Positions 1 through 64,000 of a stretch of DNA of 64,000 bases are shown piece by piece (within the stretch, counting starts at the first letter, position 1; each line of letters begins with the position of its first letter). The notes under the pieces were generated by a model that was not told the origin of the DNA, did no database searches, and worked only from the letters and a program-made list of their open reading frames with translations. The translations under genes and the position numbers were made by a program. The stretch is from Parapedobacter tibetensis (lineage in GTDB: Bacteria > Bacteroidota > Bacteroidia > Sphingobacteriales > Sphingobacteriaceae): assembly GCF_024704835.1 (NCBI RefSeq), contig NZ_JAMXBE010000002.1:186001-250000 (forward strand), written 5' to 3'.

Positions 1-1038
1 TGCAATCACCGAAAGGAAGACTGATTCCGTTAAAAACTGGCCAACCAACGCGTTTCTCCTGGCGCCGACCACCTTTCTTACACCGACCTCCTTCGCCCGC
101 TTTTCACTCCGGGCGGTACTCAGGTTGGTAAAATTGATGCAGGCCAACAAGAGGATGAACACACCGATAACGATGAATAGCCTGACCGTATTCATTCGGC
201 CAGCCACCATTTGCCCGTTTTCAGATTTGTTGTACAGGTGCCATTTACTGGCCGGATGCAGGAAGATATGCGCCTTATTGGATGGATCAGTGTCGTGCCT
301 GGCCACAAATGTCCGGATCTTTTCGTTGAATGTATTCAGCGCCACTTCGGGTCGGAGCAACACATACGTCTGGTGATTATAACTACTCCACGACCCAGAC
401 CCGTAATATACCATCCCGAGTGTTTTCTCCGCGAATAGCCAAGAGCAGAAATAGTCGACATCGCTGAATCGCGAATTTGCGGGAATATCCGCAATCACCG
501 CACTCACCACTAAGGTACTTAGCGTGTCTAAAGCGATGGATTTTCCTATGACATCCGCCTTTCCGAAAAGCCGCCGTGCCAAGGATTCGGTTAGCACTAC
601 GTTGTTGGGCGAGGCTAGCGGATTGGCTTTATTGCCGGCGATGAATTTGAAATCAAACAATTGGAAAAATGATGAATCCGGCGCAATGCCACTGGGCGTG
701 AATTTATGATCACCCACCCGAAAAACATACCGGCTACCCATGTTGGCTATCCGGGCCATGGCCTCCACTTCGGGATATTCTTCGGCTAGCGTCTGGCCGA
801 GTATAGCGGCCGTTTGCCCCCAAGCATGCTTTTCCCCTTGAAATTCATCTGCGGTGAAAACTTCATAAAGCCTGTCTGTATGGCTATAGAAGCGATCATA
901 CGTCAGCTCGCTCTGTATCCATAAGGCAATAGCGGTCGCCGCCATCATGCCGATTGTCAATCCAATGATATTAATGAATGAAAATCCTTTATCGCGTTTT
1001 AAATTCCGCCAGGCAATTTTGAGGTGGTTTCCGATCAT
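1..1038 (-). CDS. P1: FtsX/MacB-like ABC permease, 3' part outside window
   Basis: Open from the ATG at 1038 to the left edge, 346 codons with no stop, so only the N-terminal half of a roughly 790-residue permease is present. It begins MIGNHLKIAWRNL, has TM1 at about 20-42, a periplasmic MacB-type core domain at about 45-270, TM2 near 285-310, and the first coupling segment RAKEVGVRKVVGA close to the window edge. An in-frame ATG at 1050 would add MVIT, but all paralogues start at the M(I/L)xNxxK position, so 1038 is preferred. It has its own sigma-54-like module just upstream, so it starts a new transcription unit. The predicted +1 lies about 2 nt before the ATG, making the message nearly leaderless. 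Confidence 0.9.
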   Translation of the reverse strand, partial: MIGNHLKIAWRNLKRDKGFSFINIIGLTIGMMAATAIALWIQSELTYDRFYSHTDRLYEVFTADEFQGEKHAWGQTAAILGQTLAEEYPEVEAMARIANMGSRYVFRVGDHKFTPSGIAPDSSFFQLFDFKFIAGNKANPLASPNNVVLTESLARRLFGKADVIGKSIALDTLSTLVVSAVIADIPANSRFSDVDYFCSWLFAEKTLGMVYYGSGSWSSYNHQTYVLLRPEVALNTFNEKIRTFVARHDTDPSNKAHIFLHPASKWHLYNKSENGQMVAGRMNTVRLFIVIGVFILLLACINFTNLSTARSEKRAKEVGVRKVVGARRNALVGQFLTESVFLSVIA

Positions 1039-1050
1039 GGTTATTACCAT

Positions 1051-1156
1051 CTCATTTTTTAAGCCAAAAATATAACGTATTGTTTGATAGTGGGTTAATA
1101 CTATTTTCTTGGCAGGTAGTGTTCGATATCGAACACCTGTTGTCCAATAACGAACA
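1051..1156 (-). promoter_or_regulatory. Sigma-54-like promoter with paired palindromic upstream sites, before P1
   Basis: Proximal palindrome TGTTCGATATCGAACA at 1120-1135 and distal palindrome TGTCCAATAACGAACA at 1141-1156, 21 bp centre to centre. On the minus strand the -24 box TTTTTGGC starts its TGG at 1066. The -12 TG is at 1054-1053, with GG-N10-G spacing. The same arrangement and the same 54-bp offset recur at four other places. A partial IHF-like core, TATCAA, lies in the spacer. The regulator is inferred to be an NtrC-type enhancer-binding protein encoded elsewhere. Confidence 0.75.
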
Positions 1157-1169
1157 TCAGGCTAAACTA

Positions 1170-3542
1170 TCATTCATCCCGCAGCGACTCTACCGGATTG
1201 GCTAATGCTGCCCGGATCGCTTGCCAGCTGATGGTAAGCACTGCAATCGCCAGCACCACCACCCCCGCTAGGGCAAACATCCACCACTCGATATCGATAC
1301 GGTAGGCAAAACCTTCCAGCCATTTGTTCATCGCCCACCATGCAATGGGGGAGGCGACCGCCAGGGCAATCATCATCAGTTTAACGAAATCCTTAGAAAG
1401 CAGGGTTGCAATACCAGAGACAGACGCCCCCAATACCTTGCGGATACCGATTTCTTTGGTACGCTGTTGCACCCCTAATGAGATCAAACCAAATAGACCG
1501 AGGCAGCTGATGAGTATGGCCACGGATGCCGCTATCCAGATTAATTGTTGTTGGATGGATTCGGCAGCGTAGAGCTGTTCGATTTGGTTGTCAACGAATT
1601 GATATTGGAAAAGGCTGCCAGCATAACGGACTTTCCATTCCTCCTCCAGCTGGGAAACAAATGCTGCGACGTCTTGGCCATTGGTTTTGATGGCCAGTGA
1701 CTGCATAAACTGTTCGTTATAGCCTAGTACGGTGGGCTCGATGGTTTGGCGCAACGTATGGATATTATAATTGCCCACTACGCCGACAATGATGCCCGGG
1801 TCGCCATCAATACCACCAAACACCAATGATTTTCCGACAACGTCCTGCAGGTTGTCGAAGCCCAATTGATTGGCCATACGTTCATTGATCAAATATTCAT
1901 GTACCGCAGCCGTGGAGCGGATATTGCGCCCTGCTAATAGTTGGATACCGAATGCATGTACATACGCACTATCGGCGAATGTGGTTTTTGCCGACCAGGT
2001 TTCCCAATCCGGGCGGGTATCGAACCGTAGTGTTCCGCCCCGCTGGTCGTGGTTAGCGGGCGATCGGAAGCAATAGCTATAGGCAGTCACTCCCGGCTGT
2101 GCATCCAGGAACGAGCGCCAATGGCTATCATTGGCATGCCCTTTCGGTAAGGTCAGCATGATCACGGATTCCCTGTCAAAGCCAATGTCGGTTTGTTGTA
2201 AATAATGGACTTGGCGCATGATCACGATCGTAGCCAGTACCAGGCAAATGGAAAGCGTATTTTGGATAACCACCATAAGCCTCCGCCCCAATGGTTTCCC
2301 GAAACCAACCTGTTGCCGAATGGCTTGCAATGCATGGATCTTGCCAATCGTCCATGCCGGGTAAATTCCGGCTGCAAACCCAATGATCAACCAAGCGACA
2401 GCAGCTGAGATGATGAGTTGCAGTGTAGAAAATAGCAGTACCGGTTCCATCGGGAAGAGGTAGTTGTTGGCAAGGGGGATGGCGATAGCCACTAGGGCGA
2501 TGCCAAAAAGGGTTGCCAATGCAGCAACGACTAGCGATTCGGTTATCAGCTGCATAAAAAGCTGCCAACGGCTACTGCCCAACACTTTGCGCGTGCCGAA
2601 TTCGGAACTCCGCCGAGCATACTGAGCGATGGATAAATTGACGTAGTTGAGGAGCGCCATCAGCAAGACGGCCGTCCCGATGATTGCTAGGATAATAAGT
2701 AACGACTTTTGCATCGTTCCACCGTACCGCCCATTGAAATGCATATCCGTCAGCGGGAGTAAAGAAAATTTAAAGAGCTTTCCGGTTTCTTCGCCAAAGG
2801 TATCCAAGGTCATTGCCCGCAAGGTTTTTTCCACTTGCGCTGTTGTTGTTCCTTCAGCAAGACTGATATAGACTTGGTTGGTCGAATTGAGGTACCCCCA
2901 ATCGCTGAAAAAGCCGTCTTCCAACCCGGTTAGTACGTTTTTGATGGATGATTCCGAGATGTAGAACGCGTTTTTCAGGCTGGTATTGGAAGGTTCATCG
3001 GCCAAAACACCCACCACCTTAAGCGGCACTTCGCCCACCGAAATTAGCGCGCCCATCGGATCTTTGCTGCCAAAGAACCTAGCGGCTGTAGAAGCCGTCA
3101 ATACGACGGTGTTGGGCTGGTTCAGCGCTTCGGGCTTGCCTGCCAACCAATGGTAATCAAAGAGGTTGAACCAATCTGAAGCAGCGAAAGCACCTTTTTT
3201 TTCCGAGTCAAATAGCTGTCCGTTTACGCGGATGGTCAGGTCTTGATTGATCATGGCGAAGGCCGCTTGATCCACCCCCGCTACGTTGGTTTTCAACGCT
3301 TCGTAGATGGCATAGGAAGCCCCTTCATTATAAGATGTCTCCTCCAATAATAGGTCTGACACCAGCTTGTAGGTGTGCTGAGCCCGATTATGGTAATTGT
3401 CGTAACTGTTATGAAAGGTGATGTACCGATAAATAAATAACCCGCATCCGATAGCCACACCGAGCCCGATGATATGAAGAGCCGTATACCTAAAGTTCCT
3501 GCCTAGGCTTCGCAACGTAGTTTTGAGGTGGTTTATCTTCAT
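1170..3542 (-). CDS. P2: FtsX/MacB-like ABC permease (subfamily A)
   Basis: 790 residues. TM1 is near 20-42, the first periplasmic MacB-core domain about 45-270, TM2-TM4 about 280-405, TM5 about 430-450, the second periplasmic domain about 455-665, and TM6-TM8 about 675-785. The first coupling segment reads SSEFGTRKVLGSS, lacking the usual KE. The second is canonical, [14 protein letters not shown]. It ends NPVESLRDE. Its N-terminal half closely resembles P11 and P16 (shared motif around EGASYAIYEA / KGASYAMYKA), defining a subfamily. Last gene of the P6-P2 unit, 62 bp after P3. In the MacB/LolCDE superfamily such proteins couple cytoplasmic ATP hydrolysis to periplasmic work without moving substrate through the bilayer. 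The substrate is unknown. Confidence 0.93.
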   Translation of the reverse strand: MKINHLKTTLRSLGRNFRYTALHIIGLGVAIGCGLFIYRYITFHNSYDNYHNRAQHTYKLVSDLLLEETSYNEGASYAIYEALKTNVAGVDQAAFAMINQDLTIRVNGQLFDSEKKGAFAASDWFNLFDYHWLAGKPEALNQPNTVVLTASTAARFFGSKDPMGALISVGEVPLKVVGVLADEPSNTSLKNAFYISESSIKNVLTGLEDGFFSDWGYLNSTNQVYISLAEGTTTAQVEKTLRAMTLDTFGEETGKLFKFSLLPLTDMHFNGRYGGTMQKSLLIILAIIGTAVLLMALLNYVNLSIAQYARRSSEFGTRKVLGSSRWQLFMQLITESLVVAALATLFGIALVAIAIPLANNYLFPMEPVLLFSTLQLIISAAVAWLIIGFAAGIYPAWTIGKIHALQAIRQQVGFGKPLGRRLMVVIQNTLSICLVLATIVIMRQVHYLQQTDIGFDRESVIMLTLPKGHANDSHWRSFLDAQPGVTAYSYCFRSPANHDQRGGTLRFDTRPDWETWSAKTTFADSAYVHAFGIQLLAGRNIRSTAAVHEYLINERMANQLGFDNLQDVVGKSLVFGGIDGDPGIIVGVVGNYNIHTLRQTIEPTVLGYNEQFMQSLAIKTNGQDVAAFVSQLEEEWKVRYAGSLFQYQFVDNQIEQLYAAESIQQQLIWIAASVAILISCLGLFGLISLGVQQRTKEIGIRKVLGASVSGIATLLSKDFVKLMMIALAVASPIAWWAMNKWLEGFAYRIDIEWWMFALAGVVVLAIAVLTISWQAIRAALANPVESLRDE

Positions 3543-3604
3543 TTTTTAGCCATTAACTGCCCGACCGCCAATCTTCCGCCTGGACCAAGTTAACAATTTT
3601 CTGA

Positions 3605-6013
3605 TTATTCATCCCGCAACGACTCCACCGGATTGGCGCGATTTGCTTTCGTGCATAATCCAATAATCAATCCGTAAGCGAGTACAAAGACCAACAAGCA
3701 AACCAGTAAGTAAGCGCCTACATCTTGGCTTATCCGGTATGCATAGCCTTCCAACCATTTGTTGGCCATCCAATAGGTAATTGGCCAGGCAATGAGGTTG
3801 GCCAAAATGATGAGGCGGGTATAGTCCTTCATAAACAGCAAGGTAAGGTGTCTGAGTTCCGCCCCGAGCACCTTTCTTACAGCGATTTCTCTCCTGCGCT
3901 TGGCCAGCGTGAAGCTCACGATGCCGAATATACCCAGCGCAATAATCAAGAAATTCAACGTCGTAGCCACATCCGCCGCCCGTTTCAGCTGGAGCTCAGA
4001 TTGGTACAGGGAGGCAAATTGGTCGTCCATGAAGCTAAATTCAAACGGCGCGTCGGGTACTAATTTCTCCCATTGTTGCTTGATAAGCGGGATGGTTTCA
4101 GCCATATTTGTCCCGTTCAGTTTTAACGAGAGGAAGCGGTAGGAAAGCCAGTCCTGCACGTGGAAGAACGCAAGGGGTTTGATTTGCTCTTGCAAGCTGG
4201 AATAGTTGTAGTCTTTGACCACCCCCGCGATGGTGACCTCGTCGCCTGACGAAGGTGGCCGCAGTTTTTGATTGACCGCTGTTTCCGGTGTTAACCCCAA
4301 CGCCCTCACTGCCGATTCGTTCAGTACCACCTGGTTGGGGATATGGCCACCAGATTGCGAAAAGCAGGTGCCGGCGAGTACCGTCATCCCAAACGTATGG
4401 GCATAGTCCTGATCAACCCCGATGGAGTGAATCATCGTTACGGGGCTATCGCCTGTGGCCAACATGAACCCGAATGCATTTGGCGGTTGGCGCTTAGGCA
4501 CCTCAAACGACAGCGAAGCGCTTTCCACGGCCGCTAGCTCGGTGAGCGCGTGCTTTACTTCCATCATTTTTTGCACGCCGGTGGCATCCCATCGTTTCGG
4601 GAACGCGGTGATGACCATTACCTGGTCTTTGCTGTAGCCGATGTCTTTCGAGAAGATGTAGCCCACCTGGCGCGATACAATCAGCGTGCCGATAAACACC
4701 GCAATACCTAAGGTAAACTGGACGGTCAACATCGTTTTACGAAGGGTAAGATTGCCCACGGCGGTATCGATCTTCCCTTTTACGGCAGCGGTAACCGGCG
4801 ACGAGCTAAGCCGGAAGGCAGGGTAAATACCTGCCAAAAGACCGGTAATCAGCACGAGTGCCGATAGGCCTGCATATGCCGCCCATCCGAAATCGAATAC
4901 GGAATCCAATTGGGTGTTTAAAATTTCGTTAAAAACGGGTCGCAGCAGTTGGTAAAGCGGCAGGGAGAGCAGTGCAGCAAGCGCGGTAAGGAATAGGGCC
5001 TCACCGAGAAACTGGATAACCAGCTGTTGCTTGGCGCCGCCGAATACTTTGCGCAGGCCGATCTCTTTAAGCCGCTGTGATGATGTAACGATGCTGATAT
5101 TGACGAAGTTGATAACCGCCATCAGCAGGATGAACAGCGCTGATAACGACAGGATGGTGATCATTCGGCGGGCTGCGCCGCCGTTGTCATTGAGGTAATA
5201 GTCTTTCACCGGTGCCAGCTCAACGGTTAGGTTTTGCTGGATGTTTTCCGGCGTATATTTGGCAAGCACCTGCTGGCAGGGTACCACCAGATCGGCCGGT
5301 GTGACGCCTGGCTGAAGTTGGACCATGCCCATCTCGAAGGGATTGTCCCAACCGGACGCCGGATCTTCAAATCCGAAGTACATATTGCCTTCCGTGGGCA
5401 CGAATACCGAATAACCGTCGTCTACCAGGTGCGTAACCGAATTATAGGGGATATCTGCAATTACTGCAGAAACGTGATAATCTTGCTTTTCACCTTGCAC
5501 GGTGGTGTGGACGCTAATGGTTTCATTTATGGCGTCTTTTTTCCCAAACAGTTTGAGCGCCATACTTTCGGTGATGACGGCGGATTGGTTGTTGGGGAAG
5601 GGGCGGTCGGCATTGCCATAGCTAACCGGAAAGCCATACATCCGGATAAAGGAGGTATCACCGATGGCAATATCCTCCACAAAGTGCTTATCGCCTGCGG
5701 AGACAACATTATTTACCGGGTTGTACCGGTAATAGTCGGCCACTAACGATGGGTATTCTTCACGCAGCGTCTTGGCCAATGGTCCCAAGGTTGTGATATC
5801 CAGCCCGAGCCCTTCGGTTTTCCAGTTGCTTTTGACCATGTATTGATCATCGACGTTTCGGAGCGAGCGGTTGATGCTGTACTGATTGAGTACATACATA
5901 CCCACTACCATCGTGAAGGTGAGACCAATGGTAAGGCAGAAAACATGAATGAACGAAAACAGCTTGTGTTTTGATAGGTAGCGCCAGCCTGTTTTGAAAT
6001 AGTTCTTAATCAT
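3605..6013 (-). CDS. P3: divergent FtsX/MacB-like ABC permease
   Basis: 802 residues, starting MIKNYFKTGWRYL. The first coupling segment RLKEIGLRKVFGGA is typical. The second, RRREIAVRKVLGAE, has Ala in place of the usual Gly. The region around TM8 also differs: the common motif WWMFAVAGL is replaced by VGAYLLVCLLVFVLAYG, yet the protein still ends ANPVESLRDE, which suggests that the tail is kept under selection or by gene conversion. Fourth gene of the P6-P2 unit. The 196-bp gap to P4 upstream contains the 79-bp inverted repeat. Substrate unknown. Confidence 0.92.
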   Translation of the reverse strand: MIKNYFKTGWRYLSKHKLFSFIHVFCLTIGLTFTMVVGMYVLNQYSINRSLRNVDDQYMVKSNWKTEGLGLDITTLGPLAKTLREEYPSLVADYYRYNPVNNVVSAGDKHFVEDIAIGDTSFIRMYGFPVSYGNADRPFPNNQSAVITESMALKLFGKKDAINETISVHTTVQGEKQDYHVSAVIADIPYNSVTHLVDDGYSVFVPTEGNMYFGFEDPASGWDNPFEMGMVQLQPGVTPADLVVPCQQVLAKYTPENIQQNLTVELAPVKDYYLNDNGGAARRMITILSLSALFILLMAVINFVNISIVTSSQRLKEIGLRKVFGGAKQQLVIQFLGEALFLTALAALLSLPLYQLLRPVFNEILNTQLDSVFDFGWAAYAGLSALVLITGLLAGIYPAFRLSSSPVTAAVKGKIDTAVGNLTLRKTMLTVQFTLGIAVFIGTLIVSRQVGYIFSKDIGYSKDQVMVITAFPKRWDATGVQKMMEVKHALTELAAVESASLSFEVPKRQPPNAFGFMLATGDSPVTMIHSIGVDQDYAHTFGMTVLAGTCFSQSGGHIPNQVVLNESAVRALGLTPETAVNQKLRPPSSGDEVTIAGVVKDYNYSSLQEQIKPLAFFHVQDWLSYRFLSLKLNGTNMAETIPLIKQQWEKLVPDAPFEFSFMDDQFASLYQSELQLKRAADVATTLNFLIIALGIFGIVSFTLAKRRREIAVRKVLGAELRHLTLLFMKDYTRLIILANLIAWPITYWMANKWLEGYAYRISQDVGAYLLVCLLVFVLAYGLIIGLCTKANRANPVESLRDE

Positions 6014-6123
6014 TCTTTAGACATTTAGCTGTGAGACAATAAGCACTAATCAGTCAGTCCTTGCTCTTTATTACTTTTATTTTTGTTCTATATAATCCCC
6101 AATTCCCTCTTCCTACCTCCACT

Positions 6124-6202
6124 GTTTTAGCCTGTTGCGAAGACGGCCTAGGATACAGTAGCGAAGCGCCCTGAATCAAGACGACGCGCAACAGGCTAAA
6201 AC
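6124..6202. repeat. 79-bp inverted-repeat (REP-like) element, copy 1
   Basis: Perfect 16-bp arms: GTTTTAGCCTGTTGCG at 6124-6139 pairs with its reverse complement at 6187-6202. The 47-bp centre contains CCTAGG and GAAGCGCC. It starts 8 bp after the P4 stop codon in the direction of transcription. A second copy sits in the same position after P13 at 43004-43082. It could be a REP/BIME-like mobile repeat or an mRNA 3'-end hairpin. No poly-T run follows, so it is not a standard intrinsic terminator. Confidence 0.8.
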
Positions 6203-6209
6203 TAAAACA

Positions 6210-8582
6210 TCACTCATCCCGCAACGAGTCAACCGGATTGGCTACCGCCGCCCGGATGGCCTGCCAGCTCACCGTGAGCAGCGCGATCACCACCGCCGCC
6301 AATCCTGACACGGCAAACATCCACCATTGGATGTCGATGCGGTAGGCAAAATCTTCCAGCCATCGGTTCATCGCCCACCAGGCAATGGGGGAGGCGATAA
6401 CCACGGCGATCAGTACCAGCTTGACAAAACCGGTTGAAAGTAGGTAGACCACGTTGCTTACGGAGGCACCCAATACCTTTCGCACGCCAATTTCTTTTAC
6501 CCGTTGTCCGGTCATGAATGCCGCAAGGCCGAACAGCCCCAAGCACGATATGGTAAGGGCCAACACGGCGAAGCATGTGGCGAGCTTGCTTACCAGCTGT
6601 TCACTTTGGTACAGTTTGGAAAATTCCCAGTCAGAAAATTGGTAAGTGAATGGAATAGTAGGATTTAACTTCTCACCAAGTTGCTTCAGACTCTTCAGTG
6701 CAGGGGCAATCTGTCCAGGGGCAATCCGGACGAGAATAGTGCCCCAACCCCAGTTTTCGTCCAGCCGCACAATTAACGGCTCTATAGTATGGTGCATTGA
6801 ATTGAAATGGAAGTCTTCGAGTACACCAACGACCTGACCTTGTCGCCCATCCCATTCCAATGGCTGTCCGAGCGGCTGTTGGAACCCCATGGCGTTCGCT
6901 GCAGTCTCATTGATGAGAAAGGACGCGGTATCAGCTCCGAACGCTGGGGAAAAATCACGCCCCGCTTTCAGACGGAGACGCATAGTCCTGACAAAATCGT
7001 ATCCAACCACCGCATCAGTGAAGGACAAGGTTGTGCCCGGAGGCTTGCCTGGCCAGGTAACACCCCAAGTGTGGTGTTCAATATAAGTGGGCGAATTGCG
7101 CATTTTTGATATGGAAAGGATACCGGGCATGGTAGCGGCCTGCGTCTTAAATAAGTCATAACGTGTGACAAGGTCACCCTCTATTGGGATGTACAATAGG
7201 TTACTGCGTTCATAGCCAATGTTGGCATGTTGAATGAAGGCCATCTGCCGCTGGAACACCAGCATCGCTGCTATAAGGATAATTGAAAGGCTGAATTGGA
7301 AAACCACTAAACCTTTCCTGAAAAATGCCCCGCCCTTAGCGGTTTTTTCCTTCAACGCCTGCAAGGGATTTAACGATGAAAGATATAGTGCCGGATAACT
7401 GCCTGAAAATAGCCCAACAATAAGCCATATACCAAACAATCCAAGCCAAAACTTGACCGTGGAAACCGGTATGAAAAGTTGTTTGCCCGTAAGTTCTTGG
7501 AATAACGGCAGGAGAGCAAATAGCAGCAGCAGGGAAATCGTGATTGAAACAGCTGTTAATGATAAGGCTTCCAACAGGTAACGGAAAGCCAATGATGCGC
7601 GACTAGCACCGATGGTTTTGAGTAACCCCACCTCCTTGGCCCGTTTCACTGCACCCGCGGTTGCTAGGTTCATGAAATTGATAGAGGCTATTACCAAAAT
7701 GAAGATAGCAAGTATCGAGAATAGTCGCACGTACGCTACACGTCCACCGCTGGGGTAGCCATTTTTAAACATGCCATTCAGGTATCGGCTGGGATATGAT
7801 TGCATGGCCAATTCTTGTTTTACCCCTTCTTGGCGGTCGATATACTGATACAGGAAGTCCTTAATCTTTCCCTCTACCTGCGCCGGATTGGCACCGGGCT
7901 TCAGGAGGATAAACGTGGCAGGCGAGGCATTCCCCCAGCGGCTGGCCCAGGCGTTTTGAGCCATGAAAGGTGCCCAGCTGCGCAAAAAATCAAACTGCTG
8001 GGAAGAATGCGGCGGCAAATCTTCAAAGACGGCAGTCACGCGCAATTCTTCCCGGGCTTCGAGGTTGATTGTCTGCCCCATTACCTTTTCGGGACTTCCG
8101 AAAAAGTAGGACGCCATCTTCCGCGAAATCGCGATGCCGTCGGGCGTTGACAGGGCCGTGGCTTTGTGGCCCAATAGCAGGGGGTAGGTAAACATAGAGA
8201 GGAAGTCATCACCAACGTGGAAACCGAGCATCTTGCCCGTTTTTTCACCCGTCTTCAAATTGCTGCTGGTGCCCGGTGCTGCGATGTATTCAAATCCGCT
8301 GGTCAAAGCGATTTCAGGCACCTTGTTTTTGAGCTCCTGTGCCAGCAACCCCTGTGTTGCAAAGCTTGCTTCCACTTTTCCTTCATAAAAGTTGCGGCTG
8401 TATACCTGGAAAAGCCGATCGCCCTGCTCGTGGAAATTATCCACACGCCGTTCATCCTGCACCCACAGCAGGATAAAAAGGCTGGCGCAAATCCCAATCG
8501 CCAACCCAGCAATATTGAGCAATGAAAATGCCCGATCCTTCATCAGGTATCGCCAAACCGTTTTGAAATAATTCTTTATCAT
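6210..8582 (-). CDS. P4: FtsX/MacB-like ABC permease
   Basis: 790 residues from the ATG at 8582 (MIKNYFKTVWRYL). An upstream ATG at 8636 is in frame, but the extra 18 residues (MGARTNKRMGELANK...) are a translation of the degenerate TTCGTTTATTCG spacer words, so it was rejected. The first coupling segment, RAKEVGLLKTIGAS, departs from the RKV consensus. The second, [14 protein letters not shown], is normal. The C-terminus is [14 protein letters not shown]1 resembles P1, P13 and P14 (LWVQ/WIQ + DER/NEL). Middle of the P6-P2 unit; 101 bp separates it from P5 upstream. Confidence 0.92.
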   Translation of the reverse strand: MIKNYFKTVWRYLMKDRAFSLLNIAGLAIGICASLFILLWVQDERRVDNFHEQGDRLFQVYSRNFYEGKVEASFATQGLLAQELKNKVPEIALTSGFEYIAAPGTSSNLKTGEKTGKMLGFHVGDDFLSMFTYPLLLGHKATALSTPDGIAISRKMASYFFGSPEKVMGQTINLEAREELRVTAVFEDLPPHSSQQFDFLRSWAPFMAQNAWASRWGNASPATFILLKPGANPAQVEGKIKDFLYQYIDRQEGVKQELAMQSYPSRYLNGMFKNGYPSGGRVAYVRLFSILAIFILVIASINFMNLATAGAVKRAKEVGLLKTIGASRASLAFRYLLEALSLTAVSITISLLLLFALLPLFQELTGKQLFIPVSTVKFWLGLFGIWLIVGLFSGSYPALYLSSLNPLQALKEKTAKGGAFFRKGLVVFQFSLSIILIAAMLVFQRQMAFIQHANIGYERSNLLYIPIEGDLVTRYDLFKTQAATMPGILSISKMRNSPTYIEHHTWGVTWPGKPPGTTLSFTDAVVGYDFVRTMRLRLKAGRDFSPAFGADTASFLINETAANAMGFQQPLGQPLEWDGRQGQVVGVLEDFHFNSMHHTIEPLIVRLDENWGWGTILVRIAPGQIAPALKSLKQLGEKLNPTIPFTYQFSDWEFSKLYQSEQLVSKLATCFAVLALTISCLGLFGLAAFMTGQRVKEIGVRKVLGASVSNVVYLLSTGFVKLVLIAVVIASPIAWWAMNRWLEDFAYRIDIQWWMFAVSGLAAVVIALLTVSWQAIRAAVANPVDSLRDE

Positions 8583-8683
8583 TCCTTTTTGCTTATTTGC
8601 TAACTCGCCCATTCGTTTATTCGTCCGAGCGCCCAAAGCGAATTAACGCATATGCACATCCGCGAATAGGCGCAAAAATAAAA

Positions 8684-11137
8684 TCATTCATCCCGCAAAC
8701 TATCCACCGGATTGGCCACCGCTGCTTTGATCGCCTGAAAGCTGACCGTCAGCAGTGCAATGACCACCGCCACTAACCCAGCCACGGCAAACACCCACCA
8801 CTGGATTTCGATGCGGTAAGCAAAATCCTGCAACCATTGGTTCATCGCCCACCAGGCTATGGGTGAGGCGATGACCAAGGCAAACAATACAAGTTTTACA
8901 AAATCTTTTGACAGCAGCTGCACAATGCCGGCAACGGATGCTCCAAGCACTTTCCTGATACCTATTTCCTTGGTGCGCTGTTCGGTAGTAAAGGCCGCCA
9001 AACCAAATAATCCAAGGCAAGCAATCATAATGGCCAATACCGCAAAACACGTAAAAATGGTTCCGGTGCGCTGCACACTTTCGTACATGTTGGCATAGCT
9101 TTCATCCAGAAAGGTAAAGCGGATAGCCTGATTGGGTGAAAATTCCTTCCAAAGGGCAGAAATATCAGCAACGGTCTCCGCCATCTGCTGCCCGTTCAGC
9201 TTCACCGCCATCATGGTTGGGCTGTTGCCCAGCGCGAGGACTACGCCACCCACCTCATCGCGCATGGATTCAAAATTGAAGTCTTCCACCACGCCAACGA
9301 CCAGGATATCCTTTTCACCGTTGGTAATGCGTTTGCCAACGGGGTTTTCCAGGTTCAGCAATTTGGCCATCTTTTGGTTGATGATTGCAGCGTCTGCATC
9401 AGTTGCCAGCTGCCCATTAAAATTACGCCCGTCGACAAGTTGAATGCCCAATGTAGGGAGATAGTTTTCGTCGACTTTCCAGTGCTGTCCTGCAGCACCT
9501 GCTTCTTCACCGACCTGCCCCGTATTCCAAAAGCGATTGCCATTCCGTTTTACGCCATCCATCTGCACGGGCAGGTAATCGCCTACCGTGACCTGCTGCA
9601 CTTCGGCAAGCTTTTCCAATTCGTCTTTCAGCGTCTGTGCCTGATCGCCCAGCGTGTGTGTACCCTGAATCACCATCACTTGATTTTTGTCAAATCCGAT
9701 TTTTTTGCTCAAAATAAATTGCATCTGGCTGTTGATGATCAGCGTACCCACAATCAAAATAATGGAGGTAGTAAACTGGAATACCACCAATCCATTGCGG
9801 AGCAGCGGATTTTTGGCGCCCTGACTCAATTGGCCTTTTAACACCTGGGCCGGACGGAATCCCGATAAGTAGAAGGCGGGATATAGACCAGCAATTAATC
9901 CGACAACCACCACGGATAACCCAATGACGGGAAACAGCCACGGGCTGGTCCATGGAAATACCAGCTGCTTGCCGGCGAGTTGATTGAATAAAGGCAGGAA
10001 AAGCCAGGCCAGTGCAACGCCCAGCACAATAGACAAAAAGCTATATAGTGTGGATTCCGTGAGGAATTGCCGAATGAGCCCGCTGCGATAAGAACCGACC
10101 ACCTTGCGCAGGCCGATCTCCTTGGCACGGCTGGCTGATTTGGCCGTGGATAAGTTAATGAAATTAATGCAGGCAATCAGCAGGATAAACCCGGCAATGC
10201 CGCCAAACAGCCATATAAACCGGACATCGCCGTTGTTTTCGTCGGTAGCGCTATAGTTACGGATATCATGTGAATGGAGGTGGATAGCGGATAAAGGCTG
10301 AAAAGATATCTTTAAGGATTTTATTAACCACTCGGGAACCTGTACCCCAGCAGCCTTTGATTGCGGAATATGATAGTTTTCCATCACGTCTGCCGTTAAT
10401 TTTTTTTGCAGCTGGTCCAAATTCGCACCTTCCCGGATTTTAAAGTAGGTGACGTAATTGTTAGACAGCCAGTCGGTCTGTTCTCCTGGTTGAAACGGCT
10501 CCCCTGCCAGCGAAAGAAAAAAATCAAAACCATAAAGATGCGAGTTGTTAGGGATATCTTCTAGCACACCTTTAACGGTATAGGGCTTTGTCTTATCGTT
10601 GTTCAGATAGATCACCTTGCCGATCGGGTTGCCTTCCCGAAAATACTTGGTCGCCTTTGACTTAGTTAGCACCACCGTATTGGGTTCATCGAGCATATGC
10701 CAAGGATCGCCATGGACAACCGGCAATTGCAGCACATCCATTAGTCCCTGGTCAGCATAGGTAATTCCCTCTTCATACAGGCTCTCCGGATTATCTGTGG
10801 TTGAAATCTGGTTGCTTCCTGCGCCGAATAAAGAGCTGGGCAGTATTCTCCCTGCTTCGTCAATCTCCGGGAAGTTGGCGTTCATGGTTTTCGCAAACGG
10901 TGCAGGAAAAGACGTTTGTTTTCGTAGATTTCCTTGGTCGTCAACCGCCGACATCACTGCCCGGTACAGCTGATCCGCATCGGGATACGATCGATCGTAG
11001 CTGGTCTCGTGCAGGATAAATAAAGTGATCAATATACAGGCCGCGACGCTAAACGCGAGGCCCCCGATTTTAATTGCGGAATATAACTTGTGTTTCACCA
11101 GGCTACGCCAAGCGATTTTGAGGTTATTTTTCAACAT
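8684..11137 (-). CDS. P5: FtsX/MacB-like ABC permease, recent duplicate of P6
   Basis: 817 residues. It starts MLKNNLKIAWRSLVKHKLYS and is very similar to P6 throughout, including near-identical nucleotides over the first 50 bp of the gene and around the second coupling segment (8970-9045 against 11528-11603). Coupling segments are RAKEIGLRKVVGS and [14 protein letters not shown]. The tail is NPVDSLRDE. Divergence is greatest in the two periplasmic domains, as expected if these determine specificity. A hairpin leader element lies directly upstream in the 103-bp gap to P6. Confidence 0.93.
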   Translation of the reverse strand: MLKNNLKIAWRSLVKHKLYSAIKIGGLAFSVAACILITLFILHETSYDRSYPDADQLYRAVMSAVDDQGNLRKQTSFPAPFAKTMNANFPEIDEAGRILPSSLFGAGSNQISTTDNPESLYEEGITYADQGLMDVLQLPVVHGDPWHMLDEPNTVVLTKSKATKYFREGNPIGKVIYLNNDKTKPYTVKGVLEDIPNNSHLYGFDFFLSLAGEPFQPGEQTDWLSNNYVTYFKIREGANLDQLQKKLTADVMENYHIPQSKAAGVQVPEWLIKSLKISFQPLSAIHLHSHDIRNYSATDENNGDVRFIWLFGGIAGFILLIACINFINLSTAKSASRAKEIGLRKVVGSYRSGLIRQFLTESTLYSFLSIVLGVALAWLFLPLFNQLAGKQLVFPWTSPWLFPVIGLSVVVVGLIAGLYPAFYLSGFRPAQVLKGQLSQGAKNPLLRNGLVVFQFTTSIILIVGTLIINSQMQFILSKKIGFDKNQVMVIQGTHTLGDQAQTLKDELEKLAEVQQVTVGDYLPVQMDGVKRNGNRFWNTGQVGEEAGAAGQHWKVDENYLPTLGIQLVDGRNFNGQLATDADAAIINQKMAKLLNLENPVGKRITNGEKDILVVGVVEDFNFESMRDEVGGVVLALGNSPTMMAVKLNGQQMAETVADISALWKEFSPNQAIRFTFLDESYANMYESVQRTGTIFTCFAVLAIMIACLGLFGLAAFTTEQRTKEIGIRKVLGASVAGIVQLLSKDFVKLVLFALVIASPIAWWAMNQWLQDFAYRIEIQWWVFAVAGLVAVVIALLTVSFQAIKAAVANPVDSLRDE

Positions 11138-11146
11138 ATTGTCTGT

Positions 11147-11196
11147 TCTTTATCGGTGTTTCAGCTACCCGCCAGCTGGCAGGTGGTTTTATCATT
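11147..11196 (-). repeat. Leader hairpin repeat, copy upstream of P5
   Basis: Conserved flanks TTTCAGCT and GGTTTTATC enclose a stem at 11167-11184, ACCCGCCAGCTGGCAGGT. It lies 30 nt upstream of the P5 start, so it is in the P6-P5 intercistronic mRNA. Three more copies with different but self-complementary stems occur at 31483-31620. Confidence 0.65.
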
Positions 11197-11240
11197 TTTC
11201 TTAGTGTTCAGTGAATCTGTGGTCAGGGTTCAGTGACCGG

Positions 11241-13685
11241 TCACTCATCCCTCAATGAATTCACCGGATTAGCCACCGCAGCCTTAATGGCTTGGAAGCT
11301 CACCGTGAGCAAGGCAATCAATACGGCCGTTAATCCAGCCACGGCAAACACCCACCATGTGATGTCGATGCGGTAAGCGAAATCTTCTAGCCACTTATCC
11401 ATGCCCCACCATGCGATGGGTGAGGCAATGAGGATAGCTACCAACACAAGTTTTATGAAATCTTTGGAAAGGAGCCTGACGATGCCATTCACACTGGCTC
11501 CAAGCACTTTCCTGATGCCTATTTCCTTGGTACGTTGTTCGGTAGTGAAGGCCGCCAAACCAAATAATCCAAGGCAAGCAATCATAATGGCCAATACCGC
11601 GAAACAAGTAAAGATGGTTCCTGTTCGTTGCACACCTGCATACATATTGGCGTAACTTTGATCCAGAAAGGTGAACTGGAAAGTCTGATCCGGAGCAAAC
11701 TTCTTCCAGAGCGCCGAGATGTCAGCAATCGTCTCCTTCACGTCCCGCCCACCTAGCTTGATGGCCATCATGGTCGGGCTGTTGCCCAATACCAGGCATA
11801 AACCGCCGACCTCATCCTTCATCGACTCAAAATTAAAATCCTCCACCACGCCAATGACTACCATTTTCTTCCATCCATTCGTAATCCGTGCGCCAATGGG
11901 GTTATTTAGGTTTAACGCTTTGGCAAGACTTTCGTTGATGATAGCGGTTTCGGAATCGGTGGCCATTTCCTTGCTGAAGTTACGCCCTTCATGGAGCTGG
12001 ATACCCAATGTAGCGAGGTAGTCTTCATCAACCTGCCAGTACTGCCCGCCAACCGAGTTATCTTCGGTTACTTTCCCTTCTTTCCAAAACGGATTGCCAT
12101 TTCGCTTTACGCCACCCATGCGCACAGGAATATAGTCGCTTACCGATACCTGTCGCACGTCCGGAATGTTGCGGATTTCATCTTTCAGGGTCTGTACCTG
12201 CTCACCCAACGTGTGGGTGCCTTGGACGATCATCACCTGATCTTTATCAAAGCCAACTTTTTTGTTGAGGATAAAATGCATCTGGTTGTTGATGATCAGT
12301 GTACCGACGATGAGGATAATGGAGGTGGTAAATTGAAACACCACTAAACCGTTACGCAATACGGGGTTCTTGACACCCCGGCTCAATTGGCCTTTAAGCA
12401 CCTGTATCGGGCGGAATCCCGATAAGTAAACCGCTGGGTAAAGCCCAGCGAGCAGCCCAATCCCAATAGCCGATAATACGATTATGGGAAATAGCCAAAT
12501 ATTTGCCCAAGGAAAGACGAGGTGCTTATCGGCGAGCAGGTTAAAGAGCGGCAGAAACAACCAAGCCAACAGCACACCCAAGACAATAGACAAGAGGCTG
12601 TATAGCATGGATTCGGAGAGGAACTGGGAAATCAAACCACTTCGATAGGATCCAACCACTTTCCGCAGCCCCACCTCTTTCGCCCGGCTCGCTGATTTGG
12701 CTGTGGATAGGTTAATGAAGTTGATGCAGGCGATCAACAGGATAAATCCTGCGATACCACCAAATAGCCAAACGAAGCGGATATCTCCTCTGCGATCCAT
12801 ATGATAATCATGAATATCTGATGAATGCAGGTGGATTGCGGTAATCGGTTGGAGTGTTAACCTAGCCGTTTTCATATATGCTGGAACTGGTCTTCCCGTT
12901 GCTTTTATTGCTGGAATCAAGTAGTTGTTCAGCACATTTTCGGTCATTTTTTGCTCAAGCAGGTTCAGATCTGTACCCGCCCTGATTTTAAAATAGGTTA
13001 CATAATTGCTAGCCAGCCAGTTGGTCTGCTCACCATCATAGAAATGAACCCCCGATAAGGTGAGGAAAAAATCATAACCGTATAAATGGGAAGTGGTCGG
13101 AATATCCTCGATCACAGCTTTCACGGTATAAGGTTTACTTTTGTTGTTGTTGAGGTAGATCGCCTTGCCTATCGGATTACCTTCTGGGAAGTATTTCTCA
13201 GCCTTTGAAGCTGACAGCACTACGGTGTTGGGTTCGTCCAAAGCATGTTGCATATTGCCGTGGATGACGGGAAATTGCAATATGTCCAGCAGCTCTTGAT
13301 CGGCATAGGTAATCCCGTCCTCATTCATGCTTTCGGGATGGTCATCAGTAGACACTTGATTGCTTCCGGCCCCGAAGAGCGGATTAGGGAGTAAGCGAGC
13401 CGCCTGTTCGATTTCTGGGAAGTCGGCTTTAAGTGCTTCGGCCATTGGTGCTTCGAATGCCGTGAATTTCAACAGATTGCCTTGTTCATCGGTGTTGGTG
13501 CCCACCACTCGGTAAAGTTGGCTAACATCGGGATAGGCTTTATCATAACTAGTCTCGTGGATGATAAACAGCGCAATCAATATGCAGGCGGCAATGCTGA
13601 AGGCAAAACCTCCTATTTTAATTGCGGAATATAACTTGTGTTTCACCAGGCTACGCCAAGCGATTTTAAAGTGGTTGTTCAGCAT
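11241..13685 (-). CDS. P6: FtsX/MacB-like ABC permease, first gene of the P6-P2 unit
   Basis: 814 residues starting MLNNHFKIAWRSLVKHKLYS. Paralogue of P5 (see there). Coupling segments are RAKEVGLRKVVGS and [14 protein letters not shown]. The C-terminus is NPVNSLRDE, the only Asn variant at that place. The sigma-54-like module lies at 13744-13849, with a predicted +1 near 13733. The leader is then about 48 nt and contains a degenerate version of the hairpin repeat (CTACCC...GGGACC). Gaps through P6-P5-P4-P3-P2 are 62-196 bp with no visible terminator, so they are taken as one transcription unit. Confidence 0.93.
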   Translation of the reverse strand: MLNNHFKIAWRSLVKHKLYSAIKIGGFAFSIAACILIALFIIHETSYDKAYPDVSQLYRVVGTNTDEQGNLLKFTAFEAPMAEALKADFPEIEQAARLLPNPLFGAGSNQVSTDDHPESMNEDGITYADQELLDILQFPVIHGNMQHALDEPNTVVLSASKAEKYFPEGNPIGKAIYLNNNKSKPYTVKAVIEDIPTTSHLYGYDFFLTLSGVHFYDGEQTNWLASNYVTYFKIRAGTDLNLLEQKMTENVLNNYLIPAIKATGRPVPAYMKTARLTLQPITAIHLHSSDIHDYHMDRRGDIRFVWLFGGIAGFILLIACINFINLSTAKSASRAKEVGLRKVVGSYRSGLISQFLSESMLYSLLSIVLGVLLAWLFLPLFNLLADKHLVFPWANIWLFPIIVLSAIGIGLLAGLYPAVYLSGFRPIQVLKGQLSRGVKNPVLRNGLVVFQFTTSIILIVGTLIINNQMHFILNKKVGFDKDQVMIVQGTHTLGEQVQTLKDEIRNIPDVRQVSVSDYIPVRMGGVKRNGNPFWKEGKVTEDNSVGGQYWQVDEDYLATLGIQLHEGRNFSKEMATDSETAIINESLAKALNLNNPIGARITNGWKKMVVIGVVEDFNFESMKDEVGGLCLVLGNSPTMMAIKLGGRDVKETIADISALWKKFAPDQTFQFTFLDQSYANMYAGVQRTGTIFTCFAVLAIMIACLGLFGLAAFTTEQRTKEIGIRKVLGASVNGIVRLLSKDFIKLVLVAILIASPIAWWGMDKWLEDFAYRIDITWWVFAVAGLTAVLIALLTVSFQAIKAAVANPVNSLRDE

Positions 13686-13743
13686 CTTGTTTGTTTTTAT
13701 GGTGCTTGATCTACCCTGATATGCATTGGGACCGAAAGTTTAA

Positions 13744-13849
13744 TACAGCAATTGCGCCAAAAGTTTAATATGCTTATATTCAGCACATTATATGAAATAA
13801 GGGCATGGCAAGTGTTCGATTCCGAACACTTGCTGTTCAGATGCGGACA
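13744..13849 (-). promoter_or_regulatory. Sigma-54-like promoter with paired palindromic upstream sites, before P6
   Basis: Palindromes TGTTCGATTCCGAACA (13813-13828) and TGTTCAGATGCGGACA (13834-13849), 21 bp apart. On the minus strand the -24 box TTTTGGCGCAA has its TGG at 13759-13757. The -12 TGT has its G at 13746. The spacer to the operator is the same length as in the other four modules, although its sequence is largely different. Confidence 0.78.
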
Positions 13850-13899
13850 GTTTAGGCCAATCCTTATTTCTTACAGATTATAAATACCAGTTTTTAGGT

Positions 13900-13930
13900 A
13901 TTGTTGTTTAGCATAACTTAAGTAGTTTTG
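13900..13930 (+). promoter_or_regulatory. Bacteroidota-type promoter of the lipoprotein gene
   Basis: The -7 element TAGTTTTG (13923-13930) matches TAnnTTTG exactly. A -33-like ATTG (13900-13903) sits 19 bp upstream, with one mismatch to TTTG. The expected start is near 13936, about 39 nt before the ATG at 13975. Confidence 0.55.
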
Positions 13931-13974
13931 CCACGGTTTATTTTATTTATGTATTACTTATTGACTATACTATT

Positions 13975-14658
13975 ATGCAGATCAAACGCTTTTTAATCGT
14001 AGCGATGTTATTTTTAATCATCCCAGCCGTATTTCAGTCTTGCGGAAAGGATGATACCGAACCGGAGCAAAATACGGATGAAACGCCAGGCAACATACCG
14101 GGGATGGGCGAGGCTGAGGGTAGCCCAGAAGGCGATTTGTTCAAATTACCAGAGGGAATCCGCCTGACTGGATCCATGATTGGGATCGATTGCAATGATG
14201 GAGACGAACTTGGGAGTGGGATAAATGTTACGGTTTGTATAAAACTTTACAATGAAAAAAGTGAAAATGTTGAATTAAACTTACCTACAGGATTGGTGTT
14301 TGTATGTGACGACGCCAGTTATCAAAACGGCATGCTATTACAAGGGACAAAAATTATTTTGCCCGGTAAAACCAATACGAATTTTACCCTATTTTTATAT
14401 TGTATCAATGCCGCGCGGGGCTCGTCAGATTCGGATGCCATTTTTCAATTTGGCCCCGTTACAAAGAGCGCGCTAATCAAGGAATTGGCGGATTTGATCA
14501 GCACTAAAAAAATAAATTTAGCAGAATATCAAGGAGAAACATTGGGGTATTATGAAGCAGTAAGCGCAGTACAGTCAGCTGTATGGAGCATAACCGATTC
14601 GCCTGATGGATTAACGGATTATGATCGGGAAGCAATCGCCCAGCTTCCTAATAAATAG
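13975..14658 (+). CDS. Putative exported lipoprotein of unknown function
   Basis: 227 residues. The N-terminus MQIKRFLIVAMLFLIIPAVF is a signal sequence, followed by a lipobox QSC with Cys23 as the predicted lipidated residue and a flexible acidic linker (KDDTEPEQNTDETPG). The mature part has a beta-rich stretch of about 100 residues with several Cys (near 74, 82, 101 and 134) and a helical C-terminal portion with YYEAVSAVQSAVWSI. No family was recognised. It is separately promoted and converges on the GntR gene across a hairpin terminator, so a functional link to the glycan cluster is not established. Confidence 0.75.
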   Translation: MQIKRFLIVAMLFLIIPAVFQSCGKDDTEPEQNTDETPGNIPGMGEAEGSPEGDLFKLPEGIRLTGSMIGIDCNDGDELGSGINVTVCIKLYNEKSENVELNLPTGLVFVCDDASYQNGMLLQGTKIILPGKTNTNFTLFLYCINAARGSSDSDAIFQFGPVTKSALIKELADLISTKKINLAEYQGETLGYYEAVSAVQSAVWSITDSPDGLTDYDREAIAQLPNK

Positions 14659-14672
14659 TGGATAATCAAGGC

Positions 14673-14709
14673 CAAGACTGAGTGGGCGCATGTAGCCCAT
14701 TCAGTCTTG
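14673..14709. terminator. Bidirectional hairpin between convergent genes
   Basis: The 15-bp arms at 14673-14687 and 14695-14709 (CAAGACTGAGTGGGC against GCCCATTCAGTCTTG) have one G-T type pair and a 7-nt loop. It lies between the stop of the plus-strand lipoprotein gene and the stop of the minus-strand GntR gene. There is no long T run, so termination efficiency is uncertain. Confidence 0.65.
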
Positions 14710-14774
14710 AGAATGATTTCCAAAGCTCACTCATGTCCTTCGGTAGCGTCGACAAATCTCGGGATCCACTTAAC

Positions 14775-15797
14775 CTAAAATGATTTTCGCGCGGTCATCA
14801 AGAAAGGGTTTTCGATGTGTTCACGCTGATTCTGCAAAATCATTTCAGCTATGCTAATACCCATCTGATGGAAATCCGGGCTGATGGTGGTAATTCCGTC
14901 AGCAACAATGCTTTTAAGCGGCGTCTCATGGTAGGAAATAACGCCCAACTCTTGCCCTAACTCCCACCCTTTTTCTTTGGCATATAACACTAGTCGCACA
15001 AGGTCATTATCATCCATTACCAAGCATAAGTCTCCTAAGTTTGGCTCAAACGTCGCGGTATTGCGGATGACCTGCGCCTTAAATTTTGAAAGCTTGAAAA
15101 ACCGTTCAAATCCTTTGATTACATCATAGTTCCGCATATTCCCTGAAAATAGCAGAAAAATACGCCTATACCGGAGCAACTTCCCCGCAACAGATTCTAA
15201 AAAAGCGTAGATATCTTTTTCGTAATTCTGGCAAACCCCAGGGTAACGTTTACCGAACTCCTTTAAGCCGGTATCCAAAATAAATAGGTTGCGCTGGTCC
15301 AACCGCTTTAATACCGATTCCGTCCGCTTGTGGATTTCAGGCATGATTACAAACGTATTGTAATGCGAAGTATGATTCTGTATCAAGGTTTCGAAAACCT
15401 CAATGTTATGGTGATGGAAGTAAATATCCACCAAAGCATGGTTTTTCAGTTTACTTGTGAAAGCACTGTAAAATATTTCGCGGTAGGGATTATAGGTACT
15501 CATCAGCAAAAAGATGTTTCGCTTGCTGGTTTGGCGGGTATTGATTACAAAATATCCCTTACCCGGAATGGAATCGATGATGCCCGCTGTTCGCAACTCA
15601 TTGTAGGCTTTGAATATTGACCCTCTAGCAATGGAAAATTGAGCAGCAATGGCATTCACAGATGGAATAAGAGCTCCCTGTTGCAAATGGCCATCAGCTA
15701 TTGCCTGCTGTATTGATTCAACAATCTGCCGGTAGATGGGAGTCGATAAATCACTATCGATTTTGATAAGTTGTTGTCCTTCCTTGGTTGTATCCAT
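14775..15797 (-). CDS. GntR-family regulator with LacI-like sugar-binding sensor domain
   Basis: 340 residues. A winged-helix GntR DNA-binding domain occupies about 19-88 (PIYRQIVESIQQAI, IPSVNAIAAQFSIARGSIFKAY, GIIDSIPGKGYFV). A periplasmic-binding-protein-like sensor domain follows at about 95-330, as in the LacI/GalR family. It is transcribed divergently from murQ, and the shared intergenic region holds a 20-bp palindrome directly over the murQ start. The inferred role is a local repressor of the murQ-NAGLU-SusCD-MFS operon, relieved by a sugar ligand, possibly an amino sugar or its phosphate. The ligand is not readable from sequence. Confidence 0.85.
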   Translation of the reverse strand: MDTTKEGQQLIKIDSDLSTPIYRQIVESIQQAIADGHLQQGALIPSVNAIAAQFSIARGSIFKAYNELRTAGIIDSIPGKGYFVINTRQTSKRNIFLLMSTYNPYREIFYSAFTSKLKNHALVDIYFHHHNIEVFETLIQNHTSHYNTFVIMPEIHKRTESVLKRLDQRNLFILDTGLKEFGKRYPGVCQNYEKDIYAFLESVAGKLLRYRRIFLLFSGNMRNYDVIKGFERFFKLSKFKAQVIRNTATFEPNLGDLCLVMDDNDLVRLVLYAKEKGWELGQELGVISYHETPLKSIVADGITTISPDFHQMGISIAEMILQNQREHIENPFLMTARKSF

Positions 15798-15837
15798 TCG
15801 ATATTAATCTGTTGCAAGGTAAATAATTATTGAATCA

Positions 15838-15868
15838 TTTGCATAATAAAAAACAATTTATAGATTTG
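15838..15868 (+). promoter_or_regulatory. Promoter of the murQ operon (Bacteroidota consensus)
   Basis: An exact TTTG (15838-15841), 19-bp spacer and TAGATTTG (15861-15868) match the TTTG-N19-TAnnTTTG consensus. The predicted start is near 15874, giving a leader of about 60 nt before the murQ ATG at 15936. Confidence 0.8.
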
Positions 15869-15887
15869 TACTAGTATATACTGGTAC
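15868..15887 (+). promoter_or_regulatory. Predicted GntR operator over the murQ transcription start
   Basis: GTACTAGTATATACTGGTAC is a 20-bp inverted repeat with one symmetric mismatch pair. It abuts the -7 element and covers the expected +1, the ideal position for a repressor. The divergent GntR-family gene is the natural candidate to bind it. Confidence 0.72.
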
Positions 15888-15935
15888 ATATAACACACAG
15901 TTAACAATTTAGTCATATCCAACCCGCAATTTTAC

Positions 15936-16754
15936 ATGGAATTTGAAAAAACAACAGAGCAGCCCTCGCTATACAAGCATTTAGAAAAAATGAGCACCTT
16001 AGAGATACTCGCGAATATCAATAAAGAAGATAAAACAGTCCCTTTCGTTATTGAACGGGTTATACCAAATATTAGCAGCTTGATAGATGTGATAAAAGAA
16101 AACATGCTTGCAGGAGGACGCCTATTTTATATTGGTGCTGGCACAAGTGGCAGGCTTGGCGTACTCGATGCAAGTGAATGCCCGCCTACATATGGTGTTT
16201 CCCCTTCATTGGTAGTAGGTATTATGGCTGGCGGCGATCAAGCGTTGCGCTATGGCATCGAAGATGCGGAGGATAGCGAGGAAGCAGGATGGGCAGATCT
16301 ACAGCAACATATGCTCACTACAAAAGACGTGGTAATCGGTATAGCTGCCAGCGGTACTACACCCTATGTAATTGGAGCATTGCGGATGGCCCAGAAAGCC
16401 GGATTAGTTACCGGATGTATTGTATGCAACGTTGGTTCGCCTATAGCTCGTTATGCAGATCATCCTATTGAAGTGATCGTAGGCCCAGAGTTTGTATCCG
16501 GTAGTACCCGCATGAAAAGCGGAACGGCACAGAAGCTGATACTCAATATGATCTCTACTGCGGTCATGATTGGTATTGGATTGGTAGAGGATAATCAAAT
16601 GGTAAACATGCAGATAAGCAATAAAAAGCTCATCGATAGAGGGGTAAGAATGCTTATGAAACAAGCGGGGATTAATGATTATGAGTTGGCGAAATCGGCA
16701 TTGCTCAAGCATGGTAGTGTGAAACTGGCGATGCAGGATTTTATCAAAAACTAA
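15936..16754 (+). CDS. murQ: N-acetylmuramic acid 6-phosphate etherase
   Basis: 272 residues, slightly shorter than the usual 295-305. It cleaves the lactyl ether of MurNAc-6-phosphate to give GlcNAc-6-phosphate and D-lactate in the cytoplasm. The SIS-domain phosphosugar loop is clear (FYIGAGTSGRLGVLDASECPP), as is the family signature GPEFVSGSTRMKSGTAQKL. The acid/base candidates by comparison with E. coli MurQ are Glu81 in ASECPP and a Glu in IEDAEDS (109 or 112). It is the first gene of the operon, preceded by a consensus promoter and the palindromic operator. No MurNAc kinase (AmgK/MurK type) or PTS gene is in the window, so the 6-phosphate substrate must be made by an enzyme encoded elsewhere. 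Confidence 0.95.
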   Translation: MEFEKTTEQPSLYKHLEKMSTLEILANINKEDKTVPFVIERVIPNISSLIDVIKENMLAGGRLFYIGAGTSGRLGVLDASECPPTYGVSPSLVVGIMAGGDQALRYGIEDAEDSEEAGWADLQQHMLTTKDVVIGIAASGTTPYVIGALRMAQKAGLVTGCIVCNVGSPIARYADHPIEVIVGPEFVSGSTRMKSGTAQKLILNMISTAVMIGIGLVEDNQMVNMQISNKKLIDRGVRMLMKQAGINDYELAKSALLKHGSVKLAMQDFIKN

Positions 16755-16826
16755 GGGAGTCATAGCTGAAGTGCTAGGTTGCTGATCATCGATAATGTCA
16801 ACGTAGCACACATCAAGAATAAGTAT

Positions 16827-19049
16827 ATGAATAAGCAAATACATCTTTTCTTTCGCGTGTTTAGCATCATTTTATTGATGATTTTCTCGGCGAATATCAG
16901 TCACGCCCAGCTCAATGTGGAAGAGGCCAATGCTTTTATCAAACGCATACTTCCAGAACATTTTGAAGCCTTCGATGTGGAGGATCTCCCGTCGGAAGAA
17001 GGCAAAGACAAGTTCGAGATCGAAAGTGAGCGCGGGAAAATTGTGCTGCGAGGATCAAACGGTGTAAGCATCGGCTCCGCCTTGAACCACTACCTGAAGA
17101 CCTTCTGCAATGCCGATATCTCATGGAATGGCACTAACCTTGATATTCCGCCAAAATTACCCTCTGTAAAGCAAAAGATCAGCAAAATATCTCCTTATAA
17201 ATACCGCTATTACCTCAATTACTGCACATTCAACTATACGATGGCGTGGTGGGATTGGGAAAGATGGGAAAAGGAAATTGACTGGATGACACTCAATGGA
17301 ATCAATATGCCTTTGGCTGTACTTGGCCAAAATGCCGTCTGGCAACGGGTCTACAATGACATGGGTTTCACCAACGAAGAGTTACATAATTTTTTCAGCG
17401 GTCCGGCATACTCGGCATTCAATTGGATGGGGGTGTTAGACGATTGGGCGGGGCCGTTACCGCAAAGCCTAATAGATGCACATGAATCCTTGCAAAAGAA
17501 AATACTCCAGCGGCAACGTGCATTGGGCATGACCCCCGTATTGCCGGCCTTTACTGGCCATGTTCCTCGAGATTTCAAGAAGAAATACCCAAATGCAAAA
17601 CTCAATGCGCTTGAATGGCAGGGCTTCCCTCCAACCTACGTCTTGGATCCCAACGACTCCCTATTTATTGACATAGGCGAGCGGTTTATTAAAGAACAGG
17701 AAAGGACTTTTGGTACTGATCATTTGTATTCGGCTGATACGTTTATCGAAATGATACCACCTTCATCGGATTCTACATTTTTGAACGACATGAGTTGGCG
17801 GACATACCAGTCTATGGCCAAAGCTGACCCACAGGCAACTTGGGTAATGCAAGGTTGGATGTTCCACTACATGGCCAAATTCTGGCAACCTACCCAAATC
17901 AAAGCCTTGCTTAATGCTGTTCCCAACAACCATATGATTATACTCGACCTAATCAGTGAAAACCATCCCGTGTGGAGCCGGACTGATGCGTATTATGGAA
18001 AGCCGTGGGTATGGTGCATGTTACATAATTTCGGGGGCAACATCAGCCTCTATGGTAGGATGAATAATGTCGCGAACGATCCGGCAATGGCGTTGCGCGA
18101 TGAGCATTCAGGTGATATGCTGGGTATTGGACTGACACCGGAAGCCATAGAGCAAAATCCGGTGATGTATGCATTAATGGTAGAAAACATTTGGCGGGAT
18201 ACGCCTATCCCCCTGGATAACTGGCTTGATGATTACATAAAACGCCGGTACGGAAAAGAAAATGAAAATGCGCAAAAAGCATGGCAGATTCTAAAGAATA
18301 CCGTTTATAACGGCAACGTGGCATCGGGTGGACCAGAATCTATTATTACCGGGCGACCTACTCTGGAAAAAGAAGCGAGGTGGACAAGAACCGAGCTGTA
18401 TTATGAGCCAGCGAAACTCGTGAAGGCGTGGACATATCAAATTGAAGCAGTCCCTGAACTGAAAAATAGCGACGGTTTCCAATATGATTTGGTAGACCTT
18501 ACAAGGCAAGTATTGGCCAACTATGCCAACGTGCTTCAGCAAAAATATGCACAAGCATATCGACAAAAAGAAATTGCGAAGTGCGATAAATATAGCAAGG
18601 CGTTTCTGGAGCTAATAGACGACTTAGATCAGCTGCTTGCTGCCCGCAAGGATTTTCTGCTCGGTACGTGGCTGGAAGATGCAAAACGATGGGGTACTAC
18701 GGAGGAAGAACAGAAGCTTTACGAAAGGAATGCAAGAAACATAATCACGTTATGGGGCGATAAAGACAGTAGGTTGCACGATTATGCATGCCGGCAATGG
18801 GCCGGTTTATTGAAAGGATTTTATAAAGTGCGTTGGGAGAAGTTCTTCGCCTATGTAAGACATGCTCAAACAAACGGGGGAGAAGTTGACCTGGGACAGT
18901 TTACGAATGATATAAAAGATTGGGAATGGAGCTGGGTTCGGGGTAACGAGGCATACAGCACCGCGCCTATTGGCGACCCAATAACAATCTCAATTCACAT
19001 GTTTGATAAATACCATACCGAAATGTTAAACGCATATTATACCAATTAG
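16827..19049 (+). CDS. Alpha-N-acetylglucosaminidase, GH89 family (NAGLU-like)
   Basis: 740 residues from the ATG at 16827. A longer frame from 16779 would put 16 polar residues before the signal peptide (NKQIHLFFRVFSIILLMIFSANISHAQ), so it was rejected. It hydrolyses terminal alpha-linked GlcNAc in the periplasm or at the cell surface. GH89 motifs are plain: YSADTFIEMIPP with Glu308 (equivalent to the human NAGLU nucleophile/acid region), WCMLHNFGGNISLYG, and GIGLTPEAIEQNPVMY with Glu439. Length and motif order match the human and Clostridium enzymes. Second gene of the operon; likely substrates are alpha-GlcNAc-capped glycans, which ties it to SusCD uptake. Confidence 0.93.
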   Translation: MNKQIHLFFRVFSIILLMIFSANISHAQLNVEEANAFIKRILPEHFEAFDVEDLPSEEGKDKFEIESERGKIVLRGSNGVSIGSALNHYLKTFCNADISWNGTNLDIPPKLPSVKQKISKISPYKYRYYLNYCTFNYTMAWWDWERWEKEIDWMTLNGINMPLAVLGQNAVWQRVYNDMGFTNEELHNFFSGPAYSAFNWMGVLDDWAGPLPQSLIDAHESLQKKILQRQRALGMTPVLPAFTGHVPRDFKKKYPNAKLNALEWQGFPPTYVLDPNDSLFIDIGERFIKEQERTFGTDHLYSADTFIEMIPPSSDSTFLNDMSWRTYQSMAKADPQATWVMQGWMFHYMAKFWQPTQIKALLNAVPNNHMIILDLISENHPVWSRTDAYYGKPWVWCMLHNFGGNISLYGRMNNVANDPAMALRDEHSGDMLGIGLTPEAIEQNPVMYALMVENIWRDTPIPLDNWLDDYIKRRYGKENENAQKAWQILKNTVYNGNVASGGPESIITGRPTLEKEARWTRTELYYEPAKLVKAWTYQIEAVPELKNSDGFQYDLVDLTRQVLANYANVLQQKYAQAYRQKEIAKCDKYSKAFLELIDDLDQLLAARKDFLLGTWLEDAKRWGTTEEEQKLYERNARNIITLWGDKDSRLHDYACRQWAGLLKGFYKVRWEKFFAYVRHAQTNGGEVDLGQFTNDIKDWEWSWVRGNEAYSTAPIGDPITISIHMFDKYHTEMLNAYYTN

Positions 19050-19099
19050 ATGCTTACTAAGAAAGGAGGACGAATGAGACAAATCTTCAAATAAAAAAA

Positions 19100-19123
19100 G
19101 GGAGACATTGGCCGTGCCTCCCT
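19100..19123 (+). other. Intercistronic hairpin between the GH89 gene and susC
   Basis: GGGAG at 19100-19104 pairs with CTCCC at 19119-19123, with an inner CA/TG pair. It is preceded by an A run and not followed by T, so on the plus strand it is not an intrinsic terminator. It may be a processing or stabilising hairpin upstream of susC. On the minus strand it would have a T run but no gene to terminate. Confidence 0.45.
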
Positions 19124-19163
19124 CATTACATTAAATAAATATAAAATAATCTATAACAAAGTT

Positions 19164-22082
19164 ATGAAAAAAGTATGTAAAATTACCCTTTCGTTATTTG
19201 TTGTCCTGCTCTTTTCCCTGTCATCTTATGCCCAAAGCCGAACCATTACAGGCAACGTAACCGATAAAAATAACGTGGTAATCGCCGGCGTAAATGTACA
19301 TATAAAAGGCTCTGATGTCAGTACAGTAACAGATACTTATGGGAATTTTGCCATTGAGGTGCCGGCGGAAGGAAATGTTGTCCTGGTATTTACTTATCTC
19401 CGTTTCGCTACCCAAGAGATCGCTATAGTTGACCAGCGGAAAGTCAACGTCCAAATGACCGAAGAAATTCGGTCGTTGGATGAAGTCGTGGTAATCGGTT
19501 ATGGTACGCAAGAGAAAAAGGAAATTACCAGCGCAGTATCTTCCGTCAACCGGGAGACGTTCAATAAGGGGAACGTAAATGATGCTGTCACGTTACTTCA
19601 GGGGAAAGTGGCAGGACTAAGCATCAGTAAACCGGGAAGCAATCCAAACCAAGGAGCTACCATCCGGCTGAGGGGGCTTTCTACATTAGGAGGAAACGCA
19701 AGCCCATTGATTGTGGTAGATGGTGTCATTGGTGTTAATCTAAACGCCGTTGACCCCAATGACATCGAAAGCATCGACGTACTAAAAGATGCTTCTGCTG
19801 CCGCTATATATGGTAGTCGAGGGGCCAGCGGCGTCATTCTAATTACGACTAGAAAGGGCACTATTGATCGCACGCTGCTGGAATACGATGCCTATTATTC
19901 TGCCGAAGAAGTGGCGAGAACCGTAGACGTCATGACCGCGGAAGAATTTAGGAATTTGGGTGTCGGTACAGATTTTGGATACAATACAAACTGGTATGAT
20001 GAAATCACAAATACCGCGGAATCGCAAGCCCATAATTTAGCACTTTCTGGTGGAACAAATCAAACCACTTACAGGGCGTCCATTAATTATCGCGATATCC
20101 AAGGTATCGCACTCCATTCTGGCTTTAACCGACTCAATGGTCGATTGAATCTAACCCAAAAAGCACTAGACGATCGTCTTTCTGTTTCGCTTAATATGAC
20201 AAGTACAACGCTCAACTCAAAAGGAGGGAGTGACAATGCCTTTAAATATGCTGCAATATATAACCCTACATCTCCCGTGCGATCCAATGAGCCTGTATAT
20301 GAGCAATATGGCGGATATTTCCAACAGACACTGTACGATTACCTCAATCCGGTTGCATTGCTAGAACAGGTCAGGAACGAAAGGCAGACCAACTTGGTTA
20401 ATATTAATTTAGAGGCTCAGCTTAGGCCAATTGAAAAGTTGAACGTTCTGGTCCGTTACGGTAGGCAGCGATATACTACCGAACGTAGCGAATATTTTTC
20501 GAAGAATAGTCTTGGAACCGGTATGGACAGAAACGGATATGCAACGAAAGACCAAGGTAAAAGCGACAATCAACTATTCGAAAGCACAGCTACCTATAAT
20601 GACCAATTCGAATCGTTAAAATTCACCGGTCTGTTGGGTTATTCATACCAGGAATTTGACAACGATGGTTTTGCCGCTAATGGCGGTAATTTTCTTTCCG
20701 ATGCATTCAGCTATAATAATTTGGGGGCTGCTCTTGATTTTGCCAATGGAATAGGAAGGGCCTCAAGCTATAAAGATGCTAGTAAAATAATAGGATTCTT
20801 CAGCAGAATAAACCTTAATTATGACAACACCTATTTTTTGTCTGCAAGTTTGAGACGGGAAGGATCAACCATGTTTGGCGAAGGCAATAAATGGGGTAAT
20901 TTTCCTGCGGTAAGTATTGGCTTGGCTTTAAGTGAATTGATTGACATACCGAGGGTAGACAACTTGAAATTGAGAGCCAGCTATGGCGTCGCAGGCAATA
21001 CTCCGCCCAGCGCTTATCTCTCGCTGCTCAGGTTAAAGCCTATCGGCAACTTTTATTACGATGGAAACTGGATACCAAGCTATGGTCCTGCAAGCAATGC
21101 CAACCCGGATTTAGGTTGGGAAAAAAAGGCAGAATTTGATGTGGGCGCAGATTTTACTCTTTTTGATGCGCGCCTTTCTGGATCAATTGACTATTATAAA
21201 AGAAACACAAAAGACCTTATTTATCCCCTTTCGGTACCTGTTCCGCCAAATTTGGTAGAAACTACACAATTGAATATTGGCGAGATTAGTAGCAGCGGTT
21301 TAGAAGCAAACTTCGATTATCTAGCCATACAAAGAGGTAATTTCTCTTGGACAACTGCACTAAACGGCACGTATTATTTTGCCAATACGCTGGTATCCTT
21401 ATCCAACCAAGCAGAAGGATTGGAGTTTGGCGGCCGCCGTGTTACTTCTACCTTGGGCAACCCCGGACTCGGCAATACGCCTGCGACAGTTGTGGAAGAG
21501 GGGCAGCCATTGGGACTGCTGTGGGGAATGCGATACGATGGGTTGACAGAAGATGGGAATTGGATATTCAAGGATTTGAACAATGATGGACAAATTGACC
21601 AAAATGACGAGACGGTGATTGGCAACGGCCTGCCGAAATATCAACTTGGGTTCAATAATACCTTTTCCTATAAAAATTTTGACCTCAATTTCTTCATACG
21701 CGGAACCTTTGGACATGATTTGATTAACACATACCGTGTCTTTTATGAGGGCAAGAATGTCGCAACATCTTACAATGTCGTAAATACCAAATACTTCAAC
21801 CCAGCTCTTGACGACGTTCAAAAGTTTAGTGATCATTATGTTGAAAAGGGAGATTATGTGATGTTGGATAATGCAACTTTAGGGTATACTTTGCCTATAC
21901 GAACCAACATGCTGTCGAGGCTCAGGGTGTACTTATCTGGTCAAAACTTATTCGTGATAACCGGCTATACAGGGGTCGACCCGGAAGTAAGGCAAAGCAG
22001 TGCTTTGGCACCTGGGGTTGACTTGCGAAACAATTGGCTGTTCACCCGAACATACACCGTAGGTATTCAATTGGGTCTTTGA
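19164..22082 (+). CDS. SusC/RagA-family TonB-dependent outer-membrane transporter
   Basis: 972 residues. The signal peptide is about 1-23 (ending SSYAQ). A CarboxypepD_reg-like beta-sandwich is at about 27-100, then the SusC hallmark LDEVVVIGYGTQEKKEIT at about 104-122, the plug domain to about 240 (GVILITTRKG), and a 22-strand barrel ending with the aromatic C-terminal strand TRTYTVGIQLGL. With the SusD lipoprotein downstream it should form the outer-membrane glycan import complex, powered by TonB-ExbBD encoded elsewhere. It has no STN domain, so it is not a FecIR-type signalling receptor. Located 28 bp from susD, so the two are co-transcribed. Confidence 0.96.
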   Translation: MKKVCKITLSLFVVLLFSLSSYAQSRTITGNVTDKNNVVIAGVNVHIKGSDVSTVTDTYGNFAIEVPAEGNVVLVFTYLRFATQEIAIVDQRKVNVQMTEEIRSLDEVVVIGYGTQEKKEITSAVSSVNRETFNKGNVNDAVTLLQGKVAGLSISKPGSNPNQGATIRLRGLSTLGGNASPLIVVDGVIGVNLNAVDPNDIESIDVLKDASAAAIYGSRGASGVILITTRKGTIDRTLLEYDAYYSAEEVARTVDVMTAEEFRNLGVGTDFGYNTNWYDEITNTAESQAHNLALSGGTNQTTYRASINYRDIQGIALHSGFNRLNGRLNLTQKALDDRLSVSLNMTSTTLNSKGGSDNAFKYAAIYNPTSPVRSNEPVYEQYGGYFQQTLYDYLNPVALLEQVRNERQTNLVNINLEAQLRPIEKLNVLVRYGRQRYTTERSEYFSKNSLGTGMDRNGYATKDQGKSDNQLFESTATYNDQFESLKFTGLLGYSYQEFDNDGFAANGGNFLSDAFSYNNLGAALDFANGIGRASSYKDASKIIGFFSRINLNYDNTYFLSASLRREGSTMFGEGNKWGNFPAVSIGLALSELIDIPRVDNLKLRASYGVAGNTPPSAYLSLLRLKPIGNFYYDGNWIPSYGPASNANPDLGWEKKAEFDVGADFTLFDARLSGSIDYYKRNTKDLIYPLSVPVPPNLVETTQLNIGEISSSGLEANFDYLAIQRGNFSWTTALNGTYYFANTLVSLSNQAEGLEFGGRRVTSTLGNPGLGNTPATVVEEGQPLGLLWGMRYDGLTEDGNWIFKDLNNDGQIDQNDETVIGNGLPKYQLGFNNTFSYKNFDLNFFIRGTFGHDLINTYRVFYEGKNVATSYNVVNTKYFNPALDDVQKFSDHYVEKGDYVMLDNATLGYTLPIRTNMLSRLRVYLSGQNLFVITGYTGVDPEVRQSSALAPGVDLRNNWLFTRTYTVGIQLGL

Positions 22083-22110
22083 TAAACGTGGAGAACTAAA
22101 AAAATTAATC

Positions 22111-23637
22111 ATGAGAAAAACATTTCTAATACGAAGTACATTAGTAGGAATATGGCTATTGTTAGGCATTGTTCAATCCTGCACAAACCTAGATGAAGAG
22201 ATTTTTAGTGAGATTACCCCCGAAAATTTCTTTAGAACGGACGCGGAGTTTGCCTCTGCATTGGGTGAAGCTTATTTTAGACTTGACTGGTGGGTTGATC
22301 ATAACCGTATGCTTCCTTTGCAGGAAGTCACTACTGACGAAATAGTGGTTCCTACCAGAGGGCAAGATTGGGACGATGGTGGTAGATGGCGAAACCTGCA
22401 CCGCCACCAATGGGATTTTAGCGACATCAGAGTCAACTATACCTGGACATATTTGTACCAAGGGATAAGTACCTGCAATCGGCTATTGCATCAATTCAGT
22501 TTGATAGATGCCGAAAATATTCAGGGTTACATTGCTGAATTACGGGGCTTGAGAGCGCTGTTTTACCTACAATTATTAGATCTCTTTGGAAATGTTCCTG
22601 TTGTAACGGAATTTGATGTCCCAGCTGATTATGCACCGCCTACCACTCCTCGACATTTGGTTTATGCATTTGTAGAGGAAGAGGCCTTAGCCATACAAGA
22701 TTTATTAAGCAAAGATGTGGGAGGTGTTAATTATGGACGGGTTAATTATTATACAATACAAGCCCTTCTGGCAAAACTATACCTCAATGCGGAAATATAT
22801 ACAGGTACACCGCAATGGGAGAAGACGATAGCGGTTTGTGATGTGATCATTAATTCAGAGAAATTTAGTTTGACTACTGATTACTATGACAACTTCAGTA
22901 CCAATAACCAAAACTCCTCGGAGTTCATTTTTGCTATCCCTTATGATGGTGTATTTTTTAAGGGATTCAAATACCATAGGATAAGTTTGCACTATGCAAG
23001 CCAGGCCACATATAATTTAACGGTCCAACCCTACAACGGGTTTTGTACGTTGGCAAACTTTTATTATTCGCATGAAGATTCCGATGTACGCAAGAATAAC
23101 TTCCTCGTTGGGCCACAATATAGTTCGGCTGGTGAACGCTTGGTTGATCCCGGAGCAGAGGCCAGTGACCCGGATGGCCCTCCGATAACCTTCACCCCGG
23201 AAATTAATGAATTGGCGCCCAGAGCGCTTCGTCAAGCAGGAGCCCGGATTGGGAAATGGGGGATCGCCTCCGGTACCATGACAGACTTGGACAACGATTT
23301 CAGTGTTTATAGGTATGCAGATGTCCTACTTATGAAAGCGGAAGCTCTTTTCCGGATGGGGCAGACAACCGGAGAGGCATTGCGCCTAGTCAACCAGATC
23401 AGAAGCCGCGCTAAGGTAGCGCCTTTTACAGCATTAACCGCAGATAACCTTTTGGCGGAAAGGGGAAGGGAATTGTTCGCTGAGCTGCATCGGAGAACCG
23501 ATTTGATCCGCTTCGGGAAATTCAATGATGCTTGGGAATTCAAAGATGCCGACCCGAGCGACCATGTGAATATCTTTCCGATACCAAGACCCCAAATGGA
23601 TGCCAACCCCAATCTGACACAAAACCCGGGCTATTAG
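22111..23637 (+). CDS. SusD/RagB-family glycan-binding lipoprotein
   Basis: 508 residues. The signal sequence ends with the lipobox IVQSC, lipidated at Cys24. An N-terminal SusD-like TPR-type domain (ENFFRTDAEFASALGEAYF; LRGLRALFYLQLLDLFGNVPVV) precedes the C-terminal RagB domain, and the protein closes with the typical IFPIPRPQMDANPNLTQNPGY. It is surface-exposed and hands captured oligosaccharide to SusC. The start is 28 bp after the susC stop. The partner GH89 enzyme suggests ligands with terminal alpha-GlcNAc. Confidence 0.96.
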   Translation: MRKTFLIRSTLVGIWLLLGIVQSCTNLDEEIFSEITPENFFRTDAEFASALGEAYFRLDWWVDHNRMLPLQEVTTDEIVVPTRGQDWDDGGRWRNLHRHQWDFSDIRVNYTWTYLYQGISTCNRLLHQFSLIDAENIQGYIAELRGLRALFYLQLLDLFGNVPVVTEFDVPADYAPPTTPRHLVYAFVEEEALAIQDLLSKDVGGVNYGRVNYYTIQALLAKLYLNAEIYTGTPQWEKTIAVCDVIINSEKFSLTTDYYDNFSTNNQNSSEFIFAIPYDGVFFKGFKYHRISLHYASQATYNLTVQPYNGFCTLANFYYSHEDSDVRKNNFLVGPQYSSAGERLVDPGAEASDPDGPPITFTPEINELAPRALRQAGARIGKWGIASGTMTDLDNDFSVYRYADVLLMKAEALFRMGQTTGEALRLVNQIRSRAKVAPFTALTADNLLAERGRELFAELHRRTDLIRFGKFNDAWEFKDADPSDHVNIFPIPRPQMDANPNLTQNPGY

Positions 23638-23663
23638 GCAATATTAAACGGTCGCGCAATTGT

Positions 23664-23711
23664 GATTTTCATCCGGACTATACATCGAACGATGGTAGCC
23701 CGGATGAAATC
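23664..23711 (+). other. Long hairpin between susD and the sugar transporter gene
   Basis: Arms TTTCATCCGG (23667-23676) and CCGGATGAAA (23700-23709) are perfectly complementary. The loop itself folds with CATCG-AA-CGATG, giving an almost continuous stem. There is no T run downstream, so attenuation, transcript processing or a REP-like element is more likely than termination. Confidence 0.6.
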
Positions 23712-23755
23712 TCTTAGCTACTACACGGAATTAAATCAACGAAAAGAAACCTGTT

Positions 23756-25036
23756 ATGTCGACACGATTACATGTAAAAGTAAACTACACACGTCAAATC
23801 ATATTGATTGGATTGTTCTTTTTTTTGTTCGGCTTCATTACCTGGATAAATGGCGCTTTGATTCCCTATCTGAAAATCGCTTGTCAACTTGAAGAATGGC
23901 AGGCTTACTTAGTCACATTTGCATTTTATATCGCCTACACGGTCATGGCACTGCCTTCGGGCAAATTGCTGAGGTATACGGGTATGATTGGCGGTATGCG
24001 ATGGGGGTTATACGGCATGGCGCTGGGTTGCCTGCTGTTCATACCAGCGGCTTGGCAACGCGAGTACCCGTTGTTCCTTGTCGGACTATTTATTGTCGGC
24101 ACTGGCTTGACCATATTGCAAACCGCGGTCAATCCATACATCACATTGCTTGGCCCAGCCAAAAATGCAGCCCAACGAATGAGTATCATGGGCATATGCA
24201 ACAAGTTTGCTGGCGTGTTAGCGCCAATTATTTTTGGCGCCATCATCTTACGCGACGCGAGCGATTTAATTCATGAATTGGAACAACTTGCTTCTGCAGC
24301 ACGAGAAGCTAGGCTTGATGTATTGGCCCGCCAAGTAATTGTACCCTATAGCATCTTAGCAGTTTTCCTAGCGTTATTGGCTTCACTCATCCGCTATGCC
24401 AATCTGCCTGAAATTGCTTCGTCTACTCGCGCTATTTCGCGCAACGTTGATAAAGTGTTGCCGTCCAAATTGTACAATGCGCGAGTCCTTTCCGGATTCA
24501 CCGCCATTTTTTGTTCAGTAGGTGCGGAAGTGGTGGCTGGCGATACCATTGGCAATTATGGCCTCTACCAATCCATGGATCTGGATCTCGCAAAAATGCT
24601 TACCTCTTATACACTTTTTAGTATGATGATGGGCTATGTGATAGGTTCATTAATCATACCCCGATTTATTAGTCAAGAAAAGGCTTTCATTAGTTCCAAT
24701 TTGATAGCGCTCGTTATACTGTTTTGCGTCCTGATATTACCCGGCCTATTTTCTGTATACAGTGTCGCTTTACTGGGCTTTGCCAATGCGCTATTATGGC
24801 CGGCGATATGGCCGCAAACGTTGCGTAATCTGAAAGGCAAACAAGTACAACAAGCATCGGCCATATTAATTATGGGAATCGCAGGTGGGGCTATCATGCC
24901 GCTGATATACGGATTTGTGGCTACAGGTATCGGCAACCAATGGGCTTACATTACCATCATTCCTTGTTACTTGTACAATATTTGGTACTGGTATATCGGT
25001 ACTCGTGAAAAGGTAGGGGTACCGCGGGACGCTTGA
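23756..25036 (+). CDS. FHS/MFS sugar:proton symporter (FucP/GluP/NagP-like)
   Basis: 426 residues with about 12 membrane helices. The N-terminus FFFLFGFITWINGALIPYLK is the fucose/glucose/galactose-H+ symporter signature. The segment ILQTAVNPYITLLGPAKNAAQRMSIMG matches the FHS central motif. It sits in the inner membrane. The position after murQ, GH89 and SusCD suggests it imports the released amino sugar (GlcNAc or MurNAc), as NagP and the Tannerella MurT do in their clusters. That substrate is inference from context. 118 bp separates it from susD, including the long hairpin. Confidence 0.9.
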   Translation: MSTRLHVKVNYTRQIILIGLFFFLFGFITWINGALIPYLKIACQLEEWQAYLVTFAFYIAYTVMALPSGKLLRYTGMIGGMRWGLYGMALGCLLFIPAAWQREYPLFLVGLFIVGTGLTILQTAVNPYITLLGPAKNAAQRMSIMGICNKFAGVLAPIIFGAIILRDASDLIHELEQLASAAREARLDVLARQVIVPYSILAVFLALLASLIRYANLPEIASSTRAISRNVDKVLPSKLYNARVLSGFTAIFCSVGAEVVAGDTIGNYGLYQSMDLDLAKMLTSYTLFSMMMGYVIGSLIIPRFISQEKAFISSNLIALVILFCVLILPGLFSVYSVALLGFANALLWPAIWPQTLRNLKGKQVQQASAILIMGIAGGAIMPLIYGFVATGIGNQWAYITIIPCYLYNIWYWYIGTREKVGVPRDA

Positions 25037-25081
25037 ACTATTTATTTACAGAAAGCCATCCTATGTTGATGCGTTTGTTTA

Positions 25082-25132
25082 CATAAAGTATAACTATTTG
25101 ATTGAAGTTTTGTCATAAAGTTATACTTTGTG
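25082..25132. promoter_or_regulatory. Inverted repeat upstream of the AAA ATPase gene
   Basis: CATAAAGTATAACT (25082-25095) and AGTTATACTTTGTG (25119-25132) are inverted with one mismatch and a 23-nt loop. The right part alone, CATAAAGTTATACTTTGTG, is also an imperfect palindrome. CATAAAG is thereby repeated directly at 25082 and 25114. It ends 46 bp before the ATG, a plausible operator or autoregulatory site. Confidence 0.5.
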
Positions 25133-25178
25133 ATATTATTTTTATCATTTTTGGTCATTTTTATATTACATTTGCACC

Positions 25179-26366
25179 ATGTACGCAAGAAATATATACC
25201 CTGCATTAGAAGCTCATTTATCCAAAAAACAAGTAACCGTAATTACCGGCATGCGCCGCGTAGGCAAGAGTACGGCTGTGAAGCATCTATTGAAATGCCT
25301 TGATCATGACAATATACTGTATCTTGATTGTGAACGTGTGGAGATCAGGGCATTGTTCTCCCGTCCAAATTACGAGGAGATAAAAAATGAAATGGAATTG
25401 ATGGGGTTTGACTTCTCCACAGCAGGCGTAATCGCCATCGATGAGATACAGCTTTCGGCGGATCTGCCGAGTATTGTCAAATACCTTTATGATACGTATC
25501 AAACCAAGTTTGTTGTCACCGGATCCAGTTCCTATTACTTGAAAAATAGGTTTTCCGAAAGCTTGGCAGGAAGAAAGCGCATATTTGAATTGTATCCGCT
25601 CAGTTTCAAGGAATTTTTGGTATTCAAAGAAGTCTGGAAAGACAAGTTTAACGAATACGCTGGCAAAACTTTTCAAGCATCGTGGTACAACCAAATGAAA
25701 AATTGGTACCAGGAATACCTCACCTATGGCGGATTTCCGGAAGTGGTGCTGGAAACACATGCTGCGGATAAAATGGAATTACTTCGTGATATCATCAATT
25801 CGTATATCGAATTGGATGTCAAATTATTGGCAGACTATTCGCAAAGCGAGGATTTGTACAAGTTGACGAAGTTACTGGCAGCAAGGGTAGGGAATAAAAT
25901 AGACCATTCAAAATTGGGCAGTATTTCAGGGATCAACCGTCAGAAAATTGCCTCCTACGTTCAACTGTTTGAACAAACTTATCTCATCTGCCAGATTGCA
26001 CCATTTACGCGAAACATCGATAAGGAGATTGCTCATCAAAAGAAGGTTTATTTTGCCGATACGGGCTTACTGCACGCACTTGCAGGAAACTTGCTTTCCA
26101 GTGGCCAGGTTTTTGAGAATGCAGTAGCTGCGCAATTGAAAGCCTTCGGTGATTTAAACTATTACCAACGCAAAAGCGGACAGGAGATTGATTTCATATT
26201 AAATGGCGATACGGCCATCGAAGTAAAGGAAACAGCAGTTGTCCAAGATAAGAATACGCTGTTGCAACGTGCATCATCCATTGACCTACAGGAAAACTGG
26301 TTGATAGGGCTCCATCCTGCACCAAACGGATTCACTGATTTTATTTGGGCAGGAACATTGTTTTGA
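25179..26366 (+). CDS. AAA ATPase with DUF4143 C-terminal domain
   Basis: 395 residues. The Walker A motif GMRRVGKST is at 24-32 and Walker B IAIDEIQ (Asp88, Glu89) at 85-91. The sensor-like VVTGSSSYYL follows, and the C-terminal DUF4143 region ends with a PD-(D/E)XK-like pattern (GQEIDFILNG...AIEVKE). This family (AAA_14 plus DUF4143) is widespread and often single-gene and laterally mobile. Its biochemical role is not settled. The stop codon TGA (26364-26366) lies inside a 23-bp sequence identical to the start of P7, so the present C-terminus was set by a recombination junction and may differ by a few residues from the ancestral one. Confidence 0.88.
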   Translation: MYARNIYPALEAHLSKKQVTVITGMRRVGKSTAVKHLLKCLDHDNILYLDCERVEIRALFSRPNYEEIKNEMELMGFDFSTAGVIAIDEIQLSADLPSIVKYLYDTYQTKFVVTGSSSYYLKNRFSESLAGRKRIFELYPLSFKEFLVFKEVWKDKFNEYAGKTFQASWYNQMKNWYQEYLTYGGFPEVVLETHAADKMELLRDIINSYIELDVKLLADYSQSEDLYKLTKLLAARVGNKIDHSKLGSISGINRQKIASYVQLFEQTYLICQIAPFTRNIDKEIAHQKKVYFADTGLLHALAGNLLSSGQVFENAVAAQLKAFGDLNYYQRKSGQEIDFILNGDTAIEVKETAVVQDKNTLLQRASSIDLQENWLIGLHPAPNGFTDFIWAGTLF

Positions 26367-26460
26367 AATAGTTCTTTATCATTTTTTAGTAGTTAGTACA
26401 TCGTACTTAGTCATTAGACAAGCCGATCCTTGTTCCTTTTATCTTTACTTCGTTTTTGTC
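26360..26460 (-). pseudogene. Stub of a permease gene: first seven codons plus leader
   Basis: The 23 bp at 26360-26382, read on the minus strand, are identical to the first codons of P7 (28904-28926, coding for M-I-K-N-Y-F-K), ending at a cat start triplet at 26380-26382. Upstream of this start the AGTAGTTAGTAC words and a CTTTTATCTTTAC tract resemble the leader of P9. Everything downstream of codon 7 is gone and replaced by the convergent AAA ATPase gene. It marks a lost permease. Confidence 0.7.
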
Positions 26461-26523
26461 CCTTGCTCTTTTCTCGCTAACCTTTTGGCCGATTGCTGGT
26501 AGCCGATTGCCGAAAGCTGACAG

Positions 26524-28926
26524 CTATTCATCCCGCAAACTATCCACCGGATTGGCCACTGCTGCCCTGATGGCCTGCCAGCTCACCGTAGCCAAGGCAA
26601 TCACTACAGCCGCTAATCCTGCCACGGCAAACATCCACCACTGGATGTCGATGCGGTAAGCAAACCCATCCAGCCAGACACTCATCATCCACCAAGCTAA
26701 TGGCGAAGCAATGATAATGGCTAGGATTACTAATTTTAAAAAGTCTTTGGAGAGCAATTGTACAATGCCGGTGACTGAAGCACCCAATACTTTACGGATG
26801 CCAATTTCCTTCATCCGCAATTCGGCCATGAACATCGATAACCCCAGAAGACCGAGGCAGGAAATGAAGATGGCGATGCCCGCGAAAATACTGAAAAGGA
26901 TCTGCTGGGTCTGCTCCCGCTCGTATAGCGCCCCGAAACGGTCATCCAGAAATTCGTATTTAAAGGGGTTTTCCGGAAAACGGGCCTTCCATACCGATTC
27001 TAGATGATTCAACGTGGCCCGGATGTCCCCGCCAGAAGTCCGTACAGACCACCAGGCGTAGCCGACACCATTATTCATACCCATGGCTAAGGGTGTCACC
27101 TGTTGATGCAGCGACTCAAAATGGAAGTCCTTCGTTACGCCAATAATTCTACCTTTTTGATCGCCATACGCAAAGACGTTGCCAATTGCGTCTTCCGGAT
27201 CGTCCCACCCAAGCATCTTTGTGGCCGACTCATTCAGGATAAACCCTTCTGAACGGTCGGTTGGATGCTCGCGCGACAAATTCCTTCCCGTAGCCATTTC
27301 GATTTGGTAAGTGGGAATAAATTGTTCGTCAATGGCCAACCCCTTGATCATCGCTCCAGTTGGTGCTAATTCACTACCGCGCATGATGGAGGCTGCTTGG
27401 CCATCCAATAACCGCCCGGTGGGAATGCGTGATGAGCGCCCGACATCCACAATGCCGGTATGCTGCATCAACTGCTGCCGTGCTGATTCATATGCGGTGG
27501 AATCGCCCGCCGCTGGCAATAGTATAACCTGCTCCTTCGAGTAACCCAATTTGAAATCCTGCACATGTTGCATTTGGCTATACACCACCGTGGTGCAGAT
27601 AATCAGTAGTGTAGCAATGGCAAATTGTGCGGTTACTAATAACTGCTGTAATATTCCTTTCTTGACGTCGGTAGCCACTTTGCCCTTGAATACCTTGATG
27701 GGCTGAAAAGCCGTAAGGAAAAAGGCGGGATAACTGCCTGAAACCAACGCGGTAAATAGCATCACGGCCAATATGATGCCTATGAATGCTGGGCTTAAAA
27801 GGTCGGCATACAGGAGATCCTTACCCGATAAATTGTTTAGGAACGGAAGGGTGACAAATACAAATGCAAATGACACCAGCAAAGCAATGATGGTATATAA
27901 TAAAGATTCAGTCAGGAACTGCCTGATAAGCTGGCCGCGTTGTGCACCCACTACTTTGCGCATACCCACTTCCTTTGCCCGTTTGGCCGACCGCGCTGTG
28001 GTCAGGTTCATATAATTGATACAGGCAATCACCAAGATGAATAGGGCAATGGCGGAGAAGAAATAGACATATCGGATATCCGATGTAGGTTCTATTTCCG
28101 AATCGGTATGCGAATGGAGGTGGATGTCTGTCAATTTCATCAAGTGCAATACGGACCATTTGGAGGTATTTTCTCCCATGTGCTTGTTTTGGAAGCTCGG
28201 GAAGGCTTCCGCCAGCCGTTGGGGATCATAATGCTCAGGCAGCAATAAAAATGTATTAAACGAGTTGTTCCCCCAGTTTGTCCGCAAACGTTCCGCACCA
28301 TAGATATTTTCATCGTTCAAGGTGGCAAATGAAATCAGGAATTCCGGATGCATGGTCGATTGGGCGGGCAGCGGTTCAAACACTCCTGTTACCATCATTT
28401 CCGATCGGTTATCCACACGGACCATCTTGCCCAACGGGCTTTCATTGCCGAAGTATTTGTGGGCCATGGGGGTCGACAGCAGGATGGTGAACGGGTCTTT
28501 CAGTGCCGTACGCGCATCGCCCCGCGCCATATCGATCGTAAACATATCCAAAAATCCATCTTCTGCGAAAAAGACCCCTTCCTCGTTGAAAATGGATTCG
28601 CCGTATCGGATGGTGGCATTGGTTTCCAACATGCGGACCATCTGCTCTACCTCTGAAAAATCCTGAGCAATTAATGGGCCGTAGGGAGGGGCCACACGCG
28701 CGAGATGAAGTGTAGTCGAGCCGTCATCCGACAAAAATTCTCGTGATACCCGGTAAATCCGGTCGGACTTTTCGTGGAACCGGTCATAACTCAATTCGTC
28801 TTTGATGTATAAGGCCAGCAACAAGAACGCGGTAAGCCCGATGGCCAACCCCACGATATTGATGACCGAGAATGCCTTGCCGCGCATTAAATTGCGCCAT
28901 GCCGTTTTGAAATAGTTCTTTATCAT
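26524..28926 (-). CDS. P7: FtsX/MacB-like ABC permease
   Basis: 800 residues from the ATG at 28926 ([17 protein letters not shown]). An upstream in-frame ATG at 28974 adds only spacer-derived residues (MPLKNKQEINNKQKA) and was rejected. Coupling segments are RAKEVGMRKVVGAQ and [16 protein letters not shown]1 reads AIGLTAFLLLALYIKDEL. The tail is [12 protein letters not shown]. Second and last gene of the P8-P7 unit, 145 bp after P8. The permease that once followed it survives only as the stub at 26360-26382. Confidence 0.93.
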   Translation of the reverse strand: MIKNYFKTAWRNLMRGKAFSVINIVGLAIGLTAFLLLALYIKDELSYDRFHEKSDRIYRVSREFLSDDGSTTLHLARVAPPYGPLIAQDFSEVEQMVRMLETNATIRYGESIFNEEGVFFAEDGFLDMFTIDMARGDARTALKDPFTILLSTPMAHKYFGNESPLGKMVRVDNRSEMMVTGVFEPLPAQSTMHPEFLISFATLNDENIYGAERLRTNWGNNSFNTFLLLPEHYDPQRLAEAFPSFQNKHMGENTSKWSVLHLMKLTDIHLHSHTDSEIEPTSDIRYVYFFSAIALFILVIACINYMNLTTARSAKRAKEVGMRKVVGAQRGQLIRQFLTESLLYTIIALLVSFAFVFVTLPFLNNLSGKDLLYADLLSPAFIGIILAVMLFTALVSGSYPAFFLTAFQPIKVFKGKVATDVKKGILQQLLVTAQFAIATLLIICTTVVYSQMQHVQDFKLGYSKEQVILLPAAGDSTAYESARQQLMQHTGIVDVGRSSRIPTGRLLDGQAASIMRGSELAPTGAMIKGLAIDEQFIPTYQIEMATGRNLSREHPTDRSEGFILNESATKMLGWDDPEDAIGNVFAYGDQKGRIIGVTKDFHFESLHQQVTPLAMGMNNGVGYAWWSVRTSGGDIRATLNHLESVWKARFPENPFKYEFLDDRFGALYEREQTQQILFSIFAGIAIFISCLGLLGLSMFMAELRMKEIGIRKVLGASVTGIVQLLSKDFLKLVILAIIIASPLAWWMMSVWLDGFAYRIDIQWWMFAVAGLAAVVIALATVSWQAIRAAVANPVDSLRDE

Positions 28927-28984
28927 CGCTTTTTGCTTATTATTGATTTCTTGTTTGTTTTTTAAAGGCATCAATGAACCCTCC

Positions 28985-29062
28985 TGCGTCGGGTTTCGTT
29001 AATTCGCCTATTCGTTCATGCGTCTATACGAATTTGCGCATTAACGAATCTGCGAATCTGCG
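28985..29062. repeat. Degenerate short-word spacer (TTCG/CGAA words)
   Basis: The P8-P7 gap is built of imperfectly repeated words such as TTCGTTAATTCGCC, TATTCGTTCATGCG, AACGAATCTGCGAATCTGCG. Similar text fills 8588-8675 and 48020-48145. It encodes no protein and shows no promoter. Its origin may be slippage or a decayed repeat family. Confidence 0.5.
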
Positions 29063-29071
29063 TCCAAAAAA

Positions 29072-31453
29072 TCATTCATCCCTTAAACTATCAACTGGAT
29101 TAGTCACCGCTGCCTTGATGGCCTGCCAGCTCACTGTTGCCAAGGCAATCACTACCGCGGTCAACCCCGCCACCGCAAACATCCACCAGCTGATATCAGT
29201 CTGGTAGGCAAAATCGGCCAACCACCGGTGCATCACCCACCATGCAAATGGTAAGGCAATCCCGATGGCAATCAATACGAGCTTCATAAAATCAGACGAT
29301 AGCATCCGCACAATATTGGGTACGGATGCACCCAACACCTTACGGATACCGATTTCCTTGACCCGCTGCGCGGTACTGTATGATGCGAGGCCAAACAGCC
29401 CTAGGCAAGAGATGAAGATGGCCAGTATGGCGAAGTTCAGGAACAACCTGCCGAATTGCTCTTCACTGCGGTATTGCCTATTGAAGTATTCATCCAAGAA
29501 GAAATAGTTGAAAGGCTGGTTCCCTACCGTTGCCTTCCATTCCTTTTCAATCGCAGCAATAGTAGCCGGCATATTCGCCGTCGAAACATGGATGGAAACG
29601 AGATTCAAGGCCTCAGGTTCGATACGCATGGTCAAGGGTTCGATTTTGCCTTGTAATCCCCGGAAATGGAAATCCTTCATCACGCCGATGATCGTTCCTT
29701 CGCGGCCCCACTGTTTAAAACGCTTTCCTATCGCCTCTTCAGGCGAACTGTAGCCAAAAAGTTTCACGGCCGCCTCATTCATCACCATGGCCTGCGTGCT
29801 ATCGGTTCCGAAATCCCTCGAAAATCCCCGGCCTGCCAGCATTTTTATCTGGTATTGGTCGATGTAGTCAAAATCCACAAAATACAGGTCAAGATTAGCA
29901 ATTTGCAGATCTCCCGTTATGTTTTCGATTTCGGAGTAGGCGCCTGGATTTCCACCGCCCGGCACACTGCCCGACAGCGCACTGGATTTCACGGCTGGAA
30001 TGCCAGTGAGGGCCTGCCTAAACGCTTCCTTGGATGGGCTTCCCTTCGTGTCCACAACCAACATCTGGTCCTTGCTGAACCCTAAATCCTGATTGCGCAT
30101 ATACTGCATCTGATTGTACACGATGATGGTGCCGAAGATCAGGGCAACGGAAATGGTGAACTGGGCAATGACCAAGCCCTTTCGCAAAAAGATTCCCTTT
30201 GTGCCCGTGGCAAAGCGTCCCTTCAATACCGTAACGGGCTTGAATGCCGAAAGGACCAGTGCTGGATAGATGCCGGCAAGCAATCCAATGCAGATGGCCG
30301 CCACAAGCAGAATGCCGATGTAGCCAACGTTTGAAAAAACACCCGTGCTGACCGGTTTGCCCGCCAACTGGTTGAACAGGGGTAGCATGAGTACGGATAA
30401 TCCAACGGTAAATAGGAAGGCAATCAAGCACAACAACAGCGAATCGCCGATGAACTGTTTGGTAAGCTGGCTTTTGGCCGCACCGACCACCTTGCGTATC
30501 CCGACCTCCTTGGCCCGTTCGGTGGAGCGGGCTGTGGTCAGGTTGATAAAATTGAAGCTGGCAATCAACAGGATGAATACCGCCACCATGGAAAAGATAT
30601 ATACATTGTTGATATTGCCAGTATTGGAGCCATTTCGTGTTGAGTATAAATACACATCCTTCAGCGGTTCAAGGAAAAGGGTTGCGTACATTTGACTCTG
30701 TTTCATTTCACTTCCATTCCGCTTTTCAAGAAAATCAGGGAATTTCTTCTGTAGGGCACCTGCATCGCTTCCTGGATTCAGCAAGAGGTAGGCTTGAGCG
30801 CCATAATTACCCCATTGCTCATCGAGCTTGGGGTTAAGCTTCTGAGTGAGCGTACTCATAGAGACCAACATATCCGCCTTCAGTCGGGTATTTTCCGGCA
30901 TATCCGCCATGACACCAGTCACCGTAGCTGTAAGTTCCTCCTCGTCGATCAACAGCGTTTGCCCTATGGGGTCGGTGTTGCCAAAATATTTTTTTGCGGA
31001 TGTTTCTGTGAGTACGATGCTGAAAGGTTCTTTCAACGCGGTCTGCTTATCCCCCTTGACCAGACTGAAATCGAATACCTGGAAAAACGCAGAATCAACG
31101 AATGCGCAGTTGTCTTCTTGGAATTGCACGTCACCTTTCTTCGCGATAAAACTGGTGTTGTTGACACGCACAAAGGCTTCCACTTCGGGAAACTCATCCT
31201 TTACATTGGGCGGTACTGCCCATGATGGCCCTCCGGCATTGAGTACTTCCGTAGGTGTCTTAATGTCGCATACAATACGGTATATACGGTCGGCGTTGCT
31301 GTGAAACTTGTCGTAGCCCAGTTCGAATTTGATATACAGGAAAATCAGGAAGCAGGCCGTCATACCCACGGTAAGTCCCATAATGTTGATGAACGAAAAA
31401 ACCTTGTTTTTCTTCATGTCCCGCCAAGCGATTTTGAGGTAGTTTTTCAGCAT
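29072..31453 (-). CDS. P8: FtsX/MacB-like ABC permease, first gene of the P8-P7 unit
   Basis: 793 residues, starting MLKNYLKIAWRDMKKNKVFS. Coupling segments are RAKEVGIRKVVGAA and [14 protein letters not shown]. The ending is [12 protein letters not shown]. The final helices carry the motif AWWVMHRWLADFAYQTDISWW shared by nearly all members. The predicted mRNA begins near 31712, giving an unusually long leader of about 258 nt that contains three hairpin repeats before the start codon. This suggests post-transcriptional control not seen for its neighbours. Confidence 0.93.
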   Translation of the reverse strand: MLKNYLKIAWRDMKKNKVFSFINIMGLTVGMTACFLIFLYIKFELGYDKFHSNADRIYRIVCDIKTPTEVLNAGGPSWAVPPNVKDEFPEVEAFVRVNNTSFIAKKGDVQFQEDNCAFVDSAFFQVFDFSLVKGDKQTALKEPFSIVLTETSAKKYFGNTDPIGQTLLIDEEELTATVTGVMADMPENTRLKADMLVSMSTLTQKLNPKLDEQWGNYGAQAYLLLNPGSDAGALQKKFPDFLEKRNGSEMKQSQMYATLFLEPLKDVYLYSTRNGSNTGNINNVYIFSMVAVFILLIASFNFINLTTARSTERAKEVGIRKVVGAAKSQLTKQFIGDSLLLCLIAFLFTVGLSVLMLPLFNQLAGKPVSTGVFSNVGYIGILLVAAICIGLLAGIYPALVLSAFKPVTVLKGRFATGTKGIFLRKGLVIAQFTISVALIFGTIIVYNQMQYMRNQDLGFSKDQMLVVDTKGSPSKEAFRQALTGIPAVKSSALSGSVPGGGNPGAYSEIENITGDLQIANLDLYFVDFDYIDQYQIKMLAGRGFSRDFGTDSTQAMVMNEAAVKLFGYSSPEEAIGKRFKQWGREGTIIGVMKDFHFRGLQGKIEPLTMRIEPEALNLVSIHVSTANMPATIAAIEKEWKATVGNQPFNYFFLDEYFNRQYRSEEQFGRLFLNFAILAIFISCLGLFGLASYSTAQRVKEIGIRKVLGASVPNIVRMLSSDFMKLVLIAIGIALPFAWWVMHRWLADFAYQTDISWWMFAVAGLTAVVIALATVSWQAIKAAVTNPVDSLRDE

Positions 31454-31460
31454 CTTGTCT

Positions 31461-31630
31461 GTTTTTTTATGGTGTTTCAGCTACCCCAATGCTTGGGGTG
31501 GTTGTAACATTATAGTTTGTTCTTTATCGCTGTTACAGCTATCCCATTTCATCGGGATGGTCTCAGCATGATTATTTGATCTTTTTTATGGGTGCTTCAG
31601 CTATCCGCCAGTTGGCGGATGGTTTGATCA
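31461..31630 (-). repeat. Three leader hairpin repeats upstream of P8
   Basis: Units of about 57 bp share a T-rich start (TTTTTTATGGTG type), then CAGCT-stem-GGT. Stems: ACCCCAATGCTTGGGGT (31483-31499), ATCCCATTTCATCGGGAT (31541-31558), ATCCGCCAGTTGGCGGAT (31603-31620). Stem sequences differ while pairing is kept, which indicates selection on structure. All three lie inside the predicted P8 leader. A fourth copy precedes P5. Confidence 0.68.
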
Positions 31631-31722
31631 TTCGTCTTTTGCTTATTCGCGAATAAGCCCACTGCTTATAATACCTAGTTCCTTCGTTTTTTTGTCGATA
31701 AATAGTCAACCCCATAAAACGA

Positions 31723-31828
31723 TACATATTTTGCGCCAAAACCACAATATATTGATAGTAAGCCAAATAAATCGATAATTGGTTCGAGAAGTGTTCGATA
31801 TCGAACACCTGTTGTTCAATAGCGGACA
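31723..31828 (-). promoter_or_regulatory. Sigma-54-like promoter with paired palindromic upstream sites and IHF-like site, before P8
   Basis: Palindromes TGTTCGATATCGAACA (31792-31807) and TGTTCAATAGCGGACA (31813-31828), 21 bp apart. On the minus strand the -24 box TTTTGGCGCAA has TGG at 31738-31736. The -12 ATGT has its G at 31725. Between them, TATCAATATATTG (31757-31745) fits the E. coli IHF consensus WATCAANNNNTTR fully. The remaining 31829-31976, up to the P9 stop, shows nothing recognisable. Confidence 0.8.
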
Positions 31829-31976
31829 ATGGAAGGGTTGGATATCACTATGTCATGGTAGAAAAGCCGTTGGAATAAGAAAGCTTTCCATGTTTCGATA
31901 AGCACTTCAGGTTAATGAACGGTTTTCTGAATTTTGATTTGATGGCGGAATAACGAGTTACCGCATCAACTACCCA

Positions 31977-34361
31977 TCACTCATCCCTCAAGCTATCTAC
32001 CGGATTGGCCATCGCGGCCTTCATCGACCGATAACCTACCGTCAGTGTGGCAATGGCAAACGTAACACCGATGGCGAGCATAAATACACCGGCCCCGATC
32101 GTCACCTGATAAGCAAAATCCTGCAAATACCTGTTCATACCCCACCACGCAATTGGGGCGGCTATGACGAAGGCAATCAACAGCAAGCGGGCAAACTCTT
32201 TGCCGAAAAGCCACAGAATCTGCGAGACATTGGCACCGAGTACCTTGCGTACACCAATTTCTTTGGTCTTGTGCAGCGCCATGAACGAAATGAGCCCGTA
32301 CAAGCCCAAACAACCAATGAGGATGGCCACTAAAGCAAAACCCTGGATCAGCCGAAGCATGATGTTGTCCATTTCGTAGAACTCGGCAACTGCTTCATCC
32401 AAAAATTGGTAGGAGTATACATAATCTGGATACGTTTCGTTCCAGATTTTTTCAAACTCGGCCATGGATGCGACCAACTCCCGACCGTTAAGCTTGATCG
32501 AACAGTTCCGATATTCCCTAATCGAGGATGCCACACAAATTGGAGCTTTTTCCGTATGGAATGAATAATTATAGAAGTCTTTCATCACGCCGACAATGGA
32601 GCCAACTTCGGTTCTTCCGTTGACAGCGATTTGCTTTCCGATTACCTCCTCCGACGTGTTCAGATTAAGGTTTTTAACAAACGTTTCATTGACCAAAAAC
32701 TCGCGGGCCGTATCCGAAGGGAAAATATTTCGCCCCGCAACCAACGCAATATCAAATGTAGCTAGGTACTGATCATCCGCATATTTCATGTTGACGCTCC
32801 AATGTTCGTCTTCCGGGCGATTGTCATATTGTATACCAGTGCTGAAGTTCCAGTTCGAAGCTGGTGGATTGAAATTGAGAGACACATCCTCCACGCCATT
32901 TACGGTCGCCAGCCGGTTGCCCATGGTCTTCATTTTGGATACATGATCCTGCTCCGGGATGGATAGGCTCACAATGGCCTCTTTGTTGAAACCCAAATCG
33001 GCCTGCCGGGCATAACGGATCTGGCTGGCGATGATGATGGTACCGATAATGAGCACCTGCGAAATGGTAAATTGGCCTACGACGAGAACACGCCGCAGGG
33101 AGAAACCACCAATTTCCTTTTGGGTGATTTTGCTCCTGAGTGCATGGATGGGCCGGAAGCCAGAAAGCACCAGTCCGGGATAAGAACCCGAAAGGAAAAT
33201 CACGAATACAATCACCAAACCAAGAAACACCGGCATTTCCCAAGCGCTGAAAAGCTGTAATTGGACTTCCGATTGCAATGACTGATTGATGACCGGCAGT
33301 GTAACGGTGGCGATGCCGTAGGCCAGTACGGTGGCAAGCGATGTAATGATGGCCGTCTCCGCAATAAACTGCCAAAATAAATGCTTCCGCTTGCTACCCA
33401 ATACTTTGCGGATGCCGATTTCTTTGGATCGATTCATCGCCTGTGCGGTAGCGAGGTTGGTAAAGTTGATCCCGGCAGTGATGAGCAAAAATAGGCCGAT
33501 GAGCGACAAGGCCCAGAGGTAGTTTTTATTGATGTAGCCATCAAGCTCGGGATTGAAATGAATATCATCTAGGGGTTGTAGGTTAAACTTCCAAATCTTG
33601 GCATCGCGGCCTTCGTAATAAGTGGCGGGTAAGCTGGCCATTGCTTCTCGTGCTTGATTGGCGTCTACCCCTTTTTTTAGCAACGTATAACAGTTTGTTC
33701 CGCTGTGCACCCCACTCCAAATGTTCTCATTGGGATCATGTAGCAGTTGATGGTAAGAAATGAAAATCTCCTGCGTAATGTCAGTATTGCTTGGGAGATC
33801 TTTTAATACACCCTTCACCACATAATCGGTTTCGTTGTTGACTTTCAGTGTCTGGCCCATCGGGTCTTCGTCGCTGAAATATTTCTTGGCGATTTGTTCA
33901 GTGATGAGGGCCTCGTTTGGTTTGCGGAGTACCGTCTTACTATCCCCTTGAAGCAATGGATAATTAAATATAGAGAAGAACGCTGGCTCGGTGTAGGCTA
34001 TTCCAGACTCCTCCTCAAATTTTTTATTGTCGGCCGATCCGGGTAGGGAAATCAGTGTATTTCGGTAACGGACAATCCGTGCGGTATGCTCCGCAAAGCT
34101 GAAATCAGACCGGATGGCCTTTCCTAACGGACGGGGAACACCGGAAGAGCGACCCACCTCCCCGTCATGCCATTCCGTTATCAAGCGGTAAATACGGTCT
34201 TTCTTCGAGTGGAACGTGTCAAAACTAAGATGGTAGCTCACTAGCGCGAAGATAAGCAGCGCGCAAGCGATGCCCAACGATAGTCCGAATACATTGATAA
34301 ATGCGTAAGATTTGTTGCGCTTAATGTTGCGCCAAGCGGTTTTGAAATAGTTTTTTAGCAT
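31977..34361 (-). CDS. P9: FtsX/MacB-like ABC permease, single-gene unit
   Basis: 794 residues starting [20 protein letters not shown]. Coupling segments are [14 protein letters not shown] and [14 protein letters not shown]. The C-terminal helices diverge ([33 protein letters not shown]), but the protein still ends [10 protein letters not shown]. It is bounded upstream by its own sigma-54-like module and the plus-strand nucleotidyltransferase pair, and downstream by the P8 module, so it appears monocistronic. The leader of about 199 nt carries the TAGTAGTTAG spacer words. Confidence 0.93.
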
Positions 34362-34570
34362 TTTCTTTAGTAGTTAGTCCATAGTAGTTGGTACTTAGTA
34401 GTTAGACCGGCGAATCTTTTTTCCTTTTATCCTTCTCTTTACTCCTTGCTTTCATATATCCTCATTTTTTCATCCATCACCGCCATCGTCTGCCTGTCAC
34501 CGACCCACAACGGCTATCTTTGCAAAACCAGAAAGACAGAAACAAAAAACAGTCTAACCGTAACTTGGGT

Positions 34571-34676
34571 CACAGTTTTCACACCAAAAAAGTAATATAT
34601 TGATAATGAGTATACTTTCTAAGTATGTATTGGTAAAAGTGTTCGATATCGAACACCTGTTGTCCATATGCGAACA
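34571..34676 (-). promoter_or_regulatory. Sigma-54-like promoter with paired palindromic upstream sites and IHF-like site, before P9
   Basis: Palindromes TGTTCGATATCGAACA (34640-34655) and TGTCCATATGCGAACA (34661-34676), 21 bp apart. On the minus strand the -24 box TTTTTTGGTGTG has TGG at 34586-34584. The -12 CTGT has its G at 34573. TATCAATATATTA (34605-34593) matches the IHF consensus and lies at exactly the same offset as in the P8 module. The gap 34362-34749 otherwise holds the P9 leader and a -7-like TACTTTTG (34706-34713) that may serve the plus-strand pair. Confidence 0.8.
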
Positions 34677-34749
34677 GTCAAACTGCTGGTAGTAAAAAAT
34701 TTTACTACTTTTGTTTGATTGTTAGCTGATCCACAAAATATTTGGGGCG

Positions 34750-34953
34750 ATGTCGGATTTCCGTTTAAACAGAAATGCATTTAAGGCACAAACTGCAGAT
34801 GAGGCGGCCAACCACGCCTTATACTATAAAAATAAGCATTGGACGGCGCGATTGGCGATATCGGCATACCTAAATAGTATCGCTTTTAACTATCCAATTG
34901 ATTCCCCGCCTCGCCTTAACCGAACAAAATTTAGTGTCAGAGGAAGGGGCTAG
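34750..34953 (+). CDS. Small conserved-type protein paired with nucleotidyltransferase
   Basis: 67 residues: starts MSDFRLNRNAFKAQTADEA and ends RLNRTKFSVRGRG. It is hydrophilic with one central amphipathic helix and no membrane segment. I recall similar short proteins in front of a nucleotidyltransferase in other Bacteroidota, but no search was run and no function is claimed. The reading frame ends 1 nt before a TTG that could start the next gene, so the two are likely translated together. A TAnnTTTG-type -7 element (34706-34713) lies 37 bp upstream of the ATG. Confidence 0.65.
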   Translation: MSDFRLNRNAFKAQTADEAANHALYYKNKHWTARLAISAYLNSIAFNYPIDSPPRLNRTKFSVRGRG

Positions 34954-35413
34954 CTTGAGAGGTAACATCTTTAATGAGGATTTTAGGGATTTCTTACTCG
35001 CATTAAACGAGAAAGACGTGCGATATCTTTTAGTAGGTGGGTTCGCTGTGATACTGCATGGTTATTCGCGTACGACTGGTGATATGGATATATGGGTAGA
35101 ACGTACCGAAGAGAACTATAAGCGACTATGCAAAGCATTCGAGCAGTTTGGCATGCCGGTTTTCGATATGACAGCGGATAATTTTCTATCACATCCGGTA
35201 TGGGACGTATTCACATTTGGGATTCCACCTGTGGCCATTGACATCATGGTTCAAGTAAAAGGGATGGATTTCGAAACGTGCTACCAACATGCTGTTTATT
35301 TTGAGGATGATGATTTGAGTATCCGTACGATACATAAGGATAGCCTTGTTGAAGCCAAAAGACAAAGTGGAAGACCAAAGGATTTAGATGATCTCGAAAA
35401 CCTTAACACGTAG
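34898..35413 (+). CDS. MNT-type nucleotidyltransferase-fold protein
   Basis: 171 residues from the ATG at 34898. The homologous part begins near GNIFNEDFRDFLLAL, so a TTG at 34955 (153 residues) or a GTG at 34934 are strong alternative starts. The fold is recognised from YLLVGGFAVILHGYSRTTGDMDIWVE: the GG-(x)n-H helix, then the D-x-D metal-binding pair (Asp-Met-Asp), with a third acidic residue in AIDIMVQ. The family includes the antitoxin-like MNT/AbiEii-type enzymes that transfer nucleotides to proteins or RNA. No HEPN partner is visible; the partner here is the small upstream protein. An intrinsic terminator follows. The pair interrupts the permease array on the opposite strand. Confidence 0.8.
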   Translation: MIPRLALTEQNLVSEEGASLRGNIFNEDFRDFLLALNEKDVRYLLVGGFAVILHGYSRTTGDMDIWVERTEENYKRLCKAFEQFGMPVFDMTADNFLSHPVWDVFTFGIPPVAIDIMVQVKGMDFETCYQHAVYFEDDDLSIRTIHKDSLVEAKRQSGRPKDLDDLENLNT

Positions 35414-35424
35414 TTTTATCGTGC

Positions 35425-35446
35425 GATCCCGATGGGTCGGGATTTT
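35425..35446 (+). terminator. Intrinsic terminator after the nucleotidyltransferase gene
   Basis: ATCCCGA (35426-35432), a 4-nt loop, and TCGGGAT (35437-35443) followed directly by TTT. It lies 12 bp after the stop codon at 35413. Confidence 0.75.
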
Positions 35447-35500
35447 ATCGACGCCGTACTCGTTTTCTATGGAGTCGATGAGCTCTTCGAGGTTCCCCCG

Positions 35501-37909
35501 CTACTCATCCCTCAAACTCTCCACCGGATTGGCCCGCGCCGCCCGGATTGCATGGTAGCTGACCGTCGCCAAGGCAATCAAAGCAGCTGCGATACCGGCC
35601 AGCGCAAATATCCACCAGCTCAAGTCCATGCGGTATGCGAAATCTGCCAGCCAACTATTGCCTGCCCACCACGCCAGTGGTATGGCTACGACGATGGCTA
35701 TACCTACCAAACTCAAAAACTGCTTGGAAACCATAAACGTGATATTGCCCACGTTGGCCCCCAAGACTTTCCGGATGCCGATTTCTTTGGTGCGCTGCGT
35801 GGTCGTAAAGGCAGCCAAAGCAAATAAGCCTAAACAGGCCAAGATAATAGCGACACCCGAGAAGAGCGAGAATAGATTGGCGATGCGCGCTTCGGCTTTG
35901 TACAACGCATTGAAATCTTCGTCCATAAAGTGATAGTCGAACGGCCGGTGTGCAATGCGCGATTTCCACGCCGATTCCAGTGCTGCCAGGGTCTGCGCTG
36001 TGTTTTCGGTGCTTATCTTTACAAAGAGTTGCCGTACCACGTTGGTGTCCAGAAAGACAAGCAGTGGTCCGATTGGCGCGTGCAACGATTCAAAATGAAA
36101 GTCCTTTACAACGCCCACCACCGTTCCCTGTCCGTATCGCACCACCGTTTTTCCGATAGCCTCCTCGGCTGTCCAACCGAGGTCGCTTACCGCTTTTTCA
36201 TTGAGGATGAAGGTCGACCTGAAGTTCTTGTAATTTTCGCTCGTATCCTGCAGTGCAAAATCTGCCCGGCTAAAGTCTCTGCCAGCAACCAATTGCATAC
36301 CCATGGTCTTCAGGTAGTCGAGATCCACGGGCGTAGCATTCAACGATAATTCCCGTATACCATGCCCATCATCTACCGTGATACCATCACCCCACCCAAT
36401 GGACGTGGGATCTTCGTAGGAGCCGGTTACACTGGTGACATTCGGTATGTTTTGAAATGCCGCTTTCAGTTGCTCGTACAAGGGTTTTGTTTTATTGTCT
36501 ACAGGCAATACAACCACCTGCTCACGGTCGTAACCCAAGTTCTTTTGTTGGATATAGGAAAGTTGCTGGGCCACAATCAAGGTGGCTGCTACGAGAAAAA
36601 TTGCGATGACAAATTGAACCGTAATCAAGGATTTTCGAAGCATGCCGCCCGAACTGGAAACGCGGATTCCCGATTTCAAAATGGTTACCAATTTTGTGCT
36701 CGTCAACACAAATGCGGGATAGGCTCCTGCTATGACGCCGATGAGGCAACTCAACAACAGGATGGCGGCCAAAGCCTTCGGGTGTACAAACAGCGCAGCG
36801 GTGAATTCTTTTCCGGTAACCGTATTGAATAGCGGCAGGAGGGGCATACTGATGACCATCGCTAGGCCGGTAGCGAGGAGGGTGATGGCAAACGATTCCC
36901 CTAAAAACTGTTTCCACAACTGGGATTTACCGGCACCCATTACTTTGCGGATGCCGATTTCCGTACCCCGGCTCACCGATTGGGCAGTAGCTAGGTTGAT
37001 GTAATTCACGCAGGCGATCAGCAGGATCAGGAAGGCGACGATGCTTAGCACGTAGATATACGTGATGTTTCCGTTAGCCTCAAAGTTGTTGCCTACGGCA
37101 GAATGCAGGTGTACGGCTTCTAGCGGTTCCAGGTGGTATGTCCAATAGTCCGAGCTGCCTTCGGTTATACCCATCTCCGTATGGTTCACCTCTTTCATGT
37201 AGTCCGCTATCTGCTTTTCAAGTATCGGCAGCTGATTGGCATCGTTTAACAATAAATAGGTGTGGTAATTGGCAGATTTCCACTGTTCGTTTTTTGAAGC
37301 ACCAAGACTAGTGAAGGATAGGAGGATATCATACTGGATTTGGGAATTCAAGGGAGCTTCTTCGGCGATTCCGGTCACCTCATATTCTAGGTCACTGCCA
37401 TCCAAGCGCAAAGTTTTTCCAATCGGGTCTTCCGTACCAAAATATTTCTCTGCCGCCTTGGGGGTTAATACCACCTTTCGCGGCGCGTCGAGTGCAGTTG
37501 TGCTGCTACCCATGAGCAATGAAAACGAAAAAAGCTTGAAGAAATCCGCATCGGCATACAGCACCCGGTTCTCTTCAAACGATTTAACACCATCGGAAAC
37601 TGAATGGGTATACTTCATTGTGCGTACATAGGTTTCCACTTGCGGAAATGTCCGCTGGAATTGCGGCCCCACTTTCGTTCCGGTAACATCCGTCTTGCTC
37701 AGCGTGCCGGAAAACTGGTACTCCATATACACTTTTGCGATGCGGTCGCCATTTTCCTGGAAGTTATCGTACGTCAGTTCGTTCCACACATACAGGCCAA
37801 TGAGCAAACAAGACACGATACCCGTAGTGAGCCCGATAATATTTACGGCACTATACAGCTTGTTTTTGCGGATATTCCGCCAGGCGATTTTGAGATAGTT
37901 CTTAATCAT
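35501..37909 (-). CDS. P10: FtsX/MacB-like ABC permease
   Basis: 802 residues starting MIKNYLKIAWRNIRKNKLYS. The first coupling segment RGTEIGIRKVMGAG has Thr in place of Lys. The second is [14 protein letters not shown], followed by an atypical VGNITFMVSKQFLSLV where most paralogues have a LLSKDFVKL motif. The ending is RANPVESLRDE. Last gene of the ATPase-P14-P10 unit, 151 bp after P11. The gap holds TCACTCGCTCACT words. Confidence 0.92.
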   Translation of the reverse strand: MIKNYLKIAWRNIRKNKLYSAVNIIGLTTGIVSCLLIGLYVWNELTYDNFQENGDRIAKVYMEYQFSGTLSKTDVTGTKVGPQFQRTFPQVETYVRTMKYTHSVSDGVKSFEENRVLYADADFFKLFSFSLLMGSSTTALDAPRKVVLTPKAAEKYFGTEDPIGKTLRLDGSDLEYEVTGIAEEAPLNSQIQYDILLSFTSLGASKNEQWKSANYHTYLLLNDANQLPILEKQIADYMKEVNHTEMGITEGSSDYWTYHLEPLEAVHLHSAVGNNFEANGNITYIYVLSIVAFLILLIACVNYINLATAQSVSRGTEIGIRKVMGAGKSQLWKQFLGESFAITLLATGLAMVISMPLLPLFNTVTGKEFTAALFVHPKALAAILLLSCLIGVIAGAYPAFVLTSTKLVTILKSGIRVSSSGGMLRKSLITVQFVIAIFLVAATLIVAQQLSYIQQKNLGYDREQVVVLPVDNKTKPLYEQLKAAFQNIPNVTSVTGSYEDPTSIGWGDGITVDDGHGIRELSLNATPVDLDYLKTMGMQLVAGRDFSRADFALQDTSENYKNFRSTFILNEKAVSDLGWTAEEAIGKTVVRYGQGTVVGVVKDFHFESLHAPIGPLLVFLDTNVVRQLFVKISTENTAQTLAALESAWKSRIAHRPFDYHFMDEDFNALYKAEARIANLFSLFSGVAIILACLGLFALAAFTTTQRTKEIGIRKVLGANVGNITFMVSKQFLSLVGIAIVVAIPLAWWAGNSWLADFAYRMDLSWWIFALAGIAAALIALATVSYHAIRAARANPVESLRDE

Positions 37910-38060
37910 TTTCTTTAGTACTTAGTACAAAGTATTTAGTCTTTAGGCATCCTTCGCATCATCATACCTATTTCACTCGCTCACTCATAAGTTCACTAGC
38001 CCACCGCCTCACTCGTTCACCAGTTCACTCGCTTCCAAGTTCCCTTGCTCACTACCTCAC

Positions 38061-40445
38061 TCACTCATCCCTCAAACTATCCACCGGATTGGCATTAGCA
38101 GCCTTGACGGCTTGGTAGCTAATGGTGACGCATGTGATGGCAAAACCCAAAATACCCGTCAGCATAAACATCCACCATTGCAGTTCGATGCGGTAAACAA
38201 AATGATCGAGCCACTTACTCATGACATACCAGGCTATAGGTACGGCAATAAGAAAAGCCAACCCAACCCATTTCATAAAATCCGTTGATAAAAGCCTGAC
38301 AATGCCCTTAGCGCTCGCACCCAAAACCTTGCGAACGCCGATCTCTTTGGTCCGTCGAACAACCATAATCGAAAGTAGACCCAGAAAACCCAGCGAACTG
38401 ATGATGATGGATACCACTGCGGCAATCCAGATAAGCTTTTCCAATAGCGCTTCCTTTTCGTAAAGATTAGCTATTTGCTCATCGTAAAACTTGTATTCAA
38501 AAAATGCATTCGGATACCAAGCTTTCCATTCTTTTTCCAGCGCATTCAATAACCTGCCGGGATTATTCCCAGCATATTTTATGGCCAGGGTCTTTAGGCG
38601 TGTCTCATTATAGCCAATCACCGTAGGCGATACAGCTTCATTCAATGAATTGGTATTGAAATCCGTGACCACACCGACAATCCGACCACTATGTTGATCG
38701 TTTAATCCGCCGGCCATCAACATCTTGCCAACAATATCCGCAGGATCATTAAAGCCCAAATCGAAGGCCATTTTTTCGTTGATAAGAAATTCCGGATTTG
38801 CGGAATCCTTCTTGAAGTTCCTGCCAGAGACGAGTTGGATACCAAAAGTTTGGAGATAGGAAGTGTCGCCAATAGCATATCGAGGTGCCCAACTTTCCCA
38901 TTCCAGATTGTTGTCAAACTGTATGGTGCCGCCCCAAACCTTCTCATTCGAGGGCGGATTATCACAAAAAGTGAAGGATTGGATATCGCTGCGGTTGTGA
39001 AGAAAGTGGGTGAGGCTCTCCTTAGTCGCCAACATATCCTTTTTCAAGGGAAAAAGGAGTACGGTTTCCCGATTAAAGCCCATATCCGTATTCTTGAGAT
39101 AAGAAACCTGACTGACAATGACAATGGTAGACGAGATCAGCACTAAGGAAATGACATGCTGGAATACGATTAACGACTTTCTGCCCAAGTTCCAATTTCC
39201 TGTCATTTGCTTCTTCAAAGCGGTATGTATATGGGCCATGCTTAGGGAAAATAATGGGAAAACGCAGGACAATAGACATATGCTAAACCACACGCCAACC
39301 GATATAGCAAAGAATTTACCTATGGATAATAGTTGAATCGGTTCGTTGATGAATAGATAGTGATTTGCCCAATCCATGAAGAACCAACATAGTAGCCAGG
39401 CTAATAACAAGGCGAGGAAGGAAACCAACATGGATTCGGCCATGAATTGGACGAACAATTGCTTTTTTGAACTACCCAATACTTTTCGGATGCCCATTTC
39501 CACGCTTCGGTACAGCTGCTGCGCAGAAACCATATTGGTATAATTGACGGTGGCCATAAATAGAATCCCAATACCTATGACCGCAAGGATCACCAACAGG
39601 GAATGTTGCGTAGCCTTGCCATAATGTGCATCAAAATGAAAGGATGTTAACGGAAGTAATTTGTAAGAATAATAGTTCAGCACATCCTTGTCCCAATGTT
39701 TAGCCACCAAATCATGAATGCCTTGTTCCACTTTATCTTTATCCTGCGCGTTATGTAAGGTCAAGATGATATTGTTGGAAGAATGGGTGTATCCCCAGTT
39801 GCTGAAGAAGCCATCTCCGTCAGGTATCTGGCGCAGTGCACCGATGGAGGCAAGCGAAAAATATATTTCCGACCGGAAGTCGGAATTTTTGCGGCTATCG
39901 TCAATTACACCTATTACCTCCACCGGGAATTGGCCATCGACATAAATTGTTTGGCCCACAGCCTCCTTTTTACCAAAGAAGATCTTGGCCATAGATTGGG
40001 TTAGTGCGACCGTATTGGGTTCGTTTAACTGATCGGGATCCCCTTGCAACCAAGGAAAATCCATCAGTTCAAAATATGTAGAAGAAACAAAGGCAGCTTT
40101 GCCGTCTGTTTTTCGCAACTGATCATTTATTTTGAGGGTGAAATCCTGTTTTTCTATGTAAATGGCAGCTTTTTCCACCTGTGGCAATTCCTGTTGTATC
40201 GCTTCATACATGGCATAGGAACCACCTTTGTTATGCTCCGTTTTGTCAAGGTGAAGATCCTCAACGACTATGAAGGTCCGGCCAGCATCGGGATGAAATC
40301 GATCAAAGCTTAATTGATAGCTATTAAAGATATAGATAAAAAGGCAGCAGGCTATGGACAGACCTAATCCGAAGATATTCAAAAAGGAATGAAATCGGTA
40401 TTTGCGCATTTGGCGTATTGCTGTCCTAAAAAACATATTCATCAT
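38061..40445 (-). CDS. P11: FtsX/MacB-like ABC permease (subfamily A)
   Basis: 794 residues, MMNMFFRTAIRQMRKYRF at the start; a Met at position 4 is also possible. It groups with P2 and P16 by the periplasmic motif KGGSYAMYEA, by NEPNTVALTQSMA, and by the first coupling segment [15 protein letters not shown] without KE. The second coupling segment is [14 protein letters not shown]. The last helices read VLTGILGFAITCVTISYQ-type text, less hydrophobic-repetitive than in others, ending NPVDSLRDE. It lies 58 bp after P12, the shortest gap in the unit. Confidence 0.92.
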   Translation of the reverse strand: MMNMFFRTAIRQMRKYRFHSFLNIFGLGLSIACCLFIYIFNSYQLSFDRFHPDAGRTFIVVEDLHLDKTEHNKGGSYAMYEAIQQELPQVEKAAIYIEKQDFTLKINDQLRKTDGKAAFVSSTYFELMDFPWLQGDPDQLNEPNTVALTQSMAKIFFGKKEAVGQTIYVDGQFPVEVIGVIDDSRKNSDFRSEIYFSLASIGALRQIPDGDGFFSNWGYTHSSNNIILTLHNAQDKDKVEQGIHDLVAKHWDKDVLNYYSYKLLPLTSFHFDAHYGKATQHSLLVILAVIGIGILFMATVNYTNMVSAQQLYRSVEMGIRKVLGSSKKQLFVQFMAESMLVSFLALLLAWLLCWFFMDWANHYLFINEPIQLLSIGKFFAISVGVWFSICLLSCVFPLFSLSMAHIHTALKKQMTGNWNLGRKSLIVFQHVISLVLISSTIVIVSQVSYLKNTDMGFNRETVLLFPLKKDMLATKESLTHFLHNRSDIQSFTFCDNPPSNEKVWGGTIQFDNNLEWESWAPRYAIGDTSYLQTFGIQLVSGRNFKKDSANPEFLINEKMAFDLGFNDPADIVGKMLMAGGLNDQHSGRIVGVVTDFNTNSLNEAVSPTVIGYNETRLKTLAIKYAGNNPGRLLNALEKEWKAWYPNAFFEYKFYDEQIANLYEKEALLEKLIWIAAVVSIIISSLGFLGLLSIMVVRRTKEIGVRKVLGASAKGIVRLLSTDFMKWVGLAFLIAVPIAWYVMSKWLDHFVYRIELQWWMFMLTGILGFAITCVTISYQAVKAANANPVDSLRDE

Positions 40446-40503
40446 AAGCTATCCTCCCGTCCGCCAAAGGGACATGTGTTGTATTTAATTTATTTTGGTT
40501 GCA

Positions 40504-42942
40504 TCACTCATCCCTTAGGCTGTCCACCGGGTTGGCCATCGCCGCCCGTATCGCTTGCGAGCCCACAGTCAGTACGGCGACCACCATGGCCGCCAATCCG
40601 GCGCCTGCAAACATCCACCATTCGATATCAATGCGGTACGCAAAGTCGGCCAACCATTGATTCATGGCCCACCATGCGATGGGTGAAGCGATAACCAGGG
40701 CTATGACGACCAGTTTCACGAAGTCTTTAGACAAGAGACGTACGATGCTGCCTACTGTTGCGCCCAGTACCTTGCGAATGCCGATTTCCTTACTGCGCGT
40801 ATGAATGGTGTAGGTAGCCAAACCCAGCAATCCAAGGCAACTGATTAAAATAGAAAGCGACATCGCCCAGGTCAATAAGCTGGCGGTAGCTTGTTCGCGT
40901 TCGTAAAACTGACCAATCATCTCATCCACAAATTGATAGTTGAAATCCTCATCGGGATACAGGCTGTGGTATGCTTTTTGGATTTGAGCTATCGCATCGC
41001 TCCACGATTGGCCATCTCGGTTTGGCTTGAGCCGCACATGGAAGGTCGATCCGTTATTTTTTTGAAACACCAAGGGGCTAATGAATGACCGGGTAGATTG
41101 ATCGTGAAAATTTTTCATGACCCCCACAATCGGTACCGCATTGCCGTTCCAGCTCAGAAATTCACCCAACGCTTTTTCCGGCTGCTGGAAACCGATTTCC
41201 TTCGCAAACTGCTCGTTGATAAGAATTTCGTTCGTAGAATCACCAGGCAGTATATTCCTGCCCGCAACTAGCTTAATTCCGTATACATCAAGGTAATGTT
41301 CGTCACCCCACCGGATTTGGGAATTCGGTTTCAGTTCTTCCTTGCCGTTGTGGTAGGCGACGTTGGTAAAAGCCACCCCGCGGTCGGCCGGAGCGAAAAA
41401 TCCGGTGCTCGCCAACTCGATTCCTGGAAGGGATTGGACGGTATGCAACAGCTGCCTGCTACGCGTTTCGGCTACGTCTCTAGGCACATCAAACTTGACA
41501 ACGGCCTTCGTGTCGAACCCCATATCAGAGTCAATGGAATAGTTGATTTGCTGGCTTACAATGATGGTCGCCAAAATAAAAAACTGGGCAATGGCGAATT
41601 GGGATACGGTTAGTATTTTGCGTATGCCCGCATGCCGGGTCTGTCCGGTCAGTCCCGACACCTGATTTCTTAAAACGGCTGTAGGGGTATATCCAGACAA
41701 GATCAGTGCGGGGTAACATCCAGCAAGAAAACTGACCACCGCGACCAGCAGCAAGAGCAGCAACGCATAGCCGGGTTGGAACATGAAATCGGTCGTCAGT
41801 CCCTCGGGGATGAACTTGGAGAATAACCGAAGGATTATCGGGATGGATAGCACCGCAAGGAGGGTAGCGATACTGGTCATGACGACGGTTTCACCCAGAA
41901 ATTGTCGAATCAATTGCATCTTGGAGCTACCCATCGTTTTGCGGATGCCAATTTCTTTTGCCCGTTGCGATGCCTGTGCGGTGGTGAGGTTGATAAAATT
42001 GATGCAGCCCAACAGTAGCAGGAAAGCCGCCACGGCCATTAGGCCATAGAGCGTCGTCTTCTGTGCAATACGGCCATTGATGCTGGGGTAGAGGCGATTG
42101 AAATGGATGTCATGGAGCGGTTGCAGGGTAAGCGTGATGTCCTTACCCCGTTCGGTGTTGTGTTGTTGATAAAGCACATTCAGCTGAGCCTGAGCAGCGT
42201 CTGCCGACTGGTTTGCCGATAATTTGACAAAGAGTTGGGAATAGGTCATCCAGTCATCCCACACATCCATCATGAAATTATCCTTCAGCGGAGAAGCTTC
42301 AATGGTAGCCAAGGAAATGAACTCCCTACCTCCGAAATGCGTGGGCTTATCCAGATCGTCCACAATACCGGATACGGTAAGGGTCAGGTCATTATAGGTG
42401 AGCTGTTTACCGATGACCGCTACGGGTGATAGATCTGGAAAATAGAGCCGTGCACGGCTTTGCGTGATTACAACGGTGAATGGTTGTGCTAGGGCATTCG
42501 ATCGTTCTCCGCCAATCCACTCGTATCCCAGCAATTGGAAGTAATCACTGTTAGTAAAGACAATCTCTTTTTGTTTTTTGAATAGACGGGGTTTGGAAGC
42601 ATTGTCCCCATCAACTTGCACGTCGGCGGTGGCATCACGTTGAAACTGGAATACGGGGATGGTTTGTTCGATTCCCGTGAGGGCACTTGGTAGGGCATTG
42701 CCTAAAGGTGCAGGCACGCCGACACTGTGACCTTCAACCCCATTGAAGTTGGCATCGAGCACGACGCGGTATATCTGGTCGTTATCGGGTTGGAAGGTGT
42801 CGAAGCTGAATTCGTAATAGACGATCAAGGAGATGACCACGGCCGAACTAATGCCAATGAACAGCCCGAGCATATTCAATATCGTGAAGAGCTTGTTGCG
42901 CCACAAGTGGCGATAGGTGGCTTTGAAAAAGTTTTTTAGCAT
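40504..42942 (-). CDS. P12: FtsX/MacB-like ABC permease
   Basis: 812 residues starting MLKNFFKATYRHLWRNKLFT. Coupling segments are RAKEIGIRKTMGSS and [14 protein letters not shown]. The first periplasmic domain is longer than average and includes a Lys-rich insert (DNASKPRLFKKQKEIVF). The tail is [12 protein letters not shown]. It precedes P11 in the ATPase-led unit; the 141-bp gap to P13 contains the second copy of the inverted-repeat element. Confidence 0.92.
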   Translation of the reverse strand: MLKNFFKATYRHLWRNKLFTILNMLGLFIGISSAVVISLIVYYEFSFDTFQPDNDQIYRVVLDANFNGVEGHSVGVPAPLGNALPSALTGIEQTIPVFQFQRDATADVQVDGDNASKPRLFKKQKEIVFTNSDYFQLLGYEWIGGERSNALAQPFTVVITQSRARLYFPDLSPVAVIGKQLTYNDLTLTVSGIVDDLDKPTHFGGREFISLATIEASPLKDNFMMDVWDDWMTYSQLFVKLSANQSADAAQAQLNVLYQQHNTERGKDITLTLQPLHDIHFNRLYPSINGRIAQKTTLYGLMAVAAFLLLLGCINFINLTTAQASQRAKEIGIRKTMGSSKMQLIRQFLGETVVMTSIATLLAVLSIPIILRLFSKFIPEGLTTDFMFQPGYALLLLLLVAVVSFLAGCYPALILSGYTPTAVLRNQVSGLTGQTRHAGIRKILTVSQFAIAQFFILATIIVSQQINYSIDSDMGFDTKAVVKFDVPRDVAETRSRQLLHTVQSLPGIELASTGFFAPADRGVAFTNVAYHNGKEELKPNSQIRWGDEHYLDVYGIKLVAGRNILPGDSTNEILINEQFAKEIGFQQPEKALGEFLSWNGNAVPIVGVMKNFHDQSTRSFISPLVFQKNNGSTFHVRLKPNRDGQSWSDAIAQIQKAYHSLYPDEDFNYQFVDEMIGQFYEREQATASLLTWAMSLSILISCLGLLGLATYTIHTRSKEIGIRKVLGATVGSIVRLLSKDFVKLVVIALVIASPIAWWAMNQWLADFAYRIDIEWWMFAGAGLAAMVVAVLTVGSQAIRAAMANPVDSLRDE

Positions 42943-43003
42943 TTTCTTTAGTACTTAATAGTTAGTACATAGTATTTATTCATCCCCTCTTCCCACCACT
43001 ATC

Positions 43004-43082
43004 GTTTCAGCCTGTTGCGACCCCGACCTAGGAGGCGGCAGTGTAGCGCCCCGGATCCAGACGGGGAGCAATAGGCTGAAAC
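43004..43082. repeat. 79-bp inverted-repeat (REP-like) element, copy 2
   Basis: Arms GTTTCAGCCTGTTGC (43004-43018) and GCAATAGGCTGAAAC (43068-43082) pair at 14 of 15 positions. The length equals copy 1. Relative to copy 1 the stem carries a compensated change (TTTTAG/CTAAAA to TTTCAG/CTGAAA), and the core keeps CCTAGGA and AGCGCC. It begins 1 bp after the P13 stop codon. Confidence 0.8.
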
Positions 43083-43083
43083 A

Positions 43084-45456
43084 TCACTCATCCCGCAACG
43101 ACTCCACCGGATTAGCCACTGCCGCCCGTATGGCTTGCCAACTCACCGTCAATAGCGCGATCAGCAACGCTGCAATCCCCGCTACAACAAACATCCACCA
43201 CTCAATATCGATCCGAAACGCGAAATCGTCCAGCCAGGTATTCATTACCCACCATGCAATGGGCGAGGCGATGACAACGGCCAAGAACACCAATAGGATA
43301 GACCCGGTAGACAGCAGTTGCACGATGCTGCCCACACTTGCTCCCAGTACCTTGCGGATACCGATTTCCTTCACCCGTTGGCGAACCGTGTAGGTTGAGA
43401 GCCCCAAAAGACCGAGGCAGGAAATGAAAATCGCAATGCCGGCGAATATGTTGAAAAGAAGGCCAGCACGCTGATCCGTCCGGTATTTAGCCTCAAACTG
43501 CTGGTCTACAAAGTTATACTTGAAGGGAGCGGGGGCGTCGCCCGCATATTTTTGGTATTGCTGTTCAACGGCCTTAATGGCGTTCGAAGCCTTCGTTGCG
43601 GTGGTACGTACATACAGCATGTTGCCATCCCACCAATGGAAAAAGAGCAATGGGCCAATTTTCTCTTTGAGGGGCTTGAAATTAAAGTCCTTCACGACGC
43701 CGGCGATGGTTCCCGGCCGCTCGTGGAAACTGATGGGCGTGCCCACATAGGGCGGAGTGAGGCCCATTTCCCTGATGGCTGCTTCATTAACAACATATAG
43801 GTTGCTGTCGGCTGCTGTACCTGTTATATTCCGCCCTTCCAACAATTGGATACCCATGGTGGGGATAAAATCCTCGTCGATTGATGATTGAGTGATGATG
43901 AGGCTACTGTTGGCAGGTTTTCCGGGCCACTCGAGGTCACCCGTAGCAGCGCCGGCATTGGTCATGTCGTACATATCTGAAAGCGCGACATTGATGATGC
44001 CCGGATGGTTTCTCAATTCATTTTTCACCGCATCGATATGCTCCACCGCATCGTCGGGGAGCGATACACTGAATACGTAACTTTTATCGTAGCCGAGATC
44101 GAGCTCCCGCATGTAGGTCATTTGGCGGCTGATGACGAATGTGGCTACGATCAGCACCATGGAAATGGCGAACTGGAAAACCACGAGGACCTTGCGAAGT
44201 AGTGCGGCGCCGGTGCCGGAAGCCATTTTCCCTTTCATCACCTGGAGCGGCTGGAAGCCGGAAAGTAGGAGCGCAGGATAGATAGACGCCGCTAGTAACG
44301 TACCCAACGCTGAGTAACCGATGACTTTCCAGATTTCCACGTTGGATAGCGAAAAGTGGAGTTGCTTGCCAGCGATGTTGTTGTACAGCGGTAGGAGTAA
44401 GACAATCAGTCCGATGGCGATCAACAAGGCGAAACAGAATAGCAACGCGGTTTCCACGATAAATTGCATGAACAATTGCACCTTGCTGGCGCCGACAACC
44501 TTCCGGATGCCCACCTCACGGGCCCTCACCAGCGCACGGGCGGTGGTGAGGTTGATATAGTTTACCGCCGCAATAGCCAACACCATGATGGCAATGAGCA
44601 AAAAGATCTGTACCATCCTTGCAGGGGCATTGTTTCCGTCTACACTAACCAGATGCATGTCTGCGAGTGGCTGTAATTTAAACTGCACCGTGCTTTCCCC
44701 GTTTCGCGCATCTTTGTACAGTTGGGTGAACTTTTTTCCGACCGCCTCGGGACGGGCATTGTCACGTAATTTGACAAAAGTGGTAAAAGAGTAACTGCCC
44801 ATGTCTACATCGATGGTTTTCCACTGGCCATTGCCCCCATCGGCGGTAAATCGCTGCGCATAATAGGCCATGGGTAACAGGGCGTCAAATGCCAGGGACG
44901 AATTATCCGGAAAGTCGTGCAGCAATCCGGTAACGGTGAGGTTATCTCCCCTGAATTGGAGTACCTTGCCGATAGGGTCATCGGCTCCGAAGAATTTTTT
45001 TGCTGTCGATTCAGTCAGGACAATGCTATGCGGGTTGGGGAATAGCTGCGCGGGCTTTCCGTCGAGCAGCTCGAAGTTGAATAGCGTTAAAAAAGTACTG
45101 TCTACATAGGCGGTGGTAAAACCATCGAGCACGGTACTCCGGTCTTCGGTAGCCAGTACCTGGCCATTCCACTCGTTTACACGGACAATGCCCTCGACCT
45201 CGGGCAGAGACTGGGCATAAACGGCTAGTGGTCCGGGTACCCCTTCCCAAACGGTATTGGCATCCAAATGGGCGGTAAACCGATGGATACGGGAATAGTC
45301 CGTATGGAAGCGATCGTAACTTCGCTCATGTTGCACCCAAAGGAGCAGCAAAATAGCCGTAGCCAAGCCAAACGCTAAGCCACTGACGTTAACGAAGGTA
45401 TGGAACTTGTGTTCCTTCAGGTTCCGCCACGCGGTTTTGAAATAGTTCTTGATCAT
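43084..45456 (-). CDS. P13: FtsX/MacB-like ABC permease
   Basis: 790 residues starting [20 protein letters not shown]. Coupling segments are RAREVGIRKVVGAS and [14 protein letters not shown]; the following helix LLSTGSILLV replaces the common LLSKDFVKL. TM1 and the next residues (LLLLWVQHERSYDRFH) resemble P4 and P14. The tail is AVANPVESLRDE. Second permease of the ATPase-led unit. The 171-bp gap to P14 has the CAGCTATCAGCCATCAG words. Confidence 0.93.
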   Translation of the reverse strand: MIKNYFKTAWRNLKEHKFHTFVNVSGLAFGLATAILLLLWVQHERSYDRFHTDYSRIHRFTAHLDANTVWEGVPGPLAVYAQSLPEVEGIVRVNEWNGQVLATEDRSTVLDGFTTAYVDSTFLTLFNFELLDGKPAQLFPNPHSIVLTESTAKKFFGADDPIGKVLQFRGDNLTVTGLLHDFPDNSSLAFDALLPMAYYAQRFTADGGNGQWKTIDVDMGSYSFTTFVKLRDNARPEAVGKKFTQLYKDARNGESTVQFKLQPLADMHLVSVDGNNAPARMVQIFLLIAIMVLAIAAVNYINLTTARALVRAREVGIRKVVGASKVQLFMQFIVETALLFCFALLIAIGLIVLLLPLYNNIAGKQLHFSLSNVEIWKVIGYSALGTLLAASIYPALLLSGFQPLQVMKGKMASGTGAALLRKVLVVFQFAISMVLIVATFVISRQMTYMRELDLGYDKSYVFSVSLPDDAVEHIDAVKNELRNHPGIINVALSDMYDMTNAGAATGDLEWPGKPANSSLIITQSSIDEDFIPTMGIQLLEGRNITGTAADSNLYVVNEAAIREMGLTPPYVGTPISFHERPGTIAGVVKDFNFKPLKEKIGPLLFFHWWDGNMLYVRTTATKASNAIKAVEQQYQKYAGDAPAPFKYNFVDQQFEAKYRTDQRAGLLFNIFAGIAIFISCLGLLGLSTYTVRQRVKEIGIRKVLGASVGSIVQLLSTGSILLVFLAVVIASPIAWWVMNTWLDDFAFRIDIEWWMFVVAGIAALLIALLTVSWQAIRAAVANPVESLRDE

Positions 45457-45627
45457 TTTGTCAGTTTTCAGCAGTTTATCAGCTATCAGCCATCAGTTAT
45501 CTTATGTCCCCGTCTTAAACGTCTTTTATGTTTGTCCTTTTATCCTTGTTCCTTTACCCTATCCCCGAAATCCACTGGCCGTAGGCCTTACAGTTTTATC
45601 CGATAGTCGACTGCCGATAGCCGCCAC

Positions 45628-48012
45628 TCACTCATCGCGCAGCGAGTCCACCGGATTCGCCACCGCTGCCTTAATCGCCTGCCAACTTACCGTCAGCAAG
45701 GCGATTACGGCGGCTAACACCCCCGTCAGCACGAACACCGACCATTCGATGTCGATTCGGTAAGTATAGGTGCCCAGCCATTTATCCATGGCATACCAAG
45801 CTATGGGCGAAGCGATAAGGAAAGACAGCATCACCAGCTTCAGGAAGTCTTTCGACAGCAAATGGGTGACACTCCACACGGATGCGCCAAGTACCTTTCG
45901 TACCCCGATTTCCTTGGTCCGGCTTTCCGCCATGTATGCCGCCAATCCGAATAGGCCCAAGCAGGATATCAGGATAGTGAGCAGTGCAAAAAGACCTGCC
46001 AGTTTGCCCGACCGCTCGGCACTCTTGAACTTTTGGGCATAGTTTTCATCGGCAAACACATATTCGAACGGGTATTGCGGATTGTATGTCTTGAATATTT
46101 TTTCCATCCGGGCGAGGTTTTCCGCCGTAGTATGAGCAGGATTCAGCTTCACATGTAGTATATTCGGTGAATAGCCCGCTGGTCCATTAACCATCATTGG
46201 GTTAATCGTCTGTTCAAAAGGTGACTCAAGGATAAAATCTTTAATCACTCCCACGACGTGGAAGTACTCAGTCGCCCCTATCCATTTGATACGCGTGCCG
46301 ATGGGGTTCTTGAGGCGCATGGCCTTCACAGCAGCTTCGTTCAGCAATAGCGCCATGCTATCGGTGGGATATTTATACACGTCGATATCGCGGCCCTCAA
46401 CCAATTCGATGCCAAAGGTCTTGGTGAAATCGGCATCCGTACCCAACCGTACAAAGTCAATTTTTTCATCCGCCTTTGTGCTCCCTTCCCAATGGAAGCC
46501 CCAGCTGTCGCTCCAACGTTGCGTGATGGGGTTGGCCGAAAGGGAGACCGATGTCGCTGAGCCGTTGTCGAGCAATTCATGTCTAACGGAAGCATAATGC
46601 TTGTCCATATCTCCCTGATAAAAGAGGTATACGAGGTTATTTCGATTGTATCCGGAATCCCGATTTAGCCCATATTGGATTTGGTGGTAAACAATGATGG
46701 TGGCAATGATCAGGATAATGGCAAAGGTAAACTGTATGGTAACCAGTATCTTCCTCGGGGCAACCAATGCATTTTGTTTTTTGAATGTCCCTTTTAATAC
46801 CGCTACCGGATTGAATGACGACAGGTAAAAGGCGGGATAGCTGCCCGCCACCACGCCGGTAATCAGAATAAACCCAAGGGCAAATAGCCAAAAGGAGAGA
46901 TTTCCATAAGGGACGAACAGTTCTTTCCCCACCAATTGGTTGAAGCCACTGAGGCTCACCTGCACGATCAGCAGTGCCACGAGGAAAGAAAAGGCACTCA
47001 GCAGGACACTTTCCACTAAAAATTGCGTAATCAATAGGCTTTTGCTTACGCCGACCACTTTGCGGATACCTACTTCCTTGGCACGCCGTTCGCTTCGTGC
47101 CGTGCTCAGGTTCATAAAATTGATGCAAGCGATCAGGAGGATGAATGCTGCGAGGACCATGAATAATCGCACAGTGGTGATGTTGCCGGCCACCAATTTG
47201 CCGTCTTCTGACTTGCCATAGAGGTAGTAGCGGCTCAGCGGCTGCGTAAATACCTCCGTTGTAGAGGCATTTTTCGTATCTTTGGTATGGTCGATGGTGA
47301 TGGTTCTGACCTTTTGGTCGAACGCCTGCTGACTGGCTCCCGGCTTCAGTAGCGTATATGTCCTAACCGAGTTGTTGCCCCACTGGGTGTCGTTCCAGCC
47401 CAATCGGTCCATGTGGTCCCAAGGAAGAAGGTAGTCGAATGCTAATAACGTATTGTTCGGCAGATCTTTCAAGATGCCGGTTACCGTGACATTGCGGTTG
47501 CTATCAATGCGGATGGTTTTGCCCATAGCTTCGGCATTGCCGAACAGTGTTTTGGCAAATTTTTCGGTCAATACAATGCTGTGTCCGTCTTTCAACGCTG
47601 TCGTCTCATCGCCATAAACGAGCGGAAAGTTGAAGAGATTGAAAAATCCACTATCCGTAAACGCGCCTCGGGAGTTCAGTCTTTTATCACCTATGGTGAA
47701 TAGAAAGGTAATATTGTTGAACCGCACAGCGTCTTCTACCTCGGGGTAGTCGGCCTTCAATGTCGGCGCGAGTATCTTGGGCGTGTTGTTCCATGCCCAG
47801 CGGTTTCCCTCAGGATCCGAATCGTGGTTATGCATCACGTAGATACGGTCTTCCTTTTCATGGAAACGATCCATACTGAGCTCATTCTGGATCCAGCCGA
47901 TAATCAACATGGCCGCCGCCATGCCAATGGACAGGCCTGTAATGTTTATCAATGAGTAGGCTTTGTTCTTGGCGAAATTCCGGAGTAGCGTTCTAAGGTA
48001 GTTCGTGATCAT
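45628..48012 (-). CDS. P14: FtsX/MacB-like ABC permease next to the ATPase
   Basis: 794 residues starting MITNYLRTLLRNFAKNKAYS. Coupling segments are RAKEVGIRKVVGVS and [14 protein letters not shown]. The tail is [12 protein letters not shown]. It is the permease directly after the ATPase (138-bp gap), so it is the best candidate for the original cognate partner. It groups with P1 and P17 by the motif RSE(R/K)RAKEVG in front of the first coupling segment. Confidence 0.93.
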   Translation of the reverse strand: MITNYLRTLLRNFAKNKAYSLINITGLSIGMAAAMLIIGWIQNELSMDRFHEKEDRIYVMHNHDSDPEGNRWAWNNTPKILAPTLKADYPEVEDAVRFNNITFLFTIGDKRLNSRGAFTDSGFFNLFNFPLVYGDETTALKDGHSIVLTEKFAKTLFGNAEAMGKTIRIDSNRNVTVTGILKDLPNNTLLAFDYLLPWDHMDRLGWNDTQWGNNSVRTYTLLKPGASQQAFDQKVRTITIDHTKDTKNASTTEVFTQPLSRYYLYGKSEDGKLVAGNITTVRLFMVLAAFILLIACINFMNLSTARSERRAKEVGIRKVVGVSKSLLITQFLVESVLLSAFSFLVALLIVQVSLSGFNQLVGKELFVPYGNLSFWLFALGFILITGVVAGSYPAFYLSSFNPVAVLKGTFKKQNALVAPRKILVTIQFTFAIILIIATIIVYHQIQYGLNRDSGYNRNNLVYLFYQGDMDKHYASVRHELLDNGSATSVSLSANPITQRWSDSWGFHWEGSTKADEKIDFVRLGTDADFTKTFGIELVEGRDIDVYKYPTDSMALLLNEAAVKAMRLKNPIGTRIKWIGATEYFHVVGVIKDFILESPFEQTINPMMVNGPAGYSPNILHVKLNPAHTTAENLARMEKIFKTYNPQYPFEYVFADENYAQKFKSAERSGKLAGLFALLTILISCLGLFGLAAYMAESRTKEIGVRKVLGASVWSVTHLLSKDFLKLVMLSFLIASPIAWYAMDKWLGTYTYRIDIEWSVFVLTGVLAAVIALLTVSWQAIKAAVANPVDSLRDE

Positions 48013-48150
48013 CTTCTTATGTTGATTCGCTGATTCGTTTCTCCCGATATCGCTTCACTCATCGGGACGTCACTTTGTTCCGTTTGCCGATTCGTTTATT
48101 CGCTGATTTGTTTTTTCGCACATAAGCGCATTTGCGAATCAGCCAAACGG

Positions 48151-48825
48151 TTATCCCACCGTCTCCATCAGCACTTGTCCATCCAACATACGGATGACAC
48201 GGTCGGCATAGCGGGCATCGTGTTCGCTGTGGGTCACCATCACGATAGTGGTACCCTGCTCGTTTAGTTCAGTAAGCAACTGCATCACTTCATTACCATT
48301 GTTGGAGTCGAGGTTACCAGTAGGCTCATCCGCGAGGATCAATTTAGGGTTGTTTACCACGGCACGGGCTACTGCCACACGCTGCTGCTGACCACCGGAA
48401 AGCTGCTGCGGGAAGTGATTGCGGCGGTGCATGATCTGCACCTTTTCCAATACCTCTTCGACACGTCTCTTGCGTTCAGCGGCGGGTACTTTGGTATAAA
48501 TAAGCGGCAGTTCGACGTTTTCGAATACGGTAAGCTCATCGATGAGGTTGAAGCTCTGAAACACGAAGCCGATGTTGTGCTTACGCAAATCTGAGCGTTT
48601 GCGCTCATTATACTTGGCCACCTCAATGTTGTTGAAGAGGTAACTTCCTTCATCAAGGTCGTCCAACAGCCCAACAATGTTGAGTAGGGTGGATTTGCCA
48701 CAGCCTGATGGACCCATCACGGCAACAAACTCGCCTCCCTTTACGTGGATACTCAAGTCATTGAGCGCTACCGTTTCCACTTCCTCGGTACGGTAAAATT
48801 TTTGAAGTTTTGAGATATTGATCAT
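48151..48825 (-). CDS. ABC transporter ATPase, MacB/LolD type, the only one in the window
   Basis: 224 residues, the normal size for a stand-alone LolD/MacB-like nucleotide-binding subunit. Walker A GPSGCGKST (38-46), Q-loop Gln90, signature LSGGQ (142-146), Walker B LILADE (162-167) with catalytic Glu167, and H-loop His199 are all intact. It should dimerise on the cytoplasmic face and drive FtsX-type permeases through their coupling helices. Its sigma-54-like module gives it the same predicted control as P1, P6, P8 and P9, consistent with one ATPase serving all 17 permeases. Leader about 138 nt. Confidence 0.96.
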   Translation of the reverse strand: MINISKLQKFYRTEEVETVALNDLSIHVKGGEFVAVMGPSGCGKSTLLNIVGLLDDLDEGSYLFNNIEVAKYNERKRSDLRKHNIGFVFQSFNLIDELTVFENVELPLIYTKVPAAERKRRVEEVLEKVQIMHRRNHFPQQLSGGQQQRVAVARAVVNNPKLILADEPTGNLDSNNGNEVMQLLTELNEQGTTIVMVTHSEHDARYADRVIRMLDGQVLMETVG

Positions 48826-48973
48826 ATTGTTAGCAGTTAGCTTTTAGCTATTGGCCGTCAGCCTTAGAAGGTTGATGCCATTAGCTATTGTGGTTCACTA
48901 TTTGTTTTCTTTTATTTTTAGCCTACCGGCTTTTTATTTTAAATGTTATACGCTATACCCATGCCCTTACCCT

Positions 48974-49079
48974 ACACATTATCGTTCCAAAATTTTAATT
49001 ATCTGTTTATCAATAGCTTGTTTGTTGGTTGTATTTCGAAACTGTTCGATATCGAACACCTGTTGTTCGATTGCGGACA
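48974..49079 (-). promoter_or_regulatory. Sigma-54-like promoter with paired palindromic upstream sites and IHF-like site, before the ATPase
   Basis: Palindromes TGTTCGATATCGAACA (49043-49058) and TGTTCGATTGCGGACA (49064-49079), 21 bp apart. On the minus strand the -24 box TTTTGGAAC has TGG at 48989-48987. The -12 is less clean: G residues at 48977 and 48975 flank the expected 48976. An IHF-consensus match TATCAATAGCTTG lies at 49008-49020 in the orientation opposite to the P8 and P9 modules. Confidence 0.75.
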
Positions 49080-49390
49080 ATGGAGGGTTAGCCATTTAGT
49101 GCATCATAAGGTTGCACGAAATAGAAACGGCGAAGCAACTGCTTTGGTTGTATGGGATAGGGAGCGTAGTCTGCTAATCTGCTGCAGGGAGGTGGATATG
49201 CTTGCTGTTGGAGACCAATGTGCCTCCGAATGACATGAATACAAAGAATACCCTGAACTGGGTCGTTCTTCATCTAGCGGAAAAATGCAATTCAGCCTAC
49301 CATTAGTTGAAACTAATGCCATTTATGCTATTGCTTTATAAGAAGTTGCGTATATTCGGGAGTTAAGTGTAAATTAAAGAACGAACCTGA
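49080..49390. other. Intergenic stretch without recognised gene
   Basis: About 310 bp between the divergent ATPase module and the glycosyltransferase gene. Short frames exist on both strands but have no family resemblance, start context or codon pattern to support them. No clear TAnnTTTG promoter for the plus-strand gene was seen. Confidence 0.5.
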
Positions 49391-50935
49391 ATGACGAAAA
49401 AGACCTTAATCTTGATAGCCTTTATTATGCTGAAATTCTTGTTACAGTATATCTTGATAAGCCCAGTATACGATTTGCAACGAGATGAATACCTTCATCT
49501 TGACCAGGCAAACCATTTGGCTTGGGGCTATTTATCTGTTCCCCCTGTTACCTCTTGGATTTCCTTCGTTATAAAACTACTGGGCAACACCGTATTTTGG
49601 GTTAAGTTCTTTCCAGCGCTCTTTGGTGCGTTGACAATTGCAGTTGTTTGGAAAATCATCGAAGAACTGGATGGAAATTTATTTGCACAAATATTGGGTG
49701 CTACCTGTATTTTGTTCTCCGTTCTTTTAAGGCTAAATACGCTTTATCAACCAAATTCATTGGATGTTTTGTGTTGGACAACTTTTTATCTCATCGTAAT
49801 CAAATATCTCAAAACTGAGAAACCAAAATGGCTCTTTATTGGGGCGCTGGTATTTGCAATTGGCTTTCTCAACAAGTACAATATTGTTTTTCTACTTATT
49901 GGGCTATTCCCTGCCATTTTAATCACACAACAACGTAAGATATTTGCAAAAAAGCCCCTTTACATGGCTATTTTGTTTGGATCGTTACTTGTGCTCCCCA
50001 ACTTGGTATGGCAATACCAAAACAACTTTCCCATCATACATCACCTTAAGGAATTGTCGGAAACTCAATTAGTAAACGTAGATAGATGGGGATTTTTGAA
50101 GACGCAATTGCTCTTTTTTACAGGCTCACTGACCGCCATTGTTTCAGGTTTATTTGCTTTATTGCGCTACGGCCGGTTTAAAAAGTACCAGCTTTTCTTT
50201 TGGGCATTTTTTCTCACCATGATTGTTTTCGTCTATTTTAAGGCTAAAGATTATTATGCTATTGGGTTGTATCCGGTTTATATCGCATTTGGTGCTGTTT
50301 ATCTTGCTAATATTTTAGAATCACGTTGGAGCGTATATTTAAAACCGATATTCATTCTTATCCCCATTTCATTTTTCATTCCGATGTACAACGTTGCTTT
50401 TCCTAATAAACACCCCGAGTATATATTAAGAAATCAGGAAAAATACAAGGCTTTAGGCTTACTCCGATGGGAGGACGGCAAAGACCATCCATTACCCCAG
50501 GATTTCGCGGACATGTTGGGTTGGAAGGAATTGGCTTATAAAGTTGATAAAGTTTATTCGGAAATTCCCGCTCCGGAGAAGACGCTTGTATTGTGTGATA
50601 ATTATGGACAGGCTGGAGCCATAAATCATTACACAAAAAAAGGGATAAGAGCGGTGTCTTTCAATGGGGATTATATTAATTGGTTTAATCTTGACCAACA
50701 ATATACCAATCTCATTCGGGTAAAAAACTACTCGGAAAAGGAAAACGAATTGGGAGAAACAAGCCCTTATTTTCATTCTGCGTTGGCTGTAGATTCAATA
50801 ACAAATCAATTTGCGCGGGAATATGGGACAACGATTTTCTCATTTGTCGGTGCCAAAGTGGATATTAATGAAAGGTTAAAAGATGAAATAAAAGAGAGGA
50901 GCATAGCCGTGCCTGCTTTCTTGTTTCTACGGTGA
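49391..50935 (+). CDS. GT-C fold glycosyltransferase, family 39-like (ArnT/PMT type)
   Basis: 514 residues with about 10-12 membrane helices over the first 340 and a soluble C-terminal domain. Early motifs VYDLQRDEYLHLDQ (acidic pair in the first extracytoplasmic loop, the usual catalytic position) and the next-loop YQPNSLDVLCW fit the dolichyl-phosphate-mannose/ArnT superfamily, which uses lipid-linked sugars as donors at the periplasmic face. Acceptor and sugar unknown. Single gene, reading away from the ATPase unit, closed by a strong terminator. Confidence 0.8.
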   Translation: MTKKTLILIAFIMLKFLLQYILISPVYDLQRDEYLHLDQANHLAWGYLSVPPVTSWISFVIKLLGNTVFWVKFFPALFGALTIAVVWKIIEELDGNLFAQILGATCILFSVLLRLNTLYQPNSLDVLCWTTFYLIVIKYLKTEKPKWLFIGALVFAIGFLNKYNIVFLLIGLFPAILITQQRKIFAKKPLYMAILFGSLLVLPNLVWQYQNNFPIIHHLKELSETQLVNVDRWGFLKTQLLFFTGSLTAIVSGLFALLRYGRFKKYQLFFWAFFLTMIVFVYFKAKDYYAIGLYPVYIAFGAVYLANILESRWSVYLKPIFILIPISFFIPMYNVAFPNKHPEYILRNQEKYKALGLLRWEDGKDHPLPQDFADMLGWKELAYKVDKVYSEIPAPEKTLVLCDNYGQAGAINHYTKKGIRAVSFNGDYINWFNLDQQYTNLIRVKNYSEKENELGETSPYFHSALAVDSITNQFAREYGTTIFSFVGAKVDINERLKDEIKERSIAVPAFLFLR

Positions 50936-50955
50936 TGATTGCGTATTCATGAAAT

Positions 50956-50990
50956 AAAATGGACATGCTCTCGCTATATGTCCATTTTTT
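50956..50990 (+). terminator. Intrinsic terminator after the glycosyltransferase gene
   Basis: AAAATGGACAT (50956-50966) and ATGTCCATTTT (50978-50988) form a perfect 11-bp stem with an 11-nt loop, followed by more T. It is 21 bp after the stop at 50935. Confidence 0.85.
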
Positions 50991-51172
50991 CGAAAAAAAT
51001 GAACGCATTGTGGATTCATGTCCAACCTTTCATGTCCAACGCGGTGAAATATCTTCCTTAATCGCGTGCTTGTTCTTCCAACGAGGTAGCCCTGCCGGGG
51101 AGTTTAACCGCCACACTGGGTGAAAACGAAATGGACAAGGTGTTGACAAAATAACATATTGACCTTGGCTAA

Positions 51173-51259
51173 ACTCGAAAAGACACGACACCTCGGTATG
51201 ACCGCAAGGCGGCTCAGCTGGCGTGGAAGCGTACGGTGGATTTTTTTAGCAAAACCTGA
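51173..51259 (+). pseudogene. 3' remnant of a dienelactone-hydrolase-family gene
   Basis: The frame from 51182 to the TGA at 51257-51259 reads DTTPRYDRKAAQLAWKRT followed by VDFFSKT, which is the typical C-terminal end of Bacteroidota dienelactone hydrolases (carboxymethylenebutenolidase family). An in-frame TAA lies immediately before 51173, and the catalytic portion is absent. The rest of the 50991-51302 gap shows no other clear gene; a 29-codon open stretch ending in a TAA near 51152 is too short to identify. Confidence 0.6.
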
Positions 51260-51302
51260 AGTGATCTTTCTTTCGCTATCGTATTTTTTACTATAATTGG
51301 GA

Positions 51303-52181
51303 ATGCTTAACTATACCCGTTTTTTCCTCGTTATATCCCTATTCCTATCCGTTGCATGGAATGGCCATGTACAAGGCAAGCCAGACACGCTACGGATACT
51401 AGCTATTGGCAATAGTTTTTCGCAAGATGCCGTGGAACAGTACCTGCACGAACTGGCCGAAGCAACTGGCAAGCCCATGATCATCGGCAACATGTACATC
51501 GGCGGTGCACCGCTATCGTTGCATTTGGAAAATGTGCAGGGTAATAAGGCTGTATACAGCTACCGCAAAATTGATGTGGACGGCACGAAAACGACCCAAA
51601 AGGAGATCAGTATCCTGACGGCGCTGAGGGATGAACCGTGGGACTATGTTTCATTGCAGCAGGTGAGCTCGTTGTCTGGCCGAATGGAAAGTTTTCTGGA
51701 ACCACTGCCTATCGTGCACCGATATATCGACAGTGTAATGGCCGGAAATGCCAAATTTATCTGGCACCAAACGTGGGCCTATCAAGCCAACTCTACACAC
51801 AAGCGATTTATAAACTACAACAAAGACCAGCAGACGATGTACCAAGCCATTGCGAGCGCCTCTTCGAAAGTGTCGGACGTGGTGCAGATTGATTTGCTCG
51901 TGCCCTGCGGTACGGCTATCCAGAATGCCCGCACGAGTTTCCTTGGCGACAACCTGACACGCGACGGCTTCCATCTTGATCTGCAGATTGGGCGGTTTAT
52001 TGCCGCGTGTACCTGGTATGAGTCGTTGTTTGGCCGTGTGGCTCCGGTGGATCAATACCGTCCGGAGCAGGTGACCGAAGCACAGGCCGAAGTGGCCAGG
52101 CAAGCAGCGCATGCGGCTGTCGGGGCACCTTTTTCGGTAACGGAGATCGCCGTGGAAGAAGCTGAGGCAGTACCGAACTAA
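51303..52181 (+). CDS. DUF4886 (SGNH-hydrolase-like) exported protein
   Basis: 292 residues from the ATG at 51303; a TTG at 51297 would add two residues. The signal peptide is about 1-25 (FFLVISLFLSVAWNGHVQG). The mature protein opens with LRILAIGNSFSQDAVEQYLHEL, the GNSFS block that carries the nucleophilic Ser in SGNH-like folds. It continues with DYVSLQQVSSLSG (block with Gln) and closes with GDNLTRDGFHLD (Asp-x-x-His-like catalytic end). That pattern suggests an esterase acting on carbohydrate acetyl groups, though DUF4886 has no assigned activity that I can state with certainty. Confidence 0.8.
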   Translation: MLNYTRFFLVISLFLSVAWNGHVQGKPDTLRILAIGNSFSQDAVEQYLHELAEATGKPMIIGNMYIGGAPLSLHLENVQGNKAVYSYRKIDVDGTKTTQKEISILTALRDEPWDYVSLQQVSSLSGRMESFLEPLPIVHRYIDSVMAGNAKFIWHQTWAYQANSTHKRFINYNKDQQTMYQAIASASSKVSDVVQIDLLVPCGTAIQNARTSFLGDNLTRDGFHLDLQIGRFIAACTWYESLFGRVAPVDQYRPEQVTEAQAEVARQAAHAAVGAPFSVTEIAVEEAEAVPN

Positions 52182-52244
52182 ATAAGATTCGATTGAATAT
52201 AGCCGACCATTGCTAATGGCCCCTGAATACCCCTGTTAAATTAT

Positions 52245-54242
52245 TTAGCTGCTTTCTAGTCCGCAGAATACATTGGAGAAATCTCCTTTTGCAAGGTCGC
52301 TTTTGTGAATAACAAAGTAGATTTCACCGGCATCCCAAAAGGAGAAGCCAGTATTGTTGTCCGAGCTGACGCGCAGCAGCACCACGAAATCCTCCGGGTT
52401 GCCCTTCAATTTGTTGGCGGCCTCGATCTGGGGCGAGTCGTGCTGCTTGAAGACGTAGCCGTTGATGCCGTGGACAGGCCGTTGTCCGGAAGCCTGTTCG
52501 AATGCCGCACGCAGCTCCTCGGCCGCTTCATAATTTTCTTCCAGATCGGCCAGTTTCTCCGCCGCACCCGCATAAAAATGATCGTCATTGTAAAAGTGAG
52601 GGATGCAGGCGTATGGGGATGCTGCTGCCTTGTGAGGTTCATAGATGCCGAAATCGTCATGGATGTCTTCTTCTTTGATGCCGAGAGAAGTCCCTGGGAC
52701 TAGTGTTTCGGCACCCCATGGGTGGTAAATGACCCTTGCACCCAAGTCTTCCTGGTCGGTGATGAAGAAATATAGCATTCCTTCGCGTGGCAGGTACGAT
52801 TGATATGGCGCCAGTTCCTCACAATTGAGCTGGGCGATGAACTGGTAGCCTGACAAATCCCCCTTGTGGCTGGTAAAAGTGGGGTAGGCAATGCCTTTCG
52901 GTAGATCCGGGAGTCCGCCGAAGCGCGTGTTGCCCTTGGTATCGTAGTCATCGGGTCCGGTGGTCTCCAAGGCCACCGCCCATAACGCCACGGCATTCAA
53001 ACCTTCCCGGTAATCGGCCCACTTGTCGTCGGCCAGCACCTTGTCCAGCATCTGGGCGAGTGCGGTATCGTTGCGGGCATAGAAGATCGAATCGTCGAAA
53101 GCCACCGAACCCTTGCCATCAGCACCCTTGTAGGCATAGTCCAGCAGTGCCTGTTTCTTCTCGATTTCAAGTTCAAGGTTTTCGATGCGTTCCAATCCCG
53201 GCGGAAGGGACTTCAACGGATTTTTATTGATATCCAGCCGGGTCAGGTTCGGTAGGGCCACCAGGGATTTGGGGAGTGTTTTCAGTTGGTTTCCTTCGAG
53301 GGCGAGAGATTTGATCGACGACGAAAAACGATCGGGCAGGGTGGTCAAGCGGTTGTTGGAGAGGACGCAGTATTCCAGGTTCGGGAGTGCTGCGACGCTT
53401 TCCGGCACCGAGGTGGCTTGGCTTCCGGTGATGTATAGGTTACGCAGCTCGTGCAGATCGCCAATCGTTTGGGGAATAACCGTTGCCCGCTGCATCCTGG
53501 TTAACGCCAGCTGCTTCAATTTAGTAAACCGGTTGATGGTCTGCGGGATTTCCCGCAATCCGTAACTGGCCGGTACACCGTAGTCATAATACAGCGTCAA
53601 TGATTCAAGTTCGGTGTACACGTACAGTTCTTCGGGCAGGGTTTCTGCATCGATGTTGTCGAGTTGGATGTGGCGTGGCACATTTGCGGGCGCGGTGCGG
53701 AGTTCTTCGAGTGAAGTAAAGCGGTAATGCTGCCAGGCGAGTCCCTCTATCGGCAGCTGCTTAGCAAACTGCACGGCGTAGCGTTTGGTTCCCATCATGT
53801 TATGGAAGTAACCATCGAATCTGACCCAGCCATCGGCGAGTGTCAGCTCCTCAGAGAGCTCCAGGTCATACTTGAAGCCCCCTTTCCACATCACGTGGCC
53901 AGAGGTGTCGCGTTCTTTTTCATAGCGGATCCGACCGGTGGGTATGCCGTTGCGGTAGATCTGTTTCAACGAGAACGTGAAATAAACCTCGCCCTCCTCA
54001 TAGTCATTGAGGATATGGGCGTGCAGCTTTTCGTTGTAGTTGTCTGCCCGTGCCTTCAGCGTCATAGAGAGGTCATTGCCGGTATCGCTAAAGGCCGGAA
54101 TGAGGATTTCGGATGAATCGAGATAGGTAAACGGACGCCCGTCTACGCGGAAAAATTCCTCGCTATCGGTTGTCGGGGCGATGTGTGTCGTCATCATGGT
54201 GATTATGAGGTTTACGAATGTGATTAATAGCGTGACTAACAT
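52245..54242 (-). CDS. Leucine-rich-repeat protein with C-terminal DUF1963 (YwqG-like) domain
   Basis: 665 residues. The N-terminus has a hydrophobic start (LVTLLITFVNLIIT), which may be a mis-set start or a membrane anchor; a Met at 16 or 17 is an alternative. The middle (about 220-345) is a run of LRRs such as LPNLEYCVLSNNRLTTLP, SLALEGNQLKTLP and LTRLDINKNPLKSLP. The C-terminal 230 residues match the DUF1963 pattern (RFGGLPDLPKGIAYP, LYFFITDQEDLG, GINGYVFKQHDSPQ, ...FSFWDAGEIYFVI). LRR and DUF1963 in one chain is an uncommon combination in my recollection. Function unknown; it heads no operon but lies 28 bp after the zinc-ribbon gene. Confidence 0.82.
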   Translation of the reverse strand: MLVTLLITFVNLIITMMTTHIAPTTDSEEFFRVDGRPFTYLDSSEILIPAFSDTGNDLSMTLKARADNYNEKLHAHILNDYEEGEVYFTFSLKQIYRNGIPTGRIRYEKERDTSGHVMWKGGFKYDLELSEELTLADGWVRFDGYFHNMMGTKRYAVQFAKQLPIEGLAWQHYRFTSLEELRTAPANVPRHIQLDNIDAETLPEELYVYTELESLTLYYDYGVPASYGLREIPQTINRFTKLKQLALTRMQRATVIPQTIGDLHELRNLYITGSQATSVPESVAALPNLEYCVLSNNRLTTLPDRFSSSIKSLALEGNQLKTLPKSLVALPNLTRLDINKNPLKSLPPGLERIENLELEIEKKQALLDYAYKGADGKGSVAFDDSIFYARNDTALAQMLDKVLADDKWADYREGLNAVALWAVALETTGPDDYDTKGNTRFGGLPDLPKGIAYPTFTSHKGDLSGYQFIAQLNCEELAPYQSYLPREGMLYFFITDQEDLGARVIYHPWGAETLVPGTSLGIKEEDIHDDFGIYEPHKAAASPYACIPHFYNDDHFYAGAAEKLADLEENYEAAEELRAAFEQASGQRPVHGINGYVFKQHDSPQIEAANKLKGNPEDFVVLLRVSSDNNTGFSFWDAGEIYFVIHKSDLAKGDFSNVFCGLESS

Positions 54243-54270
54243 GGCATGAGATTAATAGGCGAGGCCATAG

Positions 54271-54873
54271 TTATGGCCGCCGGATGTTGACGATCCGTTG
54301 GTCGTCTAGCAATTCCTTCAGTTCGTCTTTTGCATAGAACCATACTTCGTCGCTAAAGTCGTCTCCATGATCCCGGCGGATGCTGCTCAACTGTGAAGAA
54401 AGGTCTACTTCGTAGTTATTTACGCGGAAGCCGAGGGAGTCGCCATGCAATTGCATCAACTGGAATAACGTATAGCGTCCGTTTTCCTGCTTGACCCCGT
54501 ACACGTCGCCTACCTTGGGATCTTTCAGGTAGTTATGGGTTTCGTTCCGCTCATTGATGACAGCGGCGGCAATCAGCAGTGCGAAAAAGATACCGACGAA
54601 AATCCCGCTGAAGTATTTTAGAGGCGGTCTTGGTTTTTCAACCTTGGCCTCGGCAAGCAATTGGGGCGAGAGCTCGTTTCCCTCGCGTATCTGGCGGCAG
54701 TGCATGCATTGGCTGCCCGTGATGGTTCGGTAAGGGAACACGGGGATCCAGAAGATATGGAAATAGCGTACCTGATAATAGAAGCCAACGGAGGCCTGCT
54801 GGCCGCAGTAGCTGCAATCGTGCCGGGTAGGTGTCTGCCCGACGACTTTCCTTCCTGTTCCGAAAATAATCAT
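54271..54873 (-). CDS. Zinc-ribbon membrane protein
   Basis: 200 residues. The N-terminal treble-clef-like zinc ribbon has CxxC pairs at Cys20/Cys23 and Cys56/Cys59 with the family string FHIFWIPVFPYRT between them (zinc_ribbon_15-like). One membrane helix follows at about 85-105 (YFSGIFVGIFFALLIAAAVI), then an extracytoplasmic or cytoplasmic tail of about 90 residues. Unknown role. Located 11 bp after the DUF4870-like gene and before the LRR gene, all same strand, so a three-gene unit is likely. Confidence 0.75.
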   Translation of the reverse strand: MIIFGTGRKVVGQTPTRHDCSYCGQQASVGFYYQVRYFHIFWIPVFPYRTITGSQCMHCRQIREGNELSPQLLAEAKVEKPRPPLKYFSGIFVGIFFALLIAAAVINERNETHNYLKDPKVGDVYGVKQENGRYTLFQLMQLHGDSLGFRVNNYEVDLSSQLSSIRRDHGDDFSDEVWFYAKDELKELLDDQRIVNIRRP

Positions 54874-54884
54874 GGCCTTCGCGC

Positions 54885-55211
54885 TTACAGGTTAAACTTG
54901 TTTTCCACGAGTTTGCCGATGACGGGCACGGGCCGCTGCGCCTCATTGGACGCGGTGACGATGCCCAGTAGCATCAGGACCACGGGGATGAACGAAATGA
55001 TGTAAAACACGGTAGACAACGCCGGAATGATACTGACCGCTATCGCAGACGCGATACCGAGGACCACCGAAAGGAGGATGATGCCGAGGGATTGGCGGAG
55101 GTGATAGCGGACAAAAGTGTCTTTCGGTTCCGCTTTGCTGTACGAGAGGTAGGCGATGATCCATCCGATGATGGTGATGTAGCCGATGATGGCGGTGGTT
55201 TTGTGATTCAT
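54885..55211 (-). CDS. DUF4870/Tic20-like small membrane protein
   Basis: 108 residues with three hydrophobic segments (about 7-25, 42-65, 68-90). The motif RYHLRQSLGIILLSVVLG is the characteristic FH(x)RQ-type helix of DUF4870 proteins. Common in Bacteroidota; function unassigned. First gene of the unit with the zinc-ribbon and LRR-DUF1963 genes, and divergent from the TPR-HTH regulator. Confidence 0.8.
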   Translation of the reverse strand: MNHKTTAIIGYITIIGWIIAYLSYSKAEPKDTFVRYHLRQSLGIILLSVVLGIASAIAVSIIPALSTVFYIISFIPVVLMLLGIVTASNEAQRPVPVIGKLVENKFNL

Positions 55212-55442
55212 GATGTGTTTAATTAAGTATAACCATAATGTGTTGAAGCCTGTGCTTCACTGGGGACAAACATCGGGAGTATGTTCCAAACGGCCATGGT
55301 TTTGGGGACTACAACGCAACTACAGGCTTGCGGCTGAGGTGTCTACAAGGTGTCTACAAAAGTTTATTAACTGTTTGTTTGTTAGTATTTTGTGTTTTTT
55401 AATGTGTTTGGATGTTCCATTCTTTTTCCTATTTTTGGGTCG

Positions 55443-57302
55443 ATGCAAACCAAGAACCGATACATCATTACGCTGTTGCTGCTGTGCGGTTATGTAGCAT
55501 GCGTATGCGCGCAGGAGCGGTATGCCGACTCGCTGGAGCAGCGATTGCAGCACGGTGCCGTATCGGCCTACGAGCAGGTGATAATCCGATGTAAGCTGGC
55601 AAGGGCGTGTTTTGAGGCCGACCTGGATGAGGCGTTCCGGCATACGGAAAAGGCGTTGGCCGTGGCGCAGTCCCTGCGCGATGGGAGCGGAAAGGCATGG
55701 GTATACGCCACACAGATACACCTGTATGTGCAACGGAAAGACATGCCAGCCGCTTACGGGGCGCTGGATAGTGCACTGTTTTACCAGCACCGGTCGGCCG
55801 ATTCCGTCGCCAGGGGGATGGTGTGGCTGCGCAATGGCTGGCTAGACGTGGTCGAGAACGAAAACGATCTGGCCGTACCGAAACTGCTGAAGGCTGTGGA
55901 GTGTTTCCGGGCTGGCGGCAATGAAGAATATGCATCCCTCGCTTACCATTACCTGGCCAGTATCTACAGCTATGGCACCGATGTGAAGCGGCAGGCAGAC
56001 TATGCGCAGGAATGTTACGCACATGCGGTACGCAGCGGGGAGGTGGATGCCCTGAATACCGCATACTACACCATGGGCCAGCATTTTTACGATGAATATA
56101 AGGTAAATGATACACAACGCACGTTGTTGGACTTTGCCCTGCGCTACTACGCCAGGTCCGTCGCGTTGAGCGCGCGTGAAGGCGGACGGTTGCTGGTGCG
56201 GAGCAATACCGCAGCGGTGGCCCTGAATACGGCCAACATTTATTTCCAGCATTTCCCTTCGGCGTATCGCGACAGCGTAGACCGTTACCTCGGGATTGCC
56301 GAACGCATCGCCACCGACACCAAGCTTACCGAAATTCTGGTCAACTGCCATGGCATGCGCAGCGAATATGCCTTGCGTGCGGGAGACACGAAGGAGGCGG
56401 AGCGGCAGTTGCTGGAAGCGTTGGCGCGGGTGGGGGACAGTGTGGTGGAGATGCCCCTGACGGAAGCCCGAATCTACCAGGCACTGGCCCGGGTGGCCGA
56501 AGCACGGGGCGATAAGGAAGCGGCGCTCGGTTACCTCAAAAGTTTCGTGGCAAGTAACCAGAAAGCGTTCAACCAGGAGCGCATCGCCAGTGCCCAGCGG
56601 ATCGATGCGCGGTACCGGGCCGCGCAGCAGGAGCAGAAGATCGCCCTGTTGGAGCAGGAGGCGGCTTTCCGCGAAAAACGTGCACTGCTGTATTTCGGCT
56701 TGGGGATTGTGGGTTTCGTTGCCTTGGTGCTCCTGTTGGTGTCGTATAACTACCGGTTGAAGGCATCGCTGCGGAAACAGGAGCTGGCCGATAAGGAAAA
56801 AGGAGAAGCCGAACTGACGGCTAGGCTGAAAGAGGCGGAAACCAATCAGCTTTTGGCCGAACAGGCCCTGCTGCAGGAGCGGCAGGAGCGCCTTGAAAAA
56901 GAACTGCTGGCCGAGCAGCTCCGCAAAGAGGAAAAAAGCCAGCTGATGGAATTGCTCGCCGGAAAGAGAAATGCAGCCAACAGCACGCTCATCGACGAGC
57001 AGGTCAGGCGCATGGCGCGGCAGCAACAGAAACTCGACCGCGATTACGAGGGACACAAGGCCGATTTTCTGGAAATAAACCAGGCGTTCTTTGAGCGCCT
57101 GCAACGGCGGGCCGGCGATTCGCTCACCCGCTTGGACTTGAAATACTGTTCGTATATCCTCATGGGGCTGCCGAATAAGGAAATCTCGGCTCGGCTCGGC
57201 ATCGAGCCCAAGAGCATCCGCATGGCACGCTACCGCATCAAACAGAAACTTGGCCTTGGCAGGAATGAGGGGCTGGACCAGTTCATCTTATCCCAGGCTT
57301 AA
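55443..57302 (+). CDS. TPR sensor with membrane helix, coiled coil and C-terminal LuxR-type HTH
   Basis: 619 residues from the ATG at 55443 (MQTKNRYIITLLLLCGYVACVCAQ, a signal peptide); the frame is open 17 codons upstream, but that extension has no role. TPR repeats fill about 30-400, one membrane helix is at about 416-437 (LLYFGLGIVGFVALVLLLV), a Glu/Gln-rich coiled coil at about 440-545, and a terminal HTH at about 555-612 (KYCSYILMGLPNKEISARLG, KSIRMARYRIKQKLGL). This one-piece membrane regulator type is frequent in Bacteroidota. Target genes are unknown; it may control its divergent neighbours. Confidence 0.88.
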   Translation: MQTKNRYIITLLLLCGYVACVCAQERYADSLEQRLQHGAVSAYEQVIIRCKLARACFEADLDEAFRHTEKALAVAQSLRDGSGKAWVYATQIHLYVQRKDMPAAYGALDSALFYQHRSADSVARGMVWLRNGWLDVVENENDLAVPKLLKAVECFRAGGNEEYASLAYHYLASIYSYGTDVKRQADYAQECYAHAVRSGEVDALNTAYYTMGQHFYDEYKVNDTQRTLLDFALRYYARSVALSAREGGRLLVRSNTAAVALNTANIYFQHFPSAYRDSVDRYLGIAERIATDTKLTEILVNCHGMRSEYALRAGDTKEAERQLLEALARVGDSVVEMPLTEARIYQALARVAEARGDKEAALGYLKSFVASNQKAFNQERIASAQRIDARYRAAQQEQKIALLEQEAAFREKRALLYFGLGIVGFVALVLLLVSYNYRLKASLRKQELADKEKGEAELTARLKEAETNQLLAEQALLQERQERLEKELLAEQLRKEEKSQLMELLAGKRNAANSTLIDEQVRRMARQQQKLDRDYEGHKADFLEINQAFFERLQRRAGDSLTRLDLKYCSYILMGLPNKEISARLGIEPKSIRMARYRIKQKLGLGRNEGLDQFILSQA

Positions 57303-57473
57303 AAATTTGATCAGTTCACTTCGTGGCTGCCTTCGAGATGCAGCGGCGGGTATACAATATGTTTGTGATGTCCTATCGGCTATATCAGAAAGGGAGGAGC
57401 TTCGACTGCGATACCCCCACACCGGAGAAACTCAGCACGATTGCCGCGGGTAACCCGAATACCGGCTAACAGG

Positions 57474-58289
57474 TCATTGAAGTGCTCGACTGATATCTTC
57501 TGCATAAATCTGCCAAGGCATTTCCACATAGGGATCCTGAGCATGGTATCCTTCGCCATTAAATAGCACTTTCGCTCTTTGGAGGCTTGCGTTGGCTTGC
57601 TCCTTTTTACCCAATCGGGCAAGTAGTAACCCTTTATAGTAATGTCCATCGGCCAGCTTTTCATAGTGGTTTATTTGCCGATCGAAATCGGCCAATGCGC
57701 CTTTGTAGTCTTTCAGCTCCAGTTTCAGGATACCCCGGTAGAGGTAATCGTAGTTTCCAACCCATTCCGGCCCAAGGGCCGCGACGGCTTCATCGATGGT
57801 TTTATCAAAATAGGCCATTGCGGCTACGGAGTCCTGCAATCCCAACTTGGCGAAGGCCATCCATGTGTAAATATTGAAATCGCCCACCATCTTGGGTGAA
57901 CCGGCTATCAATGTATCGTAACGCTGGAGATCAGCCAAGCCCCCTTCGTAGTCATGGAGGAATTTGACCTTGCACCAGCCGCGAATATCCAAGTAGGTTT
58001 CGGGTTCCAGCTCAACCGCTTTGTTGAGGTGCTTCATCCAAGTGGCATAATCCCCTCGTTTGAGGTAGGGAACTCCCTTTTCCCGCCATCCCTTGGCAAA
58101 GGTAGGGCATAGGGCGATAGCGCTATCGAGGTAATGTTGGGAGCGGGCACTTCCCTGACTCCCCATTTCAGTGTACAGTCGCTCGGCCAATTCGCAGTCC
58201 AGTAGCAGCTCGGCCTCCTGCTGTGTTTGCTGCCCACATGTGCCAAATAGGAAGCTTAGGCTAAGGCAATAGATCAACCACTTTTCCAT
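57474..58289 (-). CDS. Tetratricopeptide-repeat lipoprotein
   Basis: 271 residues. The signal sequence MEKWLIYCLSLSFLFGTC has a lipobox ending in Cys18. The mature part is a TPR solenoid of about six to seven repeats (for example GWREKGVPYLKRGDYATWMKH, YLYRGILKLELKDYKGALADF, GHYYKGLLLARLGKKEQANAS). It overlaps the end of the upstream TonB-C-like gene by 29 bp, which itself overlaps P15, so the three are translationally linked. This suggests a periplasmic accessory role for the P15 permease, which is inference. Confidence 0.85.
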   Translation of the reverse strand: MEKWLIYCLSLSFLFGTCGQQTQQEAELLLDCELAERLYTEMGSQGSARSQHYLDSAIALCPTFAKGWREKGVPYLKRGDYATWMKHLNKAVELEPETYLDIRGWCKVKFLHDYEGGLADLQRYDTLIAGSPKMVGDFNIYTWMAFAKLGLQDSVAAMAYFDKTIDEAVAALGPEWVGNYDYLYRGILKLELKDYKGALADFDRQINHYEKLADGHYYKGLLLARLGKKEQANASLQRAKVLFNGEGYHAQDPYVEMPWQIYAEDISRALQ

Positions 58290-58800
58290 CGGTGAGCTTG
58301 AAAGTCAGGTATTGGTAATAATCATACGTATTCCCTTGATGTTGCCCCGGACGCCAATCGTCTAGCTCCTCGACGAAGGCGACAATATCTGCGACGAACG
58401 GCTGGGGGAATGATGTGGTTTCATAATTGCCATCCACCTGCAATACGCGGAAGCGGCCGGTTTGCCCGTCGCGGTTCACGATGAAGCGTACCGTAATGTA
58501 TCCGTTTTTTGCCACAGTCAACGTTTGCCCGGATAGTGGATGGGTTTTCAGCAGCTGGATTAGGCGCTTACGCCCGCCCCGATAGCCGCCATCTACGGCA
58601 TAATACTGCTGGACGACACCATTACAGCATTTGAAATCCGGACTGTCCAAGGCTGGGTCGTAAGGGATAGCCCCCACTTCATGCCCCTGCCGCGGCTGGA
58701 GATCGGTCAATGTTTGAGCAAAACTGGGGAAAGCCAGGGCAGTCAGATAGACCCAAAGCGTTATGATGGGATAATATGGCAGGTGAGTCAGTTCATTCAT
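58261..58800 (-). CDS. Exported TonB-C-like domain protein
   Basis: 179 residues. The signal peptide ends near PSFAQ (about residue 29). The C-terminal 80 residues have the TonB C-terminal domain pattern (LTVAKNGYITVRFIVNRDGQTGRFRVLQVDG, then FVADIVAFVEELDDWRPG). It has no N-terminal membrane anchor or Pro-rich linker, so it is not a classical energy transducer. The ATG overlaps the P15 stop by 8 bp (ATGAATGA), the signature of translational coupling. Confidence 0.78.
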   Translation of the reverse strand: MNELTHLPYYPIITLWVYLTALAFPSFAQTLTDLQPRQGHEVGAIPYDPALDSPDFKCCNGVVQQYYAVDGGYRGGRKRLIQLLKTHPLSGQTLTVAKNGYITVRFIVNRDGQTGRFRVLQVDGNYETTSFPQPFVADIVAFVEELDDWRPGQHQGNTYDYYQYLTFKLTDGKVVDLLP

Positions 58801-61195
58801 CTTTCAGGATATCAGCGGGATTCGTCTTTGCGGTACGTAAAGATTGGTACGTCACGGTCAATAATATAATAACTACCATACATACTCCGGTTACCGCAAA
58901 CATCCACCATTGAATGTCGATACGGTAAGCAAATGTAGACAGCCATTGATTTATCAACAAGTAAGCCAGTGGGAAAGCAATCAAGCCCGCCAGTACAAAC
59001 AACCGGAAAAATGGTCTGTTGAGCTGCAGAAATAACTGACTAATGGAGGCGCCCAGCACCTTACGGATGCTCATTTCCTTCTGTCGGATGCTGATGCTGT
59101 AGGCAGACATGCTGAATAACCCCATCATGGCTATAACGATGGAAAGAATCGTAAAGCCACCCAATGCGGATTGGAGCCGGTTTTGTTGGGCATGAAGTGC
59201 TGCGTATTGTTGATCCAGAAATTCATAGGAGAAAGGAATCCCCTCTGCCATTTTATTACGTTCCCATTCGCGCTTCAGAATCTCCAGCGCCCGCCGTGTC
59301 GTGCCTGGAACCGTCTTGACCATCACCGCATGCCGATAGCGAGCATCGCCACACTCATTTTGCTGGGTATATACTGTAGGGCGTACGATGCTCTCAAATC
59401 CATTTATTTTACTGTCCTTTACAACCCCGACAATGGTAAAGTCCACGCCACAGCCGCTTATTTTGCTTCCCAAAGGTTGGGTAAAGTCCAGTGCCTTCAA
59501 CGCGCTTTCGTTGATTATCGCCAGGTTTGACGTATCCCGTGATGAAATAGCAGCGAATGCGTTTCCCTCCACGACGGCGATTCCCAATGTTTCAAAATAC
59601 TCACCGTCCACGCCAATGTGTTGCATTTCCTTGGCGGCATCGCCATGCATGAATGTTTTCATCGGAGGGGGTGTTGGACTACCCGGAGGATCTGTTGTTG
59701 CGGCGACATATTGGATTTCAGGGAACTGCGTCAAACGAGCCCGCAAATCCCGAGTGGGTTCGTGAACAGACAAATACTGCCCCCATATTGGCGCGTTGAT
59801 TACCTGTGCCGGTTCAAAACCTTTATCGGAAGTCTGTATGTAGTCTAGTTGCCTACTCAAGACCAACAGCGAGGTCAGGAAAATCACGGCAATGGTAAAC
59901 TGGAAAGTAAGCAGGCCATTCCTGAGTCCCTGCATCCGATGGCTGGTTTGAAAGTTGCCCTTCAGCACCTGCACGGACCGGAATCCAGACAGTATAATCG
60001 CTGGGTAAGCTCCTGAAACTACAGTTGTCACCACGGTCGCCGCCAGCAACTGCCAAAGCATCAACCTATTGGAAATAGAATCACCTAGTTCATAGTCGAA
60101 CCACTTCTGCAAGCCATTGTGAGCCAACACGACCAACCACCATGCGATAATCGCCGACAATAGGCACTGTATGAAAACTTCCGAGAAGAACTGTAGCGCC
60201 AGGCGTTTCCGGCTGACACCAAATATTTTTTTGATGCCCACTTCCTTCGCCCGCTTGTTCGCGAGTGCAACCATCAGGTTGGCGAAATTGAAAGCGGCCA
60301 AAGCGAGGATGACGGCTGATAATACACCGAGTATCCAAATAGCTAGGTAGCCAGCATTTGACCCATGTTTGGGACGTAAATGCAGGTTAGCCAGTGGATC
60401 CAAATAGATTTCGCCTGCGGCAAACGCGGAGGAGATGGTAAACTGGTGGGGCGCGACATCCCTTTTGTAAAGCTGGTTGATTTTTTCCGACACCTGTTGG
60501 ACATCGGCTTGAGGGTGGAGTTGGATATAGGTTTGGTAAAGGCGGGGATTGTCCAATTCGGCGCCTTGCTCTTCCCCAACTTCACCCTCTACAAACATGA
60601 AGTCGGAATCCACCAACGATAATTTACGTTTCTTGGCCACACCGTGTATGGTCTCGTATTGACCGGCATGCGCTCCCATAATTGCCACATTCCGCGGCTC
60701 GAAAATCGTCCTGTCTTCATTTGGGAATAGAGTTTGGAATGTTTTGGCGTCTACCAAGCGGATGTTACCGAACGCCGTGTCTGCCATATCCAGGTTTGTT
60801 GCCTCAATGGCCATGATTCTTGCCAAACCCTTGTCCACGACCTTGCCGTTGTTGATGACGGCAACTTCGTCGCCGAATAGGGGCAGGGTGCCCCAGCCCC
60901 AGGTGCTCATGTTCAGCATCCTACCTGCATCCACCGCCTCTGGCAGTTGCACCTTGATCCGGTTGGCCAAAGAGGGGGGCGTTTGGTCGGTAAATTGCCC
61001 TTGGTAGGTCAGGCCCACCAAGTAGATGTGGTCGTAATTCGGATTCCATTTGTCATAACCGGTTTCCCGATTGATGTATTGGTAAGACAGGATGAATCCT
61101 GCGAAGCCAAGGGCCAGGCCTGTGATATTCAGTACCGTGAACACCTTTGAGCGCAGTAATCCGCGCCAGGCGATTTTGAAATGGTTCATTAGCAT
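58793..61195 (-). CDS. P15: divergent FtsX/MacB-like ABC permease with coupled accessory genes
   Basis: 800 residues, MLMNHFKIAWRGLLRSKVFT at the start. Coupling segments are atypical: RAKEVGIKKIFGVS and RQKEMSIRKVLGAS. It is the only complete member not ending SLRDE (it ends NPADILKDE). The first periplasmic domain is longer, with a DTAFGNIRLVDAKTFQ-type insert and KHGSNAGYLAIWILG before TM2. The stop overlaps the start of the TonB-C-like gene. The different tail together with private accessory genes suggests a specialised branch that may interact differently with an ATPase. Confidence 0.92.
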   Translation of the reverse strand: MLMNHFKIAWRGLLRSKVFTVLNITGLALGFAGFILSYQYINRETGYDKWNPNYDHIYLVGLTYQGQFTDQTPPSLANRIKVQLPEAVDAGRMLNMSTWGWGTLPLFGDEVAVINNGKVVDKGLARIMAIEATNLDMADTAFGNIRLVDAKTFQTLFPNEDRTIFEPRNVAIMGAHAGQYETIHGVAKKRKLSLVDSDFMFVEGEVGEEQGAELDNPRLYQTYIQLHPQADVQQVSEKINQLYKRDVAPHQFTISSAFAAGEIYLDPLANLHLRPKHGSNAGYLAIWILGVLSAVILALAAFNFANLMVALANKRAKEVGIKKIFGVSRKRLALQFFSEVFIQCLLSAIIAWWLVVLAHNGLQKWFDYELGDSISNRLMLWQLLAATVVTTVVSGAYPAIILSGFRSVQVLKGNFQTSHRMQGLRNGLLTFQFTIAVIFLTSLLVLSRQLDYIQTSDKGFEPAQVINAPIWGQYLSVHEPTRDLRARLTQFPEIQYVAATTDPPGSPTPPPMKTFMHGDAAKEMQHIGVDGEYFETLGIAVVEGNAFAAISSRDTSNLAIINESALKALDFTQPLGSKISGCGVDFTIVGVVKDSKINGFESIVRPTVYTQQNECGDARYRHAVMVKTVPGTTRRALEILKREWERNKMAEGIPFSYEFLDQQYAALHAQQNRLQSALGGFTILSIVIAMMGLFSMSAYSISIRQKEMSIRKVLGASISQLFLQLNRPFFRLFVLAGLIAFPLAYLLINQWLSTFAYRIDIQWWMFAVTGVCMVVIILLTVTYQSLRTAKTNPADILKDE

Positions 61196-61273
61196 TTTTT
61201 TAGACGACAGTTAGACATGAGATAGGCCTATCCTTGCGCTTTGTTCCTTTCATCCTTGCTCTTTTTTATTTTA

Positions 61274-62422
61274 CTATTCATCCCTCAAACTATCCACCGG
61301 ATTGGCCCATGCTGCCTTGATGACTTGCAATCCTACTGTTGATAGCGCAATCGCTATCGCCAATTGGATAAATGCGAATGACAAGCATAAGGCCACTAAG
61401 GTGATGAGTATCGATTCGATCAAAAACTGAATAAACAACTGTTTTCCAGATTCGCCAAGTACTTTTCGTGTGCCTATTTCTACGCTACGGCGCGCTTGTT
61501 GTGCGATCGATAGGTTGATGTAATTGATGCTGGCAACCACCATGATGCACCCACCCACGATGGCCAAAACAACCAACAGTGATTTTTTGGCGGTGCCGCC
61601 GTAATTCATATCGAAGTGCACTTCTTCAAGTGGAAGCAGTTTGAAATTGTAGACATTTGTAACACTTGGATCCAGATTCTTGGCAGCCAGTTGCATCAAT
61701 TTTTGCTCAACAGCCTCTTTTTGCAATGGATGCTGCAAGGAGACGAACACATTGTTTGACGAATTGATAAACCTCCAATAACTGAAAAACGCATCCATGA
61801 TGTCCGGTTGCAATGACCGGATGGAGTTCAACGATAGATACAACTCAGCTTTTAAGCTGGTGTTGCTCCGAGAGTCGTCAATAACGCCCACGACCTTGAA
61901 GGGATGCTTGTTATCTACCAGAATGATTTGTCCCATGGGATCCGCATTGCCGAAATACGTTTCCGCCGACTTCGCGGTTAAGGCAATGGAATTCACCTCG
62001 TCTAAATCCTTGGGGTTGCCTTTCAACCAGTCAAAATCAAACAGCTCAAACCAATTGGAGGAGGCTAAGGCAGCTTGTTGTCCTGTTTTATAGAGCCTCT
62101 CCCCGATTTTCAGCGTAAATTCCTGATTGCCCAGTAAAAAGGTGGCGTCCTCCACTTCGGGCATTTCTGTTTGGGGGGCTTTGTACATCGCATAGGAAGC
62201 TCCCTTACTATACTCGGTTTTTTGCAGGTGCAGTTCACTGACCAGCCGGAATGTCCGATCCGCTTTGGGATGGAAACGATCAAAGCTATGGTGGAAGGCG
62301 ATATAGGTATACAAGAAAAGACACGTTGCCAGCCCAAGGCCTAATCCCAAAATATGCAGTAGGGTATATAGCTTGTTTTTGATGATGTTACGCCAGGCGA
62401 TTTTGATGATGTTTGTTATCAC
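61274..62422 (-). CDS. P16: half-length permease produced by an internal deletion
   Basis: 382 residues, GTG start at 62422 (MITNIIKIAWRNIIKNKLY). Residues 1 to about 355 align with the first half of subfamily A (P2, P11): TM1, the periplasmic domain with KGASYAMYKA, TM2, the coupling segment RRSVEIGTRKVLGES, and TM3. Then the text jumps at ...FIQLAIAIALSTVG to the extreme C-terminus, [16 protein letters not shown]. About 400-410 codons are missing (TM4-TM7, the second periplasmic domain and the second coupling segment), with the frame kept. It may be a decaying gene or a working half-transporter comparable in layout to single-unit MacB membrane domains. Confidence 0.85.
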   Translation of the reverse strand: MITNIIKIAWRNIIKNKLYTLLHILGLGLGLATCLFLYTYIAFHHSFDRFHPKADRTFRLVSELHLQKTEYSKGASYAMYKAPQTEMPEVEDATFLLGNQEFTLKIGERLYKTGQQAALASSNWFELFDFDWLKGNPKDLDEVNSIALTAKSAETYFGNADPMGQIILVDNKHPFKVVGVIDDSRSNTSLKAELYLSLNSIRSLQPDIMDAFFSYWRFINSSNNVFVSLQHPLQKEAVEQKLMQLAAKNLDPSVTNVYNFKLLPLEEVHFDMNYGGTAKKSLLVVLAIVGGCIMVVASINYINLSIAQQARRSVEIGTRKVLGESGKQLFIQFLIESILITLVALCLSFAFIQLAIAIALSTVGLQVIKAAWANPVDSLRDE

Positions 62423-62540
62423 GGCTTTCAGATATCAGCTTTTGGCCATCAGCTTCAAGCGCAGTTTGCAAAGATTGTATACAGTTTCTGGCGTCTGAAA
62501 GTCAGCTGATTGTTGATAGCCAACTGCTGATAGCTTATAA

Positions 62541-64000
62541 TTACTCATCCCGCAAACTCTTCGTCGGATTCGTCAATGCCGCTTTGATGGCCTGCGAGCT
62601 CACGGTAAACAAGGCGATGACCAATGCCCCAAGGCCAGCCAACGCAAACACCCACCAATGCAGGTTGGTGTGATATTGGTAGTTGCTCAGCCAGTCGCTC
62701 ATGATCCACCATGCAATGGGAAAGGCAACGGCACAGGATACCAGTACAAGCACCACAAATTCGCGGTTGAGTAGGCCGACCAACGACGACACCGAGGCGC
62801 CCAGCACTTTCCGGATGCCCATTTCCTTGGTACGCCGCTCGGCGGTGAATGCCGCTAGGCCAAACAAACCGAGGCAGGAGATGATGATGGAGAGTACGGC
62901 AAACACACCTGCAAGTTGCTGAATAAGCATCTCAGACTGGAATTTTTCGTTAAACACGTCATCCAAAAACTGGTATTCAAACGGATAGTCTGGATTATTG
63001 GCTTTGATGACCTGTTCGATTTGGGCTACGGTTTTGGACAGGTCCACGCCAGCTTTTGTCTTGATGTTAAGTACGCCCGACGTCGATTCGAATGGGTAGA
63101 AAAAAACGGGGTCTGCCGGAGTATAAACGTTGTTGTATACGAAATCCTTCACCACGCCGACAACCGTGTAGGGCGCCTCTCCCCAGCGGACTGTCTGCCC
63201 GGCAACATTGCCTTCGGGCTTAATGAGTTTGGCAAAGGCCTCATTGATGACAATGCTGCTGCTGTCGCCCAACATATGGGGCCGAAAGTTACGGCCGTCT
63301 ACCAGTTGCATGCCCATGGTAGGGATGAAGTCTGCATCGGTATGCAGGATGCCCACAAGCGCTTGTTTGTTGGGGTCTTTGCCTTCCCAATTCATGCCCC
63401 ACGTATTCGAGCCGATGTTCAGCACACGCATGTTACTGATTCCTGCGTTTTCCCCTCCACCGGTTGCGATCAGTTGCTGTTTAATTACGTCGATATGTTC
63501 CAGCATTTTTCCGCGTAGCTGGGTGGTGAGTACCTGGCCGCGGTCGAAGCCCATGTCGCGGCCCTTTACATGCTGTATTTGCTGGAAAATGATGATGGTG
63601 CAAACAATAAGGGTGACGGAGGCCGCGTATTGCAGCACCACGAGCCCTCGACGGATGAATCCGGCAGCCCCAGCCTTTTGCCGGGCACCTTTCAGCGTGG
63701 TAATTGGATTGAAGGACGACAAATAGAAGGCCGGATAGCTACCTGAAATAACTCCGCAAACCATCACAATCGCTACAAGGAAGGCGATATGAAGCGGTTT
63801 AAAAATCTCCACGGACAGTTCTTTGCCGACCAAGCCATTAAAGGATCCAATGAATAGGAAGATAAGCCCGATGGCCAGTAAGGCAGATAGTGAAGCAAGG
63901 ATAATCGATTCACCCAAAAACTGACGGATGAGGGATGTTTTGGTAGCACCTACTACCTTACGCATACCCACCTCCTTCGCACGCTTCTCCGAGCGGGCGG
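62541..64000 (-). CDS. P17: FtsX/MacB-like ABC permease, 5' part outside window
   Basis: The frame is open to the right edge; the visible 485 codons start at ARSEKRAKEVGMRKVVGAT, that is, in the first coupling segment. They include TM3-TM5, the second periplasmic domain, the second coupling segment RRTKEMGIRKVLGAS and TM6-TM8. The C-terminus NPTKSLRDE keeps SLRDE but has Thr-Lys where the others have Val-Asp/Glu. It resembles P1 and P14 in the sequence before the coupling motif. Its promoter, if it is like the others, is beyond the window. Confidence 0.9.
   Translation of the reverse strand, partial: ARSEKRAKEVGMRKVVGATKTSLIRQFLGESIILASLSALLAIGLIFLFIGSFNGLVGKELSVEIFKPLHIAFLVAIVMVCGVISGSYPAFYLSSFNPITTLKGARQKAGAAGFIRRGLVVLQYAASVTLIVCTIIIFQQIQHVKGRDMGFDRGQVLTTQLRGKMLEHIDVIKQQLIATGGGENAGISNMRVLNIGSNTWGMNWEGKDPNKQALVGILHTDADFIPTMGMQLVDGRNFRPHMLGDSSSIVINEAFAKLIKPEGNVAGQTVRWGEAPYTVVGVVKDFVYNNVYTPADPVFFYPFESTSGVLNIKTKAGVDLSKTVAQIEQVIKANNPDYPFEYQFLDDVFNEKFQSEMLIQQLAGVFAVLSIIISCLGLFGLAAFTAERRTKEMGIRKVLGASVSSLVGLLNREFVVLVLVSCAVAFPIAWWIMSDWLSNYQYHTNLHWWVFALAGLGALVIALFTVSSQAIKAALTNPTKSLRDE

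Follow-up and report, generated by a model that had tools for sequence, protein, structure and literature searches.

Regulons of the NtrC type combine sigma-54 promoters with upstream activating sites that occur in pairs. The locus described here resembles them in its two palindromes, which are separated by about two turns of the helix and located near -100, in its -24/-12 promoter, and in a candidate activator of the REC-AAA+-Fis type, EBP_A, whose gene adjoins that of a kinase, HK_A. It differs from them in its targets, which form a tripartite exporter set with ≈34 permeases. The general scheme of NtrC-type activation at sigma-54 promoters is also described in a 2025 study (PMC12316311), the consulted part of which predicts from promoter matrices that sigma-54 controls COG0577, the FtsX-type antimicrobial-peptide permeases, in Bacteroidia, gamma-Proteobacteria, and Opitutia, a result its authors call first evidence. 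The permease kind and the sigma factor are the same here as in that prediction, but the prediction, as given in that part of the paper, specifies neither an activator nor an upstream site for these permeases and mentions no common set of ATPase, adaptor, and TolC, and the strings "upstream activat" and "palindrom" have no occurrence in the main text (PMC12316311). Within the open-licence literature, our searches brought up no paper in which the activator, the site, or the regulon is named.

The exporter itself is most readily compared with MacAB-TolC and with the darobactin exporter DarBCD, with which it shares an HlyD-type adaptor, an ABC ATPase, a MacB/FtsX permease, and an outer-membrane channel. 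Proteins matching HlyD_3, ABC_tran, MacB_PCD/FtsX, and OEP are each encoded under one of the promoter modules described below and thus make up a tripartite set. Unlike in MacAB-TolC and DarBCD, the ATPase here is encoded as a protein of its own, and the permeases outnumber it. We set aside MacB proper, an ATPase-permease fusion, because the ATPase is a separate 224-aa protein and, in the six permeases scanned, the match to the model is confined to its C-terminal part. The darobactin exporter was likewise rejected, with scores below the NCBIfam cut-offs for DarD (299 of 375 bits) and for DarB (96-173 of 700 bits across those six permeases), as was the ADOP duplicated permease (TIGR03434; 226-330 bits in the same six against a cut-off of 622 bits). 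A further point of comparison is the BceRS-BceAB type of peptide-sensing module, which uses an OmpR-type response regulator. HK_A is similar to the kinases of Bce modules in having two membrane helices joined by a tiny loop, and in relatives its gene adjoins genes for FtsX-type permeases. EBP_A, however, belongs to the sigma-54 activator class rather than the OmpR type, and the exporter is of the Gram-negative tripartite kind.

We analyzed a 64-kb stretch of DNA (C12:186001-250000, hereafter the window), for which an initial annotation had described five promoter modules on the minus strand, each with two palindromes 5 bp apart and a fixed offset of 54 to a downstream element. A search for palindrome pairs with at most three mismatches recovered these five places, all on the minus strand, and no others in the 64 kb; its output comprises 10 rows, with each place read on both strands. 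None was found in 100 dinucleotide shuffles of the window, against the five observed. The twin palindromes located by pattern search occupy 1120-1156 in module 1 (proximal 1120-1135, distal 1141-1156), 13813-13849 in module 2 (13813-13828 and 13834-13849), 31792-31828 in module 3 (31792-31807 and 31813-31828), 34640-34676 in module 4 (34640-34655 and 34661-34676), and 49043-49079 in module 5 (49043-49058 and 49064-49079). The spacer between the palindromes is 5 bp in all five, and 53 bases separate the proximal palindrome from the T of TGG in each, so that this T is the 54th base and the earlier count holds. The -24/-12-like elements lie at 1052-1066 (GG-N10-G), at 13745-13759, 31724-31738, and 34572-34586 (each GG-N10-GT), and at 48975-48989. 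As the annotation had also noted, four of the five carry GG-N10-G; module 5, which precedes the ATPase gene, has its -12 G at N9 or N11. The proximal palindromes of four of the five modules are identical. By eye, module 1 would give a predicted 5' leader of only ≈2 nt ahead of a likely ATG at 1038. An Rfam search of the window returned nothing at gathering thresholds, and ARAGORN found no tRNA in it.

The genes below these modules are all on the minus strand, and the count of 14 permeases proposed for them is borne out, with 13 inside the window and one, the 803-aa ORF driven by module 1, running off its low end. Module 2 heads five permeases (from 13685 down to 1170): its first gene at 11241-13685, followed by 8684-11137, 6210-8636, 3605-6013, and the MacB/FtsX-type permease at 1170-3542. 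Module 3 heads two (29072-31453, its first gene, and 26524-28974) and module 4 one (31977-34361). Module 5 heads the 224-aa ABC ATPase (48151-48825), whose best NCBIfam match is DarD, under its cut-off, together with five permeases at 45628-48012, 43084-45456 (in which Pfam identifies two MacB_PCD and two FtsX stretches), 40504-42942, 38061-40445, and 35501-37909. Three more permease ORFs of the window (58793-61195, also on the minus strand, 61274-62422, and 62541 onward) sit in a run headed by a further module at C12:251059, past the high end of the window.

Extending the pair search to the whole genome (5.98 Mb) with a 5-bp or 6-bp spacer yielded 17 modules and, for a reversed-pattern control, zero. 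The constant geometry claimed initially therefore describes the window (54 and 5 bp) and does not extend genome-wide, where the offset ranges from 52 to 54 and the spacer is 5 or 6 bp; five of the 17 modules have the 6-bp spacer and are missed by the fixed 5-bp pattern. A TGG stands 52-54 nt downstream in 17/17 modules, and when TGG occurrences are counted in 5-nt bins, the bin at 51-55 holds 18, compared with a mean of 2.5 (largest 6) elsewhere. Each of the 17 combines a -24 element with a downstream gene; motifs scattered through the genome away from promoters, which the annotation had named as a refuting outcome, did not turn up. The targets comprise permease runs, the ATPase, an HlyD adaptor, TolC, a second ATPase, and one secreted protein, and all 31 full-length permeases of a 142-kb cluster sit in module-headed runs. 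The proposal of a regulon under one activator is supported at the level of sequence, but the predicted regulon is larger than first thought and takes in ≈34 permeases together with the adaptor, the ATPase, and the outer-membrane channel. Eight other ORFs matching PF12704 (on C6, C23, C34, C35, and C45) have no module; not all MacB-type proteins of the genome belong to the module set.

Such regularity could also reflect recent duplication of permease operons that carried their modules along, in which case the constancy would record common descent instead of selection. The permeases are indeed paralogs, and the identity of four proximal palindromes in the window fits a copying event. The cluster permeases have diverged, however, to a median identity of 33% (range 24-72%; 31 aligned), the ≈53-bp spacers are unlike one another in sequence by eye, as originally reported, and other genera have TolC, HlyD, and ATPase genes with a module of identical geometry in front. 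We regard this explanation as extremely improbable.

The promoters themselves were judged by a TGG-N10-TTG[C/T]-like -24/-12 element, and the pattern used to find modules in other genomes placed no demand on the -12 element. Among the matches listed from those genomes, 46 distinct promoters head permease, ATPase, or TolC genes, and 44 of them nonetheless place the -12 G exactly 10 nt downstream of the GG (permease 31/33, ATPase 8/8, TolC 5/5), whereas only 4 of 20 HlyD promoters have GG-N10-G; the -24/-12 element is accordingly a feature of the permease promoters and not of most adaptor genes. TGG at the offset seen in the window's own genome is also present in 19 of 23 palindrome-only loci of relatives (24 were given, and one with no pair at threshold was left out). 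The genome contains one full match to RpoN (Sigma54_DBD, E 2.2e-55). Palindromes bound by dimers are common near promoters, and the modules might instead be ordinary repressor or activator sites on a housekeeping promoter, with the TGG belonging to something else. The HlyD promoters that lack a canonical -12 are compatible with this reading. Yet the distance from the sites to the predicted start, ≈90-110 bp, is large for a simple repressor, and the sites are linked to a gene for a sigma-54 activator. Moreover, GG-N10-G with TT before it is the sigma-54 signature, and the 44 promoters of the 46 listed show this arrangement although it had not been selected for. We consider ordinary dimer sites very unlikely and favor the modules as predicted sigma-54 promoters equipped with an NtrC-type upstream activating site.

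A whole-genome search for the sigma-54 activator domain gave four strong matches, none of them within the window. One is EBP_A (C3:58653-60002), an NtrC-type regulator with Pfam receiver, Sigma54_activat, and Fis-type HTH domains. The loop of sigma-54 activators usually carries the motif GAFTGA, which in EBP_A reads GAFTDA. A recognition helix of the form TRxALYRRL occurs in 24/24 of the closer EBP_A orthologs (L063-L086). HK_A, encoded next to EBP_A, has two membrane helices and almost no periplasmic loop. The EBP_A gene of this genome is on a separate contig from the window and has no module upstream; none was seen upstream of the other same-genus EBP_A genes either, two of which are cut by contig ends (L067 and L069, not sliced at their true start and in effect outside the upstream-site test). 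Across 30 EBP_A loci, 8 have a palindrome pair scoring at least 20/24 within 700 nt upstream, where shuffles reach a maximum of 18; scores of 16-17/24 are near chance and were excluded from the evidence. In several genomes, EBP_A and HK_A stand back to back with arrays of adaptor, ATPase, and permease genes.

Scanning the DNA of named genomes revealed at least 81 modules in at least 80 loci. Taking as target the longest ORF starting at most 450 nt below the promoter, 69 of the 81 listed modules precede a gene for a permease (33), HlyD (23), an ATPase (8), or TolC (5); the module of L155 was scored as "none" in one orientation and has a 93% ATPase on its other side. Whether a genome has many (at least 11) or few (at most 10) permease candidates tracks the presence of EBP_A in 79 of 80 genomes, which are related, so that the counts are not independent. 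Specifically, MacB_PCD candidates, a loose first look rather than confirmed genes, number 11-77 in the 29 genomes with EBP_A and 1-10 in 50 of the 51 without it. The strict 5-bp pattern found no pair in 9 of the 29 EBP_A-bearing genomes, three of which (G010, G021, and G028) show diverged sites by eye.

These comparisons also bear on whether sigma-54 promoters with these sites might answer to one or several of the other three enhancer-binding proteins, given the four strong matches to the activator domain. In G022, whose assembly is scored 100% complete, the searches gave 12 palindrome-pair places and 60 MacB_PCD candidates but neither EBP_A nor HK_A. The activator encoded on C34 likewise tracks the motif (18/29 genomes with versus 4/51 without), and its gene is ≈5 kb from that of a short MacB-type protein. 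Orthologs of EBP_A, however, occur in 19 of the 80 listed module loci, and the 80 contain no ortholog of the three remaining activators. Among family genomes with the C34 activator and without EBP_A (at a 50% identity threshold), 8/10 have no motif and carry 5-8 candidates, whereas nine genomes with EBP_A and without the C34 activator have 11-53 permease candidates, albeit with the strict motif in only 4/9. Having weighed the C34 activator as regulator, we set it aside, since linkage to module loci favors EBP_A; control by any of the other three proteins appears improbable. EBP_A is likely the activator of the modules, as judged by gene neighborhood and distribution.

The observed site geometry, -24/-12 elements, target identities, linkage to EBP_A, and co-variation of EBP_A with permease number lead us to a mechanism that we hold with high confidence: paired palindromes at sigma-54 promoters would be bound by EBP_A, and HK_A would drive a joint switch-on of the exporter set. 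Counted against it are the lack of EBP_A in G022, the position of the EBP_A gene on another contig with no module upstream, the HlyD promoters and the window's ATPase promoter that depart from GG-N10-G, the EBP_A-bearing genomes in which the strict pattern found no pair, the MacB-type ORFs that have no module, the short leader of module 1, and the GAFTDA loop. Each module would be an RpoN promoter whose upstream activating site comprises two neighboring palindromes, TGTYCG-N4-CGRACA, predicted to be centered near -88 and -109, with 21 or 22 bp between the centers. EBP_A would bind both, probably in the form of two dimers that sit on the same helix face. Once phosphorylated by HK_A, it would remodel the closed sigma-54 polymerase complex, and some 17 promoters would come on together for the ATPase, HlyD adaptor, TolC channel, and ≈34 MacB/FtsX-type permeases. 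The product would most likely be a family of tripartite exporters in which ATPase, adaptor, and channel are common and the permease varies. Within this scheme, the binding and phosphorylation of EBP_A, the activation step, the sharing of the ATPase, and the substrates are inferred. A more speculative extension, to which we assign rather less than even chances, is that this two-component system with its nearly loopless kinase senses inner-membrane damage or cargo and releases ≈34 interchangeable permeases that compete for ATPase, adaptor, and TolC, as a Bacteroidota-wide, Gram-negative counterpart of the Bce type with combinatorial export.

For exporter permeases otherwise annotated only as MacB-like, our analysis puts forward a candidate activator together with its putative binding site and targets. 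If the proposal is true, a single deletion strain should silence more than 30 transporters at once, and both their joint function and the notion of one ATPase for many permeases would become open to direct test. Very probably, as the sequences indicate, one master regulator switches on an entire export machine whose alternative permeases number more than 30.

The initial annotation claimed five minus-strand modules in the window, each with two adjacent palindromes (a proximal TGTTCG-N4-CGAACA and a weaker distal TGTYCR-N4-CGRACA) upstream of a −24/−12-like element, and we found all five at the positions it had assigned to them (1051–1156, 13744–13849, 31723–31828, 34571–34676, and 48974–49079). 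With up to three mismatches allowed, the palindrome pair occurs at five places in the 64 kb, these modules only, and at none in 100 shuffles. The constant offset within the window likewise held, with 53 intervening bases between the proximal palindrome and the T of TGG in every module, as did the observation that four of the five carry GG-N10-G and that module 5 lacks it; this module, the ATPase promoter of the window, is thus deviant at −12. We searched the 5.98-Mb assembly for the pair without making the promoter element part of the pattern and found 12 places with a 5-bp spacer and five more with a 6-bp spacer, and none in this genome for the reversed control pattern with either spacer. All 17 modules have a TGG at a distance of 52 to 54 nt, on one side or both, and the 51 to 55 nt bin holds 18 TGG compared with a mean of 2.5 (largest, 6) for the remaining 5-nt bins.

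The genes below these modules are predominantly MacB/FtsX-type permeases. The window is C12:186001–250000, and the larger region C12:128001–270000 around it contains 11 modules. The permease genes of this region all run on the minus strand: 31 are full-length, and two are short ORFs of 382 and 110 aa. Every permease run, including that at 140162–151517, which also includes an unassigned 192-aa ORF, starts below a module. The 31 permeases share a median pairwise identity of 33% (24 to 72%). Module 5 heads an ATPase and five permeases, and the module at C12:258364 heads an HlyD-family adaptor (C12:256934–258187; Pfam HlyD_3) and two permeases. On other contigs, modules lie upstream of single permeases (C3, C56, and C78), a TolC-type protein (C8), a second ATPase (C3), and a 198-aa protein that starts with a signal-like stretch and matches no Pfam family (C4; L234:1500–2323). 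The set thus comprises about 34 permeases together with one adaptor, two ATPases, and an outer-membrane channel. It does not include every MacB-type protein: eight other ORFs matching PF12704 (MacB_PCD), on C6, C23, C34, C35, and C45, lack a module. The predicted leader below module 1 is, by eye, short (about 2 nt).

Several other features accompany the modules and the cluster. Small proteins of no assigned type also follow modules in two further loci (L139 and L158). The 382-aa half-length permease ORF (window 61274–62422) lies between full-length ones and is either a natural half or a remnant. Two permease operons flank a carbohydrate-use island (window 14775–26366) that encodes a GntR regulator, an SIS protein, an alpha-N-acetylglucosaminidase, a SusC/SusD-type pair, an MFS transporter, and an AAA_14/DUF4143 ATPase. 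The exporter cluster also encodes a 636-aa protein (window 55392–57302) whose C terminus carries a LuxR-type HTH.

RpoN is represented in the genome by one full match, and sigma-54 activators by four strong ones; seven weaker activator matches are, by score, other AAA proteins. Our candidate among the four, the NtrC-type EBP_A (C3:58653–60002), has receiver, AAA+, and Fis-type HTH domains, and its gene is followed by that of a kinase, HK_A. In seven loci from relatives (L097, L100, L101, L103, L104, L109, and L110), EBP_A–HK_A stands back to back with an adaptor–ATPase–permease array, the adaptors being identified by eye from their N-termini. Among the 80 named module loci listed, 19 contain an EBP_A ortholog and none an ortholog of the other three activators. 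Of 30 loci, 8 have a pair upstream of EBP_A with a score of 20 or more out of 24 (shuffle maximum, 18); none was seen at the eight same-genus EBP_A genes, two of which were cut by contig ends. In three of the eight loci with a pair (G024, G045, and G009), a TGGTATA-type element faces EBP_A at 53 to 54 nt, hinting at autoregulation. In one locus, a tRNA-Val gene lies directly upstream of EBP_A (L034:9159–9234) with apparent partial copies of the tRNA end alongside, as judged by eye; these may mark a rearrangement that separated EBP_A from the exporter cluster.

In HK_A, only a few residues separate two hydrophobic segments (near residues 6–28 and 31–48), a layout that by eye is kept across a 16-sequence alignment. 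Kinases that sense signals inside the membrane are built in this way, which suggests that the input of HK_A would be envelope stress or transporter load rather than a soluble periplasmic ligand.

Activator, site, and permease number vary together across 80 compared genomes, although the counts are not independent events because the genomes are related. EBP_A, at a threshold of at least 50% identity, is present in 29; the strict pair pattern occurs in 20 of these versus 2 of the 51 without it, and the reversed control in 2 of the 80, once each. MacB_PCD counts, which are first-look candidates, range from 11 to 77 in the 29 genomes with EBP_A and from 1 to 10 in 50 of the 51 without. G002 lacks EBP_A and has only a partial HK_A match, with two pair places and 9 candidates. 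In G022, the pair occurs at 12 places (contigs C51, C62, C88, C97, C105, C110, and C115) and there are 60 candidates, but neither EBP_A nor HK_A was found in the assembly, which is scored 100% complete.

A scan of named genomes, one for each of 84,980 species, used GCCA at 50 to 57 nt plus the twin sites, with no −12 element required, and returned at least 115 stretches in at least 80 loci, some of which share a genome or come from close relatives. The 80 loci listed hold 81 modules. Taking the longest ORF starting within 450 nt below the promoter, the gene among these matches is a permease for 33, HlyD for 23, an ATPase for 8, TolC for 5, and none of these for 12, four of the last with no ORF called. 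The sigma-54 signature is TGG-N10-TTG[C/T]. At the 78 distinct sites among the matches listed, the GG-N10-G spacing is present for permeases in 31 of 33 promoters, for ATPases in 8 of 8, and for TolC in 5 of 5, the G usually having TT directly before it; it is present in only 4 of 20 HlyD promoters and in 9 of 12 promoters without an assigned gene type. HlyD promoters, mainly from Sphingobacteriaceae (e.g., L029:8364–8400), have TGGCAC at a fixed place and the −12 G at N9 or missing; these HlyD promoters may permit basal expression.

Hosts among the matches listed include Sphingobacterium, Parapedobacter, Olivibacter, Pedobacter, Spirosoma, Dyadobacter, Runella, Emticicia, Larkinella, and Pontibacter species, as well as Tannerella and Prevotellaceae MAGs. 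The site pairs of three compared same-genus genomes are letter-identical to those of Parapedobacter defluvii (G007; L138), Parapedobacter koreensis (G003; L143), and Parapedobacter composti (G002; L155), so the window itself probably comes from a Parapedobacter. Four listed records are labeled Chrysiogenales, Sphingomonas, Novosphingobium, or Proteobacteria. In the Novosphingobium-labeled locus (L187), HlyD, ATPase, and permease genes adjoin the site, its offset is outlying at 57, and GG-N10-G is absent; module-like sites also occur under the Proteobacteria (L172) and Chrysiogenales (L130) labels, the latter with an adjoining permease. These three loci may reflect horizontal transfer, mislabeled bins, or an older origin.

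The COG0577 permease family has been predicted to be under sigma-54 in Bacteroidia via promoter matrices, which the authors present as first evidence (PMC12316311, 2025), and the mechanism is therefore of a known kind. As far as the available text of that paper goes, it names for the family neither an activator or enhancer site nor a set of shared components, and nothing closer was found in the accessible part of the open-licence literature. Relative to this literature, three things read from sequence appear to be new: the site, the assignment of its activator, and the composition of the regulon.
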